NCBI RefSeq assembly: GCF_001742165.1
Contig: NZ_CP016443.1
Span: 1,054,001 to 1,118,000, forward strand
Origin: Burkholderia stabilis
GTDB taxonomy: Bacteria > Pseudomonadota > Gammaproteobacteria > Burkholderiales > Burkholderiaceae
Direction of reading: 5' to 3'
Length of the DNA stretch: 64,000 nt
The notes under the pieces were generated by a model, which searched no databases, had not been told where the DNA came from, and saw nothing but the letters and a program-made list of their open reading frames with translations. The position numbers and the translations under genes were made by a program. Each line of letters opens with the position of its first letter. Position 1 is the first letter of the stretch. Below are positions 1 through 64,000 of this stretch, piece by piece.

Positions 1-502
1 CGAACTGCATGTCGAATTCGCCGTCGACCGGTGCGTGGATCACGCGAAACGCGCCGTGCGGCGTCAGTTGCCGCTCGTCCGGCACGAAACGCAACGGCGC
101 GGTCAGCGTCGCGCTGCCGAAGCCGATGTCGGCGAGCCAGGCCGCGCCGTCGAGATCGATGCGCAGCAGCATGTGCGTCTGCGCGGTGACGATCTCGGGC
201 GGCCGCATCCAGCGCACGCGTGCGATCAGCGGCGTCACGCGAAAACCGATCGTCGTGAGCGCGGTGTAAAAGAGCTTGTTGAGTTCGAAGCAGTAGCCAC
301 CGCGGCGGCGCCCGATCACCTTGTCGACGATCGCGGGCAGGTCGAGCGCGACGCGCGCGCCGGTCAGCGGATTGAGGTTTTCGAACGGAATCGCCTGCGG
401 GTGCAGCAGATGCAGCCGGCGCAGCACGTCGAGCGTCGGCTCGGCCGGGCCGTCATAGCCGATGCGGGAGAAATAGCGCGAGAGGTCGAACGAGTCAGTC
501 AT
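1..502 (-). CDS. Arylamine N-acetyltransferase, 3' part outside window
   Basis: The first ~167 residues of an arylamine N-acetyltransferase (acetyl-CoA:arylamine transfer, cytosolic). The N-terminus reads MTDSFDLSRYFSRIGYDG, and RRGGYCFELN near residue 70 carries the catalytic Cys. The His of the triad lies in TAQTHMLL, and the following ADIGFG supplies the Asp. The ATG at 502 was chosen because the family start aligns there. The reading frame is open to the window edge, so the C-terminal ~110 residues are missing here. The family call is firm; the physiological substrate cannot be told. Confidence 0.9.
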   Translation of the reverse strand, partial: MTDSFDLSRYFSRIGYDGPAEPTLDVLRRLHLLHPQAIPFENLNPLTGARVALDLPAIVDKVIGRRRGGYCFELNKLFYTALTTIGFRVTPLIARVRWMRPPEIVTAQTHMLLRIDLDGAAWLADIGFGSATLTAPLRFVPDERQLTPHGAFRVIHAPVDGEFDMQF

Positions 503-625
503 GAACCTGCACCGATAAAAGGGACACGCCACGATAGCATCGCGCGAAACCCCCATGTTGTGCGGGGTGATGGTTCGTCGTCGCGCGCGATGCCGGCACC
601 GCATCGCGCACGCTCCCGCGCGACG

Positions 626-1312
626 TTACGGCAGCAGCTTCAGCGCGGACGACGCAACCGACGGCACCGAAATGCCCTGGCTCGTCGCGAACTGCACGGC
701 CTGGCTGAGCGTCGCCGCGAGCGACTGCAACTGGCCCGGCGCGCTTTGCGCGATATACGACGCAGCCTGCATGTTCTGCGGATTCAGCCCCGACTGCAGC
801 AGCGACGCGGCACTCGTCGACCCGAGATTGCCGAGCCCCGATTGCAGTTGCGAATACTGCGTGAGCCCCTGCCCGAGCGACGCGAGACCGTTGCTGAACG
901 CCTGCTTGTCGATCGGGCCGTGCGTCGCGCCGCCGCTCGCGAAAGCCTGGCCGAGCGCCTGCGACACCGACTGTTGCGCGCCGCCCATCTGCGACAGCGC
1001 GGCCGGCGTCAGCGCATTGCCGCCGCTCAGCTGGCCCGCGGCCTGCTGCGCCTGCCCGGCCGCGCCGGTCAGCCCCATCGCCGACGCGAGCGCCGATTGG
1101 CCGGTCAGCACTTGCTGGTTCGCCCCGACGTAGGCCTGCAGCAGTTGCGCGACGCCGCCCTGCGCGGGCGCCGCCTGCTGTTGCCCGCCGCCGAGCAGCG
1201 ACGCGCCGATCGACTGCAGATCGAGCTGTGCGTGCGCGGCACCGCTCACCAGGATGCCGAACGCGATGCCTGCCGAGGCCAGATGCCGGCCCGTCGCGCG
1301 AATGTGCTTCAT
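626..1312 (-). CDS. Secreted Gln/Ala/Gly-rich hypothetical protein (228 aa)
   Basis: Unrecognised exported protein. A signal peptide spans about residues 1-28 (hydrophobic core ASAGIAFGILVSG, cleavage near AHA|Q). The mature chain is rich in Gln, Ala, Gly, Ser and Leu, with several LxxGLxxLG-type helical segments and no Cys. The ATG at 1312 is preceded by GAGGGA at good spacing, which decides it over upstream in-frame starts. The gene stands alone, upstream of the acetyltransferase gene on the same strand with a gap of about 120 bp. Function is unknown; it is probably periplasmic or envelope-associated. Confidence 0.75.
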   Translation of the reverse strand: MKHIRATGRHLASAGIAFGILVSGAAHAQLDLQSIGASLLGGGQQQAAPAQGGVAQLLQAYVGANQQVLTGQSALASAMGLTGAAGQAQQAAGQLSGGNALTPAALSQMGGAQQSVSQALGQAFASGGATHGPIDKQAFSNGLASLGQGLTQYSQLQSGLGNLGSTSAASLLQSGLNPQNMQAASYIAQSAPGQLQSLAATLSQAVQFATSQGISVPSVASSALKLLP

Positions 1313-1525
1313 GTGTTTCCCTCGTGCCCGAATGGTTGAGCCCGATATTGTCGAAGCGCGTCGCGCGCCGCCGCAACGACTGAAACACATCGAAACGAAA
1401 TCACGCCGCGCGGCGGCTTGCAATTCGGCCGCGACTGCAGCCCGTCATGCGCATTCGCCCGCGTTTGCGGTGCGATATCGGACAGGCGCCGGGATTCGTT
1501 CTCCGGTTGCATCAATGCACGCGGT

Positions 1526-1561
1526 TTCGGGGCTTCGGGGCTTCGGGGCTTCGGGGCTTCG
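1526..1561. repeat. 8-bp tandem repeat (TTCGGGGC x 4.5)
   Basis: Four perfect copies of TTCGGGGC plus a partial fifth lie in the intergenic stretch between the amidase gene end and the secreted-protein gene. A short tandem array like this can change length by slippage. No coding role is seen. Confidence 0.85.
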
Positions 1562-1663
1562 CAAGCGGTGAGACAACACGCGCCGCCGTCGTCGAGCAAC
1601 AAGCTCGCACGTGTCGATGCCCAAACAAAACGGGCGGCATGCCGCCGCCCGCCTGCCGCGGCG

Positions 1664-3148
1664 TTACGCGGCCATCCAGGCCGGCAGCCGCCGGCCGACC
1701 CAGTCGGCCGCCTGCTCGTAACCGCGTGCGAGCTGCAGCACGTCGAGATCGGCACGCGGGCGCCCGATCAGCTGCATCCCCATCGGCAGCCCCGCGTCGT
1801 TGAAACCGACCGGCACGCTGATCACCGGGCAGCCGGCCAGCGTCCATGGCACGACCGTTTCCATCCAGCGGTGATAAGTGTCCATCGCGCGGCCCGCGAT
1901 CTCCTTCGGCCAGCGCTGGTCGACGTCGAACGGGAACACCTGGGCAGTCGGCGCCGCGATGAAATCGTAGCGGTCGAAGAAGCTCAGCACGGCCTGATGC
2001 CAGGCCGTGCGCTCGACGCTCGCGTCGAACACCGCGTCGCCCTGCATCGCGAGCAGCCCCTCGATCTCGTAGATCGCCTCGGGCTTCAGCAGCGCGCGGC
2101 GGGCCGGATCACGGTAATGCGCGAGCAGCCCGCCGCCGGACAGCAGGTGCCGGTGCGCGAGCCACAGGCGCCAGATGCGATCAGGCGCGAACGCGGGCAG
2201 CGCGGCATCGACGTCGCAGCCGATCTCGCGCAGCGTCGCCAGCCCCTGTTCGCACTGCGCGAGCACGCCGGCCTCGGTCGCGAGATAGCCGTTCCAGTCG
2301 CCGACCCACGCGATGCGCTTGCCGCGCAGGTCTGCTTCGAGCGGTTGCGCGAACACGGCCGGATCGTCGGCGAGCGACAGCGGATCGTTCCGGTCGTAGC
2401 CGGCCTGGATCGCGAGCAGTTGCGCGACGTCGCCGACCGTGCGGCCCATCGGCCCCTCGATGCCGAGCTGCTGGATGAACACGTCGACGCCCGGCCAGCG
2501 CGGCACGCGCCCCTGCGACGGCCGGAAGCCGTAGATGTTGCAGAACGCGGCCGGATTGCGCAGCGAACCGCCGAAATCGCTGCCGTCCGCCACCGGCAGC
2601 ATCCGCGACGCGAGCGCCGCCGCCGTGCCGCCGCTGCTGCCGCCCGCGCTCTTCGTCAGGTCGTACGGGTTGCGCGTCGCGCCATATACCTCGTTGAACG
2701 TGTGCGAGCCGAGCCCGAACTCGGGCGTGTTGGTCTTGCCGATGAAGATCGCGCCGGCCGCGCGCATCCGCGCGACGCCCACGGAATCGGCCTGCGGCAC
2801 GTGCTCACGGAAGATCGGCGAGCCGTAGGTCGTCCGGAGCCCCTTCGTCATCGCCAGATCCTTCGGCGCCTGCGGCATCCCGTGCATCCAGCCGTGGTAC
2901 TCGCCGCGCGCCAGCGCGGCATCCTTTTCCGCGGCTTCGGCGAGCAACGTATCGCGCTCGCGCAGCGCGACGATCGCGTTGACCGCGCCGTTCACGCGCT
3001 CGACGTGGTCGAGATACGCGCGCATCGTCTCGACGCACGAGACCGCCTTGCTGCGGATCGCCGACGCGAGCTCGCCTGCCGACAGGCGCACGATCGGATC
3101 GACGGAAATGGAAGCGGGAGCGAGAAGCTGCGGGGCGCCGTGCGGCAT
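1664..3148 (-). CDS. Amidase-signature family amidase (494 aa)
   Basis: Cytosolic amidohydrolase of the amidase signature family, which hydrolyses carboxamides to acid and ammonia. The Ser-cisSer-Lys triad is complete: K96 in APKDL, S171 in SAGGSSGG, and nucleophile S195 in DFGGSLRNPA. Length fits the family (450-510 aa). It carries no GatA-specific context (no gatC or gatB nearby), so it is a metabolic amidase rather than the tRNA amidotransferase subunit. The ATG at 3148 follows an AGGAGA ribosome site. An IS element sits about 250 bp upstream and may have altered its promoter region. Substrate unknown. Confidence 0.88.
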   Translation of the reverse strand: MPHGAPQLLAPASISVDPIVRLSAGELASAIRSKAVSCVETMRAYLDHVERVNGAVNAIVALRERDTLLAEAAEKDAALARGEYHGWMHGMPQAPKDLAMTKGLRTTYGSPIFREHVPQADSVGVARMRAAGAIFIGKTNTPEFGLGSHTFNEVYGATRNPYDLTKSAGGSSGGTAAALASRMLPVADGSDFGGSLRNPAAFCNIYGFRPSQGRVPRWPGVDVFIQQLGIEGPMGRTVGDVAQLLAIQAGYDRNDPLSLADDPAVFAQPLEADLRGKRIAWVGDWNGYLATEAGVLAQCEQGLATLREIGCDVDAALPAFAPDRIWRLWLAHRHLLSGGGLLAHYRDPARRALLKPEAIYEIEGLLAMQGDAVFDASVERTAWHQAVLSFFDRYDFIAAPTAQVFPFDVDQRWPKEIAGRAMDTYHRWMETVVPWTLAGCPVISVPVGFNDAGLPMGMQLIGRPRADLDVLQLARGYEQAADWVGRRLPAWMAA

Positions 3149-3401
3149 TCGGGGTCTCCTGAAATCTGAATGAATGGCAGGCCGCGTGGCGGCGGCGGCC
3201 GCTCCCGAACCGGCCGGGAGGGGCCGCGCTGCGGCCGATGCACTACTCTACGCGACGCCGGATCGGCAACCTCCGATATTTTCCGTCACGATTCATTGCG
3301 GATTCGACTGAATCGCGGCGACGGGTATCGGACCTCGTGCGCCGCCTCGGTGGATGAAATCGTTTATGCGCATAAACTTAAATTTCTTATATTTCTATTA
3401 G

Positions 3402-3413
3402 GGAAACGCTGAT
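3402..3413 (+). repeat. Left terminal inverted repeat of the IS5-family element
   Basis: GGAAACGCTGAT, identical to the reverse complement of 4600-4611. It directly follows the TTAG target duplication. Confidence 0.93.
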
Positions 3414-3487
3414 TTATTCGGCTCGGCGGTCATCGCAGACGTAGCCGAGGACGTTTAGAAGACAGCTCACGGAACGGACCCACGACG

Positions 3488-4480
3488 ATGAAGAGGCAGA
3501 TCGGCTTCGCGGAAGCGGAAATTGCAGGCAAGAAGCGAGTGACGAGGCGCCAACGCTTCCTGGAAGAGATGGAGAAGGTCGTTCCGTGGCAGCGCTTGCT
3601 GTCGGCCATCGAACCGCACTATCCGAAGGGCACGCGAGGTCGCCCGCCGATTGGCCTTGAGCGGATGCTGCGAATCTACTTCGTGCAACAGTGGTACGGA
3701 CTGTCGGACGAAGGACTGGAAGACGCGCTGTATGACAGCATCACGCTGCGAGCCTTCGCCGGCATCGATCTGGCGATCGAGAACGTGCCTGATGCAACCA
3801 CGCTGTTGAAGTTCCGGCGCCTGCTGATCGAACACGAACTGACACGGAAGTTGTTCGACGAGATTGGCATCTCGCTGTGCGAGCGTGGGCTGATGATGAA
3901 GGAAGGCACGCTGGTTGACGCGACGATCATTGAAGCGCCGCCGTCGACCAAGAATGCCGGGAAGAGCCGTGACCCGGAAATGCATCAAACGAAGAAGGGC
4001 AACGAATGGCACTTTGGCATGAAAGCCCACATTGGCGTCGACGCCGACTCGGGCCTGATTCACAGTGTGGTTGGCACGGCGGCCAACGTGTCGGATGTAT
4101 CGCAAGCTCATGCCCTGCTGCACGGGCATGAAGAGCAGGTGTTCGCCGACGCGGGCTACATTGGCGTCGACAAGCGCGAGGAAATGGCGGGCAAGGCCGT
4201 GAAGTGGCACGTCGCTGCCAGGCGGGGAAAGATCAAGGCGATGCAAGAAGGAGCGCTGAAGGACCTGGTGATCGCGCTCGAGCGAACCAAGGCGCAGATC
4301 CGTTCGCGGGTTGAGCATCCGTTTCATATCGTCAAGAATCTGTTTCAGCATCGCAAGACCCGATACAAGGGCTTGGCCAAGAACACCGCGCAACTGTTCA
4401 GCCTGTTCGCTCTGGCGAATCTGGTGATTGCGCGAAATCTGTTGCGATCGGTCCATGGGAGCAGTCCGTCATGCGTATGA
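3488..4480 (+). CDS. IS5-family transposase (330 aa)
   Basis: DDE transposase of the IS element. The DDE residues are seen as Asp in GTLVDATIIEAPPS (about residue 144), Asp in VFADAGYIG (about 220), and Glu in IRSRVEHPFHIVK (about 279, the Y/R-x-x-E signature region). The N-terminal part (residues 15-110) carries the DUF772-type segment with RPPIGLERMLRIYFVQQWYG. Full length for the IS5 subgroup and uninterrupted, so probably active. The ATG at 3488 lies 86 bp inside the left end. Confidence 0.93.
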   Translation: MKRQIGFAEAEIAGKKRVTRRQRFLEEMEKVVPWQRLLSAIEPHYPKGTRGRPPIGLERMLRIYFVQQWYGLSDEGLEDALYDSITLRAFAGIDLAIENVPDATTLLKFRRLLIEHELTRKLFDEIGISLCERGLMMKEGTLVDATIIEAPPSTKNAGKSRDPEMHQTKKGNEWHFGMKAHIGVDADSGLIHSVVGTAANVSDVSQAHALLHGHEEQVFADAGYIGVDKREEMAGKAVKWHVAARRGKIKAMQEGALKDLVIALERTKAQIRSRVEHPFHIVKNLFQHRKTRYKGLAKNTAQLFSLFALANLVIARNLLRSVHGSSPSCV

Positions 4481-4599
4481 AAAATGCGAGCAGGGGAGGC
4501 TCGCTTACGCGCCAAATTCACTGAATTGAGCGCCGATTCGCTTCGTCATCCAGAAAATTTGAAGCCATCTCGCCTGCAACTTCGGAAGTTGGTCCATTG

Positions 4600-4611
4600 A
4601 TCAGCGTTTCC
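4600..4611 (-). repeat. Right terminal inverted repeat of the IS5-family element
   Basis: Reverse complement of 3402-3413, followed by the second TTAG copy at 4612-4615. Confidence 0.93.
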
Positions 4612-4731
4612 TTAGGCGCGACACGAGGCGGCGTGCGTTAACGACATTTTTACGCGGCCGCCCGGTCTCTTTAGATCGCTCGGCCCGGCGGCGCGCTACG
4701 CTGGAATCATCTCGTTCCCTGGACAACGTTC

Positions 4732-5166
4732 ATGCTCAAGCTGCTGGTTCCGGTCGGTCACTCGCCCCGCTCGCTGCAGGCGGTGCGCCACGCGACATTC
4801 CTGTATCGCGAACGGTGCGCGTCGGAGATCGTGCTGATCAACGTTCAGGCGCCGCTCGAATCGACGCGGCTCGAGGCCTATCACCCGCTGTCGCGGCTGC
4901 GCTCGATCGAGGAGAAGTTCGCGTCCGACGATCTGGCCATGGCGGAGCGGATTCTACGGGAAGTCGGCGTCAAGTACAGCGTCGTGATGAAGGTCGGCCC
5001 GGTGGCCGATACGATCGCGGCAGCGGCGGCCGAAAACGGATGCGACGAAATCGTGGTCGTCGCGCCGAGGCACGATCCGCTTCATGCGCTGCTGTCGGTG
5101 TTTCGCCGCAGCGTGATGGGCCGGCTGGTGCGGATTTCGAACGTGCCGGTGACGGCCGTGCAATGA
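4732..5166 (+). CDS. Universal stress protein, UspA family (144 aa)
   Basis: Small cytosolic Usp-fold protein; family members help cells survive starvation and stress. It starts LLVPVGHSPRS (first beta strand with the usual Asp replaced by Gly) and ends NVPVTAVQ, the typical last strand. The ATP-binding signature G-2x-G-9x-G-S/T is not clear: the loop after VVVAP reads RHDPLHALL, so it may be a non-ATP-binding member. One domain, full length. No strong ribosome site is seen before the ATG. The IS element ends about 120 bp upstream and could affect its promoter. Family sure, role inferred. Confidence 0.85.
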   Translation: MLKLLVPVGHSPRSLQAVRHATFLYRERCASEIVLINVQAPLESTRLEAYHPLSRLRSIEEKFASDDLAMAERILREVGVKYSVVMKVGPVADTIAAAAAENGCDEIVVVAPRHDPLHALLSVFRRSVMGRLVRISNVPVTAVQ

Positions 5167-5287
5167 CTGGCGTGCAGCGCGGCCGCGTTCTCATGACGGC
5201 CGCGAACTTGCGCCGGCGACGGATGCACGATCAACGCGGCACGTATGCGCGTTGCGCGCAGCATGCGCAACGCTCGTCACGCAGCGC

Positions 5288-5398
5288 TTATTCGATGACC
5301 TTGCGCCAGAACACGAAATAAGCAGCAGCCGAGGACGCAACCAGCAAGATTGCCCACATCGGGGCGAGACTGATCAACACGGAAGATACGTTAAGCAT
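5288..5398 (-). CDS. Small single-pass membrane peptide (36 aa)
   Basis: A short open frame with the features of a real microprotein: ATG at 5398 preceded by GAGGA at about 6 bp, and a product starting MLNVSSVLIS with one hydrophobic helix (residues ~8-30, APMWAILLVASSAAAYFVF) ending in the positive anchor WRKVIE. It faces the universal stress gene (convergent, 121-bp gap). It resembles small accessory subunits of membrane enzymes in size and topology, but no partner gene is next to it. Function unknown. Confidence 0.65.
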   Translation of the reverse strand: MLNVSSVLISLAPMWAILLVASSAAAYFVFWRKVIE

Positions 5399-5784
5399 TT
5401 GGATTCCTCACTATTTCGATAGCGATATTCGACACGCGCCTGCTTGCCGGAACCGATGCATTCACCCGTCATCGCGTTCCGTCAAATCATGCATTCATGC
5501 TATCGCTTCGAACGGCAGCGCAACCGTCGTCGCCCGCCCGCACCCTGACATTCGTCAAACTCGCGCGAATCACGCGCCGGCCGCGCTGAAATCCGTCGCG
5601 CGATTGCCGCGCTGCGCACCCCTCCTCTCGTCTGCCGACAGCCCCTTCCTTTTGCACGTGAAACCCGAAAAACAGGACGGGATCACGCGCGCCCGCCACC
5701 GTTTTCAGCAGACGTTTACCGGGGGAACCCCCAAGTGCTTCGCCAAACGTGTCCGCGTACGCTTGGGTGACGAGGAGACGAACC
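5399..5784. other. Intergenic region between two divergent small genes
   Basis: 386 bp without a convincing gene. It must hold the promoters of the 36-aa peptide gene (leftward) and of the 82-aa exported protein gene (rightward). The part near 5405-5500 is more AT-rich than its surroundings. No clear operator or hairpin was recognised. Confidence 0.5.
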
Positions 5785-6033
5785 ATGAGACGAGCCGTAC
5801 ATATCGCTGTTTTCGCGCTGCTGGCGTATCTCATTGCCGATCGCGCGATCCTGCATGCGCAGGGCCGCGACGCCAGCCCGCTGGCGTGCGAGCAAGGCGC
5901 CGCGCAGGTGAAGGCCGACGCGCTCGGCCGGGGCTTCGGCGAGGCCGCCGCCGGCAGCCAGAGCGAGGCGTTCATGTCGGGCTGCCTGGTGACCGGGCGC
6001 GGCAACCAGGACGTCGCGATGGCGAACCGTTGA
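5785..6033 (+). CDS. Small exported hypothetical protein (82 aa)
   Basis: Unrecognised small protein. Residues 1-25 form a signal peptide or N-terminal anchor (MRRAVHIAVFALLAYLI, then HAQG). The mature part holds two Cys (in LACEQG and MSGCLV) that could form a disulphide, fitting a periplasmic protein. The ATG at 5785 follows GAGGAGA, a strong ribosome site, and this excludes the upstream in-frame start. It converges with the LprI-like gene. Confidence 0.65.
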   Translation: MRRAVHIAVFALLAYLIADRAILHAQGRDASPLACEQGAAQVKADALGRGFGEAAAGSQSEAFMSGCLVTGRGNQDVAMANR

Positions 6034-6059
6034 CGCGAATCCGGTGACGCTCCGCTCGC

Positions 6060-6081
6060 GTTCAGGCGGAAACGCCTGAAC
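6060..6081. terminator. Hairpin with GAAA tetraloop between convergent genes
   Basis: Perfect 9-bp stem (GTTCAGGCG / CGCCTGAAC) closed by a GAAA loop, 26 bp after the stop of the 82-aa gene and 20 bp from the stop of the LprI-like gene. No T-tract follows on either side, so it may stabilise 3' ends rather than act as a classical terminator. Confidence 0.45.
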
Positions 6082-6101
6082 CGAAGCCGCGCGCGTTCGC
6101 A

Positions 6102-7484
6102 TCAATTCCCGCTGTTCACCGTCACTTTCCCGATCGACGTTGCAACGGATGTCACGGTCCGGACGCCGTTCACGTCGAATGTCTGCACGTGGTCCGTATC
6201 GCCGCCGGGAATGCGTATCGACATCTGCGCCATCAGGCCATTCTTGCCGTAATCGCCGAACCAGTCGACCAGCCGGCCGATATGGCACGTGCCGCCGACA
6301 TGCACCGGCATGTCGCCGACGATCTCGTACGCGTAGTGGCCGGGCCCGTAGTTCATGTAGTCGCTGCGAGCATCGCCTTGCACCGAAGGCGGAATCGGGC
6401 ACAGCGGCTTGTCGGAGCCCGCATCGCGCGCGGTGCTGTCGCTCACCTCGCGCAGCGCCCGTTCGAGTGCGGCATGCAGCTTGCCGTCAAGCACCGTTGA
6501 ACCGGCCTTGCCCTCGTCGTGCTGCTCGATCGGCACCGACAGGCGGTAACGATAATGCACCGTCAGTTGCGGCACCTGGTCGACGATGGTGAACGGCCGC
6601 AGCAGGTAGAACGCGTCCACGCCGTAGTGGCTGTCGCGATAAAGGGCATAAACGCGCCCGCGCAAGCGAATCCATTCGGCCGCCTGATTCGCGCCGCGGC
6701 CATTCGTCGTGTACAGGCTGCGGTCGATCGCTTCGTTCGAATTGCCGGGCACGTCGAACTTGCCGCCGGTGCGGCGCATGACGTCGACCGACGACCACAA
6801 CCCGGTTCCGTTCGCCGCCGTTTCGACGACCAGGTCGCGCTGCCCGTCGCCATCGAGATCGATCAGCGTGTAGAAGGCGCCCATCGCGGTGTCGTCGACG
6901 TCGATGCGCGATGCCTTCAACGCCTTCCATTCGTCGGCCGTCACACCGTCGGGCCGGGTCGTCGGAAAAACCGCCCCCTGCCCGTCGCCGGATTCGCTGG
7001 AAAAGCGGGTGACGCCGGCCTTGATCCGCAACCGTTCGATCACTGTCCCGACCGGTGAGATCGAATCCGTTTTGCGCGCCTGATCGACGAGCGTACGCAA
7101 ATCGTCGAGCGCGGCCTGGTCTTCGCCGTCGGGGTGATACGCGAGCACCGTGGCCAGCCGCGATTGCAGTTCGCCGATCCGCGACAGATAACGCTGCTCG
7201 ATACAACCGTGATCCGCGCCGCATTGATCGCGGGTCTTCAGCCAGCCGAGCTGGTCGGTGCGCAACGCGGCGCGCTGCCCTTGCGGCAACGCATCGGACA
7301 GCTTCCGGTAAAAGGCCGACAGCCTGCCGTCGTCCAGATGGAGGTCGTTCGACGCACAGACGGCCTTTTCCGTCGCGCTGCTTGCCTGCGCGCAGTCGAG
7401 CCCTGCCGCGAAGGTTGGTGACGCATGGGCCAGCAACACCAGCAACAAGGTGCGCCGCAACGGCGCTTCAACGCGGAATTTCAT
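6102..7484 (-). CDS. Exported protein with N-terminal LprI/DUF1311 domain (460 aa)
   Basis: Periplasmic protein. Residues 1-27 form a signal peptide (RRTLLLVLLAHASPTFA). Residues ~30-105 match the lysozyme-inhibitor LprI N-terminal (DUF1311) pattern, with paired Cys in LDCAQA, AVCAS, DQCGADHGC and the typical LRTDQLGWLKTRD segment. The remaining ~350 residues form an unrecognised domain with a calcium-loop-like LIDLDGDGQRDL stretch and a C-terminal Cys pair. The ATG at 7484 was chosen because the signal peptide begins there. LprI-type domains are known in lysozyme inhibition and in poorly described secreted proteins; the role of this one is inferred only. Confidence 0.72.
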   Translation of the reverse strand: MKFRVEAPLRRTLLLVLLAHASPTFAAGLDCAQASSATEKAVCASNDLHLDDGRLSAFYRKLSDALPQGQRAALRTDQLGWLKTRDQCGADHGCIEQRYLSRIGELQSRLATVLAYHPDGEDQAALDDLRTLVDQARKTDSISPVGTVIERLRIKAGVTRFSSESGDGQGAVFPTTRPDGVTADEWKALKASRIDVDDTAMGAFYTLIDLDGDGQRDLVVETAANGTGLWSSVDVMRRTGGKFDVPGNSNEAIDRSLYTTNGRGANQAAEWIRLRGRVYALYRDSHYGVDAFYLLRPFTIVDQVPQLTVHYRYRLSVPIEQHDEGKAGSTVLDGKLHAALERALREVSDSTARDAGSDKPLCPIPPSVQGDARSDYMNYGPGHYAYEIVGDMPVHVGGTCHIGRLVDWFGDYGKNGLMAQMSIRIPGGDTDHVQTFDVNGVRTVTSVATSIGKVTVNSGN

Positions 7485-7716
7485 GGGCGGTTTCTCGACA
7501 ATCGACGTGCGTGACAAGGCCGGGGCGTTGCCGGCCTCCAGCGCGCGATTGTCCATCAATCGGACGGCCGGCGGAACAGCCGGGAAACACCGGCGCACGT
7601 GATCGCGCCCATCGCGGACAGCGCATTTGATTTCCGATACAGTGGCTTGCCCGGCAACCGGCAACCGGCCGCACGTCGAGACCCCGCTTCATCTGCAACG
7701 ACAAGCCAATCAAAAG

Positions 7717-8190
7717 ATGAGCCATCCGAACACCGAGTTGATCCAGCGTTTTTACACCGCCTTCCAGCAGCGCGACATCGACGCGATGCTCGCCTGTTAT
7801 GCCGACGACATCGTCTTCAGCGATCCCGCGTTCGGCGAACTGCGCGGCGATCTCGCGCGCGACATGTGGCGCATGCTGGTCGCGCGTGCGCAGGAATTTT
7901 CGCTGACGTTCGGCGAGGTCGACGCGGATGAACAGGCCGGCCGCGCGCAGTGGGTCGCGCGCTACCGGTTCACCGCCACCGGCCGCATGGTGGTCAACCG
8001 GATCGACGCGCGGTTCCGGTTTCGCGACGGGCTCATCGTCGAGCATCGCGACAGCTTCGACTTGTGGCGCTGGGCACGCCAGGCGCTCGGGCTGAAGGGA
8101 GCCCTGCTCGGCTGGACGCCGTTCGTGCAACGCGCCATCCGCGCGCAGGCGCGCAAGAATCTCGACGCGTACCGGGCCAAACGGAAATAA
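7717..8190 (+). CDS. SnoaL/NTF2-like nuclear transport factor 2 family protein (157 aa)
   Basis: Single-domain alpha+beta barrel of the NTF2/SnoaL-like type. It starts with LIQRFYTAFQQRDIDAMLAC YADDIVFSDP split across the first helices and strand, the usual family opening, and ends with the HRDSFDLWRW strand. The ATG at 7717 begins exactly at the domain. These proteins are often small isomerases or ligand-binding proteins; no catalytic identity can be assigned. It diverges from the LprI-like gene and converges with the BPL_N-like gene (11 bp between stops). Confidence 0.8.
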   Translation: MSHPNTELIQRFYTAFQQRDIDAMLACYADDIVFSDPAFGELRGDLARDMWRMLVARAQEFSLTFGEVDADEQAGRAQWVARYRFTATGRMVVNRIDARFRFRDGLIVEHRDSFDLWRWARQALGLKGALLGWTPFVQRAIRAQARKNLDAYRAKRK

Positions 8191-8201
8191 CGCACGCGCC
8201 G

Positions 8202-8966
8202 TTATGGCTTCATCGTCGCGTGGATCAGGTCATGAGCCATGTCCGGCGAAACGCCGTCCGGGTTCGTGAGACGGTACTGGCGATACCAGCTTTCATCGGC
8301 CTCGGGATGCGGGCCGACGAGCCCGACGCGCCCTTTGCCGAAGCGGTACGTCGCGGCCGCGATGTCGTGGTTCGGATAAGTCGCCAGCACGACACCGCCG
8401 GAACCGGCCTGGACGGCCGGAAGCATCGCGCCGTCCTGGAAGTAGATCCAGCGCTTTTTCCCGCGCCATACGACCGGTGTCACGGTGTCCGCGATGCCGT
8501 GAAGCGTCGAGCCCGGCCGGTCGACCTCGGAGTCGATCTCGCCGGCAACCAGCCCAAAACCCTGCTCGCCCGCCAGATACGCGCCCATGCAGATGCCGAG
8601 ATATCGCCCGCCGTTCGACACGTATCGCCGCACGGCCTGGATCGAACGCCGCCCGATGCTCGCTGCCGCACCGGGGATGTCCTGCCCGCCGCCGGGCTGG
8701 ACGTATAAAGCGGCGCCGGCCAGGGCCGCAGGCGTGATCTTGAGCTTCTCGGCCGGCCCGACGTAGATCACCCGAAACCTGTAATCCGATTCCCGCAGGC
8801 GCGCGGCGATCGCTTCGGGGCAGCCATCGCACGCTGCCGGGCCGCGATAGACCAGCGCGACGGGCTGGCTGGCCGCGCCCTGCGTCTCGTCGCCGGTCGC
8901 GGCCGCATGAACGGCCGCCGACGCGACGAGTGACGCCATCAGGAAAAGCCAATGTCTGGATCGCAT
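8202..8966 (-). CDS. Exported BPL_N / class I glutamine-amidotransferase-like protein (254 aa)
   Basis: Signal peptide at residues 1-21 (LFLMASLVASAAVHA), followed by a class I GATase-like fold of the BPL_N type (the N-terminal domain seen in eukaryotic biotin-protein ligase). The nucleophile elbow GICMGAYLAG holds the Cys, and a late VGPHPEADESWY segment carries the His/Glu region. Being exported argues against a normal glutaminase. ATG at 8966. Function unknown; the fold assignment is by motif. Confidence 0.72.
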   Translation of the reverse strand: MRSRHWLFLMASLVASAAVHAAATGDETQGAASQPVALVYRGPAACDGCPEAIAARLRESDYRFRVIYVGPAEKLKITPAALAGAALYVQPGGGQDIPGAAASIGRRSIQAVRRYVSNGGRYLGICMGAYLAGEQGFGLVAGEIDSEVDRPGSTLHGIADTVTPVVWRGKKRWIYFQDGAMLPAVQAGSGGVVLATYPNHDIAAATYRFGKGRVGLVGPHPEADESWYRQYRLTNPDGVSPDMAHDLIHATMKP

Positions 8967-9553
8967 GTTCTTGCTCGACGGAATTGAAGGTATCGCGGAC
9001 GTTCAGGGTGAGCCGACAGGCGCATGCCGATCCTCGCCCCGCCTGTTTGAAACCTGATTGCAAGCCGCGCGAAAAGGAGCGTAGACGCGCGGAAGCAACG
9101 CGTGTGTACCGTTTCTTGTGTGCTTGTGCAGATATGTGCGGCACCGGAAACCGGAATCGGGTTCGAGCCCTTCAGTCGCCACCGCGCACGGCCCGCTGCC
9201 GTTCCACATGACGAAAGTCGGACCCGGCAGGGCCGACCTGCCGTCAGCGGACGCGCCCGAATCGCGACCAGGCCGCCAGCCGCGGATCGCCCCATCCTTC
9301 CGGCGACGGCAAGAACCGCCCGGAACACCTTGCCGGCAAAGGCGCCCGGACATCCCGCCAGACTTCGCCGGAACGAACCGGCGCGCCGTACCGCCGCGCC
9401 CGCCCGGTTCACGCGCGCCAACTCTTATATAAGACATAAGACATTTGACGTTACAGAGCATTGAGATTAGAATCCCGCTCAAAGCAGTGCCTGGAACAGC
9501 CTCGGAGTGCCGGAAAGGCCTTCCCCTCAAACGCCATATCAGCAGGTCTCCCC
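8967..9553. other. Long intergenic region upstream of acnB
   Basis: 587 bp without a supported gene. It holds the leftward promoter of the exported BPL_N-like gene and the rightward promoter of acnB. The last 130 bp, around the palindrome at 9423-9434, are AT-rich and carry the likely acnB control region. Overlapping open frames here have shadow-like, Arg/Pro-rich translations. Confidence 0.5.
9423..9442 (+). promoter_or_regulatory. Palindrome and direct repeat in the acnB promoter region
   Basis: A perfect 12-bp palindrome, TCTTATATAAGA (9423-9434), overlaps a direct repeat of ATAAGAC (9429-9435 and 9436-9442), 112-131 bp upstream of the acnB start. This symmetry plus a half-site repeat is what a dimeric regulator site overlapping a promoter looks like. 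The cognate regulator is not identified; a GntR- or IclR-type TCA-cycle regulator is one guess. Confidence 0.6.
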
Positions 9554-12139
9554 ATGCTTGAAAACTTTCGTGCTCACGTGGCCGCCCGCGCCGCGCTCGG
9601 TATTCCCCCGCTGCCGTTGACGGCCCAGCAAACCGCCGAACTGGTGGAACTGCTGGCGAATCCGCCCGCCGGCGAAGAGCAAACGCTGCTCGAACTGATC
9701 ACCTACCGCGTGCCGGCCGGCGTCGACGAAGCCGCCCGCGTGAAGGCCGGCTTCCTGGCCGCCGTGGCCAAGGGCGAGACGGTCAGCCCGCTGATCTCGC
9801 GCGAGCGCGCCACCGAACTGCTCGGCACGATGCTCGGCGGCTACAACATCCAGCCGCTGATCGAGCTGCTGTCCGACGAAGCAGTCGCGGCCGTCGCCGC
9901 CGACGCGCTGAAGAAAACCCTGCTGATGTTCGACCAGTTCCATGACGTGAAGGAACTCGCCGACAAGGGCAACGCGCACGCGAAGGCCGTGCTGCAAAGC
10001 TGGGCCGACGCCGAATGGTTCACGAGCCGTCCGGAAGTGCCGCAAAGCCTGACCGTCACGGTCTTCAAGGTCACGGGCGAAACCAACACCGACGATCTGT
10101 CGCCGGCGCCGGACGCCACCACCCGCCCGGACATCCCGATGCACGCGCTGGCGATGCTGAAGAACGCGCGCCCCGGCATCACGCCGGAAGAAGACGGCAA
10201 GCGCGGCCCGGTCAAGTTCATCGAATCGCTGAAGGAAAAGGGTCACCTGGTCGCCTACGTGGGCGACGTGGTCGGCACCGGCTCCTCGCGCAAGTCGGCC
10301 ACCAACTCGGTGCTGTGGTTCACCGGCGAAGACATCCCGTTCGTGCCGAACAAGCGTTTCGGCGGCGTGTGCCTCGGCGGCAAGATCGCCCCGATCTTCT
10401 ACAACACGATGGAAGACGCCGGCGCGCTGCCGATCGAGCTCGACGTGTCGCAGATGGAAATGGGCGACGTGGTCGAACTGCGCCCGTATGACGGCAAGGC
10501 GCTGAAGAACGGCGAAGTGATCGCCGAATTCCAGGTCAAGTCCGACGTGCTGTTCGACGAAGTGCGCGCCGGCGGCCGCATTCCGCTGATCATCGGCCGC
10601 GGCCTGACCGCGAAGGCGCGCGAAGCGCTGGGCCTCGCGCCGTCGACGCTGTTCCGCCTGCCGCACCAGCCGGCCGACAGCGGCAAGGGCTTCTCGCTCG
10701 CGCAGAAGATGGTCGGCCGCGCATGCGGTCTGCCGGAAGGCCAGGGCGTGCGCCCGGGCACGTACTGCGAACCGAAGATGACCTCGGTCGGCTCGCAGGA
10801 CACCACGGGCCCGATGACCCGCGACGAACTGAAGGATCTCGCGTGCCTCGGCTTCTCGGCCGATCTCGTGATGCAGTCGTTCTGCCACACCGCCGCTTAT
10901 CCGAAGCCGGTCGACGTGAAGACGCACCAGACGCTGCCGAACTTCATCAGCACGCGCGGCGGTATCGCACTGCGCCCGGGCGACGGCGTGATCCACTCGT
11001 GGCTGAACCGCATGCTGCTGCCCGACACCGTCGGCACCGGCGGCGATTCGCACACGCGCTTCCCGATCGGCATCAGCTTCCCGGCAGGCTCGGGCCTGGT
11101 CGCCTTCGCGGCCGCCACCGGCACGATGCCGCTGGACATGCCGGAATCGGTGCTGGTCCGCTTCAAGGGCAAGATGCAACCGGGCGTCACGCTGCGTGAC
11201 CTCGTCAACGCAATTCCGCTGTACGCGATCAAGCAAGGCATGCTGACGGTCGCCAAGCAAGGCAAGAAGAACATCTTCTCGGGCCGCATTCTCGAAATCG
11301 AAGGCCTGCCCGACCTGAAGGTCGAGCAAGCGTTCGAGCTGTCGGATGCGTCCGCCGAGCGTTCGGCCGCCGGTTGCTCGGTGCACCTGAACAAGGAACC
11401 GATCATCGAGTACCTGAACAGCAACATCACGCTGCTGAAGTGGATGATCGCGCAGGGCTACCAGGATCCGCGCAGCCTGCAGCGCCGTATCGCAGCGATG
11501 GAGCAGTGGCTGGCCGACCCGCAACTGCTGTCGCCGGACGCCGACGCCGAGTACGCGGCCGTCATCGAGATCGACCTCGCCGACATCCACGAGCCGATCG
11601 TCGCATGCCCGAACGACCCTGACGACGTGAAGACGCTGTCCGACGTGGCCGGCGCGAAGATCGACGAAGTGTTCATCGGCTCGTGCATGACCAACATCGG
11701 CCACTTCCGTGCCGCGTCGAAGCTGCTGGAAGGCAAGCGCGACATTCCGGTCAAGCTGTGGGTCGCGCCGCCGACCAAGATGGACCAGAAGCAGCTGACC
11801 GAAGAAGGTCACTACGGCGTGTTCGGCACGGCCGGCGCGCGTACCGAAATGCCGGGCTGCTCGCTGTGCATGGGTAACCAGGCACAGGTGCGCGAAGGCG
11901 CGACGGTCATGTCGACGTCGACCCGCAACTTCCCGAACCGCCTGGGCAAGAACACGAACGTGTACCTCGGCTCGGCGGAACTGGCGGCGATCTGCTCGCG
12001 TCTGGGCAAGATCCCGACCAAGGAAGAGTACATGGCCGACATGGGCGTGCTCACGGCCAACGGCGACAAGATCTACAAGTACATGAACTTCGACCAGATC
12101 GAAGACTTCAAGGAAGTGGCCGACACCGTGCAGCTGTAA
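9554..12139 (+). CDS. acnB: Aconitate hydratase B (861 aa)
   Basis: Bifunctional aconitase / 2-methylisocitrate dehydratase, a cytosolic [4Fe-4S] enzyme of the TCA and methylcitrate cycles. It has the AcnB domain order: HEAT-like N-terminal domain ([16 protein letters not shown] onward), swivel domain (from about residue 170, [17 protein letters not shown]), then the three catalytic domains. The cluster ligands are C711 (GSCMTN), C769 and C772 (PGCSLCMG), matching the E. coli AcnB positions closely. Length is standard. The ATG at 9554 aligns with the family start. Transcribed alone, with a palindromic site upstream and a hairpin terminator downstream. Confidence 0.97.
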
Positions 12140-12185
12140 GCACGCGGTCGGGTTGCGGCGGGCGGTTGCCGCCGCAGCGCCACGC

Positions 12186-12225
12186 AATGGCGTCGCAGGC
12201 TCAATGCCCGCGGCGCCATTTTTTT
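12186..12225 (+). terminator. Rho-independent terminator of acnB
   Basis: Imperfect stem ATGGCG-CGC-GG / CC-GCG-CGCCAT followed by a run of seven T residues (12219-12225), 47 bp after the acnB stop. The T-run overlaps the stop codon of the convergent PPC-domain gene. Confidence 0.85.
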
Positions 12226-12637
12226 ATGCGCTGTCGCCACCCGGTGCGCGGCGGATCACCAGTTCGTTGAAGCCGGTGCCCGCGTCGGGTTCGCGCGAGA
12301 AACGATGGGCGGGAAGCAGCGCGAGCAGGATCTCGGCGGTCGTACGCACCACGCAACCGCTCGCGACATGGCCGCCCGACACGCGCCCGCATGCGTCGGA
12401 AACGGCCATGTGCAGGTGCGCGCCGTCCGGCGAGACCGAGCCGGCCAACGTCAGGATTTCGAGGTCGCCGCGCAGTTCGGTGGGCTGGTCGATGCCGGCA
12501 AAACGCAACTGCGCGACGCTCAGGCTGCCGATGCCCTGGATCACGAACGCCGCGTGAGCGCCATGCGAACGCAACGCGGCCTCGATGGCACCGCGCAGAT
12601 CTTCGCCGGGGGAAAGACGCAGAGGATGGGCTTGCAT
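12224..12637 (-). CDS. PPC/DUF296 domain protein (137 aa)
   Basis: Single PPC (plant and prokaryote conserved, DUF296) domain. The family pattern is visible: an N-terminal LRLSPGEDLRGAIEAA, the middle IQGIGSLSVAQLRF, and the GSVSPDGAHLHMAVSDA motif holding the conserved His pair. Bacterial PPC proteins form trimers; their function is unclear, and some are called DNA-binding because of the AT-hook fusions in plants. No AT-hook is present here. The ATG at 12637 was preferred because the domain starts there. It overlaps the acnB terminator at its 3' end. Confidence 0.85.
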   Translation of the reverse strand: MQAHPLRLSPGEDLRGAIEAALRSHGAHAAFVIQGIGSLSVAQLRFAGIDQPTELRGDLEILTLAGSVSPDGAHLHMAVSDACGRVSGGHVASGCVVRTTAEILLALLPAHRFSREPDAGTGFNELVIRRAPGGDSA

Positions 12638-12721
12638 GGTCGATCCTTTTCGTGGGCAGGTGTGCTGGCCAAGGGTAAGTTTGCGCCGGCAATCCGGCAA
12701 GACCGACCGTCGATCGGCCGC

Positions 12722-13105
12722 TCAGAGGTCGAGCCGCAGACACTCGAATTCGACCGCGCCATCGCATGGCAGCTCGCCCGCGTCGATCACGAAACCGACC
12801 ACGTCGATCAACCCCTGCTCCCGGTCGACGACCTGCCCGCATCCGCGGTAGCCGTACGGGTTCGCGGTTTTCCCGATCCATTGCCGGCTGGCCGCCCGCT
12901 TGGCATCGTCGGGCCAATCGGCAAGACAGGCCGCGCGTACATCGCAATCGATCGCCGACACCGGCGTTCGTACGATGTCGTTCACGCGCGCCGTGCCGCC
13001 GAACGAGAACACCGTGATCTCGTGCTCACCGCAGCGTAGCGTCACCTCCGCGCATTCGCTGCCGGCGGAATAGGCTGCGACGCGGGTTACCACGATCTGT
13101 TTCAT
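12722..13105 (-). CDS. Hypothetical protein (127 aa)
   Basis: Unrecognised small soluble protein beginning MKQIVVTRVAAYSAGSE. No signal peptide or membrane segment; it is acidic with four or five Cys scattered (ECAEVTLRCG, IDCDVRAACL). It lies upstream of the PPC-domain gene on the same strand with an 84-bp gap and shares an intergenic promoter region of about 195 bp with the divergent ADP-ribosylglycohydrolase gene. The ATG at 13105 is chosen because the composition becomes protein-like from there. Confidence 0.65.
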   Translation of the reverse strand: MKQIVVTRVAAYSAGSECAEVTLRCGEHEITVFSFGGTARVNDIVRTPVSAIDCDVRAACLADWPDDAKRAASRQWIGKTANPYGYRGCGQVVDREQGLIDVVGFVIDAGELPCDGAVEFECLRLDL

Positions 13106-13299
13106 GTCGTTGCTCCATGCTCTGTGCCGCCGCCGGACCGGCGTTATACGGATGCGCTCCGCAAGTCGTCGCCTGATCCGGTCTTGACGCGCAAGCATAC
13201 CTCCAGCGATTCGCGCCCGTCCTCCCGCACGCACCGGCTAGGCACGCGAATGCGATTGGTCTAATCTGCAACGCGAGCCGCCAACCCGAGCCTCCTCCG

Positions 13300-14226
13300 A
13301 TGACCACCAATCCGACCCGACTCTCCCGCCTGCGCGGCGGCCTGCTTGGCCTGCTGGTCGGCGACGCGCTGGGCGTGCCTTACGAATTCCACGACGCCGA
13401 GTCAATCCCGCCTCCCGCCGCGATCGACATGACGCCGCCGCACGGCTTCGAGCACGCACACGATGGCGTGCCACCCGGCACCTGGAGCGACGACGGTGCG
13501 CAGGCACTCGCGCTGCTCGATGCACTGTTGCACGACCGTGACCTGAATCTCGACACGTTCGCCGGCAACCTGCAGGACTGGTTTCATCGCGGCGCATTCA
13601 CGCCGGACGGGCGCGTATTCGACGTCGGCCTGCAGACGCAGCGCGCGTTCCACGCACTCGCGGCCGGCAAGGCTCCGGCCGTGGCCGGGCCCGATGGCGA
13701 GCGCGACAACGGCAACGGCTCGCTGATGCGCTGCTTTCCCGTGGTGATGGTCGCCGCGTCGCGCGACGAAGCGATCCGGCTCGCATGCAAGCAGAGCCTC
13801 GTCACGCACGGCCACGTGCGCTCGCAGCTTTGCTGCGCGCTGTATTGCCTGACGGCGCTCGGTATCGTCGAAGGCCAGTCCGCACCCGACGCCGTGCGCG
13901 CGGCCGAAGACGATTTGCTGGCGCGCTACGAACGCACGAACGACGAAATCGAGCTGAAGGTCGTGCTCGACGGCCGCTTCGACGCGCCGCAAGGCTCCGG
14001 CTACGTGGTCGACAGCTTCTGGTCGTCGATCCATTGCCTGCTGTCGACGGGCAGCTACGAAGACTGCGTGAAGCGCGCGATCGCGCTCGGCAACGACACG
14101 GATACGACGGCGGCCATCGCGGGCAGCCTCGCCGGTGCGCTGTATGGCGAGCCGGCGTTGCCCGAGCGGTGGATCGCGACGCTGCGCGGGAAGGAAAAAG
14201 TCGAGGGTTGGCTCGCGAAACTGTGA
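13300..14226 (+). CDS. ADP-ribosylglycohydrolase family protein (308 aa)
   Basis: Cytosolic, all-helical DraG/ARH-type hydrolase that removes ADP-ribose from proteins or small molecules using two Mg ions. Metal-site motifs are in place: GDALGVPYEF (residues 21-30), TWSDDGAQAL (about 61-70), RDNGNGSLMR (about 135), and the C-terminal GNDTDTTAAIAGSLAGALYG split between residues ~266 and 286 with the metal-binding Asp residues. Full length. No DraT/nitrogenase genes are nearby, so the target is unknown. The stop lies 19 bp from the convergent GNAT gene. Confidence 0.9.
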   Translation: MTTNPTRLSRLRGGLLGLLVGDALGVPYEFHDAESIPPPAAIDMTPPHGFEHAHDGVPPGTWSDDGAQALALLDALLHDRDLNLDTFAGNLQDWFHRGAFTPDGRVFDVGLQTQRAFHALAAGKAPAVAGPDGERDNGNGSLMRCFPVVMVAASRDEAIRLACKQSLVTHGHVRSQLCCALYCLTALGIVEGQSAPDAVRAAEDDLLARYERTNDEIELKVVLDGRFDAPQGSGYVVDSFWSSIHCLLSTGSYEDCVKRAIALGNDTDTTAAIAGSLAGALYGEPALPERWIATLRGKEKVEGWLAKL

Positions 14227-14245
14227 GCGCCCCGCGCGACGCATT

Positions 14246-14821
14246 TCACGCGATATCCGCCGGCCGATACGGCCCGCGCCGATCACTCGCCAGCAATCCG
14301 TACAGCGCGCTGTCCGACACTTCGTCGCCGACGATCCAGCGTTCGCGCAACAACCCTTCCCTGACGAAGCCGAGCCGTTCCAGCAGCCGCGCCGACGCCG
14401 CGTTGCGCGGATCGATATCGGCCTCGAGCCGGTTCAGACGCAGCGTGCCGAACGCATGGTCGATCACCGCGTGCGCCGCTTCGCGCATGTACCCGCCGTT
14501 CCAGAATTTGCGCCGCAGGCTGAAGCCGATTTCAGCGCGCCGGCACTGCTCGTTCGCATGGAACAGCACGCATTCGCCCAGCGCGTCGCCGGTTTCCCGC
14601 AGTTCGAGCACGCACACGAAATCCTGCCCGCTCGCCGACGTCCGCAGGTTGCGTTCGATGCGCTCCGCCGCCTGTTCGACGTGCGTCATCGGCGCGAACG
14701 AGAAATAGCGCATCGCTTCCGCATCCGACCAGATCTCGAAGAAGGCCGGCGCATCCGCTTCGCGCAGCGGACGCAGAACGAGGCGGGATGTATTCAGCGT
14801 GACGGGTTCGAACAGGGGCAT
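14246..14821 (-). CDS. GNAT-family N-acetyltransferase, RimJ/RimL type (190 aa)
   Basis: Acetyl-CoA-dependent N-acetyltransferase. The opening LNTSRLVLRPLREADAPAFF is the RimJ/RimL-like signature. The FSLRRKFWNGGYMREAAHAV segment is the acetyl-CoA site region, and LNRLEADIDPRNAASARLLE RLGF is the usual closing block. The ATG at 14821 matches the family start (MPLFEPVTLNT). Its substrate could be a ribosomal protein, an amino acid or an antibiotic; the sequence does not decide. Confidence 0.88.
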   Translation of the reverse strand: MPLFEPVTLNTSRLVLRPLREADAPAFFEIWSDAEAMRYFSFAPMTHVEQAAERIERNLRTSASGQDFVCVLELRETGDALGECVLFHANEQCRRAEIGFSLRRKFWNGGYMREAAHAVIDHAFGTLRLNRLEADIDPRNAASARLLERLGFVREGLLRERWIVGDEVSDSALYGLLASDRRGPYRPADIA

Positions 14822-14930
14822 GACGATGACCGGAAGAAAACGGGATCGTGAATTAGACCATGCAAGCCACACGTCAACAATTGCATGCGTTCGCGCTGCC
14901 CGGCGACACTACCGCACCGCCCCAAACAAA

Positions 14931-14952
14931 AAGCCCGGACATCGTCCGGGCC
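14931..14952 (-). terminator. Rho-independent terminator of the catabolic operon
   Basis: On the minus strand an 8-bp GC stem (GCCCGGAC / GTCCGGGC) with a 3-nt loop is followed by TTTTTGTTT. It lies about 36 bp after the stop of the MFS gene and closes the ~14.5-kb operon that begins at the ferredoxin gene. Confidence 0.85.
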
Positions 14953-14987
14953 TTTCCTTTCACGTCAACCGTTGCTGCCGCCCTCGC

Positions 14988-16388
14988 TCACGCTTCGAGT
15001 GCTTCGAGCACCTTCCCCTTCGTCTCGATCCCAACGAAATGCACGGTCACCGCCGCAATCAGCGGCACGATGCCGATCAGGTAGAACGCCGGCGCGAGGT
15101 TGCCGCCGATGATCGCGTGCGGCACGACCATCGGCGCGACGAACGACGCGATCTTCAGCCACGCGCTGCCGAGCCCGCAGCCTGACGCGCGGATGCTGGT
15201 CGGATACTGTTCCGGCGTGTAGACGTACGCGGTAATGAAACCCGACGCCATCAACCCGAGCGACAGCGAACAGAAGATCGCGACGACGTACACCGACGAC
15301 GCGTGATAGATGCCCGCGAACGCCAGCGACAGCGCGCACAGCACGAACGACCACACGATCACCGGCTTGCGGCCGAGCTTGTCGACGAGCAGCGCCGACG
15401 CCAGCGAACCGAGCACGCCCATCACCGAGCCGATCACCGCGAGGTTCAGCGCGAGCTGCAGCGGCGCGTGATAGAAGTTCTTGTAGATCGTCGGCAGCCA
15501 CGTCGACAGCCCGTACTGGATGAACCCGCACGTCGCCCACAACGTCGCCACCGCGAGCGTGCGCTTGCGATACGCGGCGCTGAACAGGTCGCTCATCTTG
15601 CGCTTCGGATGCTGGCGCACCATCTCGTCGAACGCGGCCGCCTGCGTGACCGGCGGCAGCTCGCCGCGCACCGACGCTTCGAACGCGCTCACCGCGCGCC
15701 CGGCTTCCGGGAGCCGCCCGCGCGATGCGAGCCAGCGCGGCGATTCCGGCACGAGACGCGTGAGCACGACCGACAGGATCAGCGGCAGCCCGCCGACGAA
15801 GTACATGATTTCCCAACCGAAGCGCGGCACGAGCCACGCGCCGAGCGCCATCGACACGAGCAGGCCGATCGGGAACACGATCTCGTACAGCAGCACGAAA
15901 CGGCCGCGGCCGTGCGCGCGCGTGATCTCGTTGATGTACGTCGCGGCGACCGGCAACTCGCCGCCGAGCCCGAGCCCCTGCAAAATCCGCAGCAGCACGA
16001 ACACCTCGAACGTCGGCGCGAAGCCGCACGCGATGCTCGTGATGCCGATCACGGCCGAGCTCCACGCGATCGCCTTCACGCGGCCGTGCTTCTCGGCCAG
16101 CGCGGGAAACAGGAATGCGCCGATCAGTTGGCCGATCGCGCCGGACGCGATCAGCATGCCGATCTGCGTCGGCGACAGCCCCCATTTGTGAATCAGCAGC
16201 GGCAGCGTCGCCGCGATCGTGATCACGTCGAAGCCGTCGAAGAACGTCGCGGTGCCGATCAGCACGCGTGCGCGGATCTGCATCGCGTTGGCCGGAAGCC
16301 GCTCGAGCCGCGCGATGATCGCGCCGGGCGTGGAGGCGGCAGCTTCCATCGTGGCGCGGCCGGCCACGACGTTGTCGAAAGTGCTCAT
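14988..16388 (-). CDS. MFS transporter, aromatic acid:H+ symporter (AAHS) type (466 aa)
   Basis: Inner-membrane carrier with 12 predicted helices. The AAHS-type signature is visible: FFDGFDVITIAATLPLL in helix 1, the loop 2-3 motif (GAFLFPALAEKHGRVKA), and LRILQGLGLGGELPVA in helix 4. A mid-chain cytoplasmic loop (residues ~225-275) and the repeat LLVDKLGRKPVI in loop 8-9 complete the fold. As last gene of the catabolic operon it probably imports the aromatic substrate. The ATG at 16388 fits. A terminator follows. Confidence 0.9.
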   Translation of the reverse strand: MSTFDNVVAGRATMEAAASTPGAIIARLERLPANAMQIRARVLIGTATFFDGFDVITIAATLPLLIHKWGLSPTQIGMLIASGAIGQLIGAFLFPALAEKHGRVKAIAWSSAVIGITSIACGFAPTFEVFVLLRILQGLGLGGELPVAATYINEITRAHGRGRFVLLYEIVFPIGLLVSMALGAWLVPRFGWEIMYFVGGLPLILSVVLTRLVPESPRWLASRGRLPEAGRAVSAFEASVRGELPPVTQAAAFDEMVRQHPKRKMSDLFSAAYRKRTLAVATLWATCGFIQYGLSTWLPTIYKNFYHAPLQLALNLAVIGSVMGVLGSLASALLVDKLGRKPVIVWSFVLCALSLAFAGIYHASSVYVVAIFCSLSLGLMASGFITAYVYTPEQYPTSIRASGCGLGSAWLKIASFVAPMVVPHAIIGGNLAPAFYLIGIVPLIAAVTVHFVGIETKGKVLEALEA

Positions 16389-16418
16389 GCGGGGTGTCTC
16401 CTGGATCTTTTTGGCCGG

Positions 16419-17663
16419 TCAGGCAAGCGCTTTGGTCGTGTCTGCCAGGGCTTCCGTATCCACTGTCCGGCCCTGGTTCATCCACTTGCGTGCGAGCTTC
16501 AGCTCGCGTGCGTTGTTCACGGCGATGACACCTCTCACATGCCCGTCGCCCAAGAAAAACAGCGTCGCGCGGCGCGCGGCGAGGTCACCGCGTACGACGA
16601 GCTGTGCATCGGCCGGCAGATCGCCGAGGATCTGCAGGTTCACGTCGTACTGATCGGACCAGAACCACGGAATCTCCGCGTACGGCGCGCGCACGCCGAG
16701 CACCGCCTTCGCGGCCGCGATCGCCTGGTTCTGTGCGTTGGCCCACGATTCGAGCCGCACGCGCCGCTTCAGCCAGCCGTTGTGATGGTTCGCGACGTCG
16801 CCGCACGCGAAGATCGCCGGGTCGCTCGTCGCGCCGAATTCGTCGACGACGATGCCGTCGTCGACGGCCAGCCCCGCATCGCTCGCGAGCGACGCGTTCA
16901 ACGCGAGGCCGATGCCGGCCACCGCGAAATCGGCGTCGATCGTCGTGCCGTCGGCGAGCGTCGCGCGCACCTTCGACGCGTCGTCCGGTTGCGCGTCGAG
17001 CGACGCGAGCGCCGCGCCCAGACGCACGTCGACGCCGTTCGCGCGATGCAGGTCGAGCAGGAAATCCGACACGATCTGCGGCACCGAGCGGCCGCACAGG
17101 CGCGGCGCGCCTTCGACCACCACCGCGTCGACGCCGAGCTTGCGCGCGGTCGCCGCGACTTCGAGGCCGATCCAGCCGCCGCCGATCACGAGCACGCGCC
17201 GGCTGGCGCGCAGCTTCTCGCCGAGCGCGGCCGCTTCGTCGAGCGTGCGCAGGTAGTGCAGGTTCGGCGTCTTCACGATCGCGTCGGGCAGCCGGCGCGA
17301 CGTGCCGCCGGTCGCGATCACGAGCCGGTCGTATTCGATCTCGCGGCCGCTCGCGGTCGTCACGATGCGGCGTGCGCGGTCGATCGACGCCGCACGTTCC
17401 GGCTGCCACGCCTCGATGTCGAGCGCGTCGAATTCGTCCGGGCGCACGACGCGCACGGTTTCGATGTCGGCGTCGCCGGCCAGCACGGCCTTCGACAGCG
17501 GCGGGCGCTCGTACGGCAGATGCGGCTCGTCGGCGATCATCACGAGGCGGCCCGTGTAGCCTTCGGCGCGCAGCGTCTTCAGCACCCAGCCGGCCGCCTG
17601 GCCGCCGCCGATCACGACGACCGTGCCGGGCGCGGCCTGCGCCTGCGTGTTCGCTTCGGTCAT
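16419..17663 (-). CDS. FAD-dependent ferredoxin reductase of a Rieske oxygenase system (414 aa)
   Basis: Electron-transfer flavoprotein (NAD(P)H to ferredoxin). FAD-binding VVVIGGGQAAG at the N-terminus, NAD-binding VLVIGGGWIGLE at mid-chain, and FACGDVAN for the FAD tail are all present, plus the reductase C-terminal domain. Length is that of BphA4/CamA-type reductases. The ATG at 17663 overlaps the upstream dioxygenase stop by 4 bp (ATGA), showing translational coupling. It most likely feeds the Rieske ferredoxin and oxygenase encoded at the head of the same operon. Confidence 0.9.
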   Translation of the reverse strand: MTEANTQAQAAPGTVVVIGGGQAAGWVLKTLRAEGYTGRLVMIADEPHLPYERPPLSKAVLAGDADIETVRVVRPDEFDALDIEAWQPERAASIDRARRIVTTASGREIEYDRLVIATGGTSRRLPDAIVKTPNLHYLRTLDEAAALGEKLRASRRVLVIGGGWIGLEVAATARKLGVDAVVVEGAPRLCGRSVPQIVSDFLLDLHRANGVDVRLGAALASLDAQPDDASKVRATLADGTTIDADFAVAGIGLALNASLASDAGLAVDDGIVVDEFGATSDPAIFACGDVANHHNGWLKRRVRLESWANAQNQAIAAAKAVLGVRAPYAEIPWFWSDQYDVNLQILGDLPADAQLVVRGDLAARRATLFFLGDGHVRGVIAVNNARELKLARKWMNQGRTVDTEALADTTKALA

Positions 17664-18622
17664 GATTTGCGCTCCGTCATGAACTTGCCTTCCGGCGCCT
17701 TCGCGCTCTTCTGCCGGCGCGTGTTGCCATCGAGGCCGCCGTCGACGGCCCACTCGGCGAACACGGTCGGGCCCGGCTCGAACTCGCGCGGCTGCCAGTC
17801 CGGCGTCAGCACGTCTTCGTCCGCGTAATACTCGATCAGCGCGCCGGCCGGATTCTGGAAGTACCAGAAGTACGCGGACGACACCGGGTGACGCCCCGGG
17901 CCGAGTTGCGTCTCCCAGCCGCAGCGGTCGATGTGCATGCCGCCGCCGAACACTTCATGGATGTCGCGCACGGTGAACGCGACATGGTTCAGGCCGCGCT
18001 TGCCATTCGGCAGCGCGAGCAGGAACAGGTCGTGGTGCCCGCCATGCGGCGCGCAGCGCATGAACGCGCCGCGGCCAGGGTAGCGATCCGACGTCTCGAA
18101 GCCGAACAGCTCGTGATAGAACTTTTCCTGCGCGTCGAGGCAGTTCGTGAAGAACACGACATGGCCGACCTCGACCGGCTCCGCGCGCGCATAGATCGGG
18201 CTCGGCTGGTCGACGCGCAGCGTCTGGCCCCACACGTTCGACGGCGAGCCCGTGATTTCGAGCGCACGCTTGCGCGTGACTTCGACGCGGATCGCCATCC
18301 CGTTCGGATCGATACAGCCAACTGCATCGTCCTGCGCGTAATAGCCGGGCTGGCCGGCGAGCTTCGTGCGCAGCGCGTCGAGTTCCTGCTGCGTCGCGAC
18401 GCCCCACGTGACTTCACGCAGCGTCGGGCCTGCTTCGAACGCGGGCGGCAGCGCCGGATCGTCGGCCTTGACGACCAGCACGGTGCAGCCGTTCAGCGTC
18501 TCGAAGCGTGCGCGCGTGTCGTCGTGCGCGACTTCCTTCAGCCCCCAGTCGGCGAAAAAGCGCCGGCAGGTCGCGAGGTCGTCGACGCCGTACGTGATCT
18601 GCTCGATTCCCAAAATGCTCAT
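17660..18622 (-). CDS. Two-domain VOC extradiol-type ring-cleavage dioxygenase (320 aa)
   Basis: Vicinal-oxygen-chelate protein with two halves (residues ~5-120 and 150-280), the layout of catechol 2,3- and 2,3-dihydroxybiphenyl dioxygenases. Likely Fe(II) ligands are H154 (VGHVVFF), H213 (LNHVAF) and E264 (ALIEYY); a further His at 245 (GRHPVSS) sits where the acid/base His-Tyr region of the active site falls. It probably opens the ring of a catechol-like intermediate made by the Rieske oxygenase and SDR of this operon. Substrate inferred only. Confidence 0.87.
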   Translation of the reverse strand: MSILGIEQITYGVDDLATCRRFFADWGLKEVAHDDTRARFETLNGCTVLVVKADDPALPPAFEAGPTLREVTWGVATQQELDALRTKLAGQPGYYAQDDAVGCIDPNGMAIRVEVTRKRALEITGSPSNVWGQTLRVDQPSPIYARAEPVEVGHVVFFTNCLDAQEKFYHELFGFETSDRYPGRGAFMRCAPHGGHHDLFLLALPNGKRGLNHVAFTVRDIHEVFGGGMHIDRCGWETQLGPGRHPVSSAYFWYFQNPAGALIEYYADEDVLTPDWQPREFEPGPTVFAEWAVDGGLDGNTRRQKSAKAPEGKFMTERKS

Positions 18623-18640
18623 TGCGTCATTCCCCTTCGC

Positions 18641-20131
18641 TCAGTTCGCCCACGGCAGCGGCGCGTCGTTCAAGCCCCAGTAGAGGCTCTTCTGCTGCAT
18701 GTACTCGCGGATGCCGAGACGCCCTTTCTCGCGCCCCATCCCGCTCTCCTTCCAGCCGGAGAACGGCGTGGAGATCGAAAACAGCTTGTACGTGTTGATC
18801 CAGACGGTACCCGTCTCGAGCGCACGCGCGATGCGCCATGCGCGCTTGTAGTCGCGAGTCCAGATGCCGGCGGCGAGGCCGAACACGCTGTCGTTCGCCT
18901 GCGCGATCAGCGATGTTTCGTCGTCGAACGGCATCGCAACGAGCACGGGCCCGAAGATTTCTTCCTGGCAGATGCGCGCGCTGTTCGGCAGGCCTTCGAG
19001 GATCGTCGGCTGATAGAAGAAACCGTTCTCGCGCCCGTCGCCCGACGGCCGCTCGCCGCCGCACAGCAGGCGGCCGCCTTCTTCCAGACCGAGCGCGACG
19101 TAGCGCTCGACCGATTCGCGATGCTTCGCGGTGATCAGCGGCCCCATCTGCGTATCGGCGCGCGTCGGATCGCCCACGCGCAGCTTGCGTGCGCCCGCGA
19201 CCAGACGCTGCATGAATTCGTCGTACACCGCGCGCTGCACGAACAGCCGCGAACCCGCGATGCACGCTTCGCCCGACGAGCTGAAGATGCCGTACAGCAC
19301 GCCGTTGACCGCGTGATCGAGATCGGCGTCGTCGCACACGATCGTCGGCGACTTGCCGCCGAGTTCGAGCGACACGGGCATCAGCTTCTCGGCCGCGAGG
19401 CGTGCGATGCCGCGGCCCACTTCGGTGCCGCCGGTGAACGACACCTTCTTCACGAGCGGATGGCGCACCAGCACGTCGCCGATCACCGAGCCCTTGCCGG
19501 GCAGCACGCTCAGCACGCCCTTCGGCACGCCGGCCTCCTCGCAGATGCGAGCGAGCGCGAGCGACACGAGCGGCGTGACTTCGGCCGGCTTCAGCACCAC
19601 CGCGTTGCCGCCGGCCAGCGCCGGCGCGAGCTTCTGTGCGTCGGACGCGATCGGCGAATTCCACGGCGTGATCGCCGCGATCACGCCGATCGGCTCGTAC
19701 ACGCTCATCGTCAGGTAATCGCCGCGCGACGGCGTCAGTTCTTCGTCGAGCGTTTCGAGGCACGCCGCGAAATAGCGGAACGTGTTCGCCGCGCTGGCCA
19801 CCAGCACGCGCGTCTCGCTGATCGGCTTGCCGTTGTCGCGGCGCTGCAGGTTCGCGAGCGCTTCATGGCGCTGCATGATCAGATCCGCGATGCGGTACAG
19901 CACCTGCGCGCGCTGATGCGGTTTCAGCCCGGACCAGTCGGCGCGGCGCCATGCGGCGTCGGCGGCCTCGACGGCTTCGGCCGCGTCTTCCGCGTTCGCC
20001 GTCGACACTTCCATGTTCAGCGACTGGTCGGCCGGATAGTGGCTCGCATAAGGCGCGCCACGGCCGCGCCGCCACTCGCCGCCGATCAGGATGTTGCCGT
20101 CGGGTACGAGGCTCGTATCGAAAGGAGTCAT
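18641..20131 (-). CDS. NAD(P)-dependent aldehyde dehydrogenase (496 aa)
   Basis: Class ALDH enzyme that oxidises an aldehyde to the acid. The cofactor and catalytic motifs are present: ITPWNSPI near residue 150, SFTGGTEVGR, SLELGGKSPTIV with the general-base Glu, and SSGEACIAGSR with the nucleophilic Cys. Length is standard. The ATG at 20131 follows AAATGACTCC-type context with an upstream GGGAC, and is preferred over a start ten codons earlier. It is separated by 82 bp from the aspartate-dehydrogenase-like gene upstream and by 18 bp from the dioxygenase gene downstream. Likely removes an aldehyde made by ring-fission or decarboxylation. Confidence 0.9.
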   Translation of the reverse strand: MTPFDTSLVPDGNILIGGEWRRGRGAPYASHYPADQSLNMEVSTANAEDAAEAVEAADAAWRRADWSGLKPHQRAQVLYRIADLIMQRHEALANLQRRDNGKPISETRVLVASAANTFRYFAACLETLDEELTPSRGDYLTMSVYEPIGVIAAITPWNSPIASDAQKLAPALAGGNAVVLKPAEVTPLVSLALARICEEAGVPKGVLSVLPGKGSVIGDVLVRHPLVKKVSFTGGTEVGRGIARLAAEKLMPVSLELGGKSPTIVCDDADLDHAVNGVLYGIFSSSGEACIAGSRLFVQRAVYDEFMQRLVAGARKLRVGDPTRADTQMGPLITAKHRESVERYVALGLEEGGRLLCGGERPSGDGRENGFFYQPTILEGLPNSARICQEEIFGPVLVAMPFDDETSLIAQANDSVFGLAAGIWTRDYKRAWRIARALETGTVWINTYKLFSISTPFSGWKESGMGREKGRLGIREYMQQKSLYWGLNDAPLPWAN

Positions 20132-20213
20132 TTCACAAGTCCCACAAATCTGTCTCTGCACACCCGCCGTCGCCGTAGCGCAGGCGGGTCTTTCGGCGCT
20201 CGGCGCCGCCCGT

Positions 20214-22681
<2,468 letters not shown>

Positions 22682-22689
<8 letters not shown>

Positions 22690-23479
22690 GGCGTGCAAAG
22701 CCTCCAGAAACGTCGATATGGCTGCCCGTCGTGTAGGACGACAGATGCGTTGCGAGATAAAAAAGGGCCCAGGCTGCCTCGTCAGGCTTGCCGAAGCGAT
22801 TCAGCGGAATGTTCTTCTTGCGCGCGAGCGCGCCGGTCCAGTCTTCCCAGCTTTCGCCGGCCTGCGCCTGCGTTTCGTAGCGGCGGCGCCACTGGCCCGA
22901 CTCGACGATGCCGATCAGGATCGAGTTCACGCGGATGCGCTGCGGCGCCAGCTCGGTCGCGAGCGACTTCACGAGACTCAGCACGCCCGCGCGCGCCGAC
23001 GACGTCGCGACCATGTGCGGCTCCGGCTGCAAGGCGAGCAGCGAATTCACGCAGGTGATCGTCGGCGCCTGCGCGTCGCGCAGCAGCGGCAGGAACGCGC
23101 GCGTCGGGCGGATGATGCTGAAGTACTTCAGTTCGAGTTCTTCGCGCCACGCGTCGTCGGTCGTGTCGGCGAAAGTCGACACGCGGCCCTGGCCCGCGTT
23201 GTTCACGAGCATGTCGGCGCGGCCGAAGCGTGTCGACACCGCTTGCGCGAACATGGCCACGTCGGCTTCGTCGAGCACGTTGCAGCGCTCGGCGAGCAAC
23301 TGCGCACCCGCGTACTTGTCGCGAAGCATCGCTTCGGCACGCGCGAGACGGTCGCTGTCGCGGCCGCAAATCGCGACCGATGCGCCGGCCTGCAAGAACC
23401 GTTCGGCGGTCGCGAGGCCGATGCCGGACGAACCGCCCGTCACCACTGCAACCTGCCCGGTCAGATCGATCTGGATCAT
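22682..23479 (-). CDS. SDR-fold protein lacking the usual Tyr-x-x-x-Lys (265 aa)
   Basis: Classical-length short-chain dehydrogenase/reductase. The cofactor loop TGGSSGIG, the LVNNAG strand and the closing GSHIDVSGG are intact, and the catalytic Ser is in CVNSLLAL. Where YxxxK is expected the chain reads ATSSARAGVLSL, so Thr and Arg replace Tyr and Lys. It may therefore have a different acid/base system, or be non-catalytic. The ATG at 23479 overlaps the IclR stop by 4 bp. The frame is sound and codon use is normal, so this is not a sequencing break. Confidence 0.85.
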
Positions 23480-24333
23480 CGGAGTCCTAAAGCCTTCAGA
23501 AACGTGTGCTCGTCATCCGAGCGGTAATTGAGCCGCCGCGACAATTCCGCCGCCGCGCGCTGCACCTTGTCGATCAGCCCGTCGGCGACCAGCGCCGCAT
23601 CGATCTCCGGACGCGGCACCGTCACCGTGATGCACGCGACGATCTTCTGCGTCTCGTTGCGCACCGGCGCCGTGACCACCGAAATACCGCGCTCGAACGA
23701 CGAATTGCTGATGCCGTAGCCGCGCAACGTATCCTCGCGGATCACTTCGTACAGCGCGTCGACCGTCTCCGGCGTCGCGCTCGTCATGCGGTTCAGCGTG
23801 CGTTCCGGATACAGCGCGTGCAGCTCCTTCAGCGACAGGTCGCCCATCAGCACGTGGCCGTGCGTCGTCGCATGCGCGGGCAGGCGCGTGCCGACGTTCA
23901 CGCGGATCGAGCTGAACACCGGCGACTGGCTCTGCGCCTTCGCGACGAACACCACGTCGCGGCCGTCGCGGATCACGATGTGCGTCGTGAAGCCGGTCGC
24001 ATCGCGCAGGCTTTCGATCACGGGCAGGCCGAGATCGGTCAGCTCCAGCGAGCTCAGGTATTCGAAGCCGAGCCGCAGCACGGCAATGCCGAGCTTGTAG
24101 TTGCGATCCTTGTCCGCGCGCTCGAGGAAGCCGAGCGATTCGAGCGTCTGCAGCAGACGGAACACCGTCGTGCGCGGAATGCCGAGCCGCTTCGACAACT
24201 CGGGCGCACCGAGCACGGGCTCGCGCGGCGAGAATTCGGCGAGAATCCGCAGCCCGCGTTCTAGGCCGGGCACCACGTAGCTCGCTTCGGACTTCGGGTT
24301 TTCGGTGTCTTGTTGTTTCAGCGGTTCGTTCAT
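23476..24333 (-). CDS. IclR-family transcriptional regulator, operon-internal copy (285 aa)
   Basis: DNA-binding regulator: winged helix-turn-helix at residues ~20-80 (LERGLRILAEFSPREPVL, then RTTVFRLLQTLESLGFL) and an IclR effector-binding domain (~90-265), with the LPAHATTHGHVLMG and RGYGISNSSFERG blocks typical of the family. The ATG at 24333 overlaps the hydrolase stop by 4 bp, so it is co-transcribed with the catabolic genes, which suggests self-regulation. It is a close paralogue of the regulator at 31137-32030 and probably acts on the GTTCC-N6-GGAAC sites near 29.5-29.8 kb. Confidence 0.92.
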   Translation of the reverse strand: MNEPLKQQDTENPKSEASYVVPGLERGLRILAEFSPREPVLGAPELSKRLGIPRTTVFRLLQTLESLGFLERADKDRNYKLGIAVLRLGFEYLSSLELTDLGLPVIESLRDATGFTTHIVIRDGRDVVFVAKAQSQSPVFSSIRVNVGTRLPAHATTHGHVLMGDLSLKELHALYPERTLNRMTSATPETVDALYEVIREDTLRGYGISNSSFERGISVVTAPVRNETQKIVACITVTVPRPEIDAALVADGLIDKVQRAAAELSRRLNYRSDDEHTFLKALGLR

Positions 24334-25241
24334 GCCAGCCCCCGCTGCGTGTCGCACTGACGGCAGAACGTGTCGATCAGTGCGGAATAAACGGCCGGCG
24401 CTTCCACGTAACCGGCGTGACCGGCTTGCGGAATCACCTGCATCCCGACGTGCGCGGCCGCGGCGATCCGCTCGCACGCGGCGGGCGGCGTGATCGCGTC
24501 GTTCGCGCCGACGGCCACGGCCGTTCGGCCGCGAAAGCCGGCGAGATCGGTCGCGAGATCGGCGTTCGCGAGCAGATGGGTGGCCTGCGCATAACCGGCC
24601 GGCACGATGCGCGCCATGTTCCAGCGCACCCACGCACGTGCATCCTCGCTCGCGAACCCGGAAACCATATTGCCGCTGCGCTGCTCGGCCAACCCGGTCG
24701 GGCCGAGCTCCGCGAGCATCGCGAGCCGCGCGTCGCGGCGCGATTCACGCGTTTCGGCGGGCGCGCTGCCGTAGCCGCCCGCAGGCGAAATCAGCAGCAG
24801 GCCGGCGATCCGCGCGGGCATCGCACGGGCCAGGCCGCCCGCGATGATCGCGCCGAGCGAATGACCGACCAGCACGCAGCGTTCGATGCCGAGTGCCTCG
24901 AGCCACGCGTTCAGCGACGCCGCGTAATCCGCGGCGGCCGGCGACGCGCCGTGCACGGGCGTCGATACGCCGTAACCGGGCGCATCCCACGCGAGCACGC
25001 GCCGCGATGCGCCGAGCGTGTCGAGCTGGCGCACCCACGATGCGGCACCCGAGCCGATCCCGTGCAGCAGCACGACGGGAAGCGCGCGGCCCGCATGCTG
25101 CGCGCCGGCCTCGCCTGCGCCAGCTTCACGGTAGCCGATCGTGCCCGCCGCGCCGGCCTCGCAACGCTGCTCGGGAAACTGCCCGAGCAGCGCGGCGAAC
25201 GCCGCGGTGCGGTCGCGTTCACGTTTGTCGATGACACTCAT
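24330..25241 (-). CDS. Alpha/beta hydrolase, meta-cleavage hydrolase-like (303 aa)
   Basis: Alpha/beta-hydrolase fold. The oxyanion HGIGSGAASW, nucleophile elbow VGHSLGAIIAG, an Asp in the VGANDAITPP loop and the late His in PQAGHAGYVE form the catalytic set. Beside an extradiol dioxygenase and a Rieske oxygenase, a C-C bond hydrolase for the ring-fission product is the natural reading, though an esterase cannot be excluded. The ATG at 25241 comes 18 bp after the cupin stop. Confidence 0.86.
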   Translation of the reverse strand: MSVIDKRERDRTAAFAALLGQFPEQRCEAGAAGTIGYREAGAGEAGAQHAGRALPVVLLHGIGSGAASWVRQLDTLGASRRVLAWDAPGYGVSTPVHGASPAAADYAASLNAWLEALGIERCVLVGHSLGAIIAGGLARAMPARIAGLLLISPAGGYGSAPAETRESRRDARLAMLAELGPTGLAEQRSGNMVSGFASEDARAWVRWNMARIVPAGYAQATHLLANADLATDLAGFRGRTAVAVGANDAITPPAACERIAAAAHVGMQVIPQAGHAGYVEAPAVYSALIDTFCRQCDTQRGLA

Positions 25242-25259
25242 TGCTTTACCGGCTCCGTC

Positions 25260-25787
25260 TCAACGCTTGATCTTCGCGAGCGGCGAATCCGGCGGATACG
25301 TCGGCGTGATCGGCTTCGGCGAACCGAGCATCACGCACATCAGCGCGTCTTCCTCGCCGATGTTGATTTCCGTGCGATACACGCCCGGCGGCACCGAGAT
25401 CAGGTCGCGCTCGCCGAGGATCGCTTCCCACGTTTCGCCGTCGCGCTCGCAGATCACTTTCATCTTGCCGCGCAGCACGAAGAAGATTTCCTCGACGTCG
25501 ATATGGATGTGGCTCGGGCCGATGTTGCCGGCCGGGATCACCATCGTGGAGAACGTGAAGTTGCCGGCCGGAATCGTGTTGACGTCTTTCGCGACGCCCG
25601 TGCCGCCGGTGCCGACATAACGCATCTGCGCACGGCGGTACTTCGGGTCGTAGTCGGCCTGGAACTTCAGCGCGTCCCAGTCGTAGCGCCGCGTCGCGTA
25701 GCGCGCCACGCGCCCTTCCATCCAGTCGTTGAAGCTTGCGCCTTCCGGCTGGTCCCACGACTTGCGTTCGAGATCGGCGTCCGCCAT
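25260..25787 (-). CDS. Single-domain cupin protein (175 aa)
   Basis: Cupin beta-barrel with metal-binding motif 1 in IGPSHIHIDVEEIFFVLRG (two His, Glu) and a second motif around VPPGVYRTEIN, in which the usual His is not obvious. The ATG at 25787 is preceded by AAGGAGAGGA, the best ribosome site in the operon. Cupins in aromatic operons are dioxygenases, isomerases or small accessory proteins; the sequence does not decide. It lies between the SDR and the hydrolase genes. Confidence 0.8.
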   Translation of the reverse strand: MADADLERKSWDQPEGASFNDWMEGRVARYATRRYDWDALKFQADYDPKYRRAQMRYVGTGGTGVAKDVNTIPAGNFTFSTMVIPAGNIGPSHIHIDVEEIFFVLRGKMKVICERDGETWEAILGERDLISVPPGVYRTEINIGEEDALMCVMLGSPKPITPTYPPDSPLAKIKR

Positions 25788-25816
25788 CGTCCTCTCCTTC
25801 ATCAAGGGTAAAAACA

Positions 25817-26587
25817 TCAATTCATTACGAAGCCGCCGTTCACCGGCAGCAGTTGACCTGTCACGAAGCGCGCGGCATCCGACAGCAGGAACAGCACGGG
25901 GCCCGTCACGTCGTCGGGCACCTGCGTGCGCGTCAGCGCGCGGCCCTGCATGTAGAACGCGTGACGCTCGGCCGGCACGTACGCCGTGGCCTCGACTTCG
26001 GTCAGCCCCGGCGCGATCGCGTTGACCGTCACGCCGTGCGCGCCGAACTCGCGCGCCTGCGCATGCGTCATCGCGATCACCGCGCCCTTGCTCGCGACGT
26101 AGGCGAGCAGCCGCGGCGCACCCCACAACGCGGTGTCCGATGCGAGGTTCACGATCGCACCGCGGCCCGACTTCGCGAGGTGCGGCAACGCCGCATTGCT
26201 GACGAGCCACACGCCGCGCACGTTCACGTTCATCACGGCGTCCCACGTTGACACGTCGAGCTCCGTCGACAGCTTGCCGCCCGAGTTCGTGATCGCCGCG
26301 TTGTTGATCAGCGCGTCGATGCCGCCGAGCGCCGCGGCGCCCTGCGCGACGAATGCGTCGATGCTCGCCGGATCGGCCAGGTCGAGCGCGAAGAAATGCG
26401 CGGCATGACCGGCTTGCGCGAGCTGCGCGGCGAGCGCACGGCCCTCGTCGACGAGCACGTCGCCGAACGCGACCTGCGCACCCGACGCGACGAGCGCATT
26501 CACGAACGCCGCGCCGAGACCGCGCGCGCCGCCCGTGACGAGCACGCGGCGCCCCGCCAGCGACACGACCGGTGCGAACTCAGCCAT
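25817..26587 (-). CDS. Short-chain dehydrogenase/reductase (256 aa)
   Basis: Canonical SDR: cofactor loop TGGARGLGAAF, the INNAA strand, the catalytic Ser in VNLASDTAL, YVASKGAV with the YxxxK pair, and the VNAIAPGLT loop. In a Rieske oxygenase operon the expected job is oxidising the cis-dihydrodiol to a catechol. The ATG at 26587 overlaps the oxygenase stop by 8 bp. Unlike the SDR at 22682-23479, its active site is complete. Confidence 0.9.
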   Translation of the reverse strand: MAEFAPVVSLAGRRVLVTGGARGLGAAFVNALVASGAQVAFGDVLVDEGRALAAQLAQAGHAAHFFALDLADPASIDAFVAQGAAALGGIDALINNAAITNSGGKLSTELDVSTWDAVMNVNVRGVWLVSNAALPHLAKSGRGAIVNLASDTALWGAPRLLAYVASKGAVIAMTHAQAREFGAHGVTVNAIAPGLTEVEATAYVPAERHAFYMQGRALTRTQVPDDVTGPVLFLLSDAARFVTGQLLPVNGGFVMN

Positions 26588-27650
26588 TCGCGGGCTCCGC
26601 AGCGGCTTGCGCCGCACGATGCGCGTCGAGCGCGGACAGGTGCTCCTGCGCGCGCTGGCGCAGCATCCGGCGCACACGCGTGATGCCGATGTCGTGCTGG
26701 TACAGGTATTCGTGATCGCGCGCTTGCGGCGCGAGGCTTTCGAGGACGTAGCGGTCCTGCTCGAGCACGTCCCAATGGAGGCCCTCGAGGCGGTTGCGGT
26801 ACATGAAGCGCCACACGTCGCGCTGCCAGCCGCTGACCTTGCGAGTGCGCCAGAAGTAGACCTGGCAGTTGTCGCCGTCGACCGGCGTCGCGAAGCCGAT
26901 GATCCCGAAGTTGCCGCCCGGGCCGAACTTCTGCTTGTACGGAATCGCGAGGCGCATCCACAGGCAGCCCGTTTCGCCGAGCTCGACCCAGTCGAAGTTC
27001 ACGTCGCGCTGGCCGATCTTCTCGAACATCAGGCCCGTTTCCGTCTTGCGCACGCGCATGTCGGCCTGCTTGTCGCCTTCGGCCATCGAGTGCGACGTCG
27101 CATGCAGGTACGCGCCGTGCATCGGGTCCATCACGTTGTCGATCGCGTACTGGTAATTGCACTTCCAGTTCGATACGCACAGGAAGTGGCCGTACTCGTC
27201 GGCGACCAGTTCCTCGGGCAGGTTCAGCGGCGCCGGCTCGCCGTGCGCTTCGTCGCCGAACCACAGGAAGATCGCGCCGGCCTTCTCTTCGACCGGATAC
27301 GACTTCACGCACTTCGTGCCTTCGAGCGGACAGTTCGCGACGGCCGGCACCTTGTCGACCGTGCCGTCGCCGCCGATCTCGATGCCGTGATACCAGCAGG
27401 CGATGCTGCCGCCGAGGTTCCAGCCGAGCGACAGGCGCGCGCCGCGGTGCGGGCAGCGATCTTCCAGCGCGTGGACCTTGCCCTCGTGATCGCGCCACAG
27501 GACGATCTGCTCGGACAGGCGCGTGAGGCCGACAGGCGCATTCGACACCTGCCAGCTCGGCGCGACGGGATACCAGTAGTTCTTGATGCCGCGGTCGAGG
27601 TAGTCACGGACCGGGTCGTGTTGGGCTGCGTGTTGTACGGGGGACGTCAT
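26580..27650 (-). CDS. Rieske non-heme iron oxygenase, alpha subunit (356 aa)
   Basis: Ring-hydroxylating oxygenase. The [2Fe-2S] Rieske ligands are C66 and H68 (CPHRGARLS) and C85 and H88 (CWYHG). The mononuclear iron site shows the pattern DNVMDPMHGAYLH, with D175, H178 and H183; the third ligand is probably an Asp near the C-terminus (LHWDVLEQDR). There is no beta-subunit gene nearby, so it is likely the single-subunit type (phthalate/phenoxybenzoate class). Electrons should come from the Rieske ferredoxin and the reductase of the same operon. The ATG at 27650 follows GGAG at good spacing. Confidence 0.92.
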   Translation of the reverse strand: MTSPVQHAAQHDPVRDYLDRGIKNYWYPVAPSWQVSNAPVGLTRLSEQIVLWRDHEGKVHALEDRCPHRGARLSLGWNLGGSIACWYHGIEIGGDGTVDKVPAVANCPLEGTKCVKSYPVEEKAGAIFLWFGDEAHGEPAPLNLPEELVADEYGHFLCVSNWKCNYQYAIDNVMDPMHGAYLHATSHSMAEGDKQADMRVRKTETGLMFEKIGQRDVNFDWVELGETGCLWMRLAIPYKQKFGPGGNFGIIGFATPVDGDNCQVYFWRTRKVSGWQRDVWRFMYRNRLEGLHWDVLEQDRYVLESLAPQARDHEYLYQHDIGITRVRRMLRQRAQEHLSALDAHRAAQAAAEPANG

Positions 27651-27705
27651 CAGTGTGCTCCGGATGCGGTTGTCGTCGGGTCGGCGGGTCACGCGCGCGG
27701 CGCGC

Positions 27706-28017
27706 TCATTCCGCGAGCGCGGCCATTTCGGCTCGGAAGCGCTCGGGCGTCCACGGCGTGCCGTCCGGCGCGCGGAAGCCGATGCGGTTCAGGCCCGCGA
27801 CGACGTCGTCCAGCTCGGTCGCACCGGCTTCGAACACGCGTTCGAGCGCATCGCCGAGGTCGTTCTCGTATTGCGTCGGTTCGGCCTTGCGGTTCTGCCA
27901 GATCCGGTTCTCGACCTGCCCCGGGATCTCGATCTGCCCCTTGCCGGCGACGTTGTTCGGCTGCGGCGCCACCCACGGCTTCAGGAAGGGATTGAAGTTG
28001 ACGGTCGCTTCTTTCAT
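27706..28017 (-). CDS. Small recombinase-like helix-turn-helix protein (103 aa)
   Basis: Small protein beginning MKEATVNFNPFLKPWVA. Its C-terminal half (VVAGLNRIGFRAPDGTPWTPERF) looks like the helical segment of recombinase/resolvase-like domains, but no catalytic Ser/Tyr is present and the chain is too short for a recombinase. It sits directly upstream of the Rieske oxygenase gene, with a GGAG ribosome site 7 bp before ATG 28017. Function unknown; it may be an accessory to the oxygenase. The TnpB element separates it from the ferredoxin gene. Confidence 0.7.
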   Translation of the reverse strand: MKEATVNFNPFLKPWVAPQPNNVAGKGQIEIPGQVENRIWQNRKAEPTQYENDLGDALERVFEAGATELDDVVAGLNRIGFRAPDGTPWTPERFRAEMAALAE

Positions 28018-28030
28018 CAGTTGCTCCGAG

Positions 28031-29173
28031 AAACCCCACCATGGATGGCGGAGAGGAATGGAGTGCCGTTGACAGACGGCCTTCCAACGTTAAAGTGACC
28101 AGCATGATTCTTGTCTATCGCTATCGCGTGAAGTCGCTCAACGGACTGCTTAACAAGCAGAGCCGTGCGGTGAACTACGTCTGGAACTTCTGCAACGACA
28201 CGCAGAAGCACGCGCTCAAGTGGAACAAGAAGTGGCCAACGGGATTTGATTTGAATATGTTGACCACGGGCAGCAGCAAGGAACTCGGCCTCCACTCCGG
28301 CACGATCAACGCAACGTGTGAGCAGTACGCAAAGTCGCGCAGCCAGCATCAACGGCCTTACCTGCGCTATCGCGGCAGGAAATCCCTTGGCTGGGTGCCG
28401 CTCAAGGGTCGCGACTTGAAGCGTGAGGGCGACGCATTTCGCTTTGCCGGCAACACCTTCCGTGTGTTCAACAGCCGGCAGCTTCCCGAAGGGAAGATCA
28501 AGGACGGCACTAACTTTGCGCGGGATGCCTGCGGCAACTGGTTTCTCAACATCGTGATAGAAGTGCCCGAAGTTCAGGCGCGCCCGATCCGTTCCGGTGT
28601 CGGAATCGATCTCGGTCTGAAAGACTTCGCCACACTTTCGACTGGCGAGACGTTGCCCAATGATCGGTTCGGCCGACGCGCGGCGGAAAAGTTGGCGAAA
28701 GTGCAACGGGCTCGAAAACACAAACGGCATATCGCGAAGCTGCACGCCAAGGTGGCGAATGCCCGCGCCGATTTCCAGCACAAGCTCGCGCTCAATTTGG
28801 TACGGCGCTTCGATTACATCGTAATCGGCAACGTGTCGGCATCGAAACTCGCCAAAACCAGGATGGCGAAGAGCGTCTACGACGCATCCTGGTCGTCCTT
28901 CCGAAACAAGCTCCGTTACAAAGCGATGGCGCACGGAGCCACGTTCGAGGAAGTGGATGAAAGCGGCTCTACCCAGTCCTGTTCGGCGTGCGGATCGAAA
29001 GACAGCACGACGCGGCCGAAAGGTATCGCGGGACTGCGAATAAGAGAGTGGACCTGCAGTGGTTGCGGTGTCGTGCATGATCGAGATACCAACGCTGCGC
29101 TGAACATTCTCCGATGCGGACGTGCATCGCCAGTTGTGGGAATCGGCCGCCTTTAGACGGTAGAAGACGTCAA
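28031..29173 (+). mobile_element. TnpB-only IS200/IS605-type element (IS1341-like); left edge approximate
   Basis: A tnpB gene without tnpA, inserted inside the catabolic operon in the opposite orientation. The right end (about 29120-29173) has the family-typical form: GGGAATC, a short imperfect hairpin around CCGCCTTTAGACGG, then GACGTCAA. Single-stranded IS200/605 elements leave no target duplication, so the left edge cannot be fixed; it lies after the ribosome site of the 103-aa gene (28022-28040 region). It must be mobilised in trans, since no Y1 transposase is in the window. Confidence 0.75.
28104..29156 (+). CDS. tnpB: TnpB RNA-guided nuclease, IS200/IS605 family (350 aa)
   Basis: TnpB-family protein, the RNA-guided DNA endonuclease type related to Cas12. 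The RuvC-I Asp is in GVGIDLGLKDFA (about residue 178). The zinc finger is CSACGSKD to WTCSGCG (about 301-322). The RuvC-III Asp is in HDRDTNAALNIL (about 326). At the expected RuvC-II strand the chain reads YIVIGNVSAS, with Gly where Glu is usual; a Glu in VDESGSTQSC may substitute. Full length. The ATG at 28104 matches the family start (MILVYRYRVK); an in-frame upstream ATG at 28041 gives an unlikely extension. Confidence 0.9.
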   Translation: MILVYRYRVKSLNGLLNKQSRAVNYVWNFCNDTQKHALKWNKKWPTGFDLNMLTTGSSKELGLHSGTINATCEQYAKSRSQHQRPYLRYRGRKSLGWVPLKGRDLKREGDAFRFAGNTFRVFNSRQLPEGKIKDGTNFARDACGNWFLNIVIEVPEVQARPIRSGVGIDLGLKDFATLSTGETLPNDRFGRRAAEKLAKVQRARKHKRHIAKLHAKVANARADFQHKLALNLVRRFDYIVIGNVSASKLAKTRMAKSVYDASWSSFRNKLRYKAMAHGATFEEVDESGSTQSCSACGSKDSTTRPKGIAGLRIREWTCSGCGVVHDRDTNAALNILRCGRASPVVGIGRL

Positions 29174-29195
29174 TCCACCTTGATCTGGATTTCCT
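29115..29195 (+). ncRNA. Putative omega-RNA 3' part and guide at the TnpB right end
   Basis: In TnpB systems the guide RNA covers the 3' end of tnpB and the right end, and runs into the flanking DNA. Here the scaffold would end at about 29173 (GACGTCAA) and the guide would read from 29174 rightwards, that is, into the 3' end of the ferredoxin gene. Inferred from family knowledge and position only. Confidence 0.35.
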
Positions 29196-29487
29196 CGCCG
29201 GCGAGGCGCACCGCGTACTGCTTCAGCGCGCGTCCGCCCGGACCCTTCAGGCATTCGCCTGTCTTGATGTCGAACACGGCCTCGTGCAGCGGGCATTCGA
29301 CCGTGCCTTCGTCGACGAACCCCTGCGTTAGCAGCGCGTACGCATGCGGGCACAGGTTTTCGAGCGCATACACGGCGTCGCCGACGCGGTAGATCCCGAT
29401 TTCGACGCCGTCGGTCCGCTTGAACTCGATCGGCGTGTCTTCCGACAGCGCGCCGGCGTGCCCGGCGCAAACCCATTGTTCAGACAT
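29170..29487 (-). CDS. Rieske-type ferredoxin (105 aa)
   Basis: Soluble [2Fe-2S] Rieske ferredoxin that carries electrons from the reductase to the oxygenase. Ligands are C46 and H48 (CPHAYALLTQG) and C65 and H68 (CPLHEAVFD). Length is standard. The ATG at 29487 is the first start of the catabolic operon, 45 bp from an operator palindrome. The stop codon TGA (29170-29172) falls inside the right-end sequence GACGTCAA of the TnpB element, so the native C-terminus was probably slightly longer or different before insertion; the iron-sulphur domain itself is intact. Confidence 0.9.
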   Translation of the reverse strand: MSEQWVCAGHAGALSEDTPIEFKRTDGVEIGIYRVGDAVYALENLCPHAYALLTQGFVDEGTVECPLHEAVFDIKTGECLKGPGGRALKQYAVRLAGEEIQIKVD

Positions 29488-29531
29488 CTCACACCCTTCC
29501 TTCTGATCGACTCTCGGTTTGATCCTGACTT

Positions 29532-29547
29532 GTTCCATATCCGGAAC
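29532..29547. promoter_or_regulatory. GTTCC-N6-GGAAC palindrome, likely IclR operator of the catabolic operon
   Basis: Inverted repeat GTTCC-atatcc-GGAAC, preceded by TT, 45 bp upstream of the ferredoxin ATG. It matches the second site at 29817-29832 in arms, spacer length and the TT flank. Two IclR genes bracket the region, making them the obvious binders. A position this close to the start suggests repression or overlap with the promoter. Confidence 0.75.
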
Positions 29548-29816
29548 GTTAGTTTATGGATGGTGATTATAGGAGCGACTTTCCACGAGTAAAACAAAAA
29601 GCTGCATGCCCTAGGGAAAACACTGACCGTCGGGTCGGTTATCGCTTTCGCCTACCCCACAAGATGTAATTTTTTGTTTTGTATCGCGGAGTTACGCCCT
29701 TTATTCGGGCTTCGCGCACCAGTGCAATGCATCGTCCGCGCGGCCATCCGGCCCGAAAAAATTATTTTTGATCACGTGCGCGACGCCCCTATACTTCATT
29801 CCACCAGAGGCACATT
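29548..29816. promoter_or_regulatory. Divergent promoter region between the catabolic operon and the porin
   Basis: AT-rich stretches at 29548-29620 and 29650-29690 probably hold the -35/-10 elements of the leftward operon, and those near 29755-29800 hold elements of the porin promoter. No gene is supported here. It is bounded on both sides by the GTTCC-N6-GGAAC sites. Confidence 0.55.
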
Positions 29817-29832
29817 GTTCCTTATATGGAAC
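29817..29832. promoter_or_regulatory. GTTCC-N6-GGAAC palindrome, likely IclR operator of the porin gene
   Basis: Inverted repeat GTTCC-ttatat-GGAAC with extended symmetry (TGTTCC / GGAACA), 102 bp upstream of the porin ATG. Same arms and spacer length as the site at 29532-29547. Confidence 0.75.
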
Positions 29833-29933
29833 ATACGAATGCCCGTCCGGCGGTGGAACACGCGTGACGGCCGGCCGTCCCCGCGCATGCCGCCACGGCA
29901 CGTTTTCATCAGGTCGGAGAGTCAGGAGATCAA

Positions 29934-31013
29934 ATGGTCAAGCATGCGGTAGCAGCAGCAGTCATCGGGATCGGCGCCGTGTCGGGCGCCTGGGCGCAGA
30001 GCAGCGTGGTGCTGTACGGCAGCCTGGATGCGGGTGTCGCGTACGTGAACAACGTCGGCGGCCACGCGAAGTGGGCGATGATCCAGGGCAACACGCAGCC
30101 CGATCGCTGGGGCCTGAAAGGCAAGGAAGACCTCGGCGACGGCCTGTCGGCGATCTTCCAGCTCGAAAACGGCTTCTATACGAACAACGGCCAGTTCGCG
30201 ACCGCGAACACGATCTGGAACCGCGCGGCGTTCGTCGGCCTGAGTTCCGAGCGCTACGGCACGCTGACGCTCGGCCGCCAGACACCGCTGTCGTTCGACT
30301 ATCTCGATCCGCTCAGCACGGCCTATCTCGCGATGAGCTGGTACGCGTTCCACCCCGGCAACATCGACGGGCTCGCCGCGACCGGCAACGTGCCGTACAA
30401 CAACTCGGTCAAGTACCGCTCGCCGAGCTACGCGGGCTTCTCGGCCGCCGCGACGATGGCGCTCGGCAACACGACGAATTTCTCGACCGGCAAATCGGTC
30501 GGCGTCGCGCTGAACTATGCGAACGGGCCGTTCAAGGCGTCGGTCGTCTACTCGAACGAACACGACCGCTCGATCCTGATCAGCCAGACGGGCATCGCGT
30601 CGTTCCAGGGGCAGAACACGGCGAACGGCTATATCGCGAACAAGGTCGAGAACATCGGCGCGGGCGCGTCGTACCAGATCGGCGATTTCCTCGTGCATGG
30701 CCTCTACACGCGCACGAAGATGCAGTCGAACGGCTATTCGGATACGTTCCAGAGCTACGACGCTGGCGTGAACTACCGCAGCAGCGCGTTCAACACGATC
30801 GCGGGCGGCGCGGCCACCACGACGCTGTCCGGCCGCCGCTGGACGCAGGTCGAGATCGGCGACATCTACGCGCTGTCGAAGCGCACGCAGCTCTATGCGA
30901 ACGTGTTGTACGAACACGCGTCGGGCGGCGCGAACGCGTCATTCTTCACGGCCGGCGTATCGAGCACTGCGAACCAGGTGATCGTGCTGACCGGGATTCA
31001 CCACTCGTTTTGA
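29934..31013 (+). CDS. General porin, Gram-negative OmpC-like family (359 aa)
   Basis: Outer-membrane trimeric beta-barrel porin. Signal peptide at residues 1-21 (VIGIGAVSGAWA|Q), then SSVVLYGSLDAGVAYV, the standard first strand of Burkholderia porins; the chain ends in Phe (TGIHHSF), the C-terminal signature for barrel assembly. Mid-chain blocks DRWGLKGKEDLGDGL and TLTLGRQ are family hallmarks. The ATG at 29934 has AGGAGA at ideal distance. It is divergent from the catabolic operon and shares its operator type, so it probably admits the operon's substrate. Confidence 0.93.
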   Translation: MVKHAVAAAVIGIGAVSGAWAQSSVVLYGSLDAGVAYVNNVGGHAKWAMIQGNTQPDRWGLKGKEDLGDGLSAIFQLENGFYTNNGQFATANTIWNRAAFVGLSSERYGTLTLGRQTPLSFDYLDPLSTAYLAMSWYAFHPGNIDGLAATGNVPYNNSVKYRSPSYAGFSAAATMALGNTTNFSTGKSVGVALNYANGPFKASVVYSNEHDRSILISQTGIASFQGQNTANGYIANKVENIGAGASYQIGDFLVHGLYTRTKMQSNGYSDTFQSYDAGVNYRSSAFNTIAGGAATTTLSGRRWTQVEIGDIYALSKRTQLYANVLYEHASGGANASFFTAGVSSTANQVIVLTGIHHSF

Positions 31014-31037
31014 GCGGTGCCGGGCGTGCGGCGCCCG

Positions 31038-31075
31038 AAAAGACAAGAGCGGCCCGCGGGCCGCTCTTGTCTTTT
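31038..31075. terminator. Perfect 38-nt palindrome, bidirectional terminator
   Basis: A 19-bp arm (AAAAGACAAGAGCGGCCCG) is followed directly by its exact complement. A/T ends on both sides give T-rich tails in both directions. It lies 24 bp after the porin stop and 61 bp beyond the stop of the convergent IclR gene, so it probably serves both. Confidence 0.9.
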
Positions 31076-31136
31076 GTGTTGTGCGAAGCCGCGCGCGTGA
31101 GCATCACGGCGATCCGGCCGCGTATCGCCCCGCGCG

Positions 31137-32030
31137 TCAGAACATCGCGACCCTGTGGCGCGCGTGCGCGAACGTCGGGTCGCTTTCGAGCGGCCGGTAG
31201 TTCAGCCGCTGCGACAGGTCGACCGCCGCGCCGCACACGGCTTCGACGAGCCGCTCCTTTTCACCGGCCTCGCCGATCTCCGAACGCGGCACCGTCGCGG
31301 TGATCGCCGCGACGATCGAGCCCGAATGATCGCGCACCGGCGCGGTCACGGCCGAAATGCCGCTTTCGAACGCCGCCTCGCTGACCGCGTAGCCGAGCCG
31401 CGCGTACTGGCGCACGCGGTCGTACAGCTCGTCGACGGTGCCCGGCGTGCGCTCGGTGAACTGCTCGAGCCGCTTTTCCGGGTAGAGCTGGCGCAGCGCG
31501 TCGCGCGTCAGGTCGCCCATCAGCACGTGGCCGTGCACGGTCGCATGCGCGGGCAGGCGCGTGCCGACGTGCACCTTCACCGAACCGAACATCGACGCGT
31601 TGCTCTGCGCCTTCGCGACGAACACGACGTCGCGCTGGTCGCGGATCAGCAGATGCGCCGACAGGCCGGTCGAATCGCGCAGCCGTTCGAGCACCGGCGT
31701 GCCGAGATCGGTCAGTTCGAGCGAGTTCAGGTATTCGAAGCCGAGCCGCAGCACGCCGACGCCGAGCCGGAAATAGCGATCGCCGTTCACGCGCTCGAGG
31801 AAGCCGAGCGCTTCGAGCGTCTGCAGCAGGCGAAACGTGGTCGTGCGAGGAATGCCGATGCGCTTGGACAACTCGGGCGCGCCGAGCACGGGCTCGCGCG
31901 CGGAGAATTCGGCGAGAATCCGCAGCCCGCGTTCGAGCCCCGGCACCAGATAGGACGACGCGCCGCCGGACGATTCGTCGTCGCCGGGCGCGGCGGGTTC
32001 GGGTGTGCCGCTCATCGTTGTCTTGACCAT
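31137..32030 (-). CDS. IclR-family transcriptional regulator, second copy (297 aa)
   Basis: Winged-helix domain near residues 28-90 (VPGLERGLRILAEFSAREPV, then RTTTFRLLQTLEALGFL) and IclR effector domain (~100-280). It is clearly paralogous to the regulator at 23476-24333; long blocks such as LPAHAT-HGHVLMG and SLELTDLG are shared. The N-terminal tail is Pro/Glu/Ser-rich. Two ATGs are possible (32030 and 32015); neither has a strong ribosome site. Convergent with the porin gene. Two related regulators may answer to different effectors at the same operators. Confidence 0.9.
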   Translation of the reverse strand: MVKTTMSGTPEPAAPGDDESSGGASSYLVPGLERGLRILAEFSAREPVLGAPELSKRIGIPRTTTFRLLQTLEALGFLERVNGDRYFRLGVGVLRLGFEYLNSLELTDLGTPVLERLRDSTGLSAHLLIRDQRDVVFVAKAQSNASMFGSVKVHVGTRLPAHATVHGHVLMGDLTRDALRQLYPEKRLEQFTERTPGTVDELYDRVRQYARLGYAVSEAAFESGISAVTAPVRDHSGSIVAAITATVPRSEIGEAGEKERLVEAVCGAAVDLSQRLNYRPLESDPTFAHARHRVAMF

Positions 32031-32368
32031 GTGGACATGGACGGAAGGAAATCAGTCACGAAACGGGTCATGGATCACCGTGGATAGTCAGTCATGCTAC
32101 CTCAGCGCGCACGCAGGTTCGCACCCGCGCGCATCGCCGCAATGCAGCATGCGCATCCGCGACGCCATGAGGAGTCATTCACGGTCGAGAGGATAGCAGC
32201 GATGGACGGACGCCATGCGGAAATCGCCGGGCAGCAGGCAGGCGGCTGGCCGGCCCTTGCGTGCGCAGGGCGTAGGGCGTAGGGCGTCGGGCGCGATCAT
32301 CACGTCGCCACGGATATCTTATTACGATATGCAGCGCTATCAGCCGGCCCGGGTACGGAGCCCGGGCG
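32031..32368. other. Intergenic region between the second IclR gene and the end of the secretion operon
   Basis: 338 bp without a supported gene. It holds the IclR promoter, three copies of the 7-mer AGGGCGT (32267-32287), and a 7-bp GC hairpin (32347-32367) just after the stop of the last secretion-operon gene; that hairpin has no T-tract, so it is a weak terminator candidate. Confidence 0.5.
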
Positions 32369-32836
32369 TCACGGCGCGCGTACCGCCGATGCCGCCGCGT
32401 CCGGATTCGGCGCGAGCCGCAGCCGCACGCGCAACGGCTGCAGCATGTCCGGCGGCGGCGGCTCGGCCAGCGGGCCGGCCGTGAGCAGTTGCCGAAGCGC
32501 CGCGTCCGCATCGGGATCGCCGAGCGACGCGAATTCGACGCGCGTGACGGCACCGGTCGCGCCGATCCACGCGCGCACGACGATCGCGGGCGGCGGCGCG
32601 TCGGCGCTCGCATTCAGCACGCGCGTCTCGAGGTAGCGGTGCAGCCGGTCGGCCGCGTCGCCGTCCGCTTCGAGCCACGTCTGGAACTGCTGCCCGGCGA
32701 GCTGGCCATAGCGGATCCATGTCGGCGGCACGTCGGCCTTTTGCGCCACGGCCGGCGCGGCACCCGCGGCCAGCCCGCATGCGGCGACGATCGCGCGCAG
32801 CCATCCGGATGCGCCCCACTTCTGCATTCGCTTCAT
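32369..32836 (-). CDS. Exported TonB C-terminal-like protein (155 aa)
   Basis: Last gene of the large secretion operon. Signal peptide at about residues 1-35 (LRAIVAACGLAAGAAPAVAQ). The rest resembles a TonB C-terminal fold: the IVVRAWIGATGAVTRVEFAS block, a DADAALRQLL helix and a final LRVRLRLAPN strand. It lacks the membrane anchor plus proline spacer of a real TonB, so it is a free periplasmic TonB-like domain. The ATG at 32836 follows GGGAGG. Together with the TonB at 39876 and the sensor at 51937 it makes three TonB-like C-terminal domains in this locus. Confidence 0.68.
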   Translation of the reverse strand: MKRMQKWGASGWLRAIVAACGLAAGAAPAVAQKADVPPTWIRYGQLAGQQFQTWLEADGDAADRLHRYLETRVLNASADAPPPAIVVRAWIGATGAVTRVEFASLGDPDADAALRQLLTAGPLAEPPPPDMLQPLRVRLRLAPNPDAAASAVRAP

Positions 32837-32894
32837 CCCGCCTCCCGTTTCGGCATGTCGGCACCCGGCCGTCGTGCCGCATTGCGTCGCCTGC

Positions 32895-34319
32895 TCAACC
32901 GATCCCGATCGGCACATACAGCCGCGCGCCGCCGCGCTGGACGAGCAGCGCGACATTGCCGTGCGCGGCGTCGATCTCCGCCATCAGCGCGCCGATGCTC
33001 GCAACCGGCGTGCCGTTCACCGACAGCACGACATCGCCGGGCTGCAAGCCCGCGCGCGCGGCCAGGCCGCTCGCCTGCTCGACGACGAGCGCCTGGCCGA
33101 CGCCGAGCCGCCGGCGCTCCGGCTCCGTTGCCGCCCGCAGCGCCAGCCCGAACCGCGCGGGGCCTTGCTCGCCGCCGGCCGACGCGGCGCCGCTGTCGAA
33201 TGCGCCGACCGTCGCGATCACGTGCATCGCCCGGCCCGCGCGCCACACGAGCAGGTCGGCCTGCCGCCCGGCACGCATGCCCGCGACCGCGCCGAGCAGG
33301 TCCGCCGATTCGTCGACCGGCTTGCCGTCGACCGCGAGCACGACGTCGCCCGCCTGCACGCCCGCGCGCGCGGCCGGGCCGTCCGGCTCGACCATCGTGA
33401 TCAGCGCGCCATCCGGGCTCGCGAGGCCGAACGAACGCGCGAGCGCCTGGCTCACCTCCTGCACGGCCACTCCGAGCCGGCCGCGCGTGACCTTGCCGGT
33501 CCGCAGCAACTGGTCCTTCACGTCGAGCGCGATGTCGATCGGAATCGCGAACGCGAGCCCCTGATAACCGCCCGTCTTCGAGAAAATCATCGAGTTGATC
33601 GCGATCACGCGGCCGCCGAGGTCGAACAGCGGGCCGCCCGAGTTGCCGGGGTTGATCGGCACGTCGGTCTGGATGAACGGAATCGCGCGCTCGCCGGGCA
33701 ACGAGCGCGATTTCGCGCTGACGATGCCCTGCGTGACCGTGTTCGCGAACCCGTACGGCGAGCCGATCGCCATCACCCAGTCGCCGACCTCGGTGCGCGC
33801 GGGGTCGCCGGTTTCCACGACCGGCAGGTTGTGCGCGTCGATGCGGATCACCGCGACATCGGATACGGGATCGCTGCCGATCACGCGCCCCTTGAACTGC
33901 CGTTTGTCGGTCAGCTTCACGTCGATGGCGACGGCATCGCCGACCACGTGCCGGTTGGTCAGGATCACGCCGTCGGCGCTGACGATGAAGCCGGAGCCGA
34001 GACTCACTTCCTCCCGGTTGCCGATCACGCGCCGCGCGAGAAACGGCGCGAGCGGATGATCGAGCGCGATGCCGGGCGGCAACTGGATACCCATCTGCGC
34101 GACTTCGCGCGTGACGCTGATGTTGACGACGGCCGGGCCGACGCGCCGGACGAGTGCGGCGAAGTTCGGCAATGCGACGGTCGGCGCGACGGCGCTCGCC
34201 TGCGCGGGCGAATCGGCGGCCTGCGCCGTCGTGCACGCGAACGTGAACGTAGACACGACGAGCCCGCTCGCGATCGCCCGCAGCAGCACCGCCAGTCCTG
34301 TGCGCTTGCCTGCTTTCAT
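32895..34319 (-). CDS. Periplasmic serine protease, HtrA/DegP-DegQ family with two PDZ domains (474 aa)
   Basis: Trypsin-fold periplasmic protease/chaperone. Signal peptide at residues 1-35. The catalytic triad is H124 (TNRHVVG), D154 (SDVAVIRI) and S227 (NPGNSGGP). Two PDZ domains follow (about 270-360 and 385-470); both carry the GD-V-L/VNG pattern. Full length. It is the second-last gene of the secretion operon, 64 bp after a small exported protein. A role in clearing misfolded exported proteins or cleaving an anti-sigma factor is plausible. The ATG at 34319 begins the signal peptide. Confidence 0.93.
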   Translation of the reverse strand: MKAGKRTGLAVLLRAIASGLVVSTFTFACTTAQAADSPAQASAVAPTVALPNFAALVRRVGPAVVNISVTREVAQMGIQLPPGIALDHPLAPFLARRVIGNREEVSLGSGFIVSADGVILTNRHVVGDAVAIDVKLTDKRQFKGRVIGSDPVSDVAVIRIDAHNLPVVETGDPARTEVGDWVMAIGSPYGFANTVTQGIVSAKSRSLPGERAIPFIQTDVPINPGNSGGPLFDLGGRVIAINSMIFSKTGGYQGLAFAIPIDIALDVKDQLLRTGKVTRGRLGVAVQEVSQALARSFGLASPDGALITMVEPDGPAARAGVQAGDVVLAVDGKPVDESADLLGAVAGMRAGRQADLLVWRAGRAMHVIATVGAFDSGAASAGGEQGPARFGLALRAATEPERRRLGVGQALVVEQASGLAARAGLQPGDVVLSVNGTPVASIGALMAEIDAAHGNVALLVQRGGARLYVPIGIG

Positions 34320-34383
34320 GCCACTGTTCCTCGCCGGTTCGCGCCGGCTCATCGAGTCCGCCAGTCGATACCCGCCGCGTGCC

Positions 34384-34761
34384 TCACTTCGGCGGCACCG
34401 CAACCGGCGCATCGGGCCGCTGTGGTGTCACCGACCGGCCCCAGTTCGAGCCGAAGCGGTTCTGCTCGGTCGACAGGTTGAACGTGCCGAGCCGGTTCGA
34501 CGGCTGCTTCGACAGTCGCTCCGAATCCGTCTGCGATGCGCCCGCCTGCGGTTCGGCCGTCGGCTTCAACTGCTGGCTCAGGCAGTCGTACGACAGCGCG
34601 CGCTTGCCGTCGACTTCCGCGTCGACGCACACCGGCTTCGCGGCCGAACCCGGCCGGGCCGGTACGGCCGCACTCGCCGCCGCGCGGCTGCCCTGTGCGT
34701 GTGCGCCGGCCGCCAGCAACAGGCAGACGATCGTCGCGATTCCGTTTCGTCGCATCTTCAC
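34384..34761 (-). CDS. Small exported hypothetical protein (125 aa)
   Basis: Unrecognised. Signal peptide at about residues 1-23 (IATIVCLLLAAGAHAQ). The mature part has two Cys (KPVCVDAEVDG, SYDCLSQQ) and a disordered Pro/Ser/Gln-rich C-terminus. The start is taken as GTG at 34761 because AGGAGG lies 5 bp before it; an ATG two codons later is the alternative. It lies between the 279-aa gene (15-bp gap) and the protease gene in the secretion operon. Confidence 0.65.
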   Translation of the reverse strand: MKMRRNGIATIVCLLLAAGAHAQGSRAAASAAVPARPGSAAKPVCVDAEVDGKRALSYDCLSQQLKPTAEPQAGASQTDSERLSKQPSNRLGTFNLSTEQNRFGSNWGRSVTPQRPDAPVAVPPK

Positions 34762-34776
34762 CTGCGCCTCCTTCAG

Positions 34777-35616
34777 TCATGGCTCCGTTGCACGCGCGGC
34801 CGACAGCGGCGCGCGCGCGAGGAAACGCGCGAACGCCGCGCGATCGGCCGCCTCGACGGCCGGCTCGCTTGCATCGGCTTGCCGCGCCCATGCGTCGCGC
34901 ATGCCTTCGACCGGCTGCCACGCATGCACCTGCGCGCCGGTCGGATACGGCGTGACGAGCGGTTCGCGATAGTCGACGCGAAACAGCGCCGGCGCATCGC
35001 TGCCGGCCGTCCACAGATCGCCGACGTCGCGCACGCTCGCGTCGAACCAGAACCGCACCCAGCGCACCGTGGGCGCGCGCGGGTCGGTGCCCGGTGCGTC
35101 GGCGCCCGGCGCTTCCGGCACGCGCAGGAAGCCGGCCAGCACGAGCAGCACGGCCGCGAGATCGTCGTCGCGCAACATCCGGTACGACCACAGATCCGCG
35201 ACGTCCACGCACGCGATCACCGCGATGAAGCGGCCGATCGTGAGCGCGGGCCACGCGCGCCGCATCAGCGCGTAATGGCGCGGCCAGTGCGCGATGAAGC
35301 GCTCGCGATGATGCGCGGCGACCTGCACGTCGCGCGAGCCGCGAATCGTCAGCTCCTCCGGCTGATACTGGCGCGTCGTCAGCACGCATTGCGCGGAGCA
35401 CCGCATGCTCCGGTGCCGCGCATAACCGCCCGCGCCGGGCAACGGCTCCAGCGCGCCGAAGCAAAGCGGGCAATGCGTCGGCCATTCGCCGGGCCGGCCC
35501 GGCCACGGGTTCGCCTTCGGCATGCGCGGACGGTCGGCGGCGGCGGCCGGGCGACGGCGCGCCGATGTGCGCGCATCGGGGGCCGCGACGCGCGGCGTCG
35601 AACGGACAGTGGCCAT
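34777..35616 (-). CDS. Hypothetical protein with N-terminal Cys motif (279 aa)
   Basis: No family recognised. No signal peptide; the basic, disordered first 40 residues are followed by CPLCFGALEPL and a later MRCSAQCVLT, a possible zinc-binding set. The middle contains many aromatic residues (HWPRHYALMRRAWP). It lies 8 bp from the PpiC gene in the secretion operon, so it is co-transcribed with envelope genes although it appears cytosolic. ATG at 35616. Confidence 0.6.
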   Translation of the reverse strand: MATVRSTPRVAAPDARTSARRRPAAAADRPRMPKANPWPGRPGEWPTHCPLCFGALEPLPGAGGYARHRSMRCSAQCVLTTRQYQPEELTIRGSRDVQVAAHHRERFIAHWPRHYALMRRAWPALTIGRFIAVIACVDVADLWSYRMLRDDDLAAVLLVLAGFLRVPEAPGADAPGTDPRAPTVRWVRFWFDASVRDVGDLWTAGSDAPALFRVDYREPLVTPYPTGAQVHAWQPVEGMRDAWARQADASEPAVEAADRAAFARFLARAPLSAARATEP

Positions 35617-35624
35617 GGGCTCGC

Positions 35625-36515
35625 CTACCGGGCAGACGCGAGCGCTTTCTTCAGCGCGTCTTCATTGATCGGCGCGTTTGCGGCCAGCTTCGCGAGATAC
35701 GCCTGCGCATTCTGCTGTGTGCGCTGCGCGCGCAGCATCGTGCGCAGTTGCTCCTTCACGTCGGCCAGCGGCCGCGGCGCGGCCGCGCGCACGTCGATCA
35801 GCTTCACGACATGAAAGCCGGCCGGCGTCCGGATCGGTGCGGAAACCTGGCCCGGCTTCAGCGCGTCGGCGGCTTGCCGCACCGCCGGCACCATCAGCGT
35901 GTCGGGCACGAAACCGAGATCGCCGCCATTCGCGGCGCTCGCCTTGTCCTGCGAATTCGCCTTCGCGAGCGCCGCGAAATCGCCGCTGCGCGCACGGTTC
36001 GCGAGATCGGTGGCCTGCTTGCGCGCCTTGTCGAGCGTGGCGGCATCCGCGTTCTGCGGCACCGCGATGTAGATCTGCGCGACGTGCAGCGCACGTGGCG
36101 CGGTGAATGCGGCGCGGTTCGCGTCATACGCGGACTGAAGCTCCGCGTCCGACGGATAGTCGGCCGGCGGTGCGTTGACCGACGTCAGGTAGCTGCGCAC
36201 GACGATATCGCGCTGCGCCTGCTCGACGGCCGCCTGCACCTGGGCCTGCTTGTCCCAGCCTTTCGATTTCGCCTCGGCCAGCACGGCCTTCTGCGCAAGC
36301 GTCGAACGCACGATCTGGTCCAGCGTCGCGGGATCGGCCGCGAGGCGTTCACGGCCTTCGGGGCTCACCGCCTTCAACAGCCCCGCGATGTCGGCCTGCG
36401 TGACCGACGCCTGCGCGGCGTTCGCGATCACGTCGTCCTGTGCGTGCGCAACGAACGGCACGCCCAGCACGAGACTGCCCGCCACCATTGCCAGCATCTT
36501 CATCTTCGTCATCAT
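35625..36515 (-). CDS. Periplasmic peptidyl-prolyl isomerase, PpiC/SurA type (296 aa)
   Basis: Parvulin-type PPIase. Signal peptide at residues 1-23 (MLAMVAGSLVLGVPFVAHAQ). A SurA_N-like helical part (25-135) is followed by a rotamase domain (about 145-245) with the ALHVAQIYIAVP, GGDLGFVPDTL and TPAGFHVVKLID signature blocks. Full length. It most likely helps fold outer-membrane or secreted proteins of this locus. An equivalent PpiC gene belongs to the P. aeruginosa pdt/exbB2 region as I recall it. Two adjacent ATGs (36515, 36512) are possible. Confidence 0.9.
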   Translation of the reverse strand: MMTKMKMLAMVAGSLVLGVPFVAHAQDDVIANAAQASVTQADIAGLLKAVSPEGRERLAADPATLDQIVRSTLAQKAVLAEAKSKGWDKQAQVQAAVEQAQRDIVVRSYLTSVNAPPADYPSDAELQSAYDANRAAFTAPRALHVAQIYIAVPQNADAATLDKARKQATDLANRARSGDFAALAKANSQDKASAANGGDLGFVPDTLMVPAVRQAADALKPGQVSAPIRTPAGFHVVKLIDVRAAAPRPLADVKEQLRTMLRAQRTQQNAQAYLAKLAANAPINEDALKKALASAR

Positions 36516-36630
36516 CGTTCGACTGCCCTCTGGATTGCTCTTGAAATGCGGACACCGTGCTCGCGCGCCCGCCGGCGTCACGTGCGGGACAGGCTGCCTC
36601 GCAGCGCTGTGCCGATCCTGCGCACGACGA

Positions 36631-37218
36631 TCACGACTGCGTGGCAGCCTCGAGCCCGGCCGGAGCCACAGCCGTGGCCGATGCGGATGCCGGATCGGCC
36701 GCCGCCGCGCGCGCCGCGTCCTGCTCGGCCATCGCGGGACGGTTGCGCAGGTGCAGCAGGAATTCCTGGATCAGGCGATCCCACAGCTCGATCGTCGAAC
36801 GCAGGTGGCGCTCGGACACGCCGCCCGCGACGACCACGTCCATCTCCAGCGCGAGAAACGGCCCGTGGCTCGCGAGACGCGCGAAGCGCTTGGTCCGGTT
36901 CCAGTCCGCGACGAGTTCGGTCGGCAATTCGCCCTGCACCTGCAGCACGCACGACAGCGTGTAGTCGATGTACGGCAGCGCGGCGGCGGCGACCTCGGCC
37001 GCCTGCGGCGCGAGCGCGGCAGCCGGGTTGCCGAAGCGCACCGCGAAGCCGATGCCCTGGCTCGCGCTCATCAGTTGCACCGCGCCGTTCTGCTCGGCCG
37101 CCGTCACGCGATAGCCCGCGCGGCGCAGCACGTCGGCCAGGCGGTCGGCGCTGATCGCTTCGATCGGCGCATCGTGTGCCGTGCGTTCGTCGCCGGCGTT
37201 CGGTTGCTTGTCTTGCAT
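36631..37218 (-). CDS. YbjN-domain protein (195 aa)
   Basis: Soluble protein with a YbjN-like domain (residues ~20-150): ISADRLADVLRRAGYRV opening, then FAVRFGN, the YIDYTLSCVLQVQGEL strand and NRTKRFARL. YbjN proteins are compared with type III chaperones and motility/stress regulators. The C-terminus is Ala-rich and disordered. No signal peptide. The ATG at 37218 matches the domain start. It lies 58 bp from the coiled-coil gene and is co-directional with the secretion operon. Confidence 0.78.
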   Translation of the reverse strand: MQDKQPNAGDERTAHDAPIEAISADRLADVLRRAGYRVTAAEQNGAVQLMSASQGIGFAVRFGNPAAALAPQAAEVAAAALPYIDYTLSCVLQVQGELPTELVADWNRTKRFARLASHGPFLALEMDVVVAGGVSERHLRSTIELWDRLIQEFLLHLRNRPAMAEQDAARAAAADPASASATAVAPAGLEAATQS

Positions 37219-37276
37219 GTCGGTATTCCCCGTGTTCAATGAAACGGTCGGTTCGCGCCCGGTTCCGGGCGCAGGT

Positions 37277-37954
37277 TCACGGCGCATTCGCGGCCGACGC
37301 CGGCGCAGCGGCGGCGGCGGCCGCGCGCGCGGCCGGGTCGTACTTGCCCGCGTACAGCGCATCGCCGTAGCGCTGCGCGAGATCGTCGTACTTCACCCGT
37401 GCGGACTGCGCGAAGGGCTGCCGCGACGCGAACAGCGTGCCGATCCCGACATGCTCGTACGCGTCGAGAATCTCGTGCCCCACGCGATACAGCTCGGCAT
37501 TGTGGGCCTGGCAGGTTTTCAGTTGCGTGTCACGCGCGGCGATGTCCTTCTGCTGTTGCGTGTGCTGCGCATCGCGGGCACGCGACACGGCGAGCAGATC
37601 CTCGTAGGACGACTTGTATTTCGCGAGCGACTTCGCGTCCTGCTCGCGGCCCGCCCGCTCCTGTGCAAGCGCGCGCTTCGCGGCCGCCTCCGCGCCCGAA
37701 TCGCCGCGCGCCGCCGCGAGTTGCCCCTGCAATGCCTTCAGTTGCGCGAGCGCGTCGTCGCGCTGCTTCTCGGCCGCCGCCTTGTCGCTCTGCAACTGGG
37801 CCTGGCCGTCCTGCAACTGGCGCAGCTCCTGCACGGTCGAGCGCAACTGGCTGCGCAGCTTGTCCTCGATGCTTTGCGCGTGTGCGCCGCCCGCCGCCAG
37901 CAGCAGCGCACCGGCCACGCCGGCCGAGAGCATCGTGCGATGGATCGTGTTCAT
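37277..37954 (-). CDS. Periplasmic coiled-coil protein (225 aa)
   Basis: Unrecognised exported protein. Signal peptide at residues 1-27 (AGVAGALLLAAGGAHAQ). A long coiled coil follows (about 30-140) with heptad-like Leu/Gln repeats (LRQLQDGQAQLQSDKAA, LAQLKALQGQL), then a globular tail with one Cys (TQLKTCQAHN) and an Ala-rich end. The shape suggests a periplasmic spacer or scaffold beside the porin and ExbBD-TonB genes. It lies 12 bp from the porin gene. ATG at 37954. Confidence 0.72.
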   Translation of the reverse strand: MNTIHRTMLSAGVAGALLLAAGGAHAQSIEDKLRSQLRSTVQELRQLQDGQAQLQSDKAAAEKQRDDALAQLKALQGQLAAARGDSGAEAAAKRALAQERAGREQDAKSLAKYKSSYEDLLAVSRARDAQHTQQQKDIAARDTQLKTCQAHNAELYRVGHEILDAYEHVGIGTLFASRQPFAQSARVKYDDLAQRYGDALYAGKYDPAARAAAAAAAPASAANAP

Positions 37955-37966
37955 TCGCGGCTCCGG

Positions 37967-39781
37967 TCAGAAACGAGCGTTCAGCTCGATCTGCAGCACG
38001 TCGATCGATACCGGCGGCCCGTACACTTCCTTCGAGCTCAGGTAGCGGGCCGATACCCACGTGTCGCGCGCGACCGCATACGCAGCGCCGAGCACGTAGC
38101 CGCGCGCGTTGGTGCCGCCGAGATGGAAGTCGGGATCGTTGAACGCGTCGAGCACGGCGTCCGGCTGCAGGTACTTGTACGCGATCGAGAAGTTCCACTG
38201 GCCCTTCTCGCGCGGCTCCGGCTCGCCGATCGTCGCCTTCGCGAGGAAGCCGTTCGGGCCGCTGCGGTAATCGGCGCGCGTCGCGTTCACCGACGTCGAG
38301 TCATAGTTGTTGACCGGCAGCGACGCCGCCGCGAACGCCTTGTTGTCGTTGTACGCGAGGTTGCGCACGTACTCGCCGTCCAGGCGCAGCTTGAAGCGGT
38401 CGGCCACCACCGTGTCCCACTGCGCTTTCAGGTCGAGCAGCCGATAGTTGTACGCGAGCCCGAAGAGCTGCGGCTGCGGCGTCATCCCGGGCGCGAGGTT
38501 CGGGTTCTGCACGATGTTGCGCAGCGCGACCAACGTGTTGCCGCCCTGCATGAACGCGGGCGCCTCGTTGTCGGTGCTGCAGTTGGTCGCGCCGAGATAC
38601 AGCGCGCACGGCGACGACAGCGTGCCGCGCATGTTCTGGAAGTCGTAGTACGCAACCGCGCCGCGCAGGCGGTTCTTCGCATCGATCTTCCAGTCCGCGC
38701 CGAACTGCGCGCCGAACATCCACTTCGTGTCGCTGCCGGCCTTGTCGGTGCTGTTCGACGGGAAGTTCTCGCTCGTGTACTGGATCGGGAACACGCCGAG
38801 CGTGCCGAACAGCGTGACGTCCGGATTCCACGGCAGCGCATGGCGCAGGTTCGCGGCGAGCCCGTCCATCATCAGGTCGTCCGAGAACACCAGGTCCGAC
38901 TTGAAGAACGGATTGTCGAAGCGGCCGGCCGTCAGGTTCAGCCAGGACGTCGGCCGATACGCGAAGAACGCCTTGTTCAGCCAGATGTTCTTCTTCGCGA
39001 AGCCGCCGCCGGCGGTCGAGGTGGTCGACACCGGCCCGTTGTCGTTGCCGCTCGCGAGCTGGATGCCGGCGATCATGTCGTCGGACAGCGTCGCCGTCAC
39101 GCCGAGCCGCGCGCGGTAGCGCAGCAGGTTGTTGCGGTTCTGCGTGGTGTTCTGCGTCGGCAGTTGCGTCGTATTGGTGTTCTGGTTGATGTCGAACCCG
39201 CCGCCCTGGTTGATCGCCGCGAAGTTCGTCACGTTGTTCGCGTTGCGGCTGCCGTAGAAGTGGTATTCGTCGCGCACGCGCAAGTCGCCGTCGAGCTTGA
39301 TGCGCGACACCCAGTCCGGGAACGTGTTCGGCTGCGCCCAGTTCTCGGCCTTCGCCTGCGCGATCACCTCCTGCTTCACCTGGTCGCGGATCTGGTCGCG
39401 CACGAGCTGCGGCACGTACGGCACCGCGACGTCGCCCGGCTGCGTCGGCGGATTCACCACGCCCGCGCCGGCCACGACAGGCGCGCCCGACGCGCGCGCG
39501 GCCCTCGCCTGCACGGCTTCCGTGCGCGCCTCGCTGATCAGCTCGTTCGCATTCTGCTGCGTGAGCACGCCGCGCTTGACGAGCAGGTTGATCAGGTTGA
39601 TCACCACGCTCTCGGTCGGCGCGGCTTTCCCCGTTGCCGCCTGCGCCTCGAGCGATTGCCCGTGCGCGGCGGACGCGCACGTCAACCCGAGCGTCAGCAC
39701 CGCCGCGCCGACGCGCGACAGGCGCGCGGGCAGCGCGCCGTTGCGGGGTACCCCACCCCGTCCGTTCATCTTCCGAATCAT
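37967..39781 (-). CDS. Putative large outer-membrane porin, Porin_5-like (604 aa)
   Basis: Outer-membrane beta-barrel. Signal peptide near residues 10-42 (VLTLGLTCASAAHGQ). The N-terminal periplasmic part (45-150) carries VVINLINLLVKRGVLTQQNA, an SLH/oligomerisation-like helix pair found in putative porins. The barrel part follows, with many aromatic girdle strands and the C-terminal Phe (IELNARF). The ATG at 39781 has GGAG 8 bp before it. It is encoded right after TonB, so it may be the TonB-energised or surface-anchored partner of the locus. Confidence 0.82.
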   Translation of the reverse strand: MIRKMNGRGGVPRNGALPARLSRVGAAVLTLGLTCASAAHGQSLEAQAATGKAAPTESVVINLINLLVKRGVLTQQNANELISEARTEAVQARAARASGAPVVAGAGVVNPPTQPGDVAVPYVPQLVRDQIRDQVKQEVIAQAKAENWAQPNTFPDWVSRIKLDGDLRVRDEYHFYGSRNANNVTNFAAINQGGGFDINQNTNTTQLPTQNTTQNRNNLLRYRARLGVTATLSDDMIAGIQLASGNDNGPVSTTSTAGGGFAKKNIWLNKAFFAYRPTSWLNLTAGRFDNPFFKSDLVFSDDLMMDGLAANLRHALPWNPDVTLFGTLGVFPIQYTSENFPSNSTDKAGSDTKWMFGAQFGADWKIDAKNRLRGAVAYYDFQNMRGTLSSPCALYLGATNCSTDNEAPAFMQGGNTLVALRNIVQNPNLAPGMTPQPQLFGLAYNYRLLDLKAQWDTVVADRFKLRLDGEYVRNLAYNDNKAFAAASLPVNNYDSTSVNATRADYRSGPNGFLAKATIGEPEPREKGQWNFSIAYKYLQPDAVLDAFNDPDFHLGGTNARGYVLGAAYAVARDTWVSARYLSSKEVYGPPVSIDVLQIELNARF

Positions 39782-39875
39782 CGAAGCACTCCGAACAATT
39801 TTCGTTTCTTTTCCGGCGGCATCCGCGTAACGGCGCCGCCCCATGATTCATTCGCCATGTCGCGCGCGCGCATCG

Positions 39876-40574
39876 TCATGCCGGCTTGCGTCCCTGGAGC
39901 TTCACGAGCACCGGATACGCGGTCGCGGGCGGCGGCGCTTCGTCGACCCTGCCGAGCGCTTCGACTGCCGCGATCACGGCCGCGTCGATCTTCGCGTCGC
40001 CGGTCGACTGCGCGACCGTGACCTTCGTGATCCGCCCGGCCGTATCCATCCACAGGTTCAGGCTGCCCGTGAAACGCGCGCCGCCGGCTTCCTGCACGCC
40101 CTTGTCCTGCTCGATCGCGCGCTGCAGCACGTACACCATGTATTGCGCGTAGCTCGCATTGCCGAACTTGCCGCCCCCGCCGCTGCCGATCATCCCCGAG
40201 CCGTCGCCCGCGCCGATGTTGAAGCTGTCGGTGCCGGCCTGCGCGGGCGCATTCATCGTCATCTGCTTCGGCTGGTTGTCCGACGGCTTCGGCGCCTCGG
40301 ACGGCTTCGGCGCGATCGTCGGCCGGTCGACCGGCGTCTTGACCTCCTCCTTCACCTTCTCGGGCGGCGGCTTCTGTTTCGGTGGCGGCGGGGGCGGCGG
40401 CAACGGGATCACCGTCGTCACCTGCGGCGCGCTCACGCGCTTCACGCCGGCCGTATCGCCCGCGAAACGCCAGATCAGCGCGGCCAGCCCCGCGAGCACG
40501 AGCGCGATCGCAACCGGCTTCACGTAGCGGCCGGGGCCTTTCTGCGGCGGGCCGCCGTTGTAGGTCATTTCCAT
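39876..40574 (-). CDS. TonB family protein (232 aa)
   Basis: Energy transducer of the locus. One N-terminal membrane helix (residues ~19-38), a proline-rich periplasmic spacer (LPPPPPPPKQKPPPEKVKEE), and a C-terminal TonB domain (~140-232) with GSLNLWMDTAGRITKVTVAQ and VEALGRVDEAPPP. It follows exbB and exbD directly (8 bp from exbD), forming a complete TonB-ExbB-ExbD unit dedicated to this operon. ATG at 40574. Confidence 0.9.
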   Translation of the reverse strand: MEMTYNGGPPQKGPGRYVKPVAIALVLAGLAALIWRFAGDTAGVKRVSAPQVTTVIPLPPPPPPPKQKPPPEKVKEEVKTPVDRPTIAPKPSEAPKPSDNQPKQMTMNAPAQAGTDSFNIGAGDGSGMIGSGGGGKFGNASYAQYMVYVLQRAIEQDKGVQEAGGARFTGSLNLWMDTAGRITKVTVAQSTGDAKIDAAVIAAVEALGRVDEAPPPATAYPVLVKLQGRKPA

Positions 40575-40582
40575 CGCGCGCC

Positions 40583-40990
40583 CTAGCCCTGCTTCGCCTT
40601 GCCGGTCACGAGACCGACTTGCGACAGGTCGAGGCGGCGCAGCAGGTCGAGCACGTCCATGACCTTCTGGTACTGCACGGCCGCGTCACCCTTGAGCACG
40701 ATCGGGAATTCCGGATTGGTCGCCTTCTCGATGCGCAGCCGGCTCTCGAGTTCGTCCATCGTCACCGGGTAGGCGTCGAGAAAGACCTGCCCCGAATCGG
40801 CGACCGTGATCGCCTTCGTCTTCGGCTTCGCGAGACTCGCGGACGAACTCGCTTTCGGCAGGTCGACCTTGATGCCCTGCACCGACGCGGTCGTCATGAT
40901 GATGAAGATGATCAGCAGCACGTACGCGAGGTCGAGCATCGGCGTGATGTTGATGTCGTCGTACGGCTTGTCGTCGTCCTGAACCTGCAT
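40583..40990 (-). CDS. exbD: ExbD/TolR-type proton-channel subunit (135 aa)
   Basis: Inner-membrane partner of ExbB. It has the family start YDDINITPMLDLAYVLLIIF, whose helix carries the proton-relay Asp (MLDLA), and a periplasmic domain (45-130) ending VGLVTGK. Full length. It lies 33 bp downstream of exbB and 8 bp upstream of tonB. Matches the exbD2 position in the P. aeruginosa pdt locus. Confidence 0.93.
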   Translation of the reverse strand: MQVQDDDKPYDDINITPMLDLAYVLLIIFIIMTTASVQGIKVDLPKASSSASLAKPKTKAITVADSGQVFLDAYPVTMDELESRLRIEKATNPEFPIVLKGDAAVQYQKVMDVLDLLRRLDLSQVGLVTGKAKQG

Positions 40991-41023
40991 GGCGTTCTCC
41001 TGCGTGTGTTCGGTTCAGTGCGC

Positions 41024-42829
41024 TCAGTCGGCCAGCACCGCGTGATCGGGCGTGCGGTGCGCTTCGGCGAGGCGCGTGACGAATTCGTCGACGAACACCT
41101 GCATGTTCGCGGTCACGTTCTTGTTGCGGATCAGCAGGTAGTTGTAGCCGAACAGTGCGGGAATCGCGACGAACAGGCCCGTCACCGTCGCGAGCAGCGC
41201 GGCCGCGATACCCGGCGCGATCGCGTTCACGTTCACGTCGCCGGCCGCCGCGATCGCCGCGAACGTGATCATCACGCCGACCACCGTGCCGAGCAGCCCG
41301 AGGAACGGGCCGCCCGAGATCGCGATCGTCAGCAGCACCATCGATTTCGACAGCCGCTGGTTTTCGCGCACGAGCGTCGCGTCCATCGACGCGCGGATCG
41401 CCTCGATCGATTCGGACGTGATCACCGTGCGGCCGTTGCCGTCCACGCGGCTGTGGATTTCATGCACGCCGGCCTTGTACAGCCGGTACAGCGACGACTG
41501 GTAGAGCCGGCGGCCGTCGTCGCTCGCTTCGTCGACGTGCGCGAGGCCGACCAGATGACGCCCGGCCACTTCGCGAAAGCGCTGCACGAAATACAGGTTC
41601 GCCTTGTCGACGGTGCCGACGTAACGCGCCTTCGTCCACATCACGACCCACGACACGACCGCCATGCCGAGCAGGATCGCGATCACGACCCACGCGTCGA
41701 CGGTCACCGACTGCACGATCACGCCGAAATACCCGAAGCCGAAACCCGACTGCTTCTCGTCCGCGCCGTACGCGACGAGCTTCGATTCCGAGCCCTGCGC
41801 GAGCGCATCGACGGCGAGCGCGGCCGGCGAACGCGCGATCTTCGACAGGCGCAGCTCGTCGAGCGCACCCGAGTACGCGGCCAGGCCGGCCGGCGCGCCG
41901 GCGGCGTCCGCGCCGATCGTGGCGGCGCCGTTCAGCGCGGGCAGCGTCGCCGCCACCTGCGCGGCCTGCTTGCCGTTCACGTAGACGGTCAGGTTCTTGC
42001 CGTCGGCGGTGACGGCCAGATAGGTCCACTGGTTCGCGGCAACCGGTGCGGCGGCCGGCGTGCGCACCGGCGCGGGGCTATTGGCCGCGCCGTCGACTTC
42101 CGCGAACGGCACGCCGTTGTCGAGGCCGATCAGCAAGGCGTTCGCGCCGTCGCGGCGGCTGTACAGCAGCGTGTTCGGCGCAAGCGCGGACGGCTTCACC
42201 CACGCGCTGAACGTGAAGCTGCCGCCCGCGGCCAGGTTCAGCGACGGGCTCGCCGGCAGCGTCAGCGACCCGCTGCCGTCGAAGCGCGCACCCTTGCCGA
42301 CGATGCCGTCCTCGACCGTGCGAAACGATGCGTTCTGCGCGTTGTTGCCGTATGCGGTCGCATCCTTCGGCGGCGCGCCCGCCGCGCCGTTGAAGTGGTA
42401 GACGAGCGTGTAGTCGGCATCGAACGTTTCGGCCGGCTTGCCGCCGTCCGGCGCCTTCTTGTTGCCGTAGTACATCCAGATCGACTCCGCGGCGCCGGCC
42501 GGCATCTTCGGAACGTCGACCCAGATCAGCGCGACGCCGAGCACCGGATCGTATTGTTCGACGTGGTAATTCAGCGGCGTCTTGTCATCGGCGGCGACGA
42601 AGCGGATGTCCGCGCCGTTGTCGGCCAGCCCGTCGAACTGGAAATTGCCCGAATGCAGGCGAATCAGCAGCGGCACGCGGCCGGCCGACTCGGCGAGATT
42701 CGCGCCTTTCGCGCTCGCGTCGATCGTGATCGCCTTCCGGTACGACCAGTCGTTCTGCCACCATGCGTTCGCGATGCCGGGCAGCACGCCGAGCATCACC
42801 GCCAACAGGAAAAACAAGACTCGCTTCAC
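41024..42829 (-). CDS. exbB: ExbB-type proton channel fused to DUF2341 and LamG domains (601 aa)
   Basis: GTG start at 42829, with GGGGAG upstream; a signal peptide begins there (KRVLFFLLAVMLGVLPGIANA). The periplasmic part holds a DUF2341 domain (about residues 30-135, starting WWQNDWSYRKAITID) and a LamG/concanavalin-like domain (about 150-340). The MotA/TolQ/ExbB core lies at ~370-600 with helices VVIAILLGMAVVSWVVMW and GGPFLGLLGTVVGVMI. It is more than twice the usual ExbB length (about 240 aa). The extra domains could bind a periplasmic or glycan ligand. The neighbouring exbD and tonB complete the system. Confidence 0.9.
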   Translation of the reverse strand: MKRVLFFLLAVMLGVLPGIANAWWQNDWSYRKAITIDASAKGANLAESAGRVPLLIRLHSGNFQFDGLADNGADIRFVAADDKTPLNYHVEQYDPVLGVALIWVDVPKMPAGAAESIWMYYGNKKAPDGGKPAETFDADYTLVYHFNGAAGAPPKDATAYGNNAQNASFRTVEDGIVGKGARFDGSGSLTLPASPSLNLAAGGSFTFSAWVKPSALAPNTLLYSRRDGANALLIGLDNGVPFAEVDGAANSPAPVRTPAAAPVAANQWTYLAVTADGKNLTVYVNGKQAAQVAATLPALNGAATIGADAAGAPAGLAAYSGALDELRLSKIARSPAALAVDALAQGSESKLVAYGADEKQSGFGFGYFGVIVQSVTVDAWVVIAILLGMAVVSWVVMWTKARYVGTVDKANLYFVQRFREVAGRHLVGLAHVDEASDDGRRLYQSSLYRLYKAGVHEIHSRVDGNGRTVITSESIEAIRASMDATLVRENQRLSKSMVLLTIAISGGPFLGLLGTVVGVMITFAAIAAAGDVNVNAIAPGIAAALLATVTGLFVAIPALFGYNYLLIRNKNVTANMQVFVDEFVTRLAEAHRTPDHAVLAD

Positions 42830-42896
42830 GATCCACTCCCCGAATGTGCGGGCGCCGCGCTCGTCGCATCGCCCCGGCACGATCAAAAAAAATCCG

Positions 42897-44540
42897 TCAG
42901 AACCCCAGCCTTACGTAGAAATCGAACCGCGGGCTGTACTGCCGCGTATAGACGCCCGCCTTCAGCGGCCATCCGGCCTCGAAATCCGCGCTCGCGTATT
43001 TCATGATCTGCAGCCGCGTACCGACGCCGACGCTCATCAGGTTGAAGCGCGCCGTCTGCTCCGGCAGCGGGCTCAGCAACCACAGGTGCGCGGCGTCGAA
43101 GAACGCATGGAAACGCCACTCGTTCAGGCGGCTGCCGACCGCGCCGCCGAGCCACTTCACGAGCGACGGGCTGCGCACTTCGAGCGATGCGATCACGCCG
43201 CTGTCGGCCGTGTTCTCGGCCTGCATGTAGCCGCGCACGCTGTTCATCCCGCCCGCGGCGAACTGCTCGCTCGACACGAGCGGCGAGTTCGAGATCTGCG
43301 CGTTCACGTGCGCATTGGCCTGCATGTCGTTCGCGAAGCGCTGCGTGTGATTGACGTCGAACTTGCCGTACACGAAATCGGGCGTCGCGTTGTAGCGCTT
43401 GTTGTCCCAGGCGCCCCAGTCGCTGCCGAGGCCGCGAATGTTCGTCGTCAGCGACGCGGAGAACGACGTCTGCGAGTTCTTCAGGCTCAACTGGCCGTTG
43501 TACGACAGCGTGACCGGCACGTAGGTGAGCGGCGCGGTCGAGACCCCCTGGCCCGGCTGCGACACGTTTTCGTCGTAATGCTTGCGGTCGATCTCGACGC
43601 TGACGGAGTGCGCGTAGGTCTCCGTCGCCGGCAGCGAATAGATCGCGGTGAAGCCGTACGTGGTGCCCTTGCCGAGCACGTTGGTGTTGCCGACCGACGC
43701 GACGTTGCTGTCCGAATGCACGATCGTCGCGAGGAAGCTCCAGCGCGAATCCTTGATCGGTGCGAGATACGAGAACGCATAGACGCGCGCGTCGTTCGGA
43801 TGCTGCGGCGCGAGCACGTAGGTGCCGGAAATCACGTGGCCGAGCTGCCAGAGATTCGAGTAGCTGAGGCTCGCGCTCGTGCGCAGCGTCGACGTGCCGG
43901 GGCTGTTGTCGTTGTTCAGTTCGAGCGTGCCGTGCAGCGGGCTGTGATCGTCGACCTTCAGATCGACGTCGACCGTCTGCGGCATCGCGCCCGGCTTGAG
44001 CACCGGAATCACCTGCCGGTCCGCCGAGCGGTTCAGGTCGGTGAGCTGCTGCTGCGCCTGGCTGAAATCGGGCACCGTGCCTTCGGCGAGCGCGGGCACC
44101 GCATCGCGGATGTTCTGCGGCGAGTTGTATTTCGCGCCGTCGACGCGCAATCGCCCGACCTTCGCCTCGACCACCTGCAGCAGGATCACGCCGTTCTTCA
44201 CCTGCTGCTGCGGCAGCTCGACGACCACCGACTGATAGCCGCGCTCCTGGTAGGCCTTCTGCAATGCGTCGCGTGCCGCATTCACGTCGGTGAGCGTCCG
44301 TCCCGGCCCTTCGAACGGGTACACGGCCTTCTCGATCTCGAGCGTCGGCAACGTCGTGTTGCCGCGCACCACGAAGGCATTCACGTCGAACGTCTGCGGC
44401 GCCGACGGCGCGGGCTTCGCGGCTTCCTGCGCATGAATGCCCGGCGCGATGCTCAGCCCTCCGGCCAGCACGGCGCCGGCCAGGCATCGGCAATTCAGCC
44501 GCCATCGTTCGCGTGACTTGCGGTCTACTCTCGGCGGCAT
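42897..44540 (-). CDS. pdtB: Two-partner-secretion transporter, FhaC/ShlB (TpsB) family (547 aa)
   Basis: Outer-membrane Omp85-like transporter for a filamentous exoprotein. Signal peptide ends near IHAQ (residue ~38). Two POTRA domains lie at ~50-200 (FVVRGNTTLPTLEIEKAV; VVEAKVGRLRVDGAKYN). The barrel follows, with the conserved loop-6 GMNSVRGYMQAE and C-terminal Phe (YVRLGF). First gene of a 12-gene operon running down to 32369. The only TpsA-type gene in the window is at 59541, and the two genes are 15 kb apart. The symbol is given by similarity of the locus to P. aeruginosa pdtB. ATG 44540, ribosome site GGGGAA. Confidence 0.9.
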   Translation of the reverse strand: MPPRVDRKSRERWRLNCRCLAGAVLAGGLSIAPGIHAQEAAKPAPSAPQTFDVNAFVVRGNTTLPTLEIEKAVYPFEGPGRTLTDVNAARDALQKAYQERGYQSVVVELPQQQVKNGVILLQVVEAKVGRLRVDGAKYNSPQNIRDAVPALAEGTVPDFSQAQQQLTDLNRSADRQVIPVLKPGAMPQTVDVDLKVDDHSPLHGTLELNNDNSPGTSTLRTSASLSYSNLWQLGHVISGTYVLAPQHPNDARVYAFSYLAPIKDSRWSFLATIVHSDSNVASVGNTNVLGKGTTYGFTAIYSLPATETYAHSVSVEIDRKHYDENVSQPGQGVSTAPLTYVPVTLSYNGQLSLKNSQTSFSASLTTNIRGLGSDWGAWDNKRYNATPDFVYGKFDVNHTQRFANDMQANAHVNAQISNSPLVSSEQFAAGGMNSVRGYMQAENTADSGVIASLEVRSPSLVKWLGGAVGSRLNEWRFHAFFDAAHLWLLSPLPEQTARFNLMSVGVGTRLQIMKYASADFEAGWPLKAGVYTRQYSPRFDFYVRLGF

Positions 44541-45346
44541 GCGCCATTCCCCTTTGTTGTTCCGGATCGCGGCGAAGCGCACTCACCCCGTCGCCCGCTC
44601 CGCTATCAAATGCCTGTTTCACTTTGATGACGATTTATTCGCCATCCTTAGCATGAATTGCACAATGCATTACCCGATTTCCGTACCCGCGCTCGACCGC
44701 GTCTACCGGAAAGGACGAAGCGAATCCGTCAAACCCGCACACCCGATTCGCATCGTCGCGATCGGCTGCCTGACGACGCTTCGGCACGGCTGCGTCGACC
44801 GGCAACGACGATCGTGTGCGGCGCACGCGTCGCCGCTCTCACCTACCTAGACGGAACCGGGCGCGCATTGCCGCAAACTTTTTTTCGCGGGCCGTCCGGT
44901 TCGACGCCGGAGGCAGGACACGGCCGCCGGCGTGCGGCCGGCGATGCGCGCGCAACGACCGCCCGCGCGCAATGCGCGGGACGTTGCGCAGGAATGTGCG
45001 TGGCCCCCGTTTCGTGTGCGTGTCGTCCGCCACGGCCGTCACGGCTCATGGACGTCGCGCTCGCGCGCGATCGCCGGCAAACGTGTTGCCGCCCGGAAGC
45101 GATCGCGCAAAGCGCGTCCCCACTGCGAGCGGCACGACAATCCTCGGGTTTCAACCGGGAAGTTTTTGTGACATTCCGCTGAAGATATGCACGACACGCG
45201 CGCGAGACCGTTTCCGTGCACCGTCATCGCGGGGCGGCGGTGCCGCCGGCGTCCCGATCGACGAAAACCTGCGGTTTGCAGGCGCCCGCTTCGTCCTAGC
45301 TATTGGGTCAACAAGAAGGTAATGACGTCAACGACGGGATGCATTC
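44541..45346. other. Long intergenic region between the secretion operon and the GspK gene pair
   Basis: 806 bp without a supported gene. It must hold the leftward promoter of the 12-gene secretion operon (an AT-richer part at 44600-44700) and the rightward promoter of the 188-aa gene. Overlapping frames here give Arg-rich, Cys-containing translations without family features. A TGTCAC half-site on the minus strand at 45168-45173 is noted but not diagnostic. Confidence 0.5.
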
Positions 45347-45913
45347 ATGTCATTCGCCACGATATTCGTACGGTGGCTCGCCGGGCGTTTGTCCGGCTTT
45401 GCCGCGACCGCCGGCCGGCCGCCGTCCGCCACCTGCGCCGTGGCGCGGCGCCCGTTGCGCTGGCGCGCGCCGTGGCTCGCCTGGCAACTGTTTTCGTGGA
45501 TCGCGCTCACGGTGCTCGCACCGCCGATCTGGACGATCGGCACGTTGCTGCTGATCAACGCGTCGAGCGACCAGCCGCTGTTCTGGATGCTCGCGATGGC
45601 GATCGTGCCGGTCGCGAACGGCGCGGCCATCGTCGCGGCGAACCAGCGGCATCACCGCGCGCCGTTCACGCGGCGCTCGACGGTCGCGCTCTACCTGTTC
45701 TTCGTCGCGATGGCGGTCGGCTGCGCGCTGTTCGTGCTGCTGCTGTGGCGCTCGCATTCGATCGCATCGCTGGTCGGCCCGCTCGCGGTCGCCGCCGACG
45801 GCACGCATGCCGCGACGCTCGCGTTCTGGGTGGCCGGCCTCGCCGCGATGTTCGGCGTCACGTCATCTGCGCATGCGAGCATCGCACACGCGTGGCTGGC
45901 GTTCGAGGATTGA
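45347..45913 (+). CDS. Hypothetical inner-membrane protein (188 aa)
   Basis: Unrecognised polytopic membrane protein with about four hydrophobic helices (LFSWIALTVLAPPIWTIGTL; FWMLAMAIVPVANGAAIV; YLFFVAMAVGCALFVLL; AFWVAGLAAMFGVTSSA) and an Arg-rich N-terminal loop. It lies 34 bp upstream of gspK on the same strand, so it is likely in one operon with it. It has no GspL or GspM features. ATG at 45347; the ribosome site is weak. Confidence 0.65.
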   Translation: MSFATIFVRWLAGRLSGFAATAGRPPSATCAVARRPLRWRAPWLAWQLFSWIALTVLAPPIWTIGTLLLINASSDQPLFWMLAMAIVPVANGAAIVAANQRHHRAPFTRRSTVALYLFFVAMAVGCALFVLLLWRSHSIASLVGPLAVAADGTHAATLAFWVAGLAAMFGVTSSAHASIAHAWLAFED

Positions 45914-45947
45914 GCGCCACCGCGCCGCCATCGCAGGAGCCAAGCGC

Positions 45948-46943
45948 ATGCATCGATACGGAAGGTTCGGGAAAGCGCGACCGACGCGCGAACGCGGCAT
46001 CGCGATCGTGACGGTGCTGCTCGTCGTCGCGCTGGCCGCCACGCTCGCGGCCAGCGTGCTGTGGCGCCAGCAGGTCGCGACCCGCGACGTGGAGAACCAG
46101 CGGCTCGCCACCCAGACGATGTGGGTCGAACGCGCGGCGGTCGAATGGGCGCGCGCGACGCTGCGCGCGCAGAGCGCGACGTCGAACGTCACGTTCGTCG
46201 GCCAGCCGTGGTCGTCGCCGGCCGCCGACGTGCAGCTTGCGGACCTGCTGCCGCCCGATGCCGCGGCGGTCAACGCGGAACTGTCGCGCGCGTGGATCTC
46301 CGGGCACGTCGAGGATGCGCAGGCGCGCTTCAACCTGACGAACCTCGTGTCGCGCGTCGCGCCCGGCAAGCCTTGGCAGGCCAACGCCGAAGGCGTGCTG
46401 GCGTACCGGCGGTTGCTCGGCCAGCTATCGCTCGATCCTGCGCTCGCGCAGCTGACGGCCGACTACATGCTGCGCTCGCTGCGCGACACGAACGGCCCCG
46501 ACGGATGGCCGCTGCAGCTCGTTTCCATCGACGATCTCGCGCGCATTCCCGGCTACGACGCGCATGCAATCGACACGCTGGCGCCGTTCACGACGATCCT
46601 GCCGGATCTGACCACCGTCAACGCCAATACCGCGGCCGAGCCCGTGCTCGTCGCCGCGATTCCGACCCTGTCGGCCAGCCAGGCCAAGCGGCTCGTCGAC
46701 CGGCGCGGCACCGCGTACTTCGTCAGCACCGGCGACATCGCCGAATACCTGCTGCCCGCACGAAACGGCAGCCCGACGCTGCCGGACGGATCGGTCGTCG
46801 GCGTCAACAGCATCTACTTCCTCGTGCATTGCCGCGTGCATTCGGCGCGCATCAACGCGCGCGTCGATACGCTGGTCGCGCGCTACGGCAGCGGGAATTT
46901 CACGTGGACGTCGGTGATCTGGGTGCACCGGCTGACGAGCTGA
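45948..46943 (+). CDS. gspK: Type II secretion minor pseudopilin GspK-like (331 aa)
   Basis: Tip pseudopilin of type II secretion. The prepilin-type hydrophobic helix lies at ~20-45 (GIAIVTVLLVVALAATLAASVLW) after a short basic leader, with Arg-Gly before the Ile at the cleavage site. The GspK body shows VEDAQARFNLTNLVS (about 120-135) and VNANTAAEPVLVAAIPTLSA near 225. ATG 45948 with GGAG upstream. It stands apart from the other T2SS genes (52884-55607), as HxcX is separate in composition from classical GspK in P. aeruginosa. Confidence 0.82.
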   Translation: MHRYGRFGKARPTRERGIAIVTVLLVVALAATLAASVLWRQQVATRDVENQRLATQTMWVERAAVEWARATLRAQSATSNVTFVGQPWSSPAADVQLADLLPPDAAAVNAELSRAWISGHVEDAQARFNLTNLVSRVAPGKPWQANAEGVLAYRRLLGQLSLDPALAQLTADYMLRSLRDTNGPDGWPLQLVSIDDLARIPGYDAHAIDTLAPFTTILPDLTTVNANTAAEPVLVAAIPTLSASQAKRLVDRRGTAYFVSTGDIAEYLLPARNGSPTLPDGSVVGVNSIYFLVHCRVHSARINARVDTLVARYGSGNFTWTSVIWVHRLTS

Positions 46944-46977
46944 ACGCGGCGCACGGGCAAGCCCGTGCGAAACCGCG

Positions 46978-48627
46978 CTAGTTCAGTGACGATTCGCCCA
47001 ACGCGACGGCACGCATGCCCTGCGCGGCCGCGCAGTCGAACGACAGCCGCGTGAGATTCGTTTCGCGTACTTCGCCGAGCAGCCGGTTCCAGTCGTCGAT
47101 CGACACGAGCAACGCGATCGGGCGGTTGTATTTCGTGACCATCACGAGCGCCTCGCCGGCGTGCCGCAATGCCTTCGACGGATTGCTGCTGAAGTCGCGC
47201 GTCGCCATCGCGATCGTGCGCAGGCTGAACACGCTCGCGGCGGGATCGCCGCCGTCGTCGTGCAGCAGGCATTCGAGCGTCGCCGCGCGCAGCAGCGCCT
47301 GCGACTTCGCGGACAGCCGGTTGTCGCGACGCCTGCGCCGTTCGCTGCGCGGATCGACATGCACGGCGAGCATCCGCACCATCTGGCCGAGCGCCGCCGC
47401 GGGTAACTGGTCGTAACGACGCCACCAGTCGGGCGGCAACGCAATCATCATCCCCGCATAGGTTGCCGCGACGCCGTCGGCGATGTGCGACGGCACGCGC
47501 TCCGCATCTCGCTCGTCCAGGGTAAGCGCGCCGCCGACGACGCGCGTCATCACGCTGAACGCGTTGTACGCGAGCGCCGCGATTCCGCTCGCGAGCAGCG
47601 ACGCGCGCGCGGGTACGCCGCCGAACGGCGCGCCGCCCGTCACGGGATCGAGCGGCAACGGCAGCGCATCGCGCCAGCGACGGCGCGCCAGCTGCATGAC
47701 CTGGCGCGCGTCGAACTGCCCGGCGGGCAGGTTCGTCAGCACCGCGACCGTCGCGCCCGGACTGCCGTCGAGCGTGTGATCGCGCCATTCGATCCGCCTG
47801 AGCGTACCGGCCGCATCGCCGTCGCCCGCGATGCCGACGGCCTGCTCGCGGAGATACCCGGTATCGAGGCGGCCGGCGTCGCGCCAGCCGCCGAGCGGCC
47901 GGCAGGCGGCCGCGCCGCCGTATTCGCACAGCACGAACGCCCCCCCGCGGCGCGGCCAGCCCGACACGATCGCATCGGTATCGAAACGGCCGTCGACGAT
48001 CCACAGCTCGCCCGGCCGCACCGTCTCCAGCAGCGCGCCGACGAATGCGCGCTCGTGCGCCCGGCCGCGTTCGACCGGCAGCAGGTCGACGATCATCCCG
48101 AGATCCGGATCGTAGACCGGCAACGCGCGTGCGCCGCTCGCCCCCGCCGCCTCGCGCGCCGGATCGTCGCACGCGCGCCCGCACCCGCAACCGGCGGCCC
48201 CGGGCGCGCAACCGTCGCCCGCGCCGTCCAGCACGCGCAGCCGCATCCCGCCGACCGAACGCGCACGTTCGTCGGCACGCGTCGCCGCGACCGGCAGCAG
48301 CAGATCGACGCTGTCCCTGACGAGCGCGCGCCCCCAGCCGGCCCGCCATCGGCTCATGCCGTCGTGAAGCGCGGCCACGGCGACGCCGGACGCGGACGAC
48401 ACGTTGCCGGTGGCGGCCTGCGGCGTACGCGCGTGCATGGCAAGCGCGGCGATCGCGTCGACCGCCAGCGCGAACAGCGTTTCGCGGATCGACTCGTCGT
48501 CGGGCCCTTCGTCGGCTTCGGCCACGGTGTCGATCCAGTCGTCGTGCAGCGCGCATTGCAGCACGAGCCGCGTCATGATCGTCATCGGGCTCAGTTCGAC
48601 GAAGCGTTCCACGATCGTGCGCATCAT
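46978..48627 (-). CDS. Degenerate IS4-like transposase fused to a Phd/YefM antitoxin domain (549 aa)
   Basis: The N-terminal ~430 residues look like an IS4-type transposase: IVERFVELSPMTIMTRL opening, Asp in RLRVLDGAGDG, Asp in IVDGRFDTDAI, and RRRWRDALPL where R-W-x-x-E is expected, so the last acid is lost. The C-terminus (~480-535) is a Phd/YefM domain: RDFSSNPSKALRHAGE then VTKYNRPIALLVSIDDW. No toxin gene or IS ends are near. As I recall, P. aeruginosa phdA (prevent-host-death protein A) sits in the pdt locus, so this is probably its homologue. ATG at 48627 with GGAG upstream. Confidence 0.72.
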   Translation of the reverse strand: MMRTIVERFVELSPMTIMTRLVLQCALHDDWIDTVAEADEGPDDESIRETLFALAVDAIAALAMHARTPQAATGNVSSASGVAVAALHDGMSRWRAGWGRALVRDSVDLLLPVAATRADERARSVGGMRLRVLDGAGDGCAPGAAGCGCGRACDDPAREAAGASGARALPVYDPDLGMIVDLLPVERGRAHERAFVGALLETVRPGELWIVDGRFDTDAIVSGWPRRGGAFVLCEYGGAAACRPLGGWRDAGRLDTGYLREQAVGIAGDGDAAGTLRRIEWRDHTLDGSPGATVAVLTNLPAGQFDARQVMQLARRRWRDALPLPLDPVTGGAPFGGVPARASLLASGIAALAYNAFSVMTRVVGGALTLDERDAERVPSHIADGVAATYAGMMIALPPDWWRRYDQLPAAALGQMVRMLAVHVDPRSERRRRRDNRLSAKSQALLRAATLECLLHDDGGDPAASVFSLRTIAMATRDFSSNPSKALRHAGEALVMVTKYNRPIALLVSIDDWNRLLGEVRETNLTRLSFDCAAAQGMRAVALGESSLN

Positions 48628-48794
48628 CGGGTGACTCCATACGGTTCGGCCGGGTACGCCCGCCTGCCTGCCGCGCGGCGCAATCGCACTTGACGGGCCG
48701 CCCGCGACGCCGCAGCATCGTGGGCGACCACCGGCCCCGCACGACGACGCGCCGTCGCGGCGGTCCGCCCGCAATCGATGCACGAGGCACCGGC

Positions 48795-49619
48795 ATGTAC
48801 GTTGATCCACGCGTGGCGCACGGCCGCGCCCGGTTCGATCTGAGCGGCTCTCCGCGACTCGTCGCCGACGAGCGCCGCTGGGAAATCAGCGACGTCGTCA
48901 CGCGCGGCCTCGACGATTTCACGGGCGTGCGCAACCGCCGCAACCTGATGCGGCTGCTCGAGCGCCAGATCGCGCCGAAGCTCGCCCGCCTCGGGCTCGA
49001 GCCGTACGTCGGCACGCTCGGTCACGCCGAAGGCTTGTTCGTCAACTTCTCGACGATGAGCGCCGAGCACGGCCTGCGCGAATTCCAGCTGCAATTGACG
49101 GTGCCCGACCTGGTACTGCGCAGCTTCGCGTCGAACGTGATCCGCCCGCACGCGGTCGCGCGCTGCATGCAGCGCAACGGCGTGATGTCGCTTTCGGAAA
49201 TCGAACATGAGACGCGCGTCGCGTTCGTCGCGGCGCGCGTGATGCGCTCGCTCGCACTCGCGGAGGGCTGGCAGCAGATCGGCGTGCCGACGCCTCACGG
49301 GCTGTTCGTCGGCACGCTGACCGATGCGCACGACGTCGCGATGAACACCTATTTCCGGCCCGGCGACAACGATCGCCCATCGCGCTGGGGCGGCTTCTCG
49401 GCACTTTTCTCGACGATGCCGGACTGGCGCACGGAACAGGTCCGGCACGGCGGCGAGCTGCTGCAATGGATGGTCAACCATATCGTGGCCTTGCAAGAAT
49501 CCGCACCGTTCGTCGAACGCTTTCCCTTTCTGCGCGAGCCGCTGCGCGACGCCGGCGATCCGCTCGACGCCGCGTGGAGCGGCGCACGCGCCGGCCTGCG
49601 GCACGGGTCGCCATCCTGA
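48795..49619 (+). CDS. Hypothetical protein (274 aa)
   Basis: No family recognised. Soluble, starting MYVDPRVAHGRARFDLSG, with a central HAEGLFVNFSTMSAEHGLR and IRPHAVARCMQRNGVMS segment. It is divergent from the transposase/Phd gene with 167 bp between them, so both may share a control region. The ATG at 48795 is preceded by GAGGCACC. No signal peptide, so cytosolic. It may work with the Phd-domain protein, but this is only a guess from position. Confidence 0.62.
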   Translation: MYVDPRVAHGRARFDLSGSPRLVADERRWEISDVVTRGLDDFTGVRNRRNLMRLLERQIAPKLARLGLEPYVGTLGHAEGLFVNFSTMSAEHGLREFQLQLTVPDLVLRSFASNVIRPHAVARCMQRNGVMSLSEIEHETRVAFVAARVMRSLALAEGWQQIGVPTPHGLFVGTLTDAHDVAMNTYFRPGDNDRPSRWGGFSALFSTMPDWRTEQVRHGGELLQWMVNHIVALQESAPFVERFPFLREPLRDAGDPLDAAWSGARAGLRHGSPS

Positions 49620-49846
49620 ATCGCGAAGCCGGGCGCCGGCATGCCGGTCACGCCGGGTGAACGGCGATCCGGGGGCCTGTTCCCGCTCCGGCCCCCGGTC
49701 CCCGCCTCGCTTCACGGCCCCCTCGCTCTCTCATATACAAGGTCGAAGCGGGCGCGCGTAACCCGCAGACTTTCTTGCAACGCCCGCGCGCGGCGTCATG
49801 ACAGCGATTCCGGCGCGCGAGCATACGCCACGCGCCGCCCGCCGCG

Positions 49847-50107
49847 TCAATGCGTGCGCGGCGATCCGCCCGACTCGCCCGGTTCCTGGCGGCCGGCCGT
49901 CTCCAGCACGGCCCACATCCAGATCAGCTCGCGCACCGTGCGCGCGTGCGCGTCGCTCTGCGCGCGCCAGCGCCCGAAAGCGTCGAGTTCGTGCTCCGTC
50001 GTGTCGCCGGCGCGCAGCCACAGCAGCCAGCGCACCGCGCCCTCGCGGATCGCGTCGGCACGCGTGTTCGCGTCGCCGGAATCCGCATCCCGTTGCGATT
50101 CGTTCAT
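49847..50107 (-). CDS. Stand-alone FecR N-terminal anti-sigma domain (86 aa)
   Basis: Short protein matching only the DUF4880 (FecR N-terminal, sigma-binding) domain: EGAVRWLLWLRAGDTTEHEL DAFGRWRAQSDAH across residues 20-55, very like residues ~15-50 of the FecR protein just upstream (ASAWLLRLRSGDASQAEADA). It has no membrane helix and no FecR domain. It may be a soluble anti-sigma protein, or a remnant. It follows vreR by 264 bp on the same strand. ATG 50107 (a GTG at 50113 is possible). Confidence 0.68.
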   Translation of the reverse strand: MNESQRDADSGDANTRADAIREGAVRWLLWLRAGDTTEHELDAFGRWRAQSDAHARTVRELIWMWAVLETAGRQEPGESGGSPRTH

Positions 50108-50371
50108 GATCACGCCACCGCCCGAAGCTCAATCGACACACATTCCCCGCACCGCGCATCGCTGCGCGGCCGGGGCGCTTGCCACCCACGCCTCGGGTCC
50201 GACGACGCCCCGCCGGGCCGCCATGAAAGACGGCCCGGCGTTTGCCGGCCCTCATGGATTAGGTCGTATCGAAGGGCCGTAACCCGCAGCGCGCGGGTAG
50301 CCCTGAAGCGGGCAAAGGGCCCGCCCGACGGAGGAAGAAAGGAAGGAAAGCGGAAAGTGCGGGAAGCCGCG
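50108..50371. other. Gap between the vreR-like gene and the stand-alone anti-sigma gene
   Basis: 264 bp, no gene. A GC-rich imperfect hairpin around 50236-50252 (GGCCCGGC-gttt-GCCGGCCC) may attenuate transcription after vreR. The phrase GTAACCCGCAG occurs both here (50279) and at 49758, a short repeat around the small anti-sigma gene. Confidence 0.4.
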
Positions 50372-51367
50372 TCAGCTCAGCAGCACGATGTTGCCGGGCA
50401 GGCGCGTGATGTGCGCGCCGTACAGGCGGCCGACCATGTCGATCACGTCGTCGAGCCGCGTGATCGGGAACTGCGCCTGCATCCGGTTTTCGCCGAGCGA
50501 CGCGCTGCGCAGGATGACCTTGCCGCGCCGGTAGCGGTTGATCTCGTCGACGACGTCCGCCAGCGGCACGCCGTTGAACACCAGCATGCCGCGCCGCCAT
50601 GCGCTGACCGCGCCCGGATCGGTCCGCGACACCGGTTGCACGCCGCGATCGTCATAGACGACCTGATCGTCGGCCTTCAGCGTGCGCGCGCCGCGCGGAT
50701 GCTCGAGCGCGACCGTGCCGGACAGGCAGGTCACACAGACCTGCGAGCCCGTGCGCCGCACGTTGAAGCGGGCGATGGTCGCCTGCATGCGGCCGCCGCC
50801 GGCGACCACCGTGACGGGCTGGATCGGCGTCGCGCGGCCGGCCGGCGGCGCGGCCGCATCGATCTCCGCTTCGCCCGCGACGACTTCGACGCCGTGCGCG
50901 GCATCGCCCGCGGGCAACACGTCGACGCGCGTCTGCGTGTTCAACTCCACCGTCACGCGCGACGACAGCGCAACACTGCGTTGCTCGCCGGTGCCCGTGT
51001 GGTAATCGGCCGCGAGATCGCCGAGCGACGGCCACAACTGCATCGGCGGACGCACCGCGAGCCACGACGCGCCGGCTGCGACCGCGAAGCCGATGAACGC
51101 GCGCCGCCCGGTGCGCATCGTGCGCTCGCGCTTTGCAACGTTTGCCCAGGCAGCGGCCGCACGCTCCTCGTGCGCGAGTTCGGTCGCCGCCGTGCGCAGC
51201 GCGCTCCAGGTGCCGCGCAGCAGATCGGCGGCTTGCGGACGATCGGCGCACCAGCGCTCGAACGCGTCGGCTTCGGCCTGGCTCGCGTCCCCCGAGCGCA
51301 GACGCAACAGCCACGCACTCGCTTCGTCGAGTTCGTCGTGGGCAGGTTCGGCCTGGGCTTTCGTCAT
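50372..51367 (-). CDS. vreR: FecR-type anti-sigma regulator, VreR-like (331 aa)
   Basis: Inner-membrane anti-sigma factor. N-terminal DUF4880 domain (residues ~10-60), one membrane helix (about 95-110, AFIGFAVAAGASWLA), a periplasmic FecR domain (~125-225) and a C-terminal STN-like (DUF4974) part ending ITRLPGNIVLLS. It should bind the ECF sigma factor and receive a signal from the periplasmic sensor. The start is ATG 51367; the TTG further upstream is less likely. It follows vreI by 11 bp and vreA-vreI-vreR form one operon, the same order as in P. aeruginosa. Confidence 0.9.
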   Translation of the reverse strand: MTKAQAEPAHDELDEASAWLLRLRSGDASQAEADAFERWCADRPQAADLLRGTWSALRTAATELAHEERAAAAWANVAKRERTMRTGRRAFIGFAVAAGASWLAVRPPMQLWPSLGDLAADYHTGTGEQRSVALSSRVTVELNTQTRVDVLPAGDAAHGVEVVAGEAEIDAAAPPAGRATPIQPVTVVAGGGRMQATIARFNVRRTGSQVCVTCLSGTVALEHPRGARTLKADDQVVYDDRGVQPVSRTDPGAVSAWRRGMLVFNGVPLADVVDEINRYRRGKVILRSASLGENRMQAQFPITRLDDVIDMVGRLYGAHITRLPGNIVLLS

Positions 51368-51378
51368 CGTCCGGATGC

Positions 51379-51930
51379 TCAAAATTTACGCGGGCCGCCT
51401 CGCGAACCCGTGTAAGAATCACCGTCTTCTTCCTGCATGCGCTGCAGGCAGTACTTCATCGCCGCGCTCAGCTCGCTTTCGACGAGCCGCAGCGAAATGC
51501 CGAAATGCTCGGCGATCTCGCGGTTCAGCAGGCCGTCCACACGGGCGGCCAGCAGGATCGCGCGGCGCCGCGGCGGCAGGCCGCGCAGCACGTCCTTCAG
51601 TGTCTCGACCTTGCGGCGCGCCGCGACGATGCGCTCGGGATCGGCCAGTTCGTCGGGCATCTCGAGCAGCGTCTCGACATCGTCGTCGTGCAAATGCCGC
51701 CGTTCGCGGCGATGCTGGTCGATCGCGACATTGTTCGCCATCCCGAGTATATAGGCGTCCGCGTTCGTCACCTGCGTGGAGACGTTCGCGTTCTCGAGGC
51801 GCAGCCAGGTTTCGTGCAGCGCGTCGGCCGCGCCGTCCTTCGACCCCGTCACGCGCTCGAGGCGCCTGACGAGATACGCGTAGCGCGTCGCCAGCAGCTT
51901 CCTGAGCCCGGTGCGATTGCTGTCGGTCAT
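51379..51930 (-). CDS. vreI: ECF sigma factor, FecI/VreI-like (183 aa)
   Basis: Extracytoplasmic-function sigma factor of the FecI type. Region 2 lies at ~12-75 (YAYLVRRLERVTGSKDGAAD; NADAYILGMANNVAIDQHRR) and region 4 at ~115-170 (LPPRRRAILLAARVDGLLNREIAEHFGIS). Length is normal. It lies 6 bp after the sensor gene and 11 bp before vreR. In P. aeruginosa, VreI controls the hxc/lap/pdt genes; the same genes are clustered here, so they are the expected targets. Confidence 0.92.
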   Translation of the reverse strand: MTDSNRTGLRKLLATRYAYLVRRLERVTGSKDGAADALHETWLRLENANVSTQVTNADAYILGMANNVAIDQHRRERRHLHDDDVETLLEMPDELADPERIVAARRKVETLKDVLRGLPPRRRAILLAARVDGLLNREIAEHFGISLRLVESELSAAMKYCLQRMQEEDGDSYTGSRGGPRKF

Positions 51931-51936
51931 CGCGGC

Positions 51937-52683
51937 CTAGCCCCGAGCGGCCGGCTGCGGCGCCGGACAACGAAAATGCACGCCGTTGCCGGCCGGCCGA
52001 AGCAGGATCGTGACCGGCTGCGGCAGGTCCGCCGGCGGCGCATCGTCCAGCTTCAGCGCGCGCAGCGCGCGCATCACCGCCGCGTCGCGGGCGGCCGAAC
52101 CGCTCGATGCCACCATGTTGACCGCCACCACCGCCCCCCTGTTGTCGATGCGCACCTGCGCGACGAGTCGATAGCTGCCCGGCACCGCCGCCGGCTGCGC
52201 GCACAGCGCATCGATCAGATGCGCCTGCAGCAGGCCCGCGAACGCGCGCCGATCGCCGGAATCGCCGATCCCGTCGATCGGCAAGGCCGCATCCGCCGGC
52301 GTGTCGGCCGTCGCGGGCGCCGTCCCGGCAACCGGCTGCGCGACGATGATCGCTTCGTCCGGACGCGAGAATTCCGCACGCAACCCCGTTCCGGCCAGCA
52401 TCCGCTCGAGCGCGTCGCGCGGCGCGAATTCGCCCTGGACCGGCGCACTCGTGCGCCCGTCGAGCAGCGGCGCCGGCGCCAGCACGATCAGCTCGGTGAT
52501 CCGCGCGAAGTCCTGCAAGGTCTTCGCGAGCGGCTGCGCGGGCAGATCGAAACGCACCGCGCTGCCCGGCTGGCGGCCGATGGAACCGGTCTCCTGCGCC
52601 TGCACGCCACGCATGCACAGCACGACGAACGCGAGCCACGCGACGAGCGCCAGGACACCGGTCGGCGCCCGTGAACGAGTCAT
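51937..52683 (-). CDS. vreA: Periplasmic STN-domain sensor without barrel, VreA-like (248 aa)
   Basis: Signal peptide or anchor at ~10-30 (VLALVAWLAFVVLCMRGVQAQ). An STN (secretin and TonB N-terminus) domain lies at ~40-110 (VRFDLPAQPLAKTLQDFARI; RDALERMLAGTGLRAEF). A TonB-like C-terminal domain follows at ~165-245 (RLVAQVRIDNRGAVVAVNMV). There is no receptor barrel. This odd combination is exactly that of P. aeruginosa VreA. It should relay a periplasmic signal to VreR. ATG 52683 with AGGGA upstream. First gene of vreA-I-R. Confidence 0.88.
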   Translation of the reverse strand: MTRSRAPTGVLALVAWLAFVVLCMRGVQAQETGSIGRQPGSAVRFDLPAQPLAKTLQDFARITELIVLAPAPLLDGRTSAPVQGEFAPRDALERMLAGTGLRAEFSRPDEAIIVAQPVAGTAPATADTPADAALPIDGIGDSGDRRAFAGLLQAHLIDALCAQPAAVPGSYRLVAQVRIDNRGAVVAVNMVASSGSAARDAAVMRALRALKLDDAPPADLPQPVTILLRPAGNGVHFRCPAPQPAARG

Positions 52684-52883
52684 GAATCCCTGGACGGAAG
52701 TGGAGTTGCACGCTGCCGGCGAAACGCGCACCCCCGTGAGCGGTTTCGTGGCAAGCGAACGTCAGATTGTGAGCGGGCACTATGACAGTCAGGTGAAGTA
52801 TGCCGATCCGCGACACGATCGCGCCGCACCGCTTTCGTGCGTCACGGGTTCGGGGCTTGCGCCCGCGCGACGCCGCGCGCCGC
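52684..52883 (-). promoter_or_regulatory. vreAIR promoter region with a Pho-box-like half-site
   Basis: 200-bp gap upstream of the sensor gene. On the minus strand CTGTCATA (52781-52788) is a perfect match to the first half of the Pho box (CTGTCATA), 98 bp before the start codon; the expected second half 11 bp on is poor. PhoB control of vreI is described in P. aeruginosa, so a weak Pho box here is meaningful but unproven. Confidence 0.45.
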
Positions 52884-53417
52884 TCATGGCCGGCGCACGA
52901 CGAAATTGCCGATGCCCGTGCCGACCACCGCCATCCGCACCTCGCCGGACCACAGCGTGATCGTCACCGGCACGTCGATGCTTTCGCTGCCGAGCACGAC
53001 GCGCGACGGCACTTCGCCGCCGCCCGTGTAACGCACCGACACGCCCGTCACCGCCGAGCCCCAGCGGCGTGCGCGATACAGGTCGTCCGTCATCGGCGCC
53101 CACGCACCGTTCTCCGTGCGCTGCACGAACCGGTAGCCGCCACCCACCGGCTGCCACGCGATCGGCATCGAGCGCACCTGCGCTTCGTCGCCGGCCGATT
53201 CGAGCAGGTTCGCGAGCCGCTGCGCTTCCTCGGCGAGATCGGTGCGGCGATTGCGCGACGGCGCGAGCGTCACGACCGCGACCAGCAGCCCGACGATCAC
53301 GAGCACGACGAGCATCTCCAGCAGCGTGAAGCCCGCCGCGCGACGGGGCGCGAGCATGCGCGACTTCCCGGGAGGCGCGATCGTCATGCCGTTACTGCCA
53401 CGAACCGATATCCGCAT
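52884..53417 (-). CDS. gspH: Type II secretion minor pseudopilin GspH (177 aa)
   Basis: Prepilin-like protein with a leader ending [19 protein letters not shown], the type IV prepilin peptidase site (Gly-Phe, Glu at +5). The GspH body ends with [12 protein letters not shown]. The ATG at 53417 is chosen because GAGGGG lies 5 bp before it; it overlaps the end of gspG by 26 bp. Two later ATGs (53387, 53357) would give shorter leaders. It is the last of the gspG-H pair and is followed by the vreA promoter region. Confidence 0.87.
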
Positions 53418-53874
53418 CGTTCCCCTCGCCGCCCGGCTTGCCGTCCGCGCCGTAGCTGAACACGTCGATCGCGCCGTGCGCGCCCGGGTTCAGGTATTGA
53501 TACGCGTTGCCCCACGGGTCCTTCGGCAACCGTTCCAGATACCCGCCGTCCTTCCAGTTGTTCGGTACCGGGTCGGTGGTCGGCTTCTGGATCAACGCAG
53601 CGAGCCCCTGCTCTTGCGACGGGTAACGGCCGTTGTCGAGGCGATACAGGTTCAGCGATTGCATCATCGTGCCGATGTCCTGCTTCGCGGCGATGCGGCG
53701 CGCCTCGTCGGGGCGGCTCATGATCTTCGGCACGATCAGCGCCGCGAGAATGCCGAGGATCGCGACGACCACCATGATCTCGATCAGCGTGAAGCCGCGT
53801 TGCATGCGGCGGCGTACACGTTCATGCGTCGGCCCTGCGTGCGATGTTCGCCATTCGTCGTGCCCCGTCATCAT
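53392..53874 (-). CDS. gspG: Type II secretion major pseudopilin GspG (160 aa)
   Basis: Major pseudopilin. The prepilin peptidase site is [19 protein letters not shown], followed by the GspG hallmark [18 protein letters not shown] (K here within AAKQDIG), [12 protein letters not shown] and [10 protein letters not shown]. The Ca-site region [19 protein letters not shown] is present. The ATG at 53874, with AAGGG upstream, gives a 26-residue leader. Overlaps gspH. Divergent from gspC (61 bp between starts). Confidence 0.93.
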
Positions 53875-53935
53875 GCGTTCACCCTTGCGTCAAAGAATGG
53901 AATCCGTTCACCGTTCATCGAATCGATCCGCCGCC

Positions 53936-54382
53936 ATGAAACCGCTCACCCTGCTCAGCAACATTCCGTCCCGCGTCGATTTCGTTCCGCTCGTCGCGAC
54001 GCTCGTTTCCGGCGCGGCGCTCGTCGCCGTGTCGCTGTGGGCCGTGCGCTTGCTGAGTGCGGCCGATGCGCCCGCGCCTTCGCCTGCCGCATCGCCCGCG
54101 CCGATCGACGTTGCCGCGAGCGCACAACTCTTCGGCGCGAAGCCCGATGACAACCGCGACGCGATCCAGTTGCTCGGCGTGCTTGCGTTCGACGCACGGC
54201 GCGCAGCGGCGATCGTCAGCGTCGGCGGCGAAGCGTCGCGCGTCGTGTCGCTCGGCGCCGCGATCGGCGAAGCCGCGAAGCTCGCCGAAGTCCGCGCACG
54301 CTCGATCGTCGTCGACCGCCACGGCTTGCAGCGCGAGATCGCGTTGCCTGCCGCGGAGAAGGCGAACGTGTTCGTGCGGTAA
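53936..54382 (+). CDS. gspC: Type II secretion GspC-like inner-membrane protein (148 aa)
   Basis: Short GspC: one membrane helix (~22-42, LVSGAALVAVSLWAVRLL), a Pro/Ala linker, and a homology-region domain (~60-145) with IQLLGVLAFDARRAAAIVSV and ARSIVVDRHGLQREIAL. No PDZ or coiled-coil domain, so it is shorter than Xcp/Pul GspC. It reads toward gspF (7 bp between stops), the typical Burkholderia arrangement F-(C)-G. ATG at 53936. Confidence 0.83.
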   Translation: MKPLTLLSNIPSRVDFVPLVATLVSGAALVAVSLWAVRLLSAADAPAPSPAASPAPIDVAASAQLFGAKPDDNRDAIQLLGVLAFDARRAAAIVSVGGEASRVVSLGAAIGEAAKLAEVRARSIVVDRHGLQREIALPAAEKANVFVR

Positions 54383-54389
54383 GCCCGCA

Positions 54390-55607
54390 TCACTGCACCA
54401 TGTTGTTCAGCTCGATGATCGGCATCATCACCGCGAGCACGATCACGAGCACCACGCCGCCCATCGCGAGGATCAGCAGCGGCTCGAGCAGGCTCGTCAG
54501 GAACATCGTGCGCCGCTCCAGCTCGCGCGATTCGCCTTCGGATGCGCGGTCGAGCATCGTCGTCACGTCGCCGGTCGCCTCGCCCGAGCGGATCAGGTGC
54601 ACGAGCACCGGCGGGAACGTCTTCGTATGGGCCAGCGCGCGCGACAACGCCGAGCCTTCGCGCACGCGCACGATCGCATCGTCGACGTTCGCGCTCATCG
54701 CGCGGTTCGACAGCGTCTCGCCGGCCGCCTGCAACGCACGCAGGATCGGCACGCCGGCCGCCGTCAGGATGCCCAGCGTGCTGGCGAAGCGCACCGTGTT
54801 GTAGCCGCGCACGAGCTTGCCCGCGAGCGGCGCGGTCAGCAGCCAGCGATCGAACCGGAGCCGCGGCCCTTCCCGCGACAACACCTTGCGGATCGCGAAC
54901 ACGATCGCGGCCATCGCCGCGAGCGACGCCCACCACCAGTGCCGCACGAAATCGGACAGCGCCATCATCACGACCGTCAGCGTCGGCAACTGCTGCTTCG
55001 TGCTGGTGAACACGTTCGCCACCTGCGGCACGACGTAGCTCAGCAGGAACGTGACGATGCCGAATGCGATCAGCGTGACGATGCCCGGATACGTGAACGC
55101 GAGCAGGATCTTCTGCTTCAGCGCGTTGCTCTGCTCGATGTAGTCCGCGAGACGCGACAGCACGACGCCGAGCTTGCCCGTGTGCTCGCCGGCCGCGACG
55201 AGCGCGCGATAGATGTCGGGGAAATCGCGCGGATGCTGACCGAGCGCATTCGCGAACGAATGGCCGCCGACGACTTCCGCGCGGATCGACGCCATCAGCT
55301 CGCGCAGGTATTCGCGCTCGGCCTGCTCGCTCAGCACCGACAGCGATTCGTCGAGCGGCAGCCCCGCGACCAGCAGGCTCGCGAGCTGGCGCGTGAGGAT
55401 CGCCTGCTCGCGCTGCGACAGCTTGCGGCCGAGCGACAGGCGTTGATGACGTTCGCCGTGCAGGCGTTGCCCGGCCAGTTCGACGACGAGTGGCGTGAGC
55501 CCCTGCGTGCGCAGATGGCTGCGCCCGGCGCGCGCGCTGTCGGCTTCGAGCACGCCTTTCAGCGTGCGGCCGGTGGGATCGATCGCTTCGTAGCGGAATG
55601 CCGACAT
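54390..55607 (-). CDS. gspF: Type II secretion platform protein GspF (405 aa)
   Basis: Inner-membrane platform protein with two GspF repeats: residues ~70-190 (LTRQLASLLVAGLPLDESLS, FPDIYRALVAAGEHTGKLG) and ~275-395 (FASTLGILTAAGVPILRAL, FPPVLVHLIRSGEATGD). Three membrane helices at ~170, 220 and 375. Full length. No gspE or gspD lies upstream, where the usual operon would have them; a 655-bp AT-rich gap and the oppositely oriented phosphate-binding gene follow instead. Confidence 0.93.
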   Translation of the reverse strand: MSAFRYEAIDPTGRTLKGVLEADSARAGRSHLRTQGLTPLVVELAGQRLHGERHQRLSLGRKLSQREQAILTRQLASLLVAGLPLDESLSVLSEQAEREYLRELMASIRAEVVGGHSFANALGQHPRDFPDIYRALVAAGEHTGKLGVVLSRLADYIEQSNALKQKILLAFTYPGIVTLIAFGIVTFLLSYVVPQVANVFTSTKQQLPTLTVVMMALSDFVRHWWWASLAAMAAIVFAIRKVLSREGPRLRFDRWLLTAPLAGKLVRGYNTVRFASTLGILTAAGVPILRALQAAGETLSNRAMSANVDDAIVRVREGSALSRALAHTKTFPPVLVHLIRSGEATGDVTTMLDRASEGESRELERRTMFLTSLLEPLLILAMGGVVLVIVLAVMMPIIELNNMVQ

Positions 55608-56262
55608 GTGAGTGCCCTCGGGTCACGCGTGTCACGCGCTGGACTTTTTCGACGACGTCGCGCAACGCGCCGGACGGAGTCGCCGGGGAAGACTACGGAG
55701 CGAACCGGCGCAGATTTGTGACGGATGTTGGGCTACCTTTTTTTGTTTCTCTTTTTGGTTCTCATTACTTCCGGTCGTTGCTCTTATATCGTAAAAACGA
55801 TTTCATCGCGATTAGTGAAATCAATTATTCAAACATTAACTAGACGGCAATCATGGACTGATGGTTGCTTAATAAAAGCATTCGATCGAATCACCGGATA
55901 TTCAATCCCGGAAATCCACTCCGTCTGTGGAAGAAATGTTCCGTAGCATTCGCCACGAAACTGACTTGCAGTTGCGATAGCACTTCTGTGTGCAGCAAAA
56001 AGCCCGCAACACGAGGCCTCGCCGGAGTGAACCATCGCCCTCCCAACATCTGGGAATCATCGATCGCCCGATTCCATCTCGAATTATGGCCACGCCAATC
56101 CGGATAAAGCATTGCCAATACCGCCACAAATGTTCCGTACCTTTCGTTATTAAAAATTCACACGCGTCATCCGGATTTCCCCCTACATTTACCCGGCGGT
56201 CCACAAGTACTCCAACCGCAGTAGCAGGGGTTCCCGTTTATCTTCGTCCAAGGAAATTTCTC
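55608..56262. other. AT-rich intergenic region upstream of gspF and the first phosphate-binding gene
   Basis: 655 bp, no supported gene. The stretch 55735-55900 is strikingly AT-rich for this genome. The phrase AAATGTTCCGTA occurs twice (near 55935 and 56125), about 190 bp apart, a candidate regulatory repeat. It must hold the promoters for gspF (left) and the first PstS/DING-like gene (right). Confidence 0.55.
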
Positions 56263-57600
56263 ATGAAATCCAGCAAGCGCAAGATCTGTCAGGTCCTGGC
56301 TCTCGTCGTTTCGGGCATGGGCGCTTCGGTCGCAATGGCTGCAGGCCCGGTGATTCAAGGTGGCGGCTCGTCGCTCGTCGCACCGACGATCGGCGCCAAC
56401 GCCACTACCTCCGTTCCGGCTTTCGGTGAAATCGGTCTGTTCGGCACGAACAACGCCACGTTCACGTACTTCTCGGTCGGTTCGGGCGCCGGCCAGAACG
56501 CGTTCCTGAACAACCAGCCGACGTTCTTCGGCACGGGCGTCTCGGGCACGGTTCACTTCGCCAACAGCGATGCTGCGTTGACGACGGCACAAGTCACGTC
56601 GTACAACGCCAGCACGGTCGGTTCTAACAGCGGCCCGCTGATCCAGATCCCGTACATCGTGACGGCGATTACGGTGCCGGTCGTCAACGCTCCGGCCGTG
56701 ACGAGCGCCATCACGCCGCAAACGACGCCGGGTCAGGCGCACAGCATCGCGCTGAACGACAACGACCTGTGCGGCATCTTCTCGGGCAAGATCACGGACT
56801 GGAACAACGTGATCAATCCGGAAACGGGTTTGGTCTACACGACGACCAGCAAGCCCATCAAGGTCGTCTATCGCTCGGACAGCAGCGGCACGACTGAACT
56901 GCTGACCCGCCACCTGGCTGCAGTCTGTACGACCGCCAACACGGCGTCGGGCGTCAAGTTCATCGATTCGCTGACGTTCGCGAACACGTCGGCGTTCCCG
57001 ACGGGCGTGCCGACGAACTTCATCCCTGCCTCGGGCAGCGGTGGCGTTCGCGGTTCGCTCACGACGCTGTTGTCGGCCGGCACGGCCGCGGTCGCATACC
57101 TGAGCCCGGACTACACGAACACGTTCCTCGCATCGCAAAGCACGGTCGTAACGTCGTCGGGCGCGCTGCAGCTTCCGATCGCCAGCCTGTACAACTCGTC
57201 GAACAGCACGTACTACGCGCCGACGTACGCGAACGCGACGACGGCACTGGGCACGATCTCGGCACCGTCGAACCCTGCCGATCCGAATGCGTGGGTGCCG
57301 GTTTCCGGCCCGGCATACACTGCGCTGGCCAACCCGGCTGCCGGCTATCCGGTTTCGGGCACGAGCCAGATCATCCTGAGCCAGTGCTATGCAAACTCGG
57401 CGGTGACTTCGAATGTTCAGTCCTTCCTGAACAACCACTACACGGCCGCCAACTACGCGTCGATCGTCCACGGCAACGGCTTCGATACCGTGCCGTCGAA
57501 CTTCCGGACCGCGATCTCCGCGAACTTCCTGAGCAACACGAGCGGGAACAACCTGGACATCGGCGACGCATCGGTCTGCACTTTCGTCACCGGCCGGTAA
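56263..57600 (+). CDS. PstS/DING-like secreted phosphate-binding protein, copy 1 (LapA/LapB-like, 445 aa)
   Basis: Exported substrate-binding protein of the PstS superfamily. Signal peptide ends at VAMAAG|P (about residue 26); the mature part begins with the phosphate loop VIQGGGSSLVAP. Ligand-type residues are kept: HFANSDAALT (Asp equivalent to PstS D56) and YRSDSSGTTELL (Arg/Asp pair and SGTT). It is longer than ABC-transporter PstS and has no pst genes beside it. In P. aeruginosa, the DING-type LapA/LapB are secreted by Hxc and lie beside pdtA, as here. ATG 56263, ribosome site AAGGAAA. Confidence 0.85.
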   Translation: MKSSKRKICQVLALVVSGMGASVAMAAGPVIQGGGSSLVAPTIGANATTSVPAFGEIGLFGTNNATFTYFSVGSGAGQNAFLNNQPTFFGTGVSGTVHFANSDAALTTAQVTSYNASTVGSNSGPLIQIPYIVTAITVPVVNAPAVTSAITPQTTPGQAHSIALNDNDLCGIFSGKITDWNNVINPETGLVYTTTSKPIKVVYRSDSSGTTELLTRHLAAVCTTANTASGVKFIDSLTFANTSAFPTGVPTNFIPASGSGGVRGSLTTLLSAGTAAVAYLSPDYTNTFLASQSTVVTSSGALQLPIASLYNSSNSTYYAPTYANATTALGTISAPSNPADPNAWVPVSGPAYTALANPAAGYPVSGTSQIILSQCYANSAVTSNVQSFLNNHYTAANYASIVHGNGFDTVPSNFRTAISANFLSNTSGNNLDIGDASVCTFVTGR

Positions 57601-57637
57601 TCGACGGCAGATCCTGCAATACACGGCAATACGGCGC

Positions 57638-57670
57638 ACCGACCTCGAGCAATCGAGGTCGGTTTTTTTT
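57638..57670 (+). terminator. Rho-independent terminator of the first phosphate-binding gene
   Basis: 10-bp stem ACCGACCTCG / CGAGGTCGGT with a 6-nt loop, followed by eight T residues, 38 bp after the stop. It makes the two tandem paralogues separate transcription units. Confidence 0.92.
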
Positions 57671-57763
57671 CGTTTCAGGCCGCTCGATACCAACGGAGCG
57701 AGGTTGGCTCATATCGAACGCGCTTCTCGTCCGCTTTCCCGATACCACCACACTGAAATCCTT

Positions 57764-59098
57764 ATGAATCTCACCAAACGCGCAATCTGCCGCATTCTCG
57801 CCGGGATCATTCCGATCGCCGGATCGTCGCTCGCCGCTGCCGCCGGACCGATCGTTCAAGGCGGAGGATCGTCGCTTGTCGCGCCGCTGTTCGGCAGCGC
57901 CAGCAATCCAGCAAGCGAGATAGGATTATTCGGCACGAATGGAGAAGGCTTCACGTATTACCCGTACGCTGTCAATGGAGCAGGCGTGTACGCGTTCCTG
58001 AACAACCAACCGACATTCTTCGGCCAGGGCGTTACAGGTGCGGTTCACTTTGCTACCAGCGAAGCTGGGCTGACAACCGCGCAAGTCACGTCGTACAACG
58101 CCAGCACGATCGGTACCAACAGCGGCCCGCTGATCCAGATCCCGTATATCGTGACGGCCATCACAGTGCCGATCGTCAACGGTCCTACCGTGACGAGTTC
58201 GATCACGCCTCAAACGACACCAAGTCAGACGCATAGCATCGCACTGAACGATGATGATCTGTGCGGCATCTTCTCGGGGAAGCTTACAAACTGGAATCAG
58301 ATCCTTAACCCTGAAGACTATTACAGTTACCCATTTAATCAAGCAATCACCGTCGTCTATCAATCGAACTCGAGTGGCACCACCGAACTTTTGACCCGTC
58401 ATCTGGCTGCAGTCTGCACGCGCGCTAACACGAAGGCCGGAACAACGTTCGTCGATTCGCCGATATTCGCTAACACGACAGCATTTCCGACCGGGACGCC
58501 ATCGAACTTCATTGCGGCATCGGGCGATATGGGCGCTCGTCGCTCGCTTGCGTCACTATGGTCCGCCGGCATTGGTGCGGTCGCCTACTTGAGTCCGGCT
58601 TACTCGAATACCTACCTAGCACCGTCGAGCGCGGTCGTGACGTCATCGGGCGCGCTGCAGCTTCCGATCGCCAGCCTGTACAACTCGATGGCCATGACGT
58701 ACTACGCGCCGACGTACGCGAACGCAACGAGGGCATTGGGCACGATCTCGGCACCGTCGACATTTTCCGCTGCAATTGATCCGACGCAGTGGGCGCCAGT
58801 CTCCGGCCTGGCATACGCTGCGCTGGCCAACCCGGCTTCCGGCTATCCGGTTTCTGGCATGAGCCAGATCATCCTGAGCCAGTGCTACGCCGACCCGACT
58901 GTGATGTCAAATGTTCAAAGCTTCCTGAACAACCACTACACGAACACTAGCTACGCGTCAGTCGTACACGGAAATGGCTTCGACACCGTACCGTCAAGCT
59001 TCAAATCCGCGATCCTCGCCAACTTCCTGAGCAACACGAGCGGAAACAACCTGGACATCGGCGAAGCAGGGACCTGCTCACTCTATACCGGCCGTTGA
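57764..59098 (+). CDS. PstS/DING-like secreted protein, copy 2, with altered ligand residues (444 aa)
   Basis: Tandem paralogue of the preceding gene. Signal peptide ends near LAAAAG|P (about 26); loop IVQGGGSSLVAP is kept. The ligand positions differ: HFATSEAGLT (Asp to Glu) and YQSNSSGTTELL (Arg to Gln, Asp to Asn). Codon use is looser and AT-richer than copy 1 except for blocks nearly identical in DNA (about 58640-58700 and 58850-58890), a sign of gene conversion. Ribosome site weak. It may bind another oxyanion or none. ATG at 57764 begins the signal peptide. Confidence 0.83.
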   Translation: MNLTKRAICRILAGIIPIAGSSLAAAAGPIVQGGGSSLVAPLFGSASNPASEIGLFGTNGEGFTYYPYAVNGAGVYAFLNNQPTFFGQGVTGAVHFATSEAGLTTAQVTSYNASTIGTNSGPLIQIPYIVTAITVPIVNGPTVTSSITPQTTPSQTHSIALNDDDLCGIFSGKLTNWNQILNPEDYYSYPFNQAITVVYQSNSSGTTELLTRHLAAVCTRANTKAGTTFVDSPIFANTTAFPTGTPSNFIAASGDMGARRSLASLWSAGIGAVAYLSPAYSNTYLAPSSAVVTSSGALQLPIASLYNSMAMTYYAPTYANATRALGTISAPSTFSAAIDPTQWAPVSGLAYAALANPASGYPVSGMSQIILSQCYADPTVMSNVQSFLNNHYTNTSYASVVHGNGFDTVPSSFKSAILANFLSNTSGNNLDIGEAGTCSLYTGR

Positions 59099-59134
59099 TC
59101 CGGATCGCTACGGATTTGCAATGTCGTGTTGAAC

Positions 59135-59164
59135 CCGCCCCGAGCATTCGGGGCGGTTTTTTTT
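59135..59164 (+). terminator. Rho-independent terminator of the second phosphate-binding gene
   Basis: 9-bp stem CCGCCCCGA / TCGGGGCGG with a 4-nt loop and eight T residues, 37 bp after the stop. Confidence 0.92.
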
Positions 59165-59461
59165 CATGCGGCCGCGCCATTGCGCGCGATACGGTACCGG
59201 TCACCAGATACCGTATAAGAAGCAAGACGTCACACCATTTCACGCGACTCCCTCTCCACGCCTGCAAGCCAGCAGGTCGACGGATTGACCACAAGTACCC
59301 AGGTAGCACTCACACCGGGTTGCAAATCGTTTCGCTCGACTCTGGAGCGCCCCGTATCGATTCTCCGGAAACGTGAGCCGGGACCAAACGAAAGCCGCAC
59401 CGGTCTTATCGACAAGACGTTCACCGGACAGATAAACCGGGCAAATGCGATTCGACCTCCG
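59165..59461. other. Gap between convergent terminators
   Basis: About 300 bp with no supported gene, lying between the terminator of the second phosphate-binding gene and that of the haemagglutinin-like gene. GC content is lower than the average here. Nothing recognisable was found. Confidence 0.5.
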
Positions 59462-59500
59462 AAAACAAAATGCCCCGCGCTCGACCATGCGAGGCGGGGC
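59462..59500 (-). terminator. Rho-independent terminator of the haemagglutinin-like gene
   Basis: On the minus strand, stem GCCCCGCcTCG / CGAgCGCGGGGC is followed by ATTTTGTTTTC. It begins 40 bp after the stop codon of the giant gene. Confidence 0.82.
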
Positions 59501-59540
59501 TTTCTCTCCGTCCGGTTCAATCCATCCCGATGCCGTCGAA

Positions 59541-62500
59541 TCAGAACCTGTTCAGCTTCCCGAGTTCCTCCTTGCTCAACAACGTCCGCTGAGTCGGCCC
59601 GGCTGCGCCAAACCCCAGCAATGACACCGCATTGGACGAATCGTAGCCAACCTGCTCCGACTTGCGCCGTTTCGACCCGCCATCCGGACCGTTGTCCCCG
59701 AAGCCTTCAACCTGCACGCTGATCGTCCAGCGACGCGGGGCAACGCCTGAAGCATTGTTTCTTGCGACGTCTTGTGCGACCTGGCTCGCGGCAGACGCGG
59801 CCGAACTCGCCGCCGTCAGCGCTCCCGTGTTCACAGCCTGCACGAGCGGAATGCCGGTCGCCTTCCCGGTGACCTGGATGTTGTCGGCATTCACCACACG
59901 CAACGCGGCAACGTTCAGGTTGCCAGCACGAATGCCCGCGTCGCCCGCATCGACGGTCCCGCGCGGCGCAATCAGGTTGACCGTGCCTTTCGGCGCACCC
60001 GGGATGCTCTGCAGCGTCGCGATACCCGCGCCCGTCACCTGACCGCGCGAATCGACCGTGCAGTAGTGGTTCGCATCGCATACATACTGCGGCGCCGGCG
60101 TATCGGCCGACGTCTTCGCGCCCTTGCCCGCGTTGATGTCACCGTTCGAGCTCCAGATCGTCATGTCGCCGCCCTGCTCGGTGAAGATCCGGCTCTGCGC
60201 GAGCAGTACGCTCTGGTCGGTAAAGATATCGACGTTGCCTTTCTCGAGCGTCAGGATCCCCATCGTGCCGGGGCCGGCCACCACCTTGCCGTTCGCGTCC
60301 ACGATCTGCGGCGGCGCCGTCGTACTGCCAACGAGTGCCTGCCCGCCCGGGCCGAGGATCGTCACATCGCCACCTTGCTGCGTCTGGATCGTCGTGCTTC
60401 GGATGTCGAGGTTGCCCGTGCTCGCCGACTTGTTCGCCCCGTTGGAGCCGCCGCCCAGATTGTTCGCCGTGTAGCCGAACGATGCGGGAAACAGCGTGTT
60501 GATTGCCTGATAACCTCGCGAATACTGGCCGTTGTACCGGCTCGCCGGATCATTGAAGTCCGCACCGACTTGCGCGAGGACGCCGAACAGTACCTTTTCC
60601 GCAAAAAGCTGCTGTACGTAAGACGGCAACGCCTTGAATTGCTTCCACGCATCGTCGGCTGTCAACCGTCCGACCCTGGCAAGCGCGGCGTCCTTGTCCG
60701 CCTGCAGGCCCGTGTCAACACCAAGCGCCCCCGCGTCGTACTGCTCCATGAACGCGACCAATGCGGGCGTCGCGCTCGGCACGCCGGCAACCGAGCTGCC
60801 CGGCGCGATATAGGTCGAGATGAACCCCGGCAAATCGACGCCGGGACCAACGCCGAACAGCACGTTGACGTTCGCACTCTCGTGAGGCAGGTTCGGGTTG
60901 TTCGCGTTGCCGACGGCGTCGATACCAGTGAAAAGCGGGACCCCAGTGGGGATAGCCTGTTGGTTGTACAACTCTGCCCGACTCGTCAACGGGCCGATGT
61001 TACGTCCTGCCTGCACATCGAACCATCCCGGCCCGCCGATCACCAACACCGGGACAGCGCCGCCACCTGCGTACGGGATCGATGTGTCGTAGATATCTCG
61101 GCCGGCCACGACTCGTGTCACATCGGAGCTACGCAGGTTCTGCCCCCAGAACGCGAGGTTGACGATGTCCTGCCCGGCCTGTACCAACGCCGGTTTGTCG
61201 ATCGATAGCGTAACGAGGCTCCGGTAGAAGCCGTCACTGGAATTGGGATTGTCCACTGTGCCATTAACGATGCTGCCATTCAGGCTGTAGATTCGCGCGG
61301 GTTGCATGTCGTCGCCATGCAGTGCATTAAGCGCATGTCCGACAAGTGTCGTATCGGTCAATGCCGGAATCACAGCGAGTGGATTCGTCGGCGAAGGCAT
61401 CTGCGACGGATCGGCGTCGGACATACCGAACGTATTGGGCAAGCTGGTTCCAACCAGTAGTGACGATATGCTGGAAAGATTCACGGATCGATCCGCAACC
61501 AGATTCAACTGGCCGACGGCCGACGGATAAAGCACACCACCCGATTGGACATTGATCCCTCCGTCGAATGCCGTCAGATTGACGCTCGCCGGCAGTACGC
61601 CATTTGCCCCGGTCAACAAGCCACCGAGCGCACCGATTCTAACGTCGCCGGTTGTGGAGAGCACATTCACCGCGGAAGTCGGTGAGTATCCCTGGCTGTC
61701 GGCGTACTGTCCGTAGCTGAACAGATTGACAGCCTTGGTGGGCTGTCCGCCGGGCGGCGAGAATCCGCTCGCATAGGACGGGTTCAACACTGCACCGATG
61801 TCTGCGCCTTGACGCGCCGTGACATCGAATATGCCGTCCTGCGTCGCAAGCACCGTCGATACGGCAATTGGAGCCACCCCAGTCCGGGGAGACGAGACGG
61901 TGATGTCCGGCCCGATGCTTCCGCCGGCCGATATCGTCCCTGCCCCCTTCGCGACGAAGTAGTCGCCGCTCAGAATATCGCCGCCCGCTCGCACCGTCAG
62001 ATTTCCACCGCCGACCGTGACAGGTTTGCCGTTGCCATCCAGGTACCACGTGGTCGGCAACGACACGGCCAGGTCCGAAATATTGCCGCCGGCACTGATC
62101 GCGACGTTGCCGCCGACACTCATCACGCCTTGGTCGAACGCACCGAAATCGATTGATGTCCGGGTCAGCGGAGCAACGATAAAATTGCCATCCGAGGTTT
62201 TCCCTGCCGTGATCTGCATCCACTGCCACCAGTACTGGCTAATGCTGTTGCCCGCTCCCCCCGTCACCGCGCCTGTTGCATCAATCACGTTCTGGAGGCC
62301 GTTTATATCGCCCTGCACACGAATAGAAATGTCTCCCGCCGAGTCGGGATTCACGGCCGGCGTGACCAGAATATCCGCCTTGCCTACCCCCCCATTCATC
62401 ACCGCCGAAGCAAGCCCCAACGTCGGTGAACCCTGCGCCGGCGCGCCCGCCGTATACACGACACCCGGCGCGACCGTATCCGCCAGCGTGAAATCGTTGG

Positions 62501-64000
62501 CCGCGGCGATGTCGATCGACCCGGTTCCCGTTCGGATCGTCGTCGGCTGAAGCAACGTCAGTCCGTTCGAATCGACATAGGCCGTGTGCTGATTCAACGT
62601 CACGTTGCCCGCAGATACGCTGGCGGAATCGAGCGCCGCATTCGGCTGTACAGCGAGCGGATTGGCACTTGCCAGATCTGCGCCACCAACAATGCGATAT
62701 GACGTGCTTTGACCACCTAGCAATGCTGCATAGCTGATCGGCAACGGGTTGTCTTTCGTTGCAACGTTGGCCGCCGTATTGCCTGGCAGTGCACCGATGT
62801 TGACGCCCGTGTTAGGAATCGACAGCGGAGAGGCAGGCGCATAGAAGAAGCTATACGCGTTCCTTGGATCAACGAACGCAAAATTGGGCGATTTCGTGAA
62901 AGTCAATCGCGACAGATAGTTCCCGTATAAAGCGATGTACTGTCCGTAATCGCCAGGCTTTGACGACATGACCGGCGGCGTCGGCGTGCCAAATTTCTCA
63001 AAGAAAACCACGCCGTTTCGCACCACTCCGGCAACGGTATTACTTGCATACCCAAACAACCAGGAACCCGGACCAAAGTACGCGTTCGCATAATCCTGGT
63101 ATGACGCATAGTTCGACAGCACCGGTGCGGGAATACGCAACGGGACATAAGGCATGATGTGGAATGCATAGTTCCCGCTTGCCCAGTATCCGTAATACGA
63201 ACCCCACGAATTGCCGTACTCCAGATAGTCGGAGTAGTACAGAGGCGCCTGATTCTGGAGTGGTGCAGTCAATGCAACGTTCGGGTCGTAGAGCGGATTC
63301 GTCGAATCTTTACTGATCGACGTCAGTGACTGAGTTGATCCATCGGTAAATTGCACGCTGATCGACGCCGGATCATCCAGCGACATCAGGCTGTTGTACA
63401 ACGCCAGCGCTGCCGCATACGTCCCGGTAGCAGAACCCGTCCCCGCCGCCCCCAGAATCGTCGCGACCTGGCTCTGGAAGAACCCGTCGGTAATACTCGC
63501 TTTCGCGTCGAAATTGTTCGTCGCCCGGAACGTCAGCATCGGCGCGATCGTTCGGTTATAGCGATACGCAGGATCGATCGTCCCGCTATTGTTCGGCAGC
63601 CCCGCGCCCAGATTCCAGTTCGACAAGATCGAGATATTGCCGCTGTTGATCGCCGTGCTCGGGTTGTCGAATTCGATCCCTGGCGCCACGCGGAAATTCG
63701 CGATATTCCCCGTCGACCCTTGCAGCGTCGGCCCGTTGGCACCGAGTCCGCTCTGAATGAATCCCATCAGCGTGCCGGGCGTCATCGACAGCGTGCCGTC
63801 GCTCGCCTTGACGATCTGTCCGCCGTAGAAATTCTGATGATCGGCGTTCGCGGTCGTCGGCACGAAGTACGTGCTGCTCATCCCCGGGAAGCCGATCGAC
63901 GTGACGCCGTTATACAGTGAGGCCTGGTCTGCGTCGCTACCCGTCAATGTCACCTGCGCACCGGTCGCATTGTTCGTCAGCGTGCCGCCGCCGTCGCCGT
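59541..64000 (-). CDS. pdtA: Giant filamentous haemagglutinin-family exoprotein (TpsA), C-terminal part; 5' end outside window
   Basis: The frame is open to the window edge, so only the last ~1,485 residues are seen and the secretion domain is missing. The chain is a right-handed beta-helix type sequence with many Asn-Gly-Asn and Thr/Val repeats (VAGRDIYDT, ISAGGNISDL, LTVRAGGDILSG), and a DUF3739-like C-terminal region found in filamentous haemagglutinin outer-membrane proteins. It ends KLNRF. It is the likely substrate of the FhaC-type transporter at 42897. The family member in P. aeruginosa, PdtA, is over 4,000 residues and lies next to lapA/lapB, as here. A surface or adhesin role is inferred. 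Confidence 0.87.
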   Translation of the reverse strand, partial: GDGGGTLTNNATGAQVTLTGSDADQASLYNGVTSIGFPGMSSTYFVPTTANADHQNFYGGQIVKASDGTLSMTPGTLMGFIQSGLGANGPTLQGSTGNIANFRVAPGIEFDNPSTAINSGNISILSNWNLGAGLPNNSGTIDPAYRYNRTIAPMLTFRATNNFDAKASITDGFFQSQVATILGAAGTGSATGTYAAALALYNSLMSLDDPASISVQFTDGSTQSLTSISKDSTNPLYDPNVALTAPLQNQAPLYYSDYLEYGNSWGSYYGYWASGNYAFHIMPYVPLRIPAPVLSNYASYQDYANAYFGPGSWLFGYASNTVAGVVRNGVVFFEKFGTPTPPVMSSKPGDYGQYIALYGNYLSRLTFTKSPNFAFVDPRNAYSFFYAPASPLSIPNTGVNIGALPGNTAANVATKDNPLPISYAALLGGQSTSYRIVGGADLASANPLAVQPNAALDSASVSAGNVTLNQHTAYVDSNGLTLLQPTTIRTGTGSIDIAAANDFTLADTVAPGVVYTAGAPAQGSPTLGLASAVMNGGVGKADILVTPAVNPDSAGDISIRVQGDINGLQNVIDATGAVTGGAGNSISQYWWQWMQITAGKTSDGNFIVAPLTRTSIDFGAFDQGVMSVGGNVAISAGGNISDLAVSLPTTWYLDGNGKPVTVGGGNLTVRAGGDILSGDYFVAKGAGTISAGGSIGPDITVSSPRTGVAPIAVSTVLATQDGIFDVTARQGADIGAVLNPSYASGFSPPGGQPTKAVNLFSYGQYADSQGYSPTSAVNVLSTTGDVRIGALGGLLTGANGVLPASVNLTAFDGGINVQSGGVLYPSAVGQLNLVADRSVNLSSISSLLVGTSLPNTFGMSDADPSQMPSPTNPLAVIPALTDTTLVGHALNALHGDDMQPARIYSLNGSIVNGTVDNPNSSDGFYRSLVTLSIDKPALVQAGQDIVNLAFWGQNLRSSDVTRVVAGRDIYDTSIPYAGGGAVPVLVIGGPGWFDVQAGRNIGPLTSRAELYNQQAIPTGVPLFTGIDAVGNANNPNLPHESANVNVLFGVGPGVDLPGFISTYIAPGSSVAGVPSATPALVAFMEQYDAGALGVDTGLQADKDAALARVGRLTADDAWKQFKALPSYVQQLFAEKVLFGVLAQVGADFNDPASRYNGQYSRGYQAINTLFPASFGYTANNLGGGSNGANKSASTGNLDIRSTTIQTQQGGDVTILGPGGQALVGSTTAPPQIVDANGKVVAGPGTMGILTLEKGNVDIFTDQSVLLAQSRIFTEQGGDMTIWSSNGDINAGKGAKTSADTPAPQYVCDANHYCTVDSRGQVTGAGIATLQSIPGAPKGTVNLIAPRGTVDAGDAGIRAGNLNVAALRVVNADNIQVTGKATGIPLVQAVNTGALTAASSAASAASQVAQDVARNNASGVAPRRWTISVQVEGFGDNGPDGGSKRRKSEQVGYDSSNAVSLLGFGAAGPTQRTLLSKEELGKLNRF

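Follow-up and report, generated by a model that had tools for sequence, protein, structure and literature searches.

The association between two-partner secretion (TPS) proteins carrying DUF3739 and an ExbB2-ExbD2-TonB4 gene set is near-obligate. This link between a TPS class and motor genes of its own is the core of the new result, and from it we infer an energy coupling between the two. Among 397 Pseudomonadota genomes, DUF3739 was found in 19 and DUF2341, a domain of ExbB2, in 18, with an overlap of 18 (Fisher p 3e-30, kinship ignored). In the 19th DUF3739 genome the same ExbB2 channel is cut at a contig end, and ExbD and TonB4 are present in the locus. The genes also lie close together, as 18 of 21 DUF2341 matches are located at most 23 kb from a DUF3739. 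Full flanks (10 kb) were available for 63 of 80 named loci; all of these contain ExbD (63/63) and TonB (63/63), TpsB and Porin_5 were each found in 62/63 and the coiled-coil protein in 59/63. By comparison, none of 25 ordinary TpsB loci carried ExbB2, ExbD2, TonB4 or Porin_5; as a positive control, the same ExbD model detected 10/10 ExbD loci taken from the own genome, one of which is that of the island. The module occurs in 16 genera of the sample, and the named loci range from Bradyrhizobium to Stenotrophomonas and include an Anaeromyxobacter MAG. This suggests that a class of giant surface proteins presumed to need no energy for export has its own proton-powered motor genes. The field has yet to explain how TPS systems carry giant proteins across a membrane that has no gradient (PMC5422565). 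The pairing joins this question to the role of DUF2341 in such channel proteins, termed unknown in 2025 (PMC12505986), and to exbB2-exbD2-tonB4 of Pseudomonas aeruginosa, described as still uncharacterised (PMC7035377). For VreA, so far unexplained, it offers a candidate signal path. Among the matches listed, open-access titles and abstracts describe no ExbB/ExbD motor for a TPS, and no mention of DUF3739 occurs in the open-access literature among those listed for DUF3739 or DUF2341.

Judged by sequence comparison, the Burkholderia stabilis region in the window (the whole 64,000 nucleotides analyzed) is the Burkholderia form of the PUMA3/Vre island. Twenty-one island proteins, six of them type II secretion system (T2SS) parts, match the island of P. 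aeruginosa PA7 with 32-69% identity. The first-pass annotation had proposed a gene content like that of P. aeruginosa PA0674-PA0701 in a different order. Both points held, as the parts it named are open frames with the stated Pfam domains, and the sigma factor, anti-sigma factor, sensor, TpsA (with DUF3739) and TpsB, ExbB/ExbD/TonB, PpiC and the LapA/DING-like proteins all match the PA7 island, from which the gene order differs. An island of this kind was known before, since Llamas et al. 2009 (PMC2729926) already had a PUMA3 homologue in B. vietnamiensis; there exbBD lies downstream of tpsB as in B. stabilis, and no difference from the B. stabilis island is evident from the text of that paper as available to us. 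The same authors described PUMA3 in several genomes, that of B. vietnamiensis among them, together with homologues of TPS, ExbBD and PA0696, and they list P. fluorescens Pf0-1 and Pf-5 among its carriers. This favors regarding the region as an ordinary PUMA3 copy that holds no general lesson, the association having been inherited with one conserved operon from a common ancestor. This reading, which is compatible with the others discussed below, appears unlikely to us. Descent explains the spread of the set but not its retention over 16 genera and distant named loci, and in two genomes (G232 and G375) there are three DUF3739 matches per one DUF2341.

Five genes had initially been listed as additions to the P. 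aeruginosa set. This stood for the HtrA-type trypsin-like protease with PDZ domains (32895..34412, minus strand; PF13365 Trypsin_2, PF13180 PDZ), for which a search of 46 kb of PA7 gave no match, but not for the other four. Counterparts exist in PA7 for Porin_5 (37967..39844, minus; PA0696, 49% identity), the coiled-coil protein (37277..37954, minus; PA0697 by position, no Pfam family, 45%), YbjN (36631..37362, minus; PF10722, PA0698, 55%) and a small secreted protein with a TonB-like C-terminal domain (32369..32956, minus; 36% over 104 residues), whose PA7 relative follows ppiC. The C-terminal domain of the latter matches TonB4 in profile comparison (99.1%, E 4e-19, with a set that holds one TonB4 row, L033), and the product fits the TonB-C protein of the initial annotation. 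In the same 46 kb no match was obtained for the 279-, 125-, 188- and 309-residue proteins, two TPR genes and PhdA. Past the window the island continues to ~80.7 kb in window coordinates, and this part encodes the start of TpsA, GspJ, GspI and two TPR+GT9-like proteins. Scans of the window with Rfam (gathering scores) and for tRNAs gave no match.

The motor genes are located on the minus strand next to tpsB. ExbB2 (41024..42886) consists of DUF2341, LamG_3 and a MotA/TolQ/ExbB channel according to Pfam, and its lectin-like LamG domain is probably periplasmic. ExbD2 (40583..40990; PF02472; 66% identity to PA7) retains the membrane aspartate, and TonB4 (39876..40574; PF13103 TonB_2 and alignment; 37% identity to PA7) has an N-terminal membrane helix, a proline-rich linker and a TonB-like C-terminal domain. 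In rows read by HMM alignment, with at least three contigs present twice, the ExbD aspartate is kept in 100/100 and the ExbB threonine pair in 100/100 and 99/99 readable rows. The position equivalent to Glu176 of Escherichia coli ExbB is occupied by alanine in B. stabilis ExbB2 and in 98 of 100 ExbB2 rows (one serine, one gap), whereas all nine other ExbB-type rows of the own genome (8 distinct genes) harbor glutamate. Because this conserved channel residue is replaced by alanine, the proton path of ExbB2 may differ or be weak. The motor shares MotA_ExbB and ExbD domains, the ExbD aspartate and a TonB with proline-rich linker with the Ton and Tol-Pal motors, but differs from them in the DUF2341-LamG part of ExbB and in the alanine; by its sequence it belongs to an ExbB class of its own.

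The presumed client is TpsA, the C-terminal part of which (59541..64000, minus) runs out of the window. The gene is split into three overlapping frames in the B. stabilis assembly and forms one frame of 4301 residues in the relative G011. TpsA contains a TPS domain (PF05860) and DUF3739 (59847..60173, minus; PF12545, 139.7 bits). Its tail harbors the conserved motif ISVQVEGFG (59697..59723, minus; pattern and alignment), a candidate TonB4 target which we take to resemble a TonB box. The strict pattern occurs in 15/18 tails versus 0.018 expected in shuffles, a count made on the sequences, some of them close kin, that defined the motif. The motif sits in a low-confidence stretch of the TpsA model, in which the tail is probably flexible. 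When the C-terminus of TpsA was submitted to a fold search, pectate lyases and TPS hemolysin fragments came up, none of them significantly (best E 0.72). TpsB (42897..44582, minus; POTRA_2 PF08479, ShlB PF03865; 47% identity to PA7) matched only CdiB and BamA. It has a linker of 21 residues ahead of POTRA, and the median linker of module TpsB proteins is 18 residues (n=11), compared with 55.5 in controls (n=10). Judged from these lengths, the usual N-terminal plug helix would hardly fit into TpsB proteins of the module class, and TonB4 may therefore act as a gate for TpsB as well. The system resembles type Vb secretion (FhaB/FhaC) in the TPS domain, the POTRA_2/ShlB transporter and the giant exoprotein with its beta-helix-like stretch, but differs in the dedicated ExbB-ExbD-TonB and Porin_5, the short TpsB N-terminus and DUF3739 with the tail motif.

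Based on these data we propose, with a probability of about 55%, that ExbB2-ExbD2-TonB4 powers or gates the export of DUF3739 TPS proteins and that VreA reads the same partner. The export machine would have TpsB, ExbB2, ExbD2, TonB4, Porin_5 and the coiled-coil protein as its core and the giant DUF3739 TpsA as its client. Proton flow through ExbB2-ExbD2 would be converted into motion of TonB4. TonB4 in turn would act on passage through the outer membrane; most likely it would grip the conserved beta-strand-like motif in the flexible tail of TpsA, the final portion to remain periplasmic. This grip would drive, hold or release the exoprotein, while PpiC (35625..36581, minus; PF00639 Rotamase; PA0699 counterpart, 41% to PA7) and HtrA would handle unfolded exoprotein in the periplasm. 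VreA would sense the same partner through its TonB4-kind C-terminal domain beside STN and report to VreR, whereupon the sigma factor VreI would be freed. More tentatively, DUF3739-type TPS systems might constitute a proton-powered type V class in which the distinct-ExbB motor pulls or releases the exoprotein via TonB4 and the tail motif and VreA reports export to the sigma factor. Translocation of TpsA into liposomes has been achieved without external energy, which counts against an energized TPS, and type V translocation is described in the same review as powered by no gradient (PMC5422565).

The gene association does not distinguish export from import. For import, TpsA would be secreted to catch a nutrient, as in HxuABC of Haemophilus influenzae, and Porin_5 with ExbB2-ExbD2-TonB4 would take it up under phosphate starvation, so that the motor would serve the porin rather than export. 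In HxuABC, too, a TPS pair relies on TonB energy, but the partner in B. stabilis is predicted to be a plugless porin, and the motor is encoded within the locus. TonB-dependent receptors are 22-strand barrels with a plug and a TonB box. The Porin_5 model, in contrast, shows 16 strands and N-terminal helices with no plug seen (residues 1-76 below pLDDT 50), Pfam gives no TonB-receptor domain, and no TonB-box-like strand was seen at the mature N-terminus. Its best fold match is the attachment porin OmpM1, OmpF-type porins score nearly as high as OprP, TonB-dependent receptors are absent among the best 50 fold matches listed, and a PDB sequence search gave no match at E up to 1. We consider import by this porin rather unlikely.

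The signalling genes bear on the proposed role of VreA and on a further alternative. The initial annotation had identified the sensor and the sigma factor, and comparison with PA7 bore this out. VreA (51937..52731, minus; PF07660, PF13103; 36%) is a sensor with STN and TonB/TolA-like domains and no barrel, VreI (51379..51930, minus; PF08281/PF04542, Sigma70 r2/r4; 40%) is an ECF sigma factor and VreR (50372..51382, minus; PF04773; 41%) a FecR-type anti-sigma factor. In profile comparison (clean alignment A5 plus unrelated control) the VreA C-terminal domain matches TonB4 at 99.3% (E 3e-20), and it does so in 19/19 module genomes. Several findings count against the proposed model. In P. aeruginosa, neither VreI activity in vitro nor virulence reportedly required vreA (PMC7035377), and zebrafish lethality induced by VreI is reported to have been undiminished when tpsA, tpsB, the tonB homologue or PA0696 carried a single insertion (PMC2729926); in addition, 7/19 module genomes have no full-length VreA. 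The motor genes might simply belong to the Vre/Pho regulon beside the TPS genes, with no physical coupling. For P. aeruginosa, phosphate control of the island is reported as established and the genes as co-expressed under VreI and PhoB (PMC4971064, PMC7035377). However, the set is intact in the 7/19 module genomes in which full-length VreA is missing, and it is kept in named loci without VreR found in the 10-kb flanks (VreR in 28/63); the motor moreover belongs to one ExbB class of its own. We consider mere co-regulation improbable. A pho-box scan (<=3 mismatches to the consensus, a weak test) gave no match at the island promoters of the window, whose single match lies outside the island (2.19 expected). 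In the locus L009, where the island lies outside the window, the same scan gave two matches versus 0.61 expected, one of them at 15989-16006 (minus), ~95 bases before the island TPR gene at 13672-15894 on the same strand.

PhdA (46978..48810, minus) is of a Burkholderia type in which a degenerate IS4 transposase part (PF01609) precedes a C-terminal Phd domain (PF02604). Neither match reaches its curated cut-off (Phd 21 bits versus 29.8, DDE_Tnp_1 22.7 versus 23), and an intact DDE occurs in 4/19 PhdA relatives. The Phd-domain gene had been expected to correspond to that of Pseudomonas. A small Phd domain is indeed common to both proteins, but the rest is not shared, and a search of the PA7 genome with PhdA gave no match. 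PhdA is thus a different fusion and no orthologue of PA0691, as the common part is the Phd domain only; its 610-residue frame with the IS4-like part also rules out a small stand-alone Phd/YefM antitoxin. Its neighbor, a 309-residue protein (48690..49619, plus; 87% in G011) checked as a toxin partner, has no Pfam match. The same is true of the 188-residue protein adjoining gspK (45347..45913, plus; 79% in G011), the 279-residue protein (34777..35616, minus; relatives at 7/63 loci) and a small secreted protein with a conserved cysteine pair and a C-terminal PQRP (34384..34761, minus), which is accessory to the module and has relatives at 33/63 full-flank named loci.

The T2SS parts had been called Hxc-like. 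This has to be revised, as all six island proteins are closer in tblastn identity to the Gsp proteins of the own chromosome 1 than to PA7 Hxc, and we rejected the Hxc assignment on this basis. F, G, H, I, J and K but no D or E were found among the Pfam-scanned frames (part of the frames of the window and of C2 up to 1150000); the families present in the window are N_methyl/GspH, T2SSG, T2SSF and T2SSK. GspF (54390..55607, minus; TIGR02120) shares 82-89% with chromosome 1 and 52% with PA7, the major pseudopilin GspG (53392..53874, minus; TIGR01710) 85% and 69%, and the GspH-type pseudopilin (52884..53417, minus) 56% and 41%. The minor pseudopilin GspK (45807..46943, plus) matches NF037980 with 240 bits over residues 62-367, and its true start is probably ~60 codons into the frame. 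Beyond gspF lie two LapA/DING-like PBP_like_2 proteins (55990..57600 and 57704..59098, both plus; PF12849), each with 33% identity to the same place in PA7.

The window corresponds to C2:1054001-1118000 of the B. stabilis genome (8.5 Mb, three contigs), and gene calls with Pfam and NCBIfam scans recovered all parts that the first-pass annotation had named. The minus strand harbors genes for a small TonB-C protein, HtrA, two unknown proteins, PpiC and YbjN, and further on a coiled coil protein without Pfam family, Porin_5, TonB4, ExbD2, ExbB2 and TpsB. An unknown gene and GspK (plus strand) follow, then PhdA (46978-48810, minus), another unknown gene (plus), VreR, VreI, VreA, GspH, GspG and GspF (minus), two LapA/DING-like proteins (plus) and the C-terminal part of TpsA (59541-64000, minus). 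Beyond the window, the island adds the remaining TpsA, two TPR genes, GspJ and GspI. The TPR genes, located upstream of tpsA (L009, the adjoining stretch, 11388-15894), have a GT9-like C-terminus and are possibly glycosyltransferases for the exoprotein TpsA.

The island as such is already known. In tblastn searches against three P. aeruginosa PA7 stretches (L130, L182, L183), counterparts were found for the export core (TpsB 47%, ExbB2 52% and 55%, ExbD2 66%, TonB4 37% identity), TpsA (DUF3739 region 46%, TPS domain 43%), PpiC (41%) and the six Gsp parts, and both LapA-like proteins matched one PA7 place at 33% each. The protein-by-protein comparison proposed initially also holds for the regulators, with 36% identity for the sensor VreA, 40% for the sigma factor VreI and 41% for the anti-sigma factor VreR. 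Porin_5 (49%), YbjN (55%), the coiled coil (45%) and the TonB-C protein (36%), previously regarded as extra genes, are matched in PA7 as well and are therefore members of the known island, as also listed in a table of PMC7035377.

The motor genes are linked to TPS of the DUF3739 type. Among 397 Pseudomonadota genomes, 18 contain a match to DUF2341 (PF10102), part of ExbB2, and 19 a match to DUF3739 (PF12545), the end of TpsA; all 18 DUF2341 genomes also contain DUF3739 (Fisher p 3e-30, without kinship correction). In the 19th, G284, the ExbB2 channel begins at contig base 7, and ExbD and TonB4 lie at the same locus. A DUF3739 is found no more than 23 kb from 18 of the 21 DUF2341 matches; one further match, a second copy, is 549 kb away, and two are on other contigs. 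ExbD and TonB4 were present in 20/20 fetched loci and Porin_5 in 17/20, as scored with models derived from these very loci; Porin_5 was missing from two second copies (L037, L041) and from L036, in whose genome a separate contig (L053) encodes both Porin_5 and TpsB.

A better check is provided by named loci, the best 80 of at least 569 relatives that an ExbB2 alignment matched in genome contigs; three of the 80 (L166, L167, L177) are on contigs equal in length to ones already used for the models. Among these best 80, sources include Pseudomonas, Achromobacter, Burkholderia, Janthinobacterium, Cupriavidus, Stenotrophomonas, Dyella, Alloalcanivorax, Bradyrhizobium and others, with one Anaeromyxobacter MAG. 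In the 63 loci with full flanks (at least 21 kb each), ExbD and TonB4 were found in 63, TpsB and Porin_5 in 62, the coiled coil in 59, YbjN in 53, PpiC in 47 and a TpsA piece in 36; the sole TpsB and Porin_5 miss, L177, is on a contig equal in length to that of L036. VreR (28/63), VreA (27/63), VreI (24/63) and LapA (1/63) were also scored, and the core module extends more widely than Vre regulation. A small secreted protein without Pfam family (34384-34761; two Cys, PQRP end) occurs in 33 of the 63.

Ordinary TpsB loci served as controls, comprising 20 ShlB matches from genomes without DUF3739 (ShlB is present in 64/150 genomes) and all five other ShlB matches of B. stabilis. Neither ExbB2, ExbD2, TonB4 nor Porin_5 was located within about 10 kb of TpsB in any of these 25 loci. 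This negative result is meaningful, since the same ExbD model matches 10/10 fetched ExbD loci of B. stabilis with at least 59 bits (13 ExbD matches in the genome; one of the fetched loci is the island and two overlap). Best supported is the reading as a motor-equipped export machine, which Vre would regulate in some lineages. Energy coupling by the motor and recognition of the TpsA tail are proposed. Import through Porin_5 in place of export, a rival reading, is likewise compatible with the sequences.

The C-terminal domain of VreA matched TonB4 in a profile comparison (99.3%, E 3e-20, 89 columns) versus 0.1% for an unrelated control. A VreA model matches TonB4 in all 19 module genomes; of these, 12 encode VreA at full length, covering about 175 or more of the 197 positions. 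From this similarity we infer that VreA and TonB4 may have a common target, which VreA would read out. The dispensability of vreA in P. aeruginosa tests, as described in PMC7035377, counts against a shared target. Beside VreA and TonB4, further small TonB-C-like proteins occur at 32369-32956 of the window and in L029, L152 and L157, with at most two per locus.

By identity, all six Gsp parts of the island appear nearer to the chromosome-1 Gsp proteins of B. stabilis than to PA7 Hxc (GspF 82-89% vs 52%, GspG 85% vs 69%, GspH 56% vs 41%, GspI 45% vs 40%, GspJ and GspK each 37% vs 32%), and GspF and GspG look like late copies. No secretin or ATPase gene was seen among the frames scanned. For PUMA3 of B. 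vietnamiensis, PMC2729926 describes hxc-like genes upstream, broken by tpsA, and tpsB followed by exbBD downstream. Stenotrophomonas-type loci (L024, L025, L026, L168) harbor GspH-, GspI- and GspJ-like pseudopilin genes between tpsB and tpsA.

In B. stabilis, tpsA is spread over three overlapping reading frames (L009 1-8938 and window 59541-64000). Intact tpsA frames occur in relatives; that of G011 is a single frame of 4301 residues. Because the chromosome-1 gspF is also split over two frames (L011 10520-11736), an assembly error and a mutation are equally possible. Both genes were used as assembled, unrepaired.

The initial claim on the Phd gene stands for the Phd domain, which matches that of the Pseudomonas protein (93%, E 3e-7), and fails for the remainders, which lack a match in profile comparison. 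The named close relatives of the window PhdA are Burkholderia proteins, in which an IS4 transposase relative carries a C-terminal Phd domain. In an alignment covering 32 of 112 proteins, an intact DDE was found in 4/19 PhdA relatives versus 13/13 free IS4 transposases. Before the Glu column, all 19 PhdA relatives show a gap of one residue. The Pseudomonas protein (L130 7595-8200) combines a Phd domain at its N-terminus (19 bits, under its cut-off) with DUF772, another transposase domain. Among 120 module loci and flanking stretches, the Pseudomonas type occurs in 34, the Burkholderia type in nine (one with the Phd end only) and both in none. This suggests that the island acquired a Phd-transposase fusion twice. 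An IS605 OrfB/TnpB-like gene (PF01385, PF07282) is located at 28041-29156, where the GC content is lowered (57.7%).
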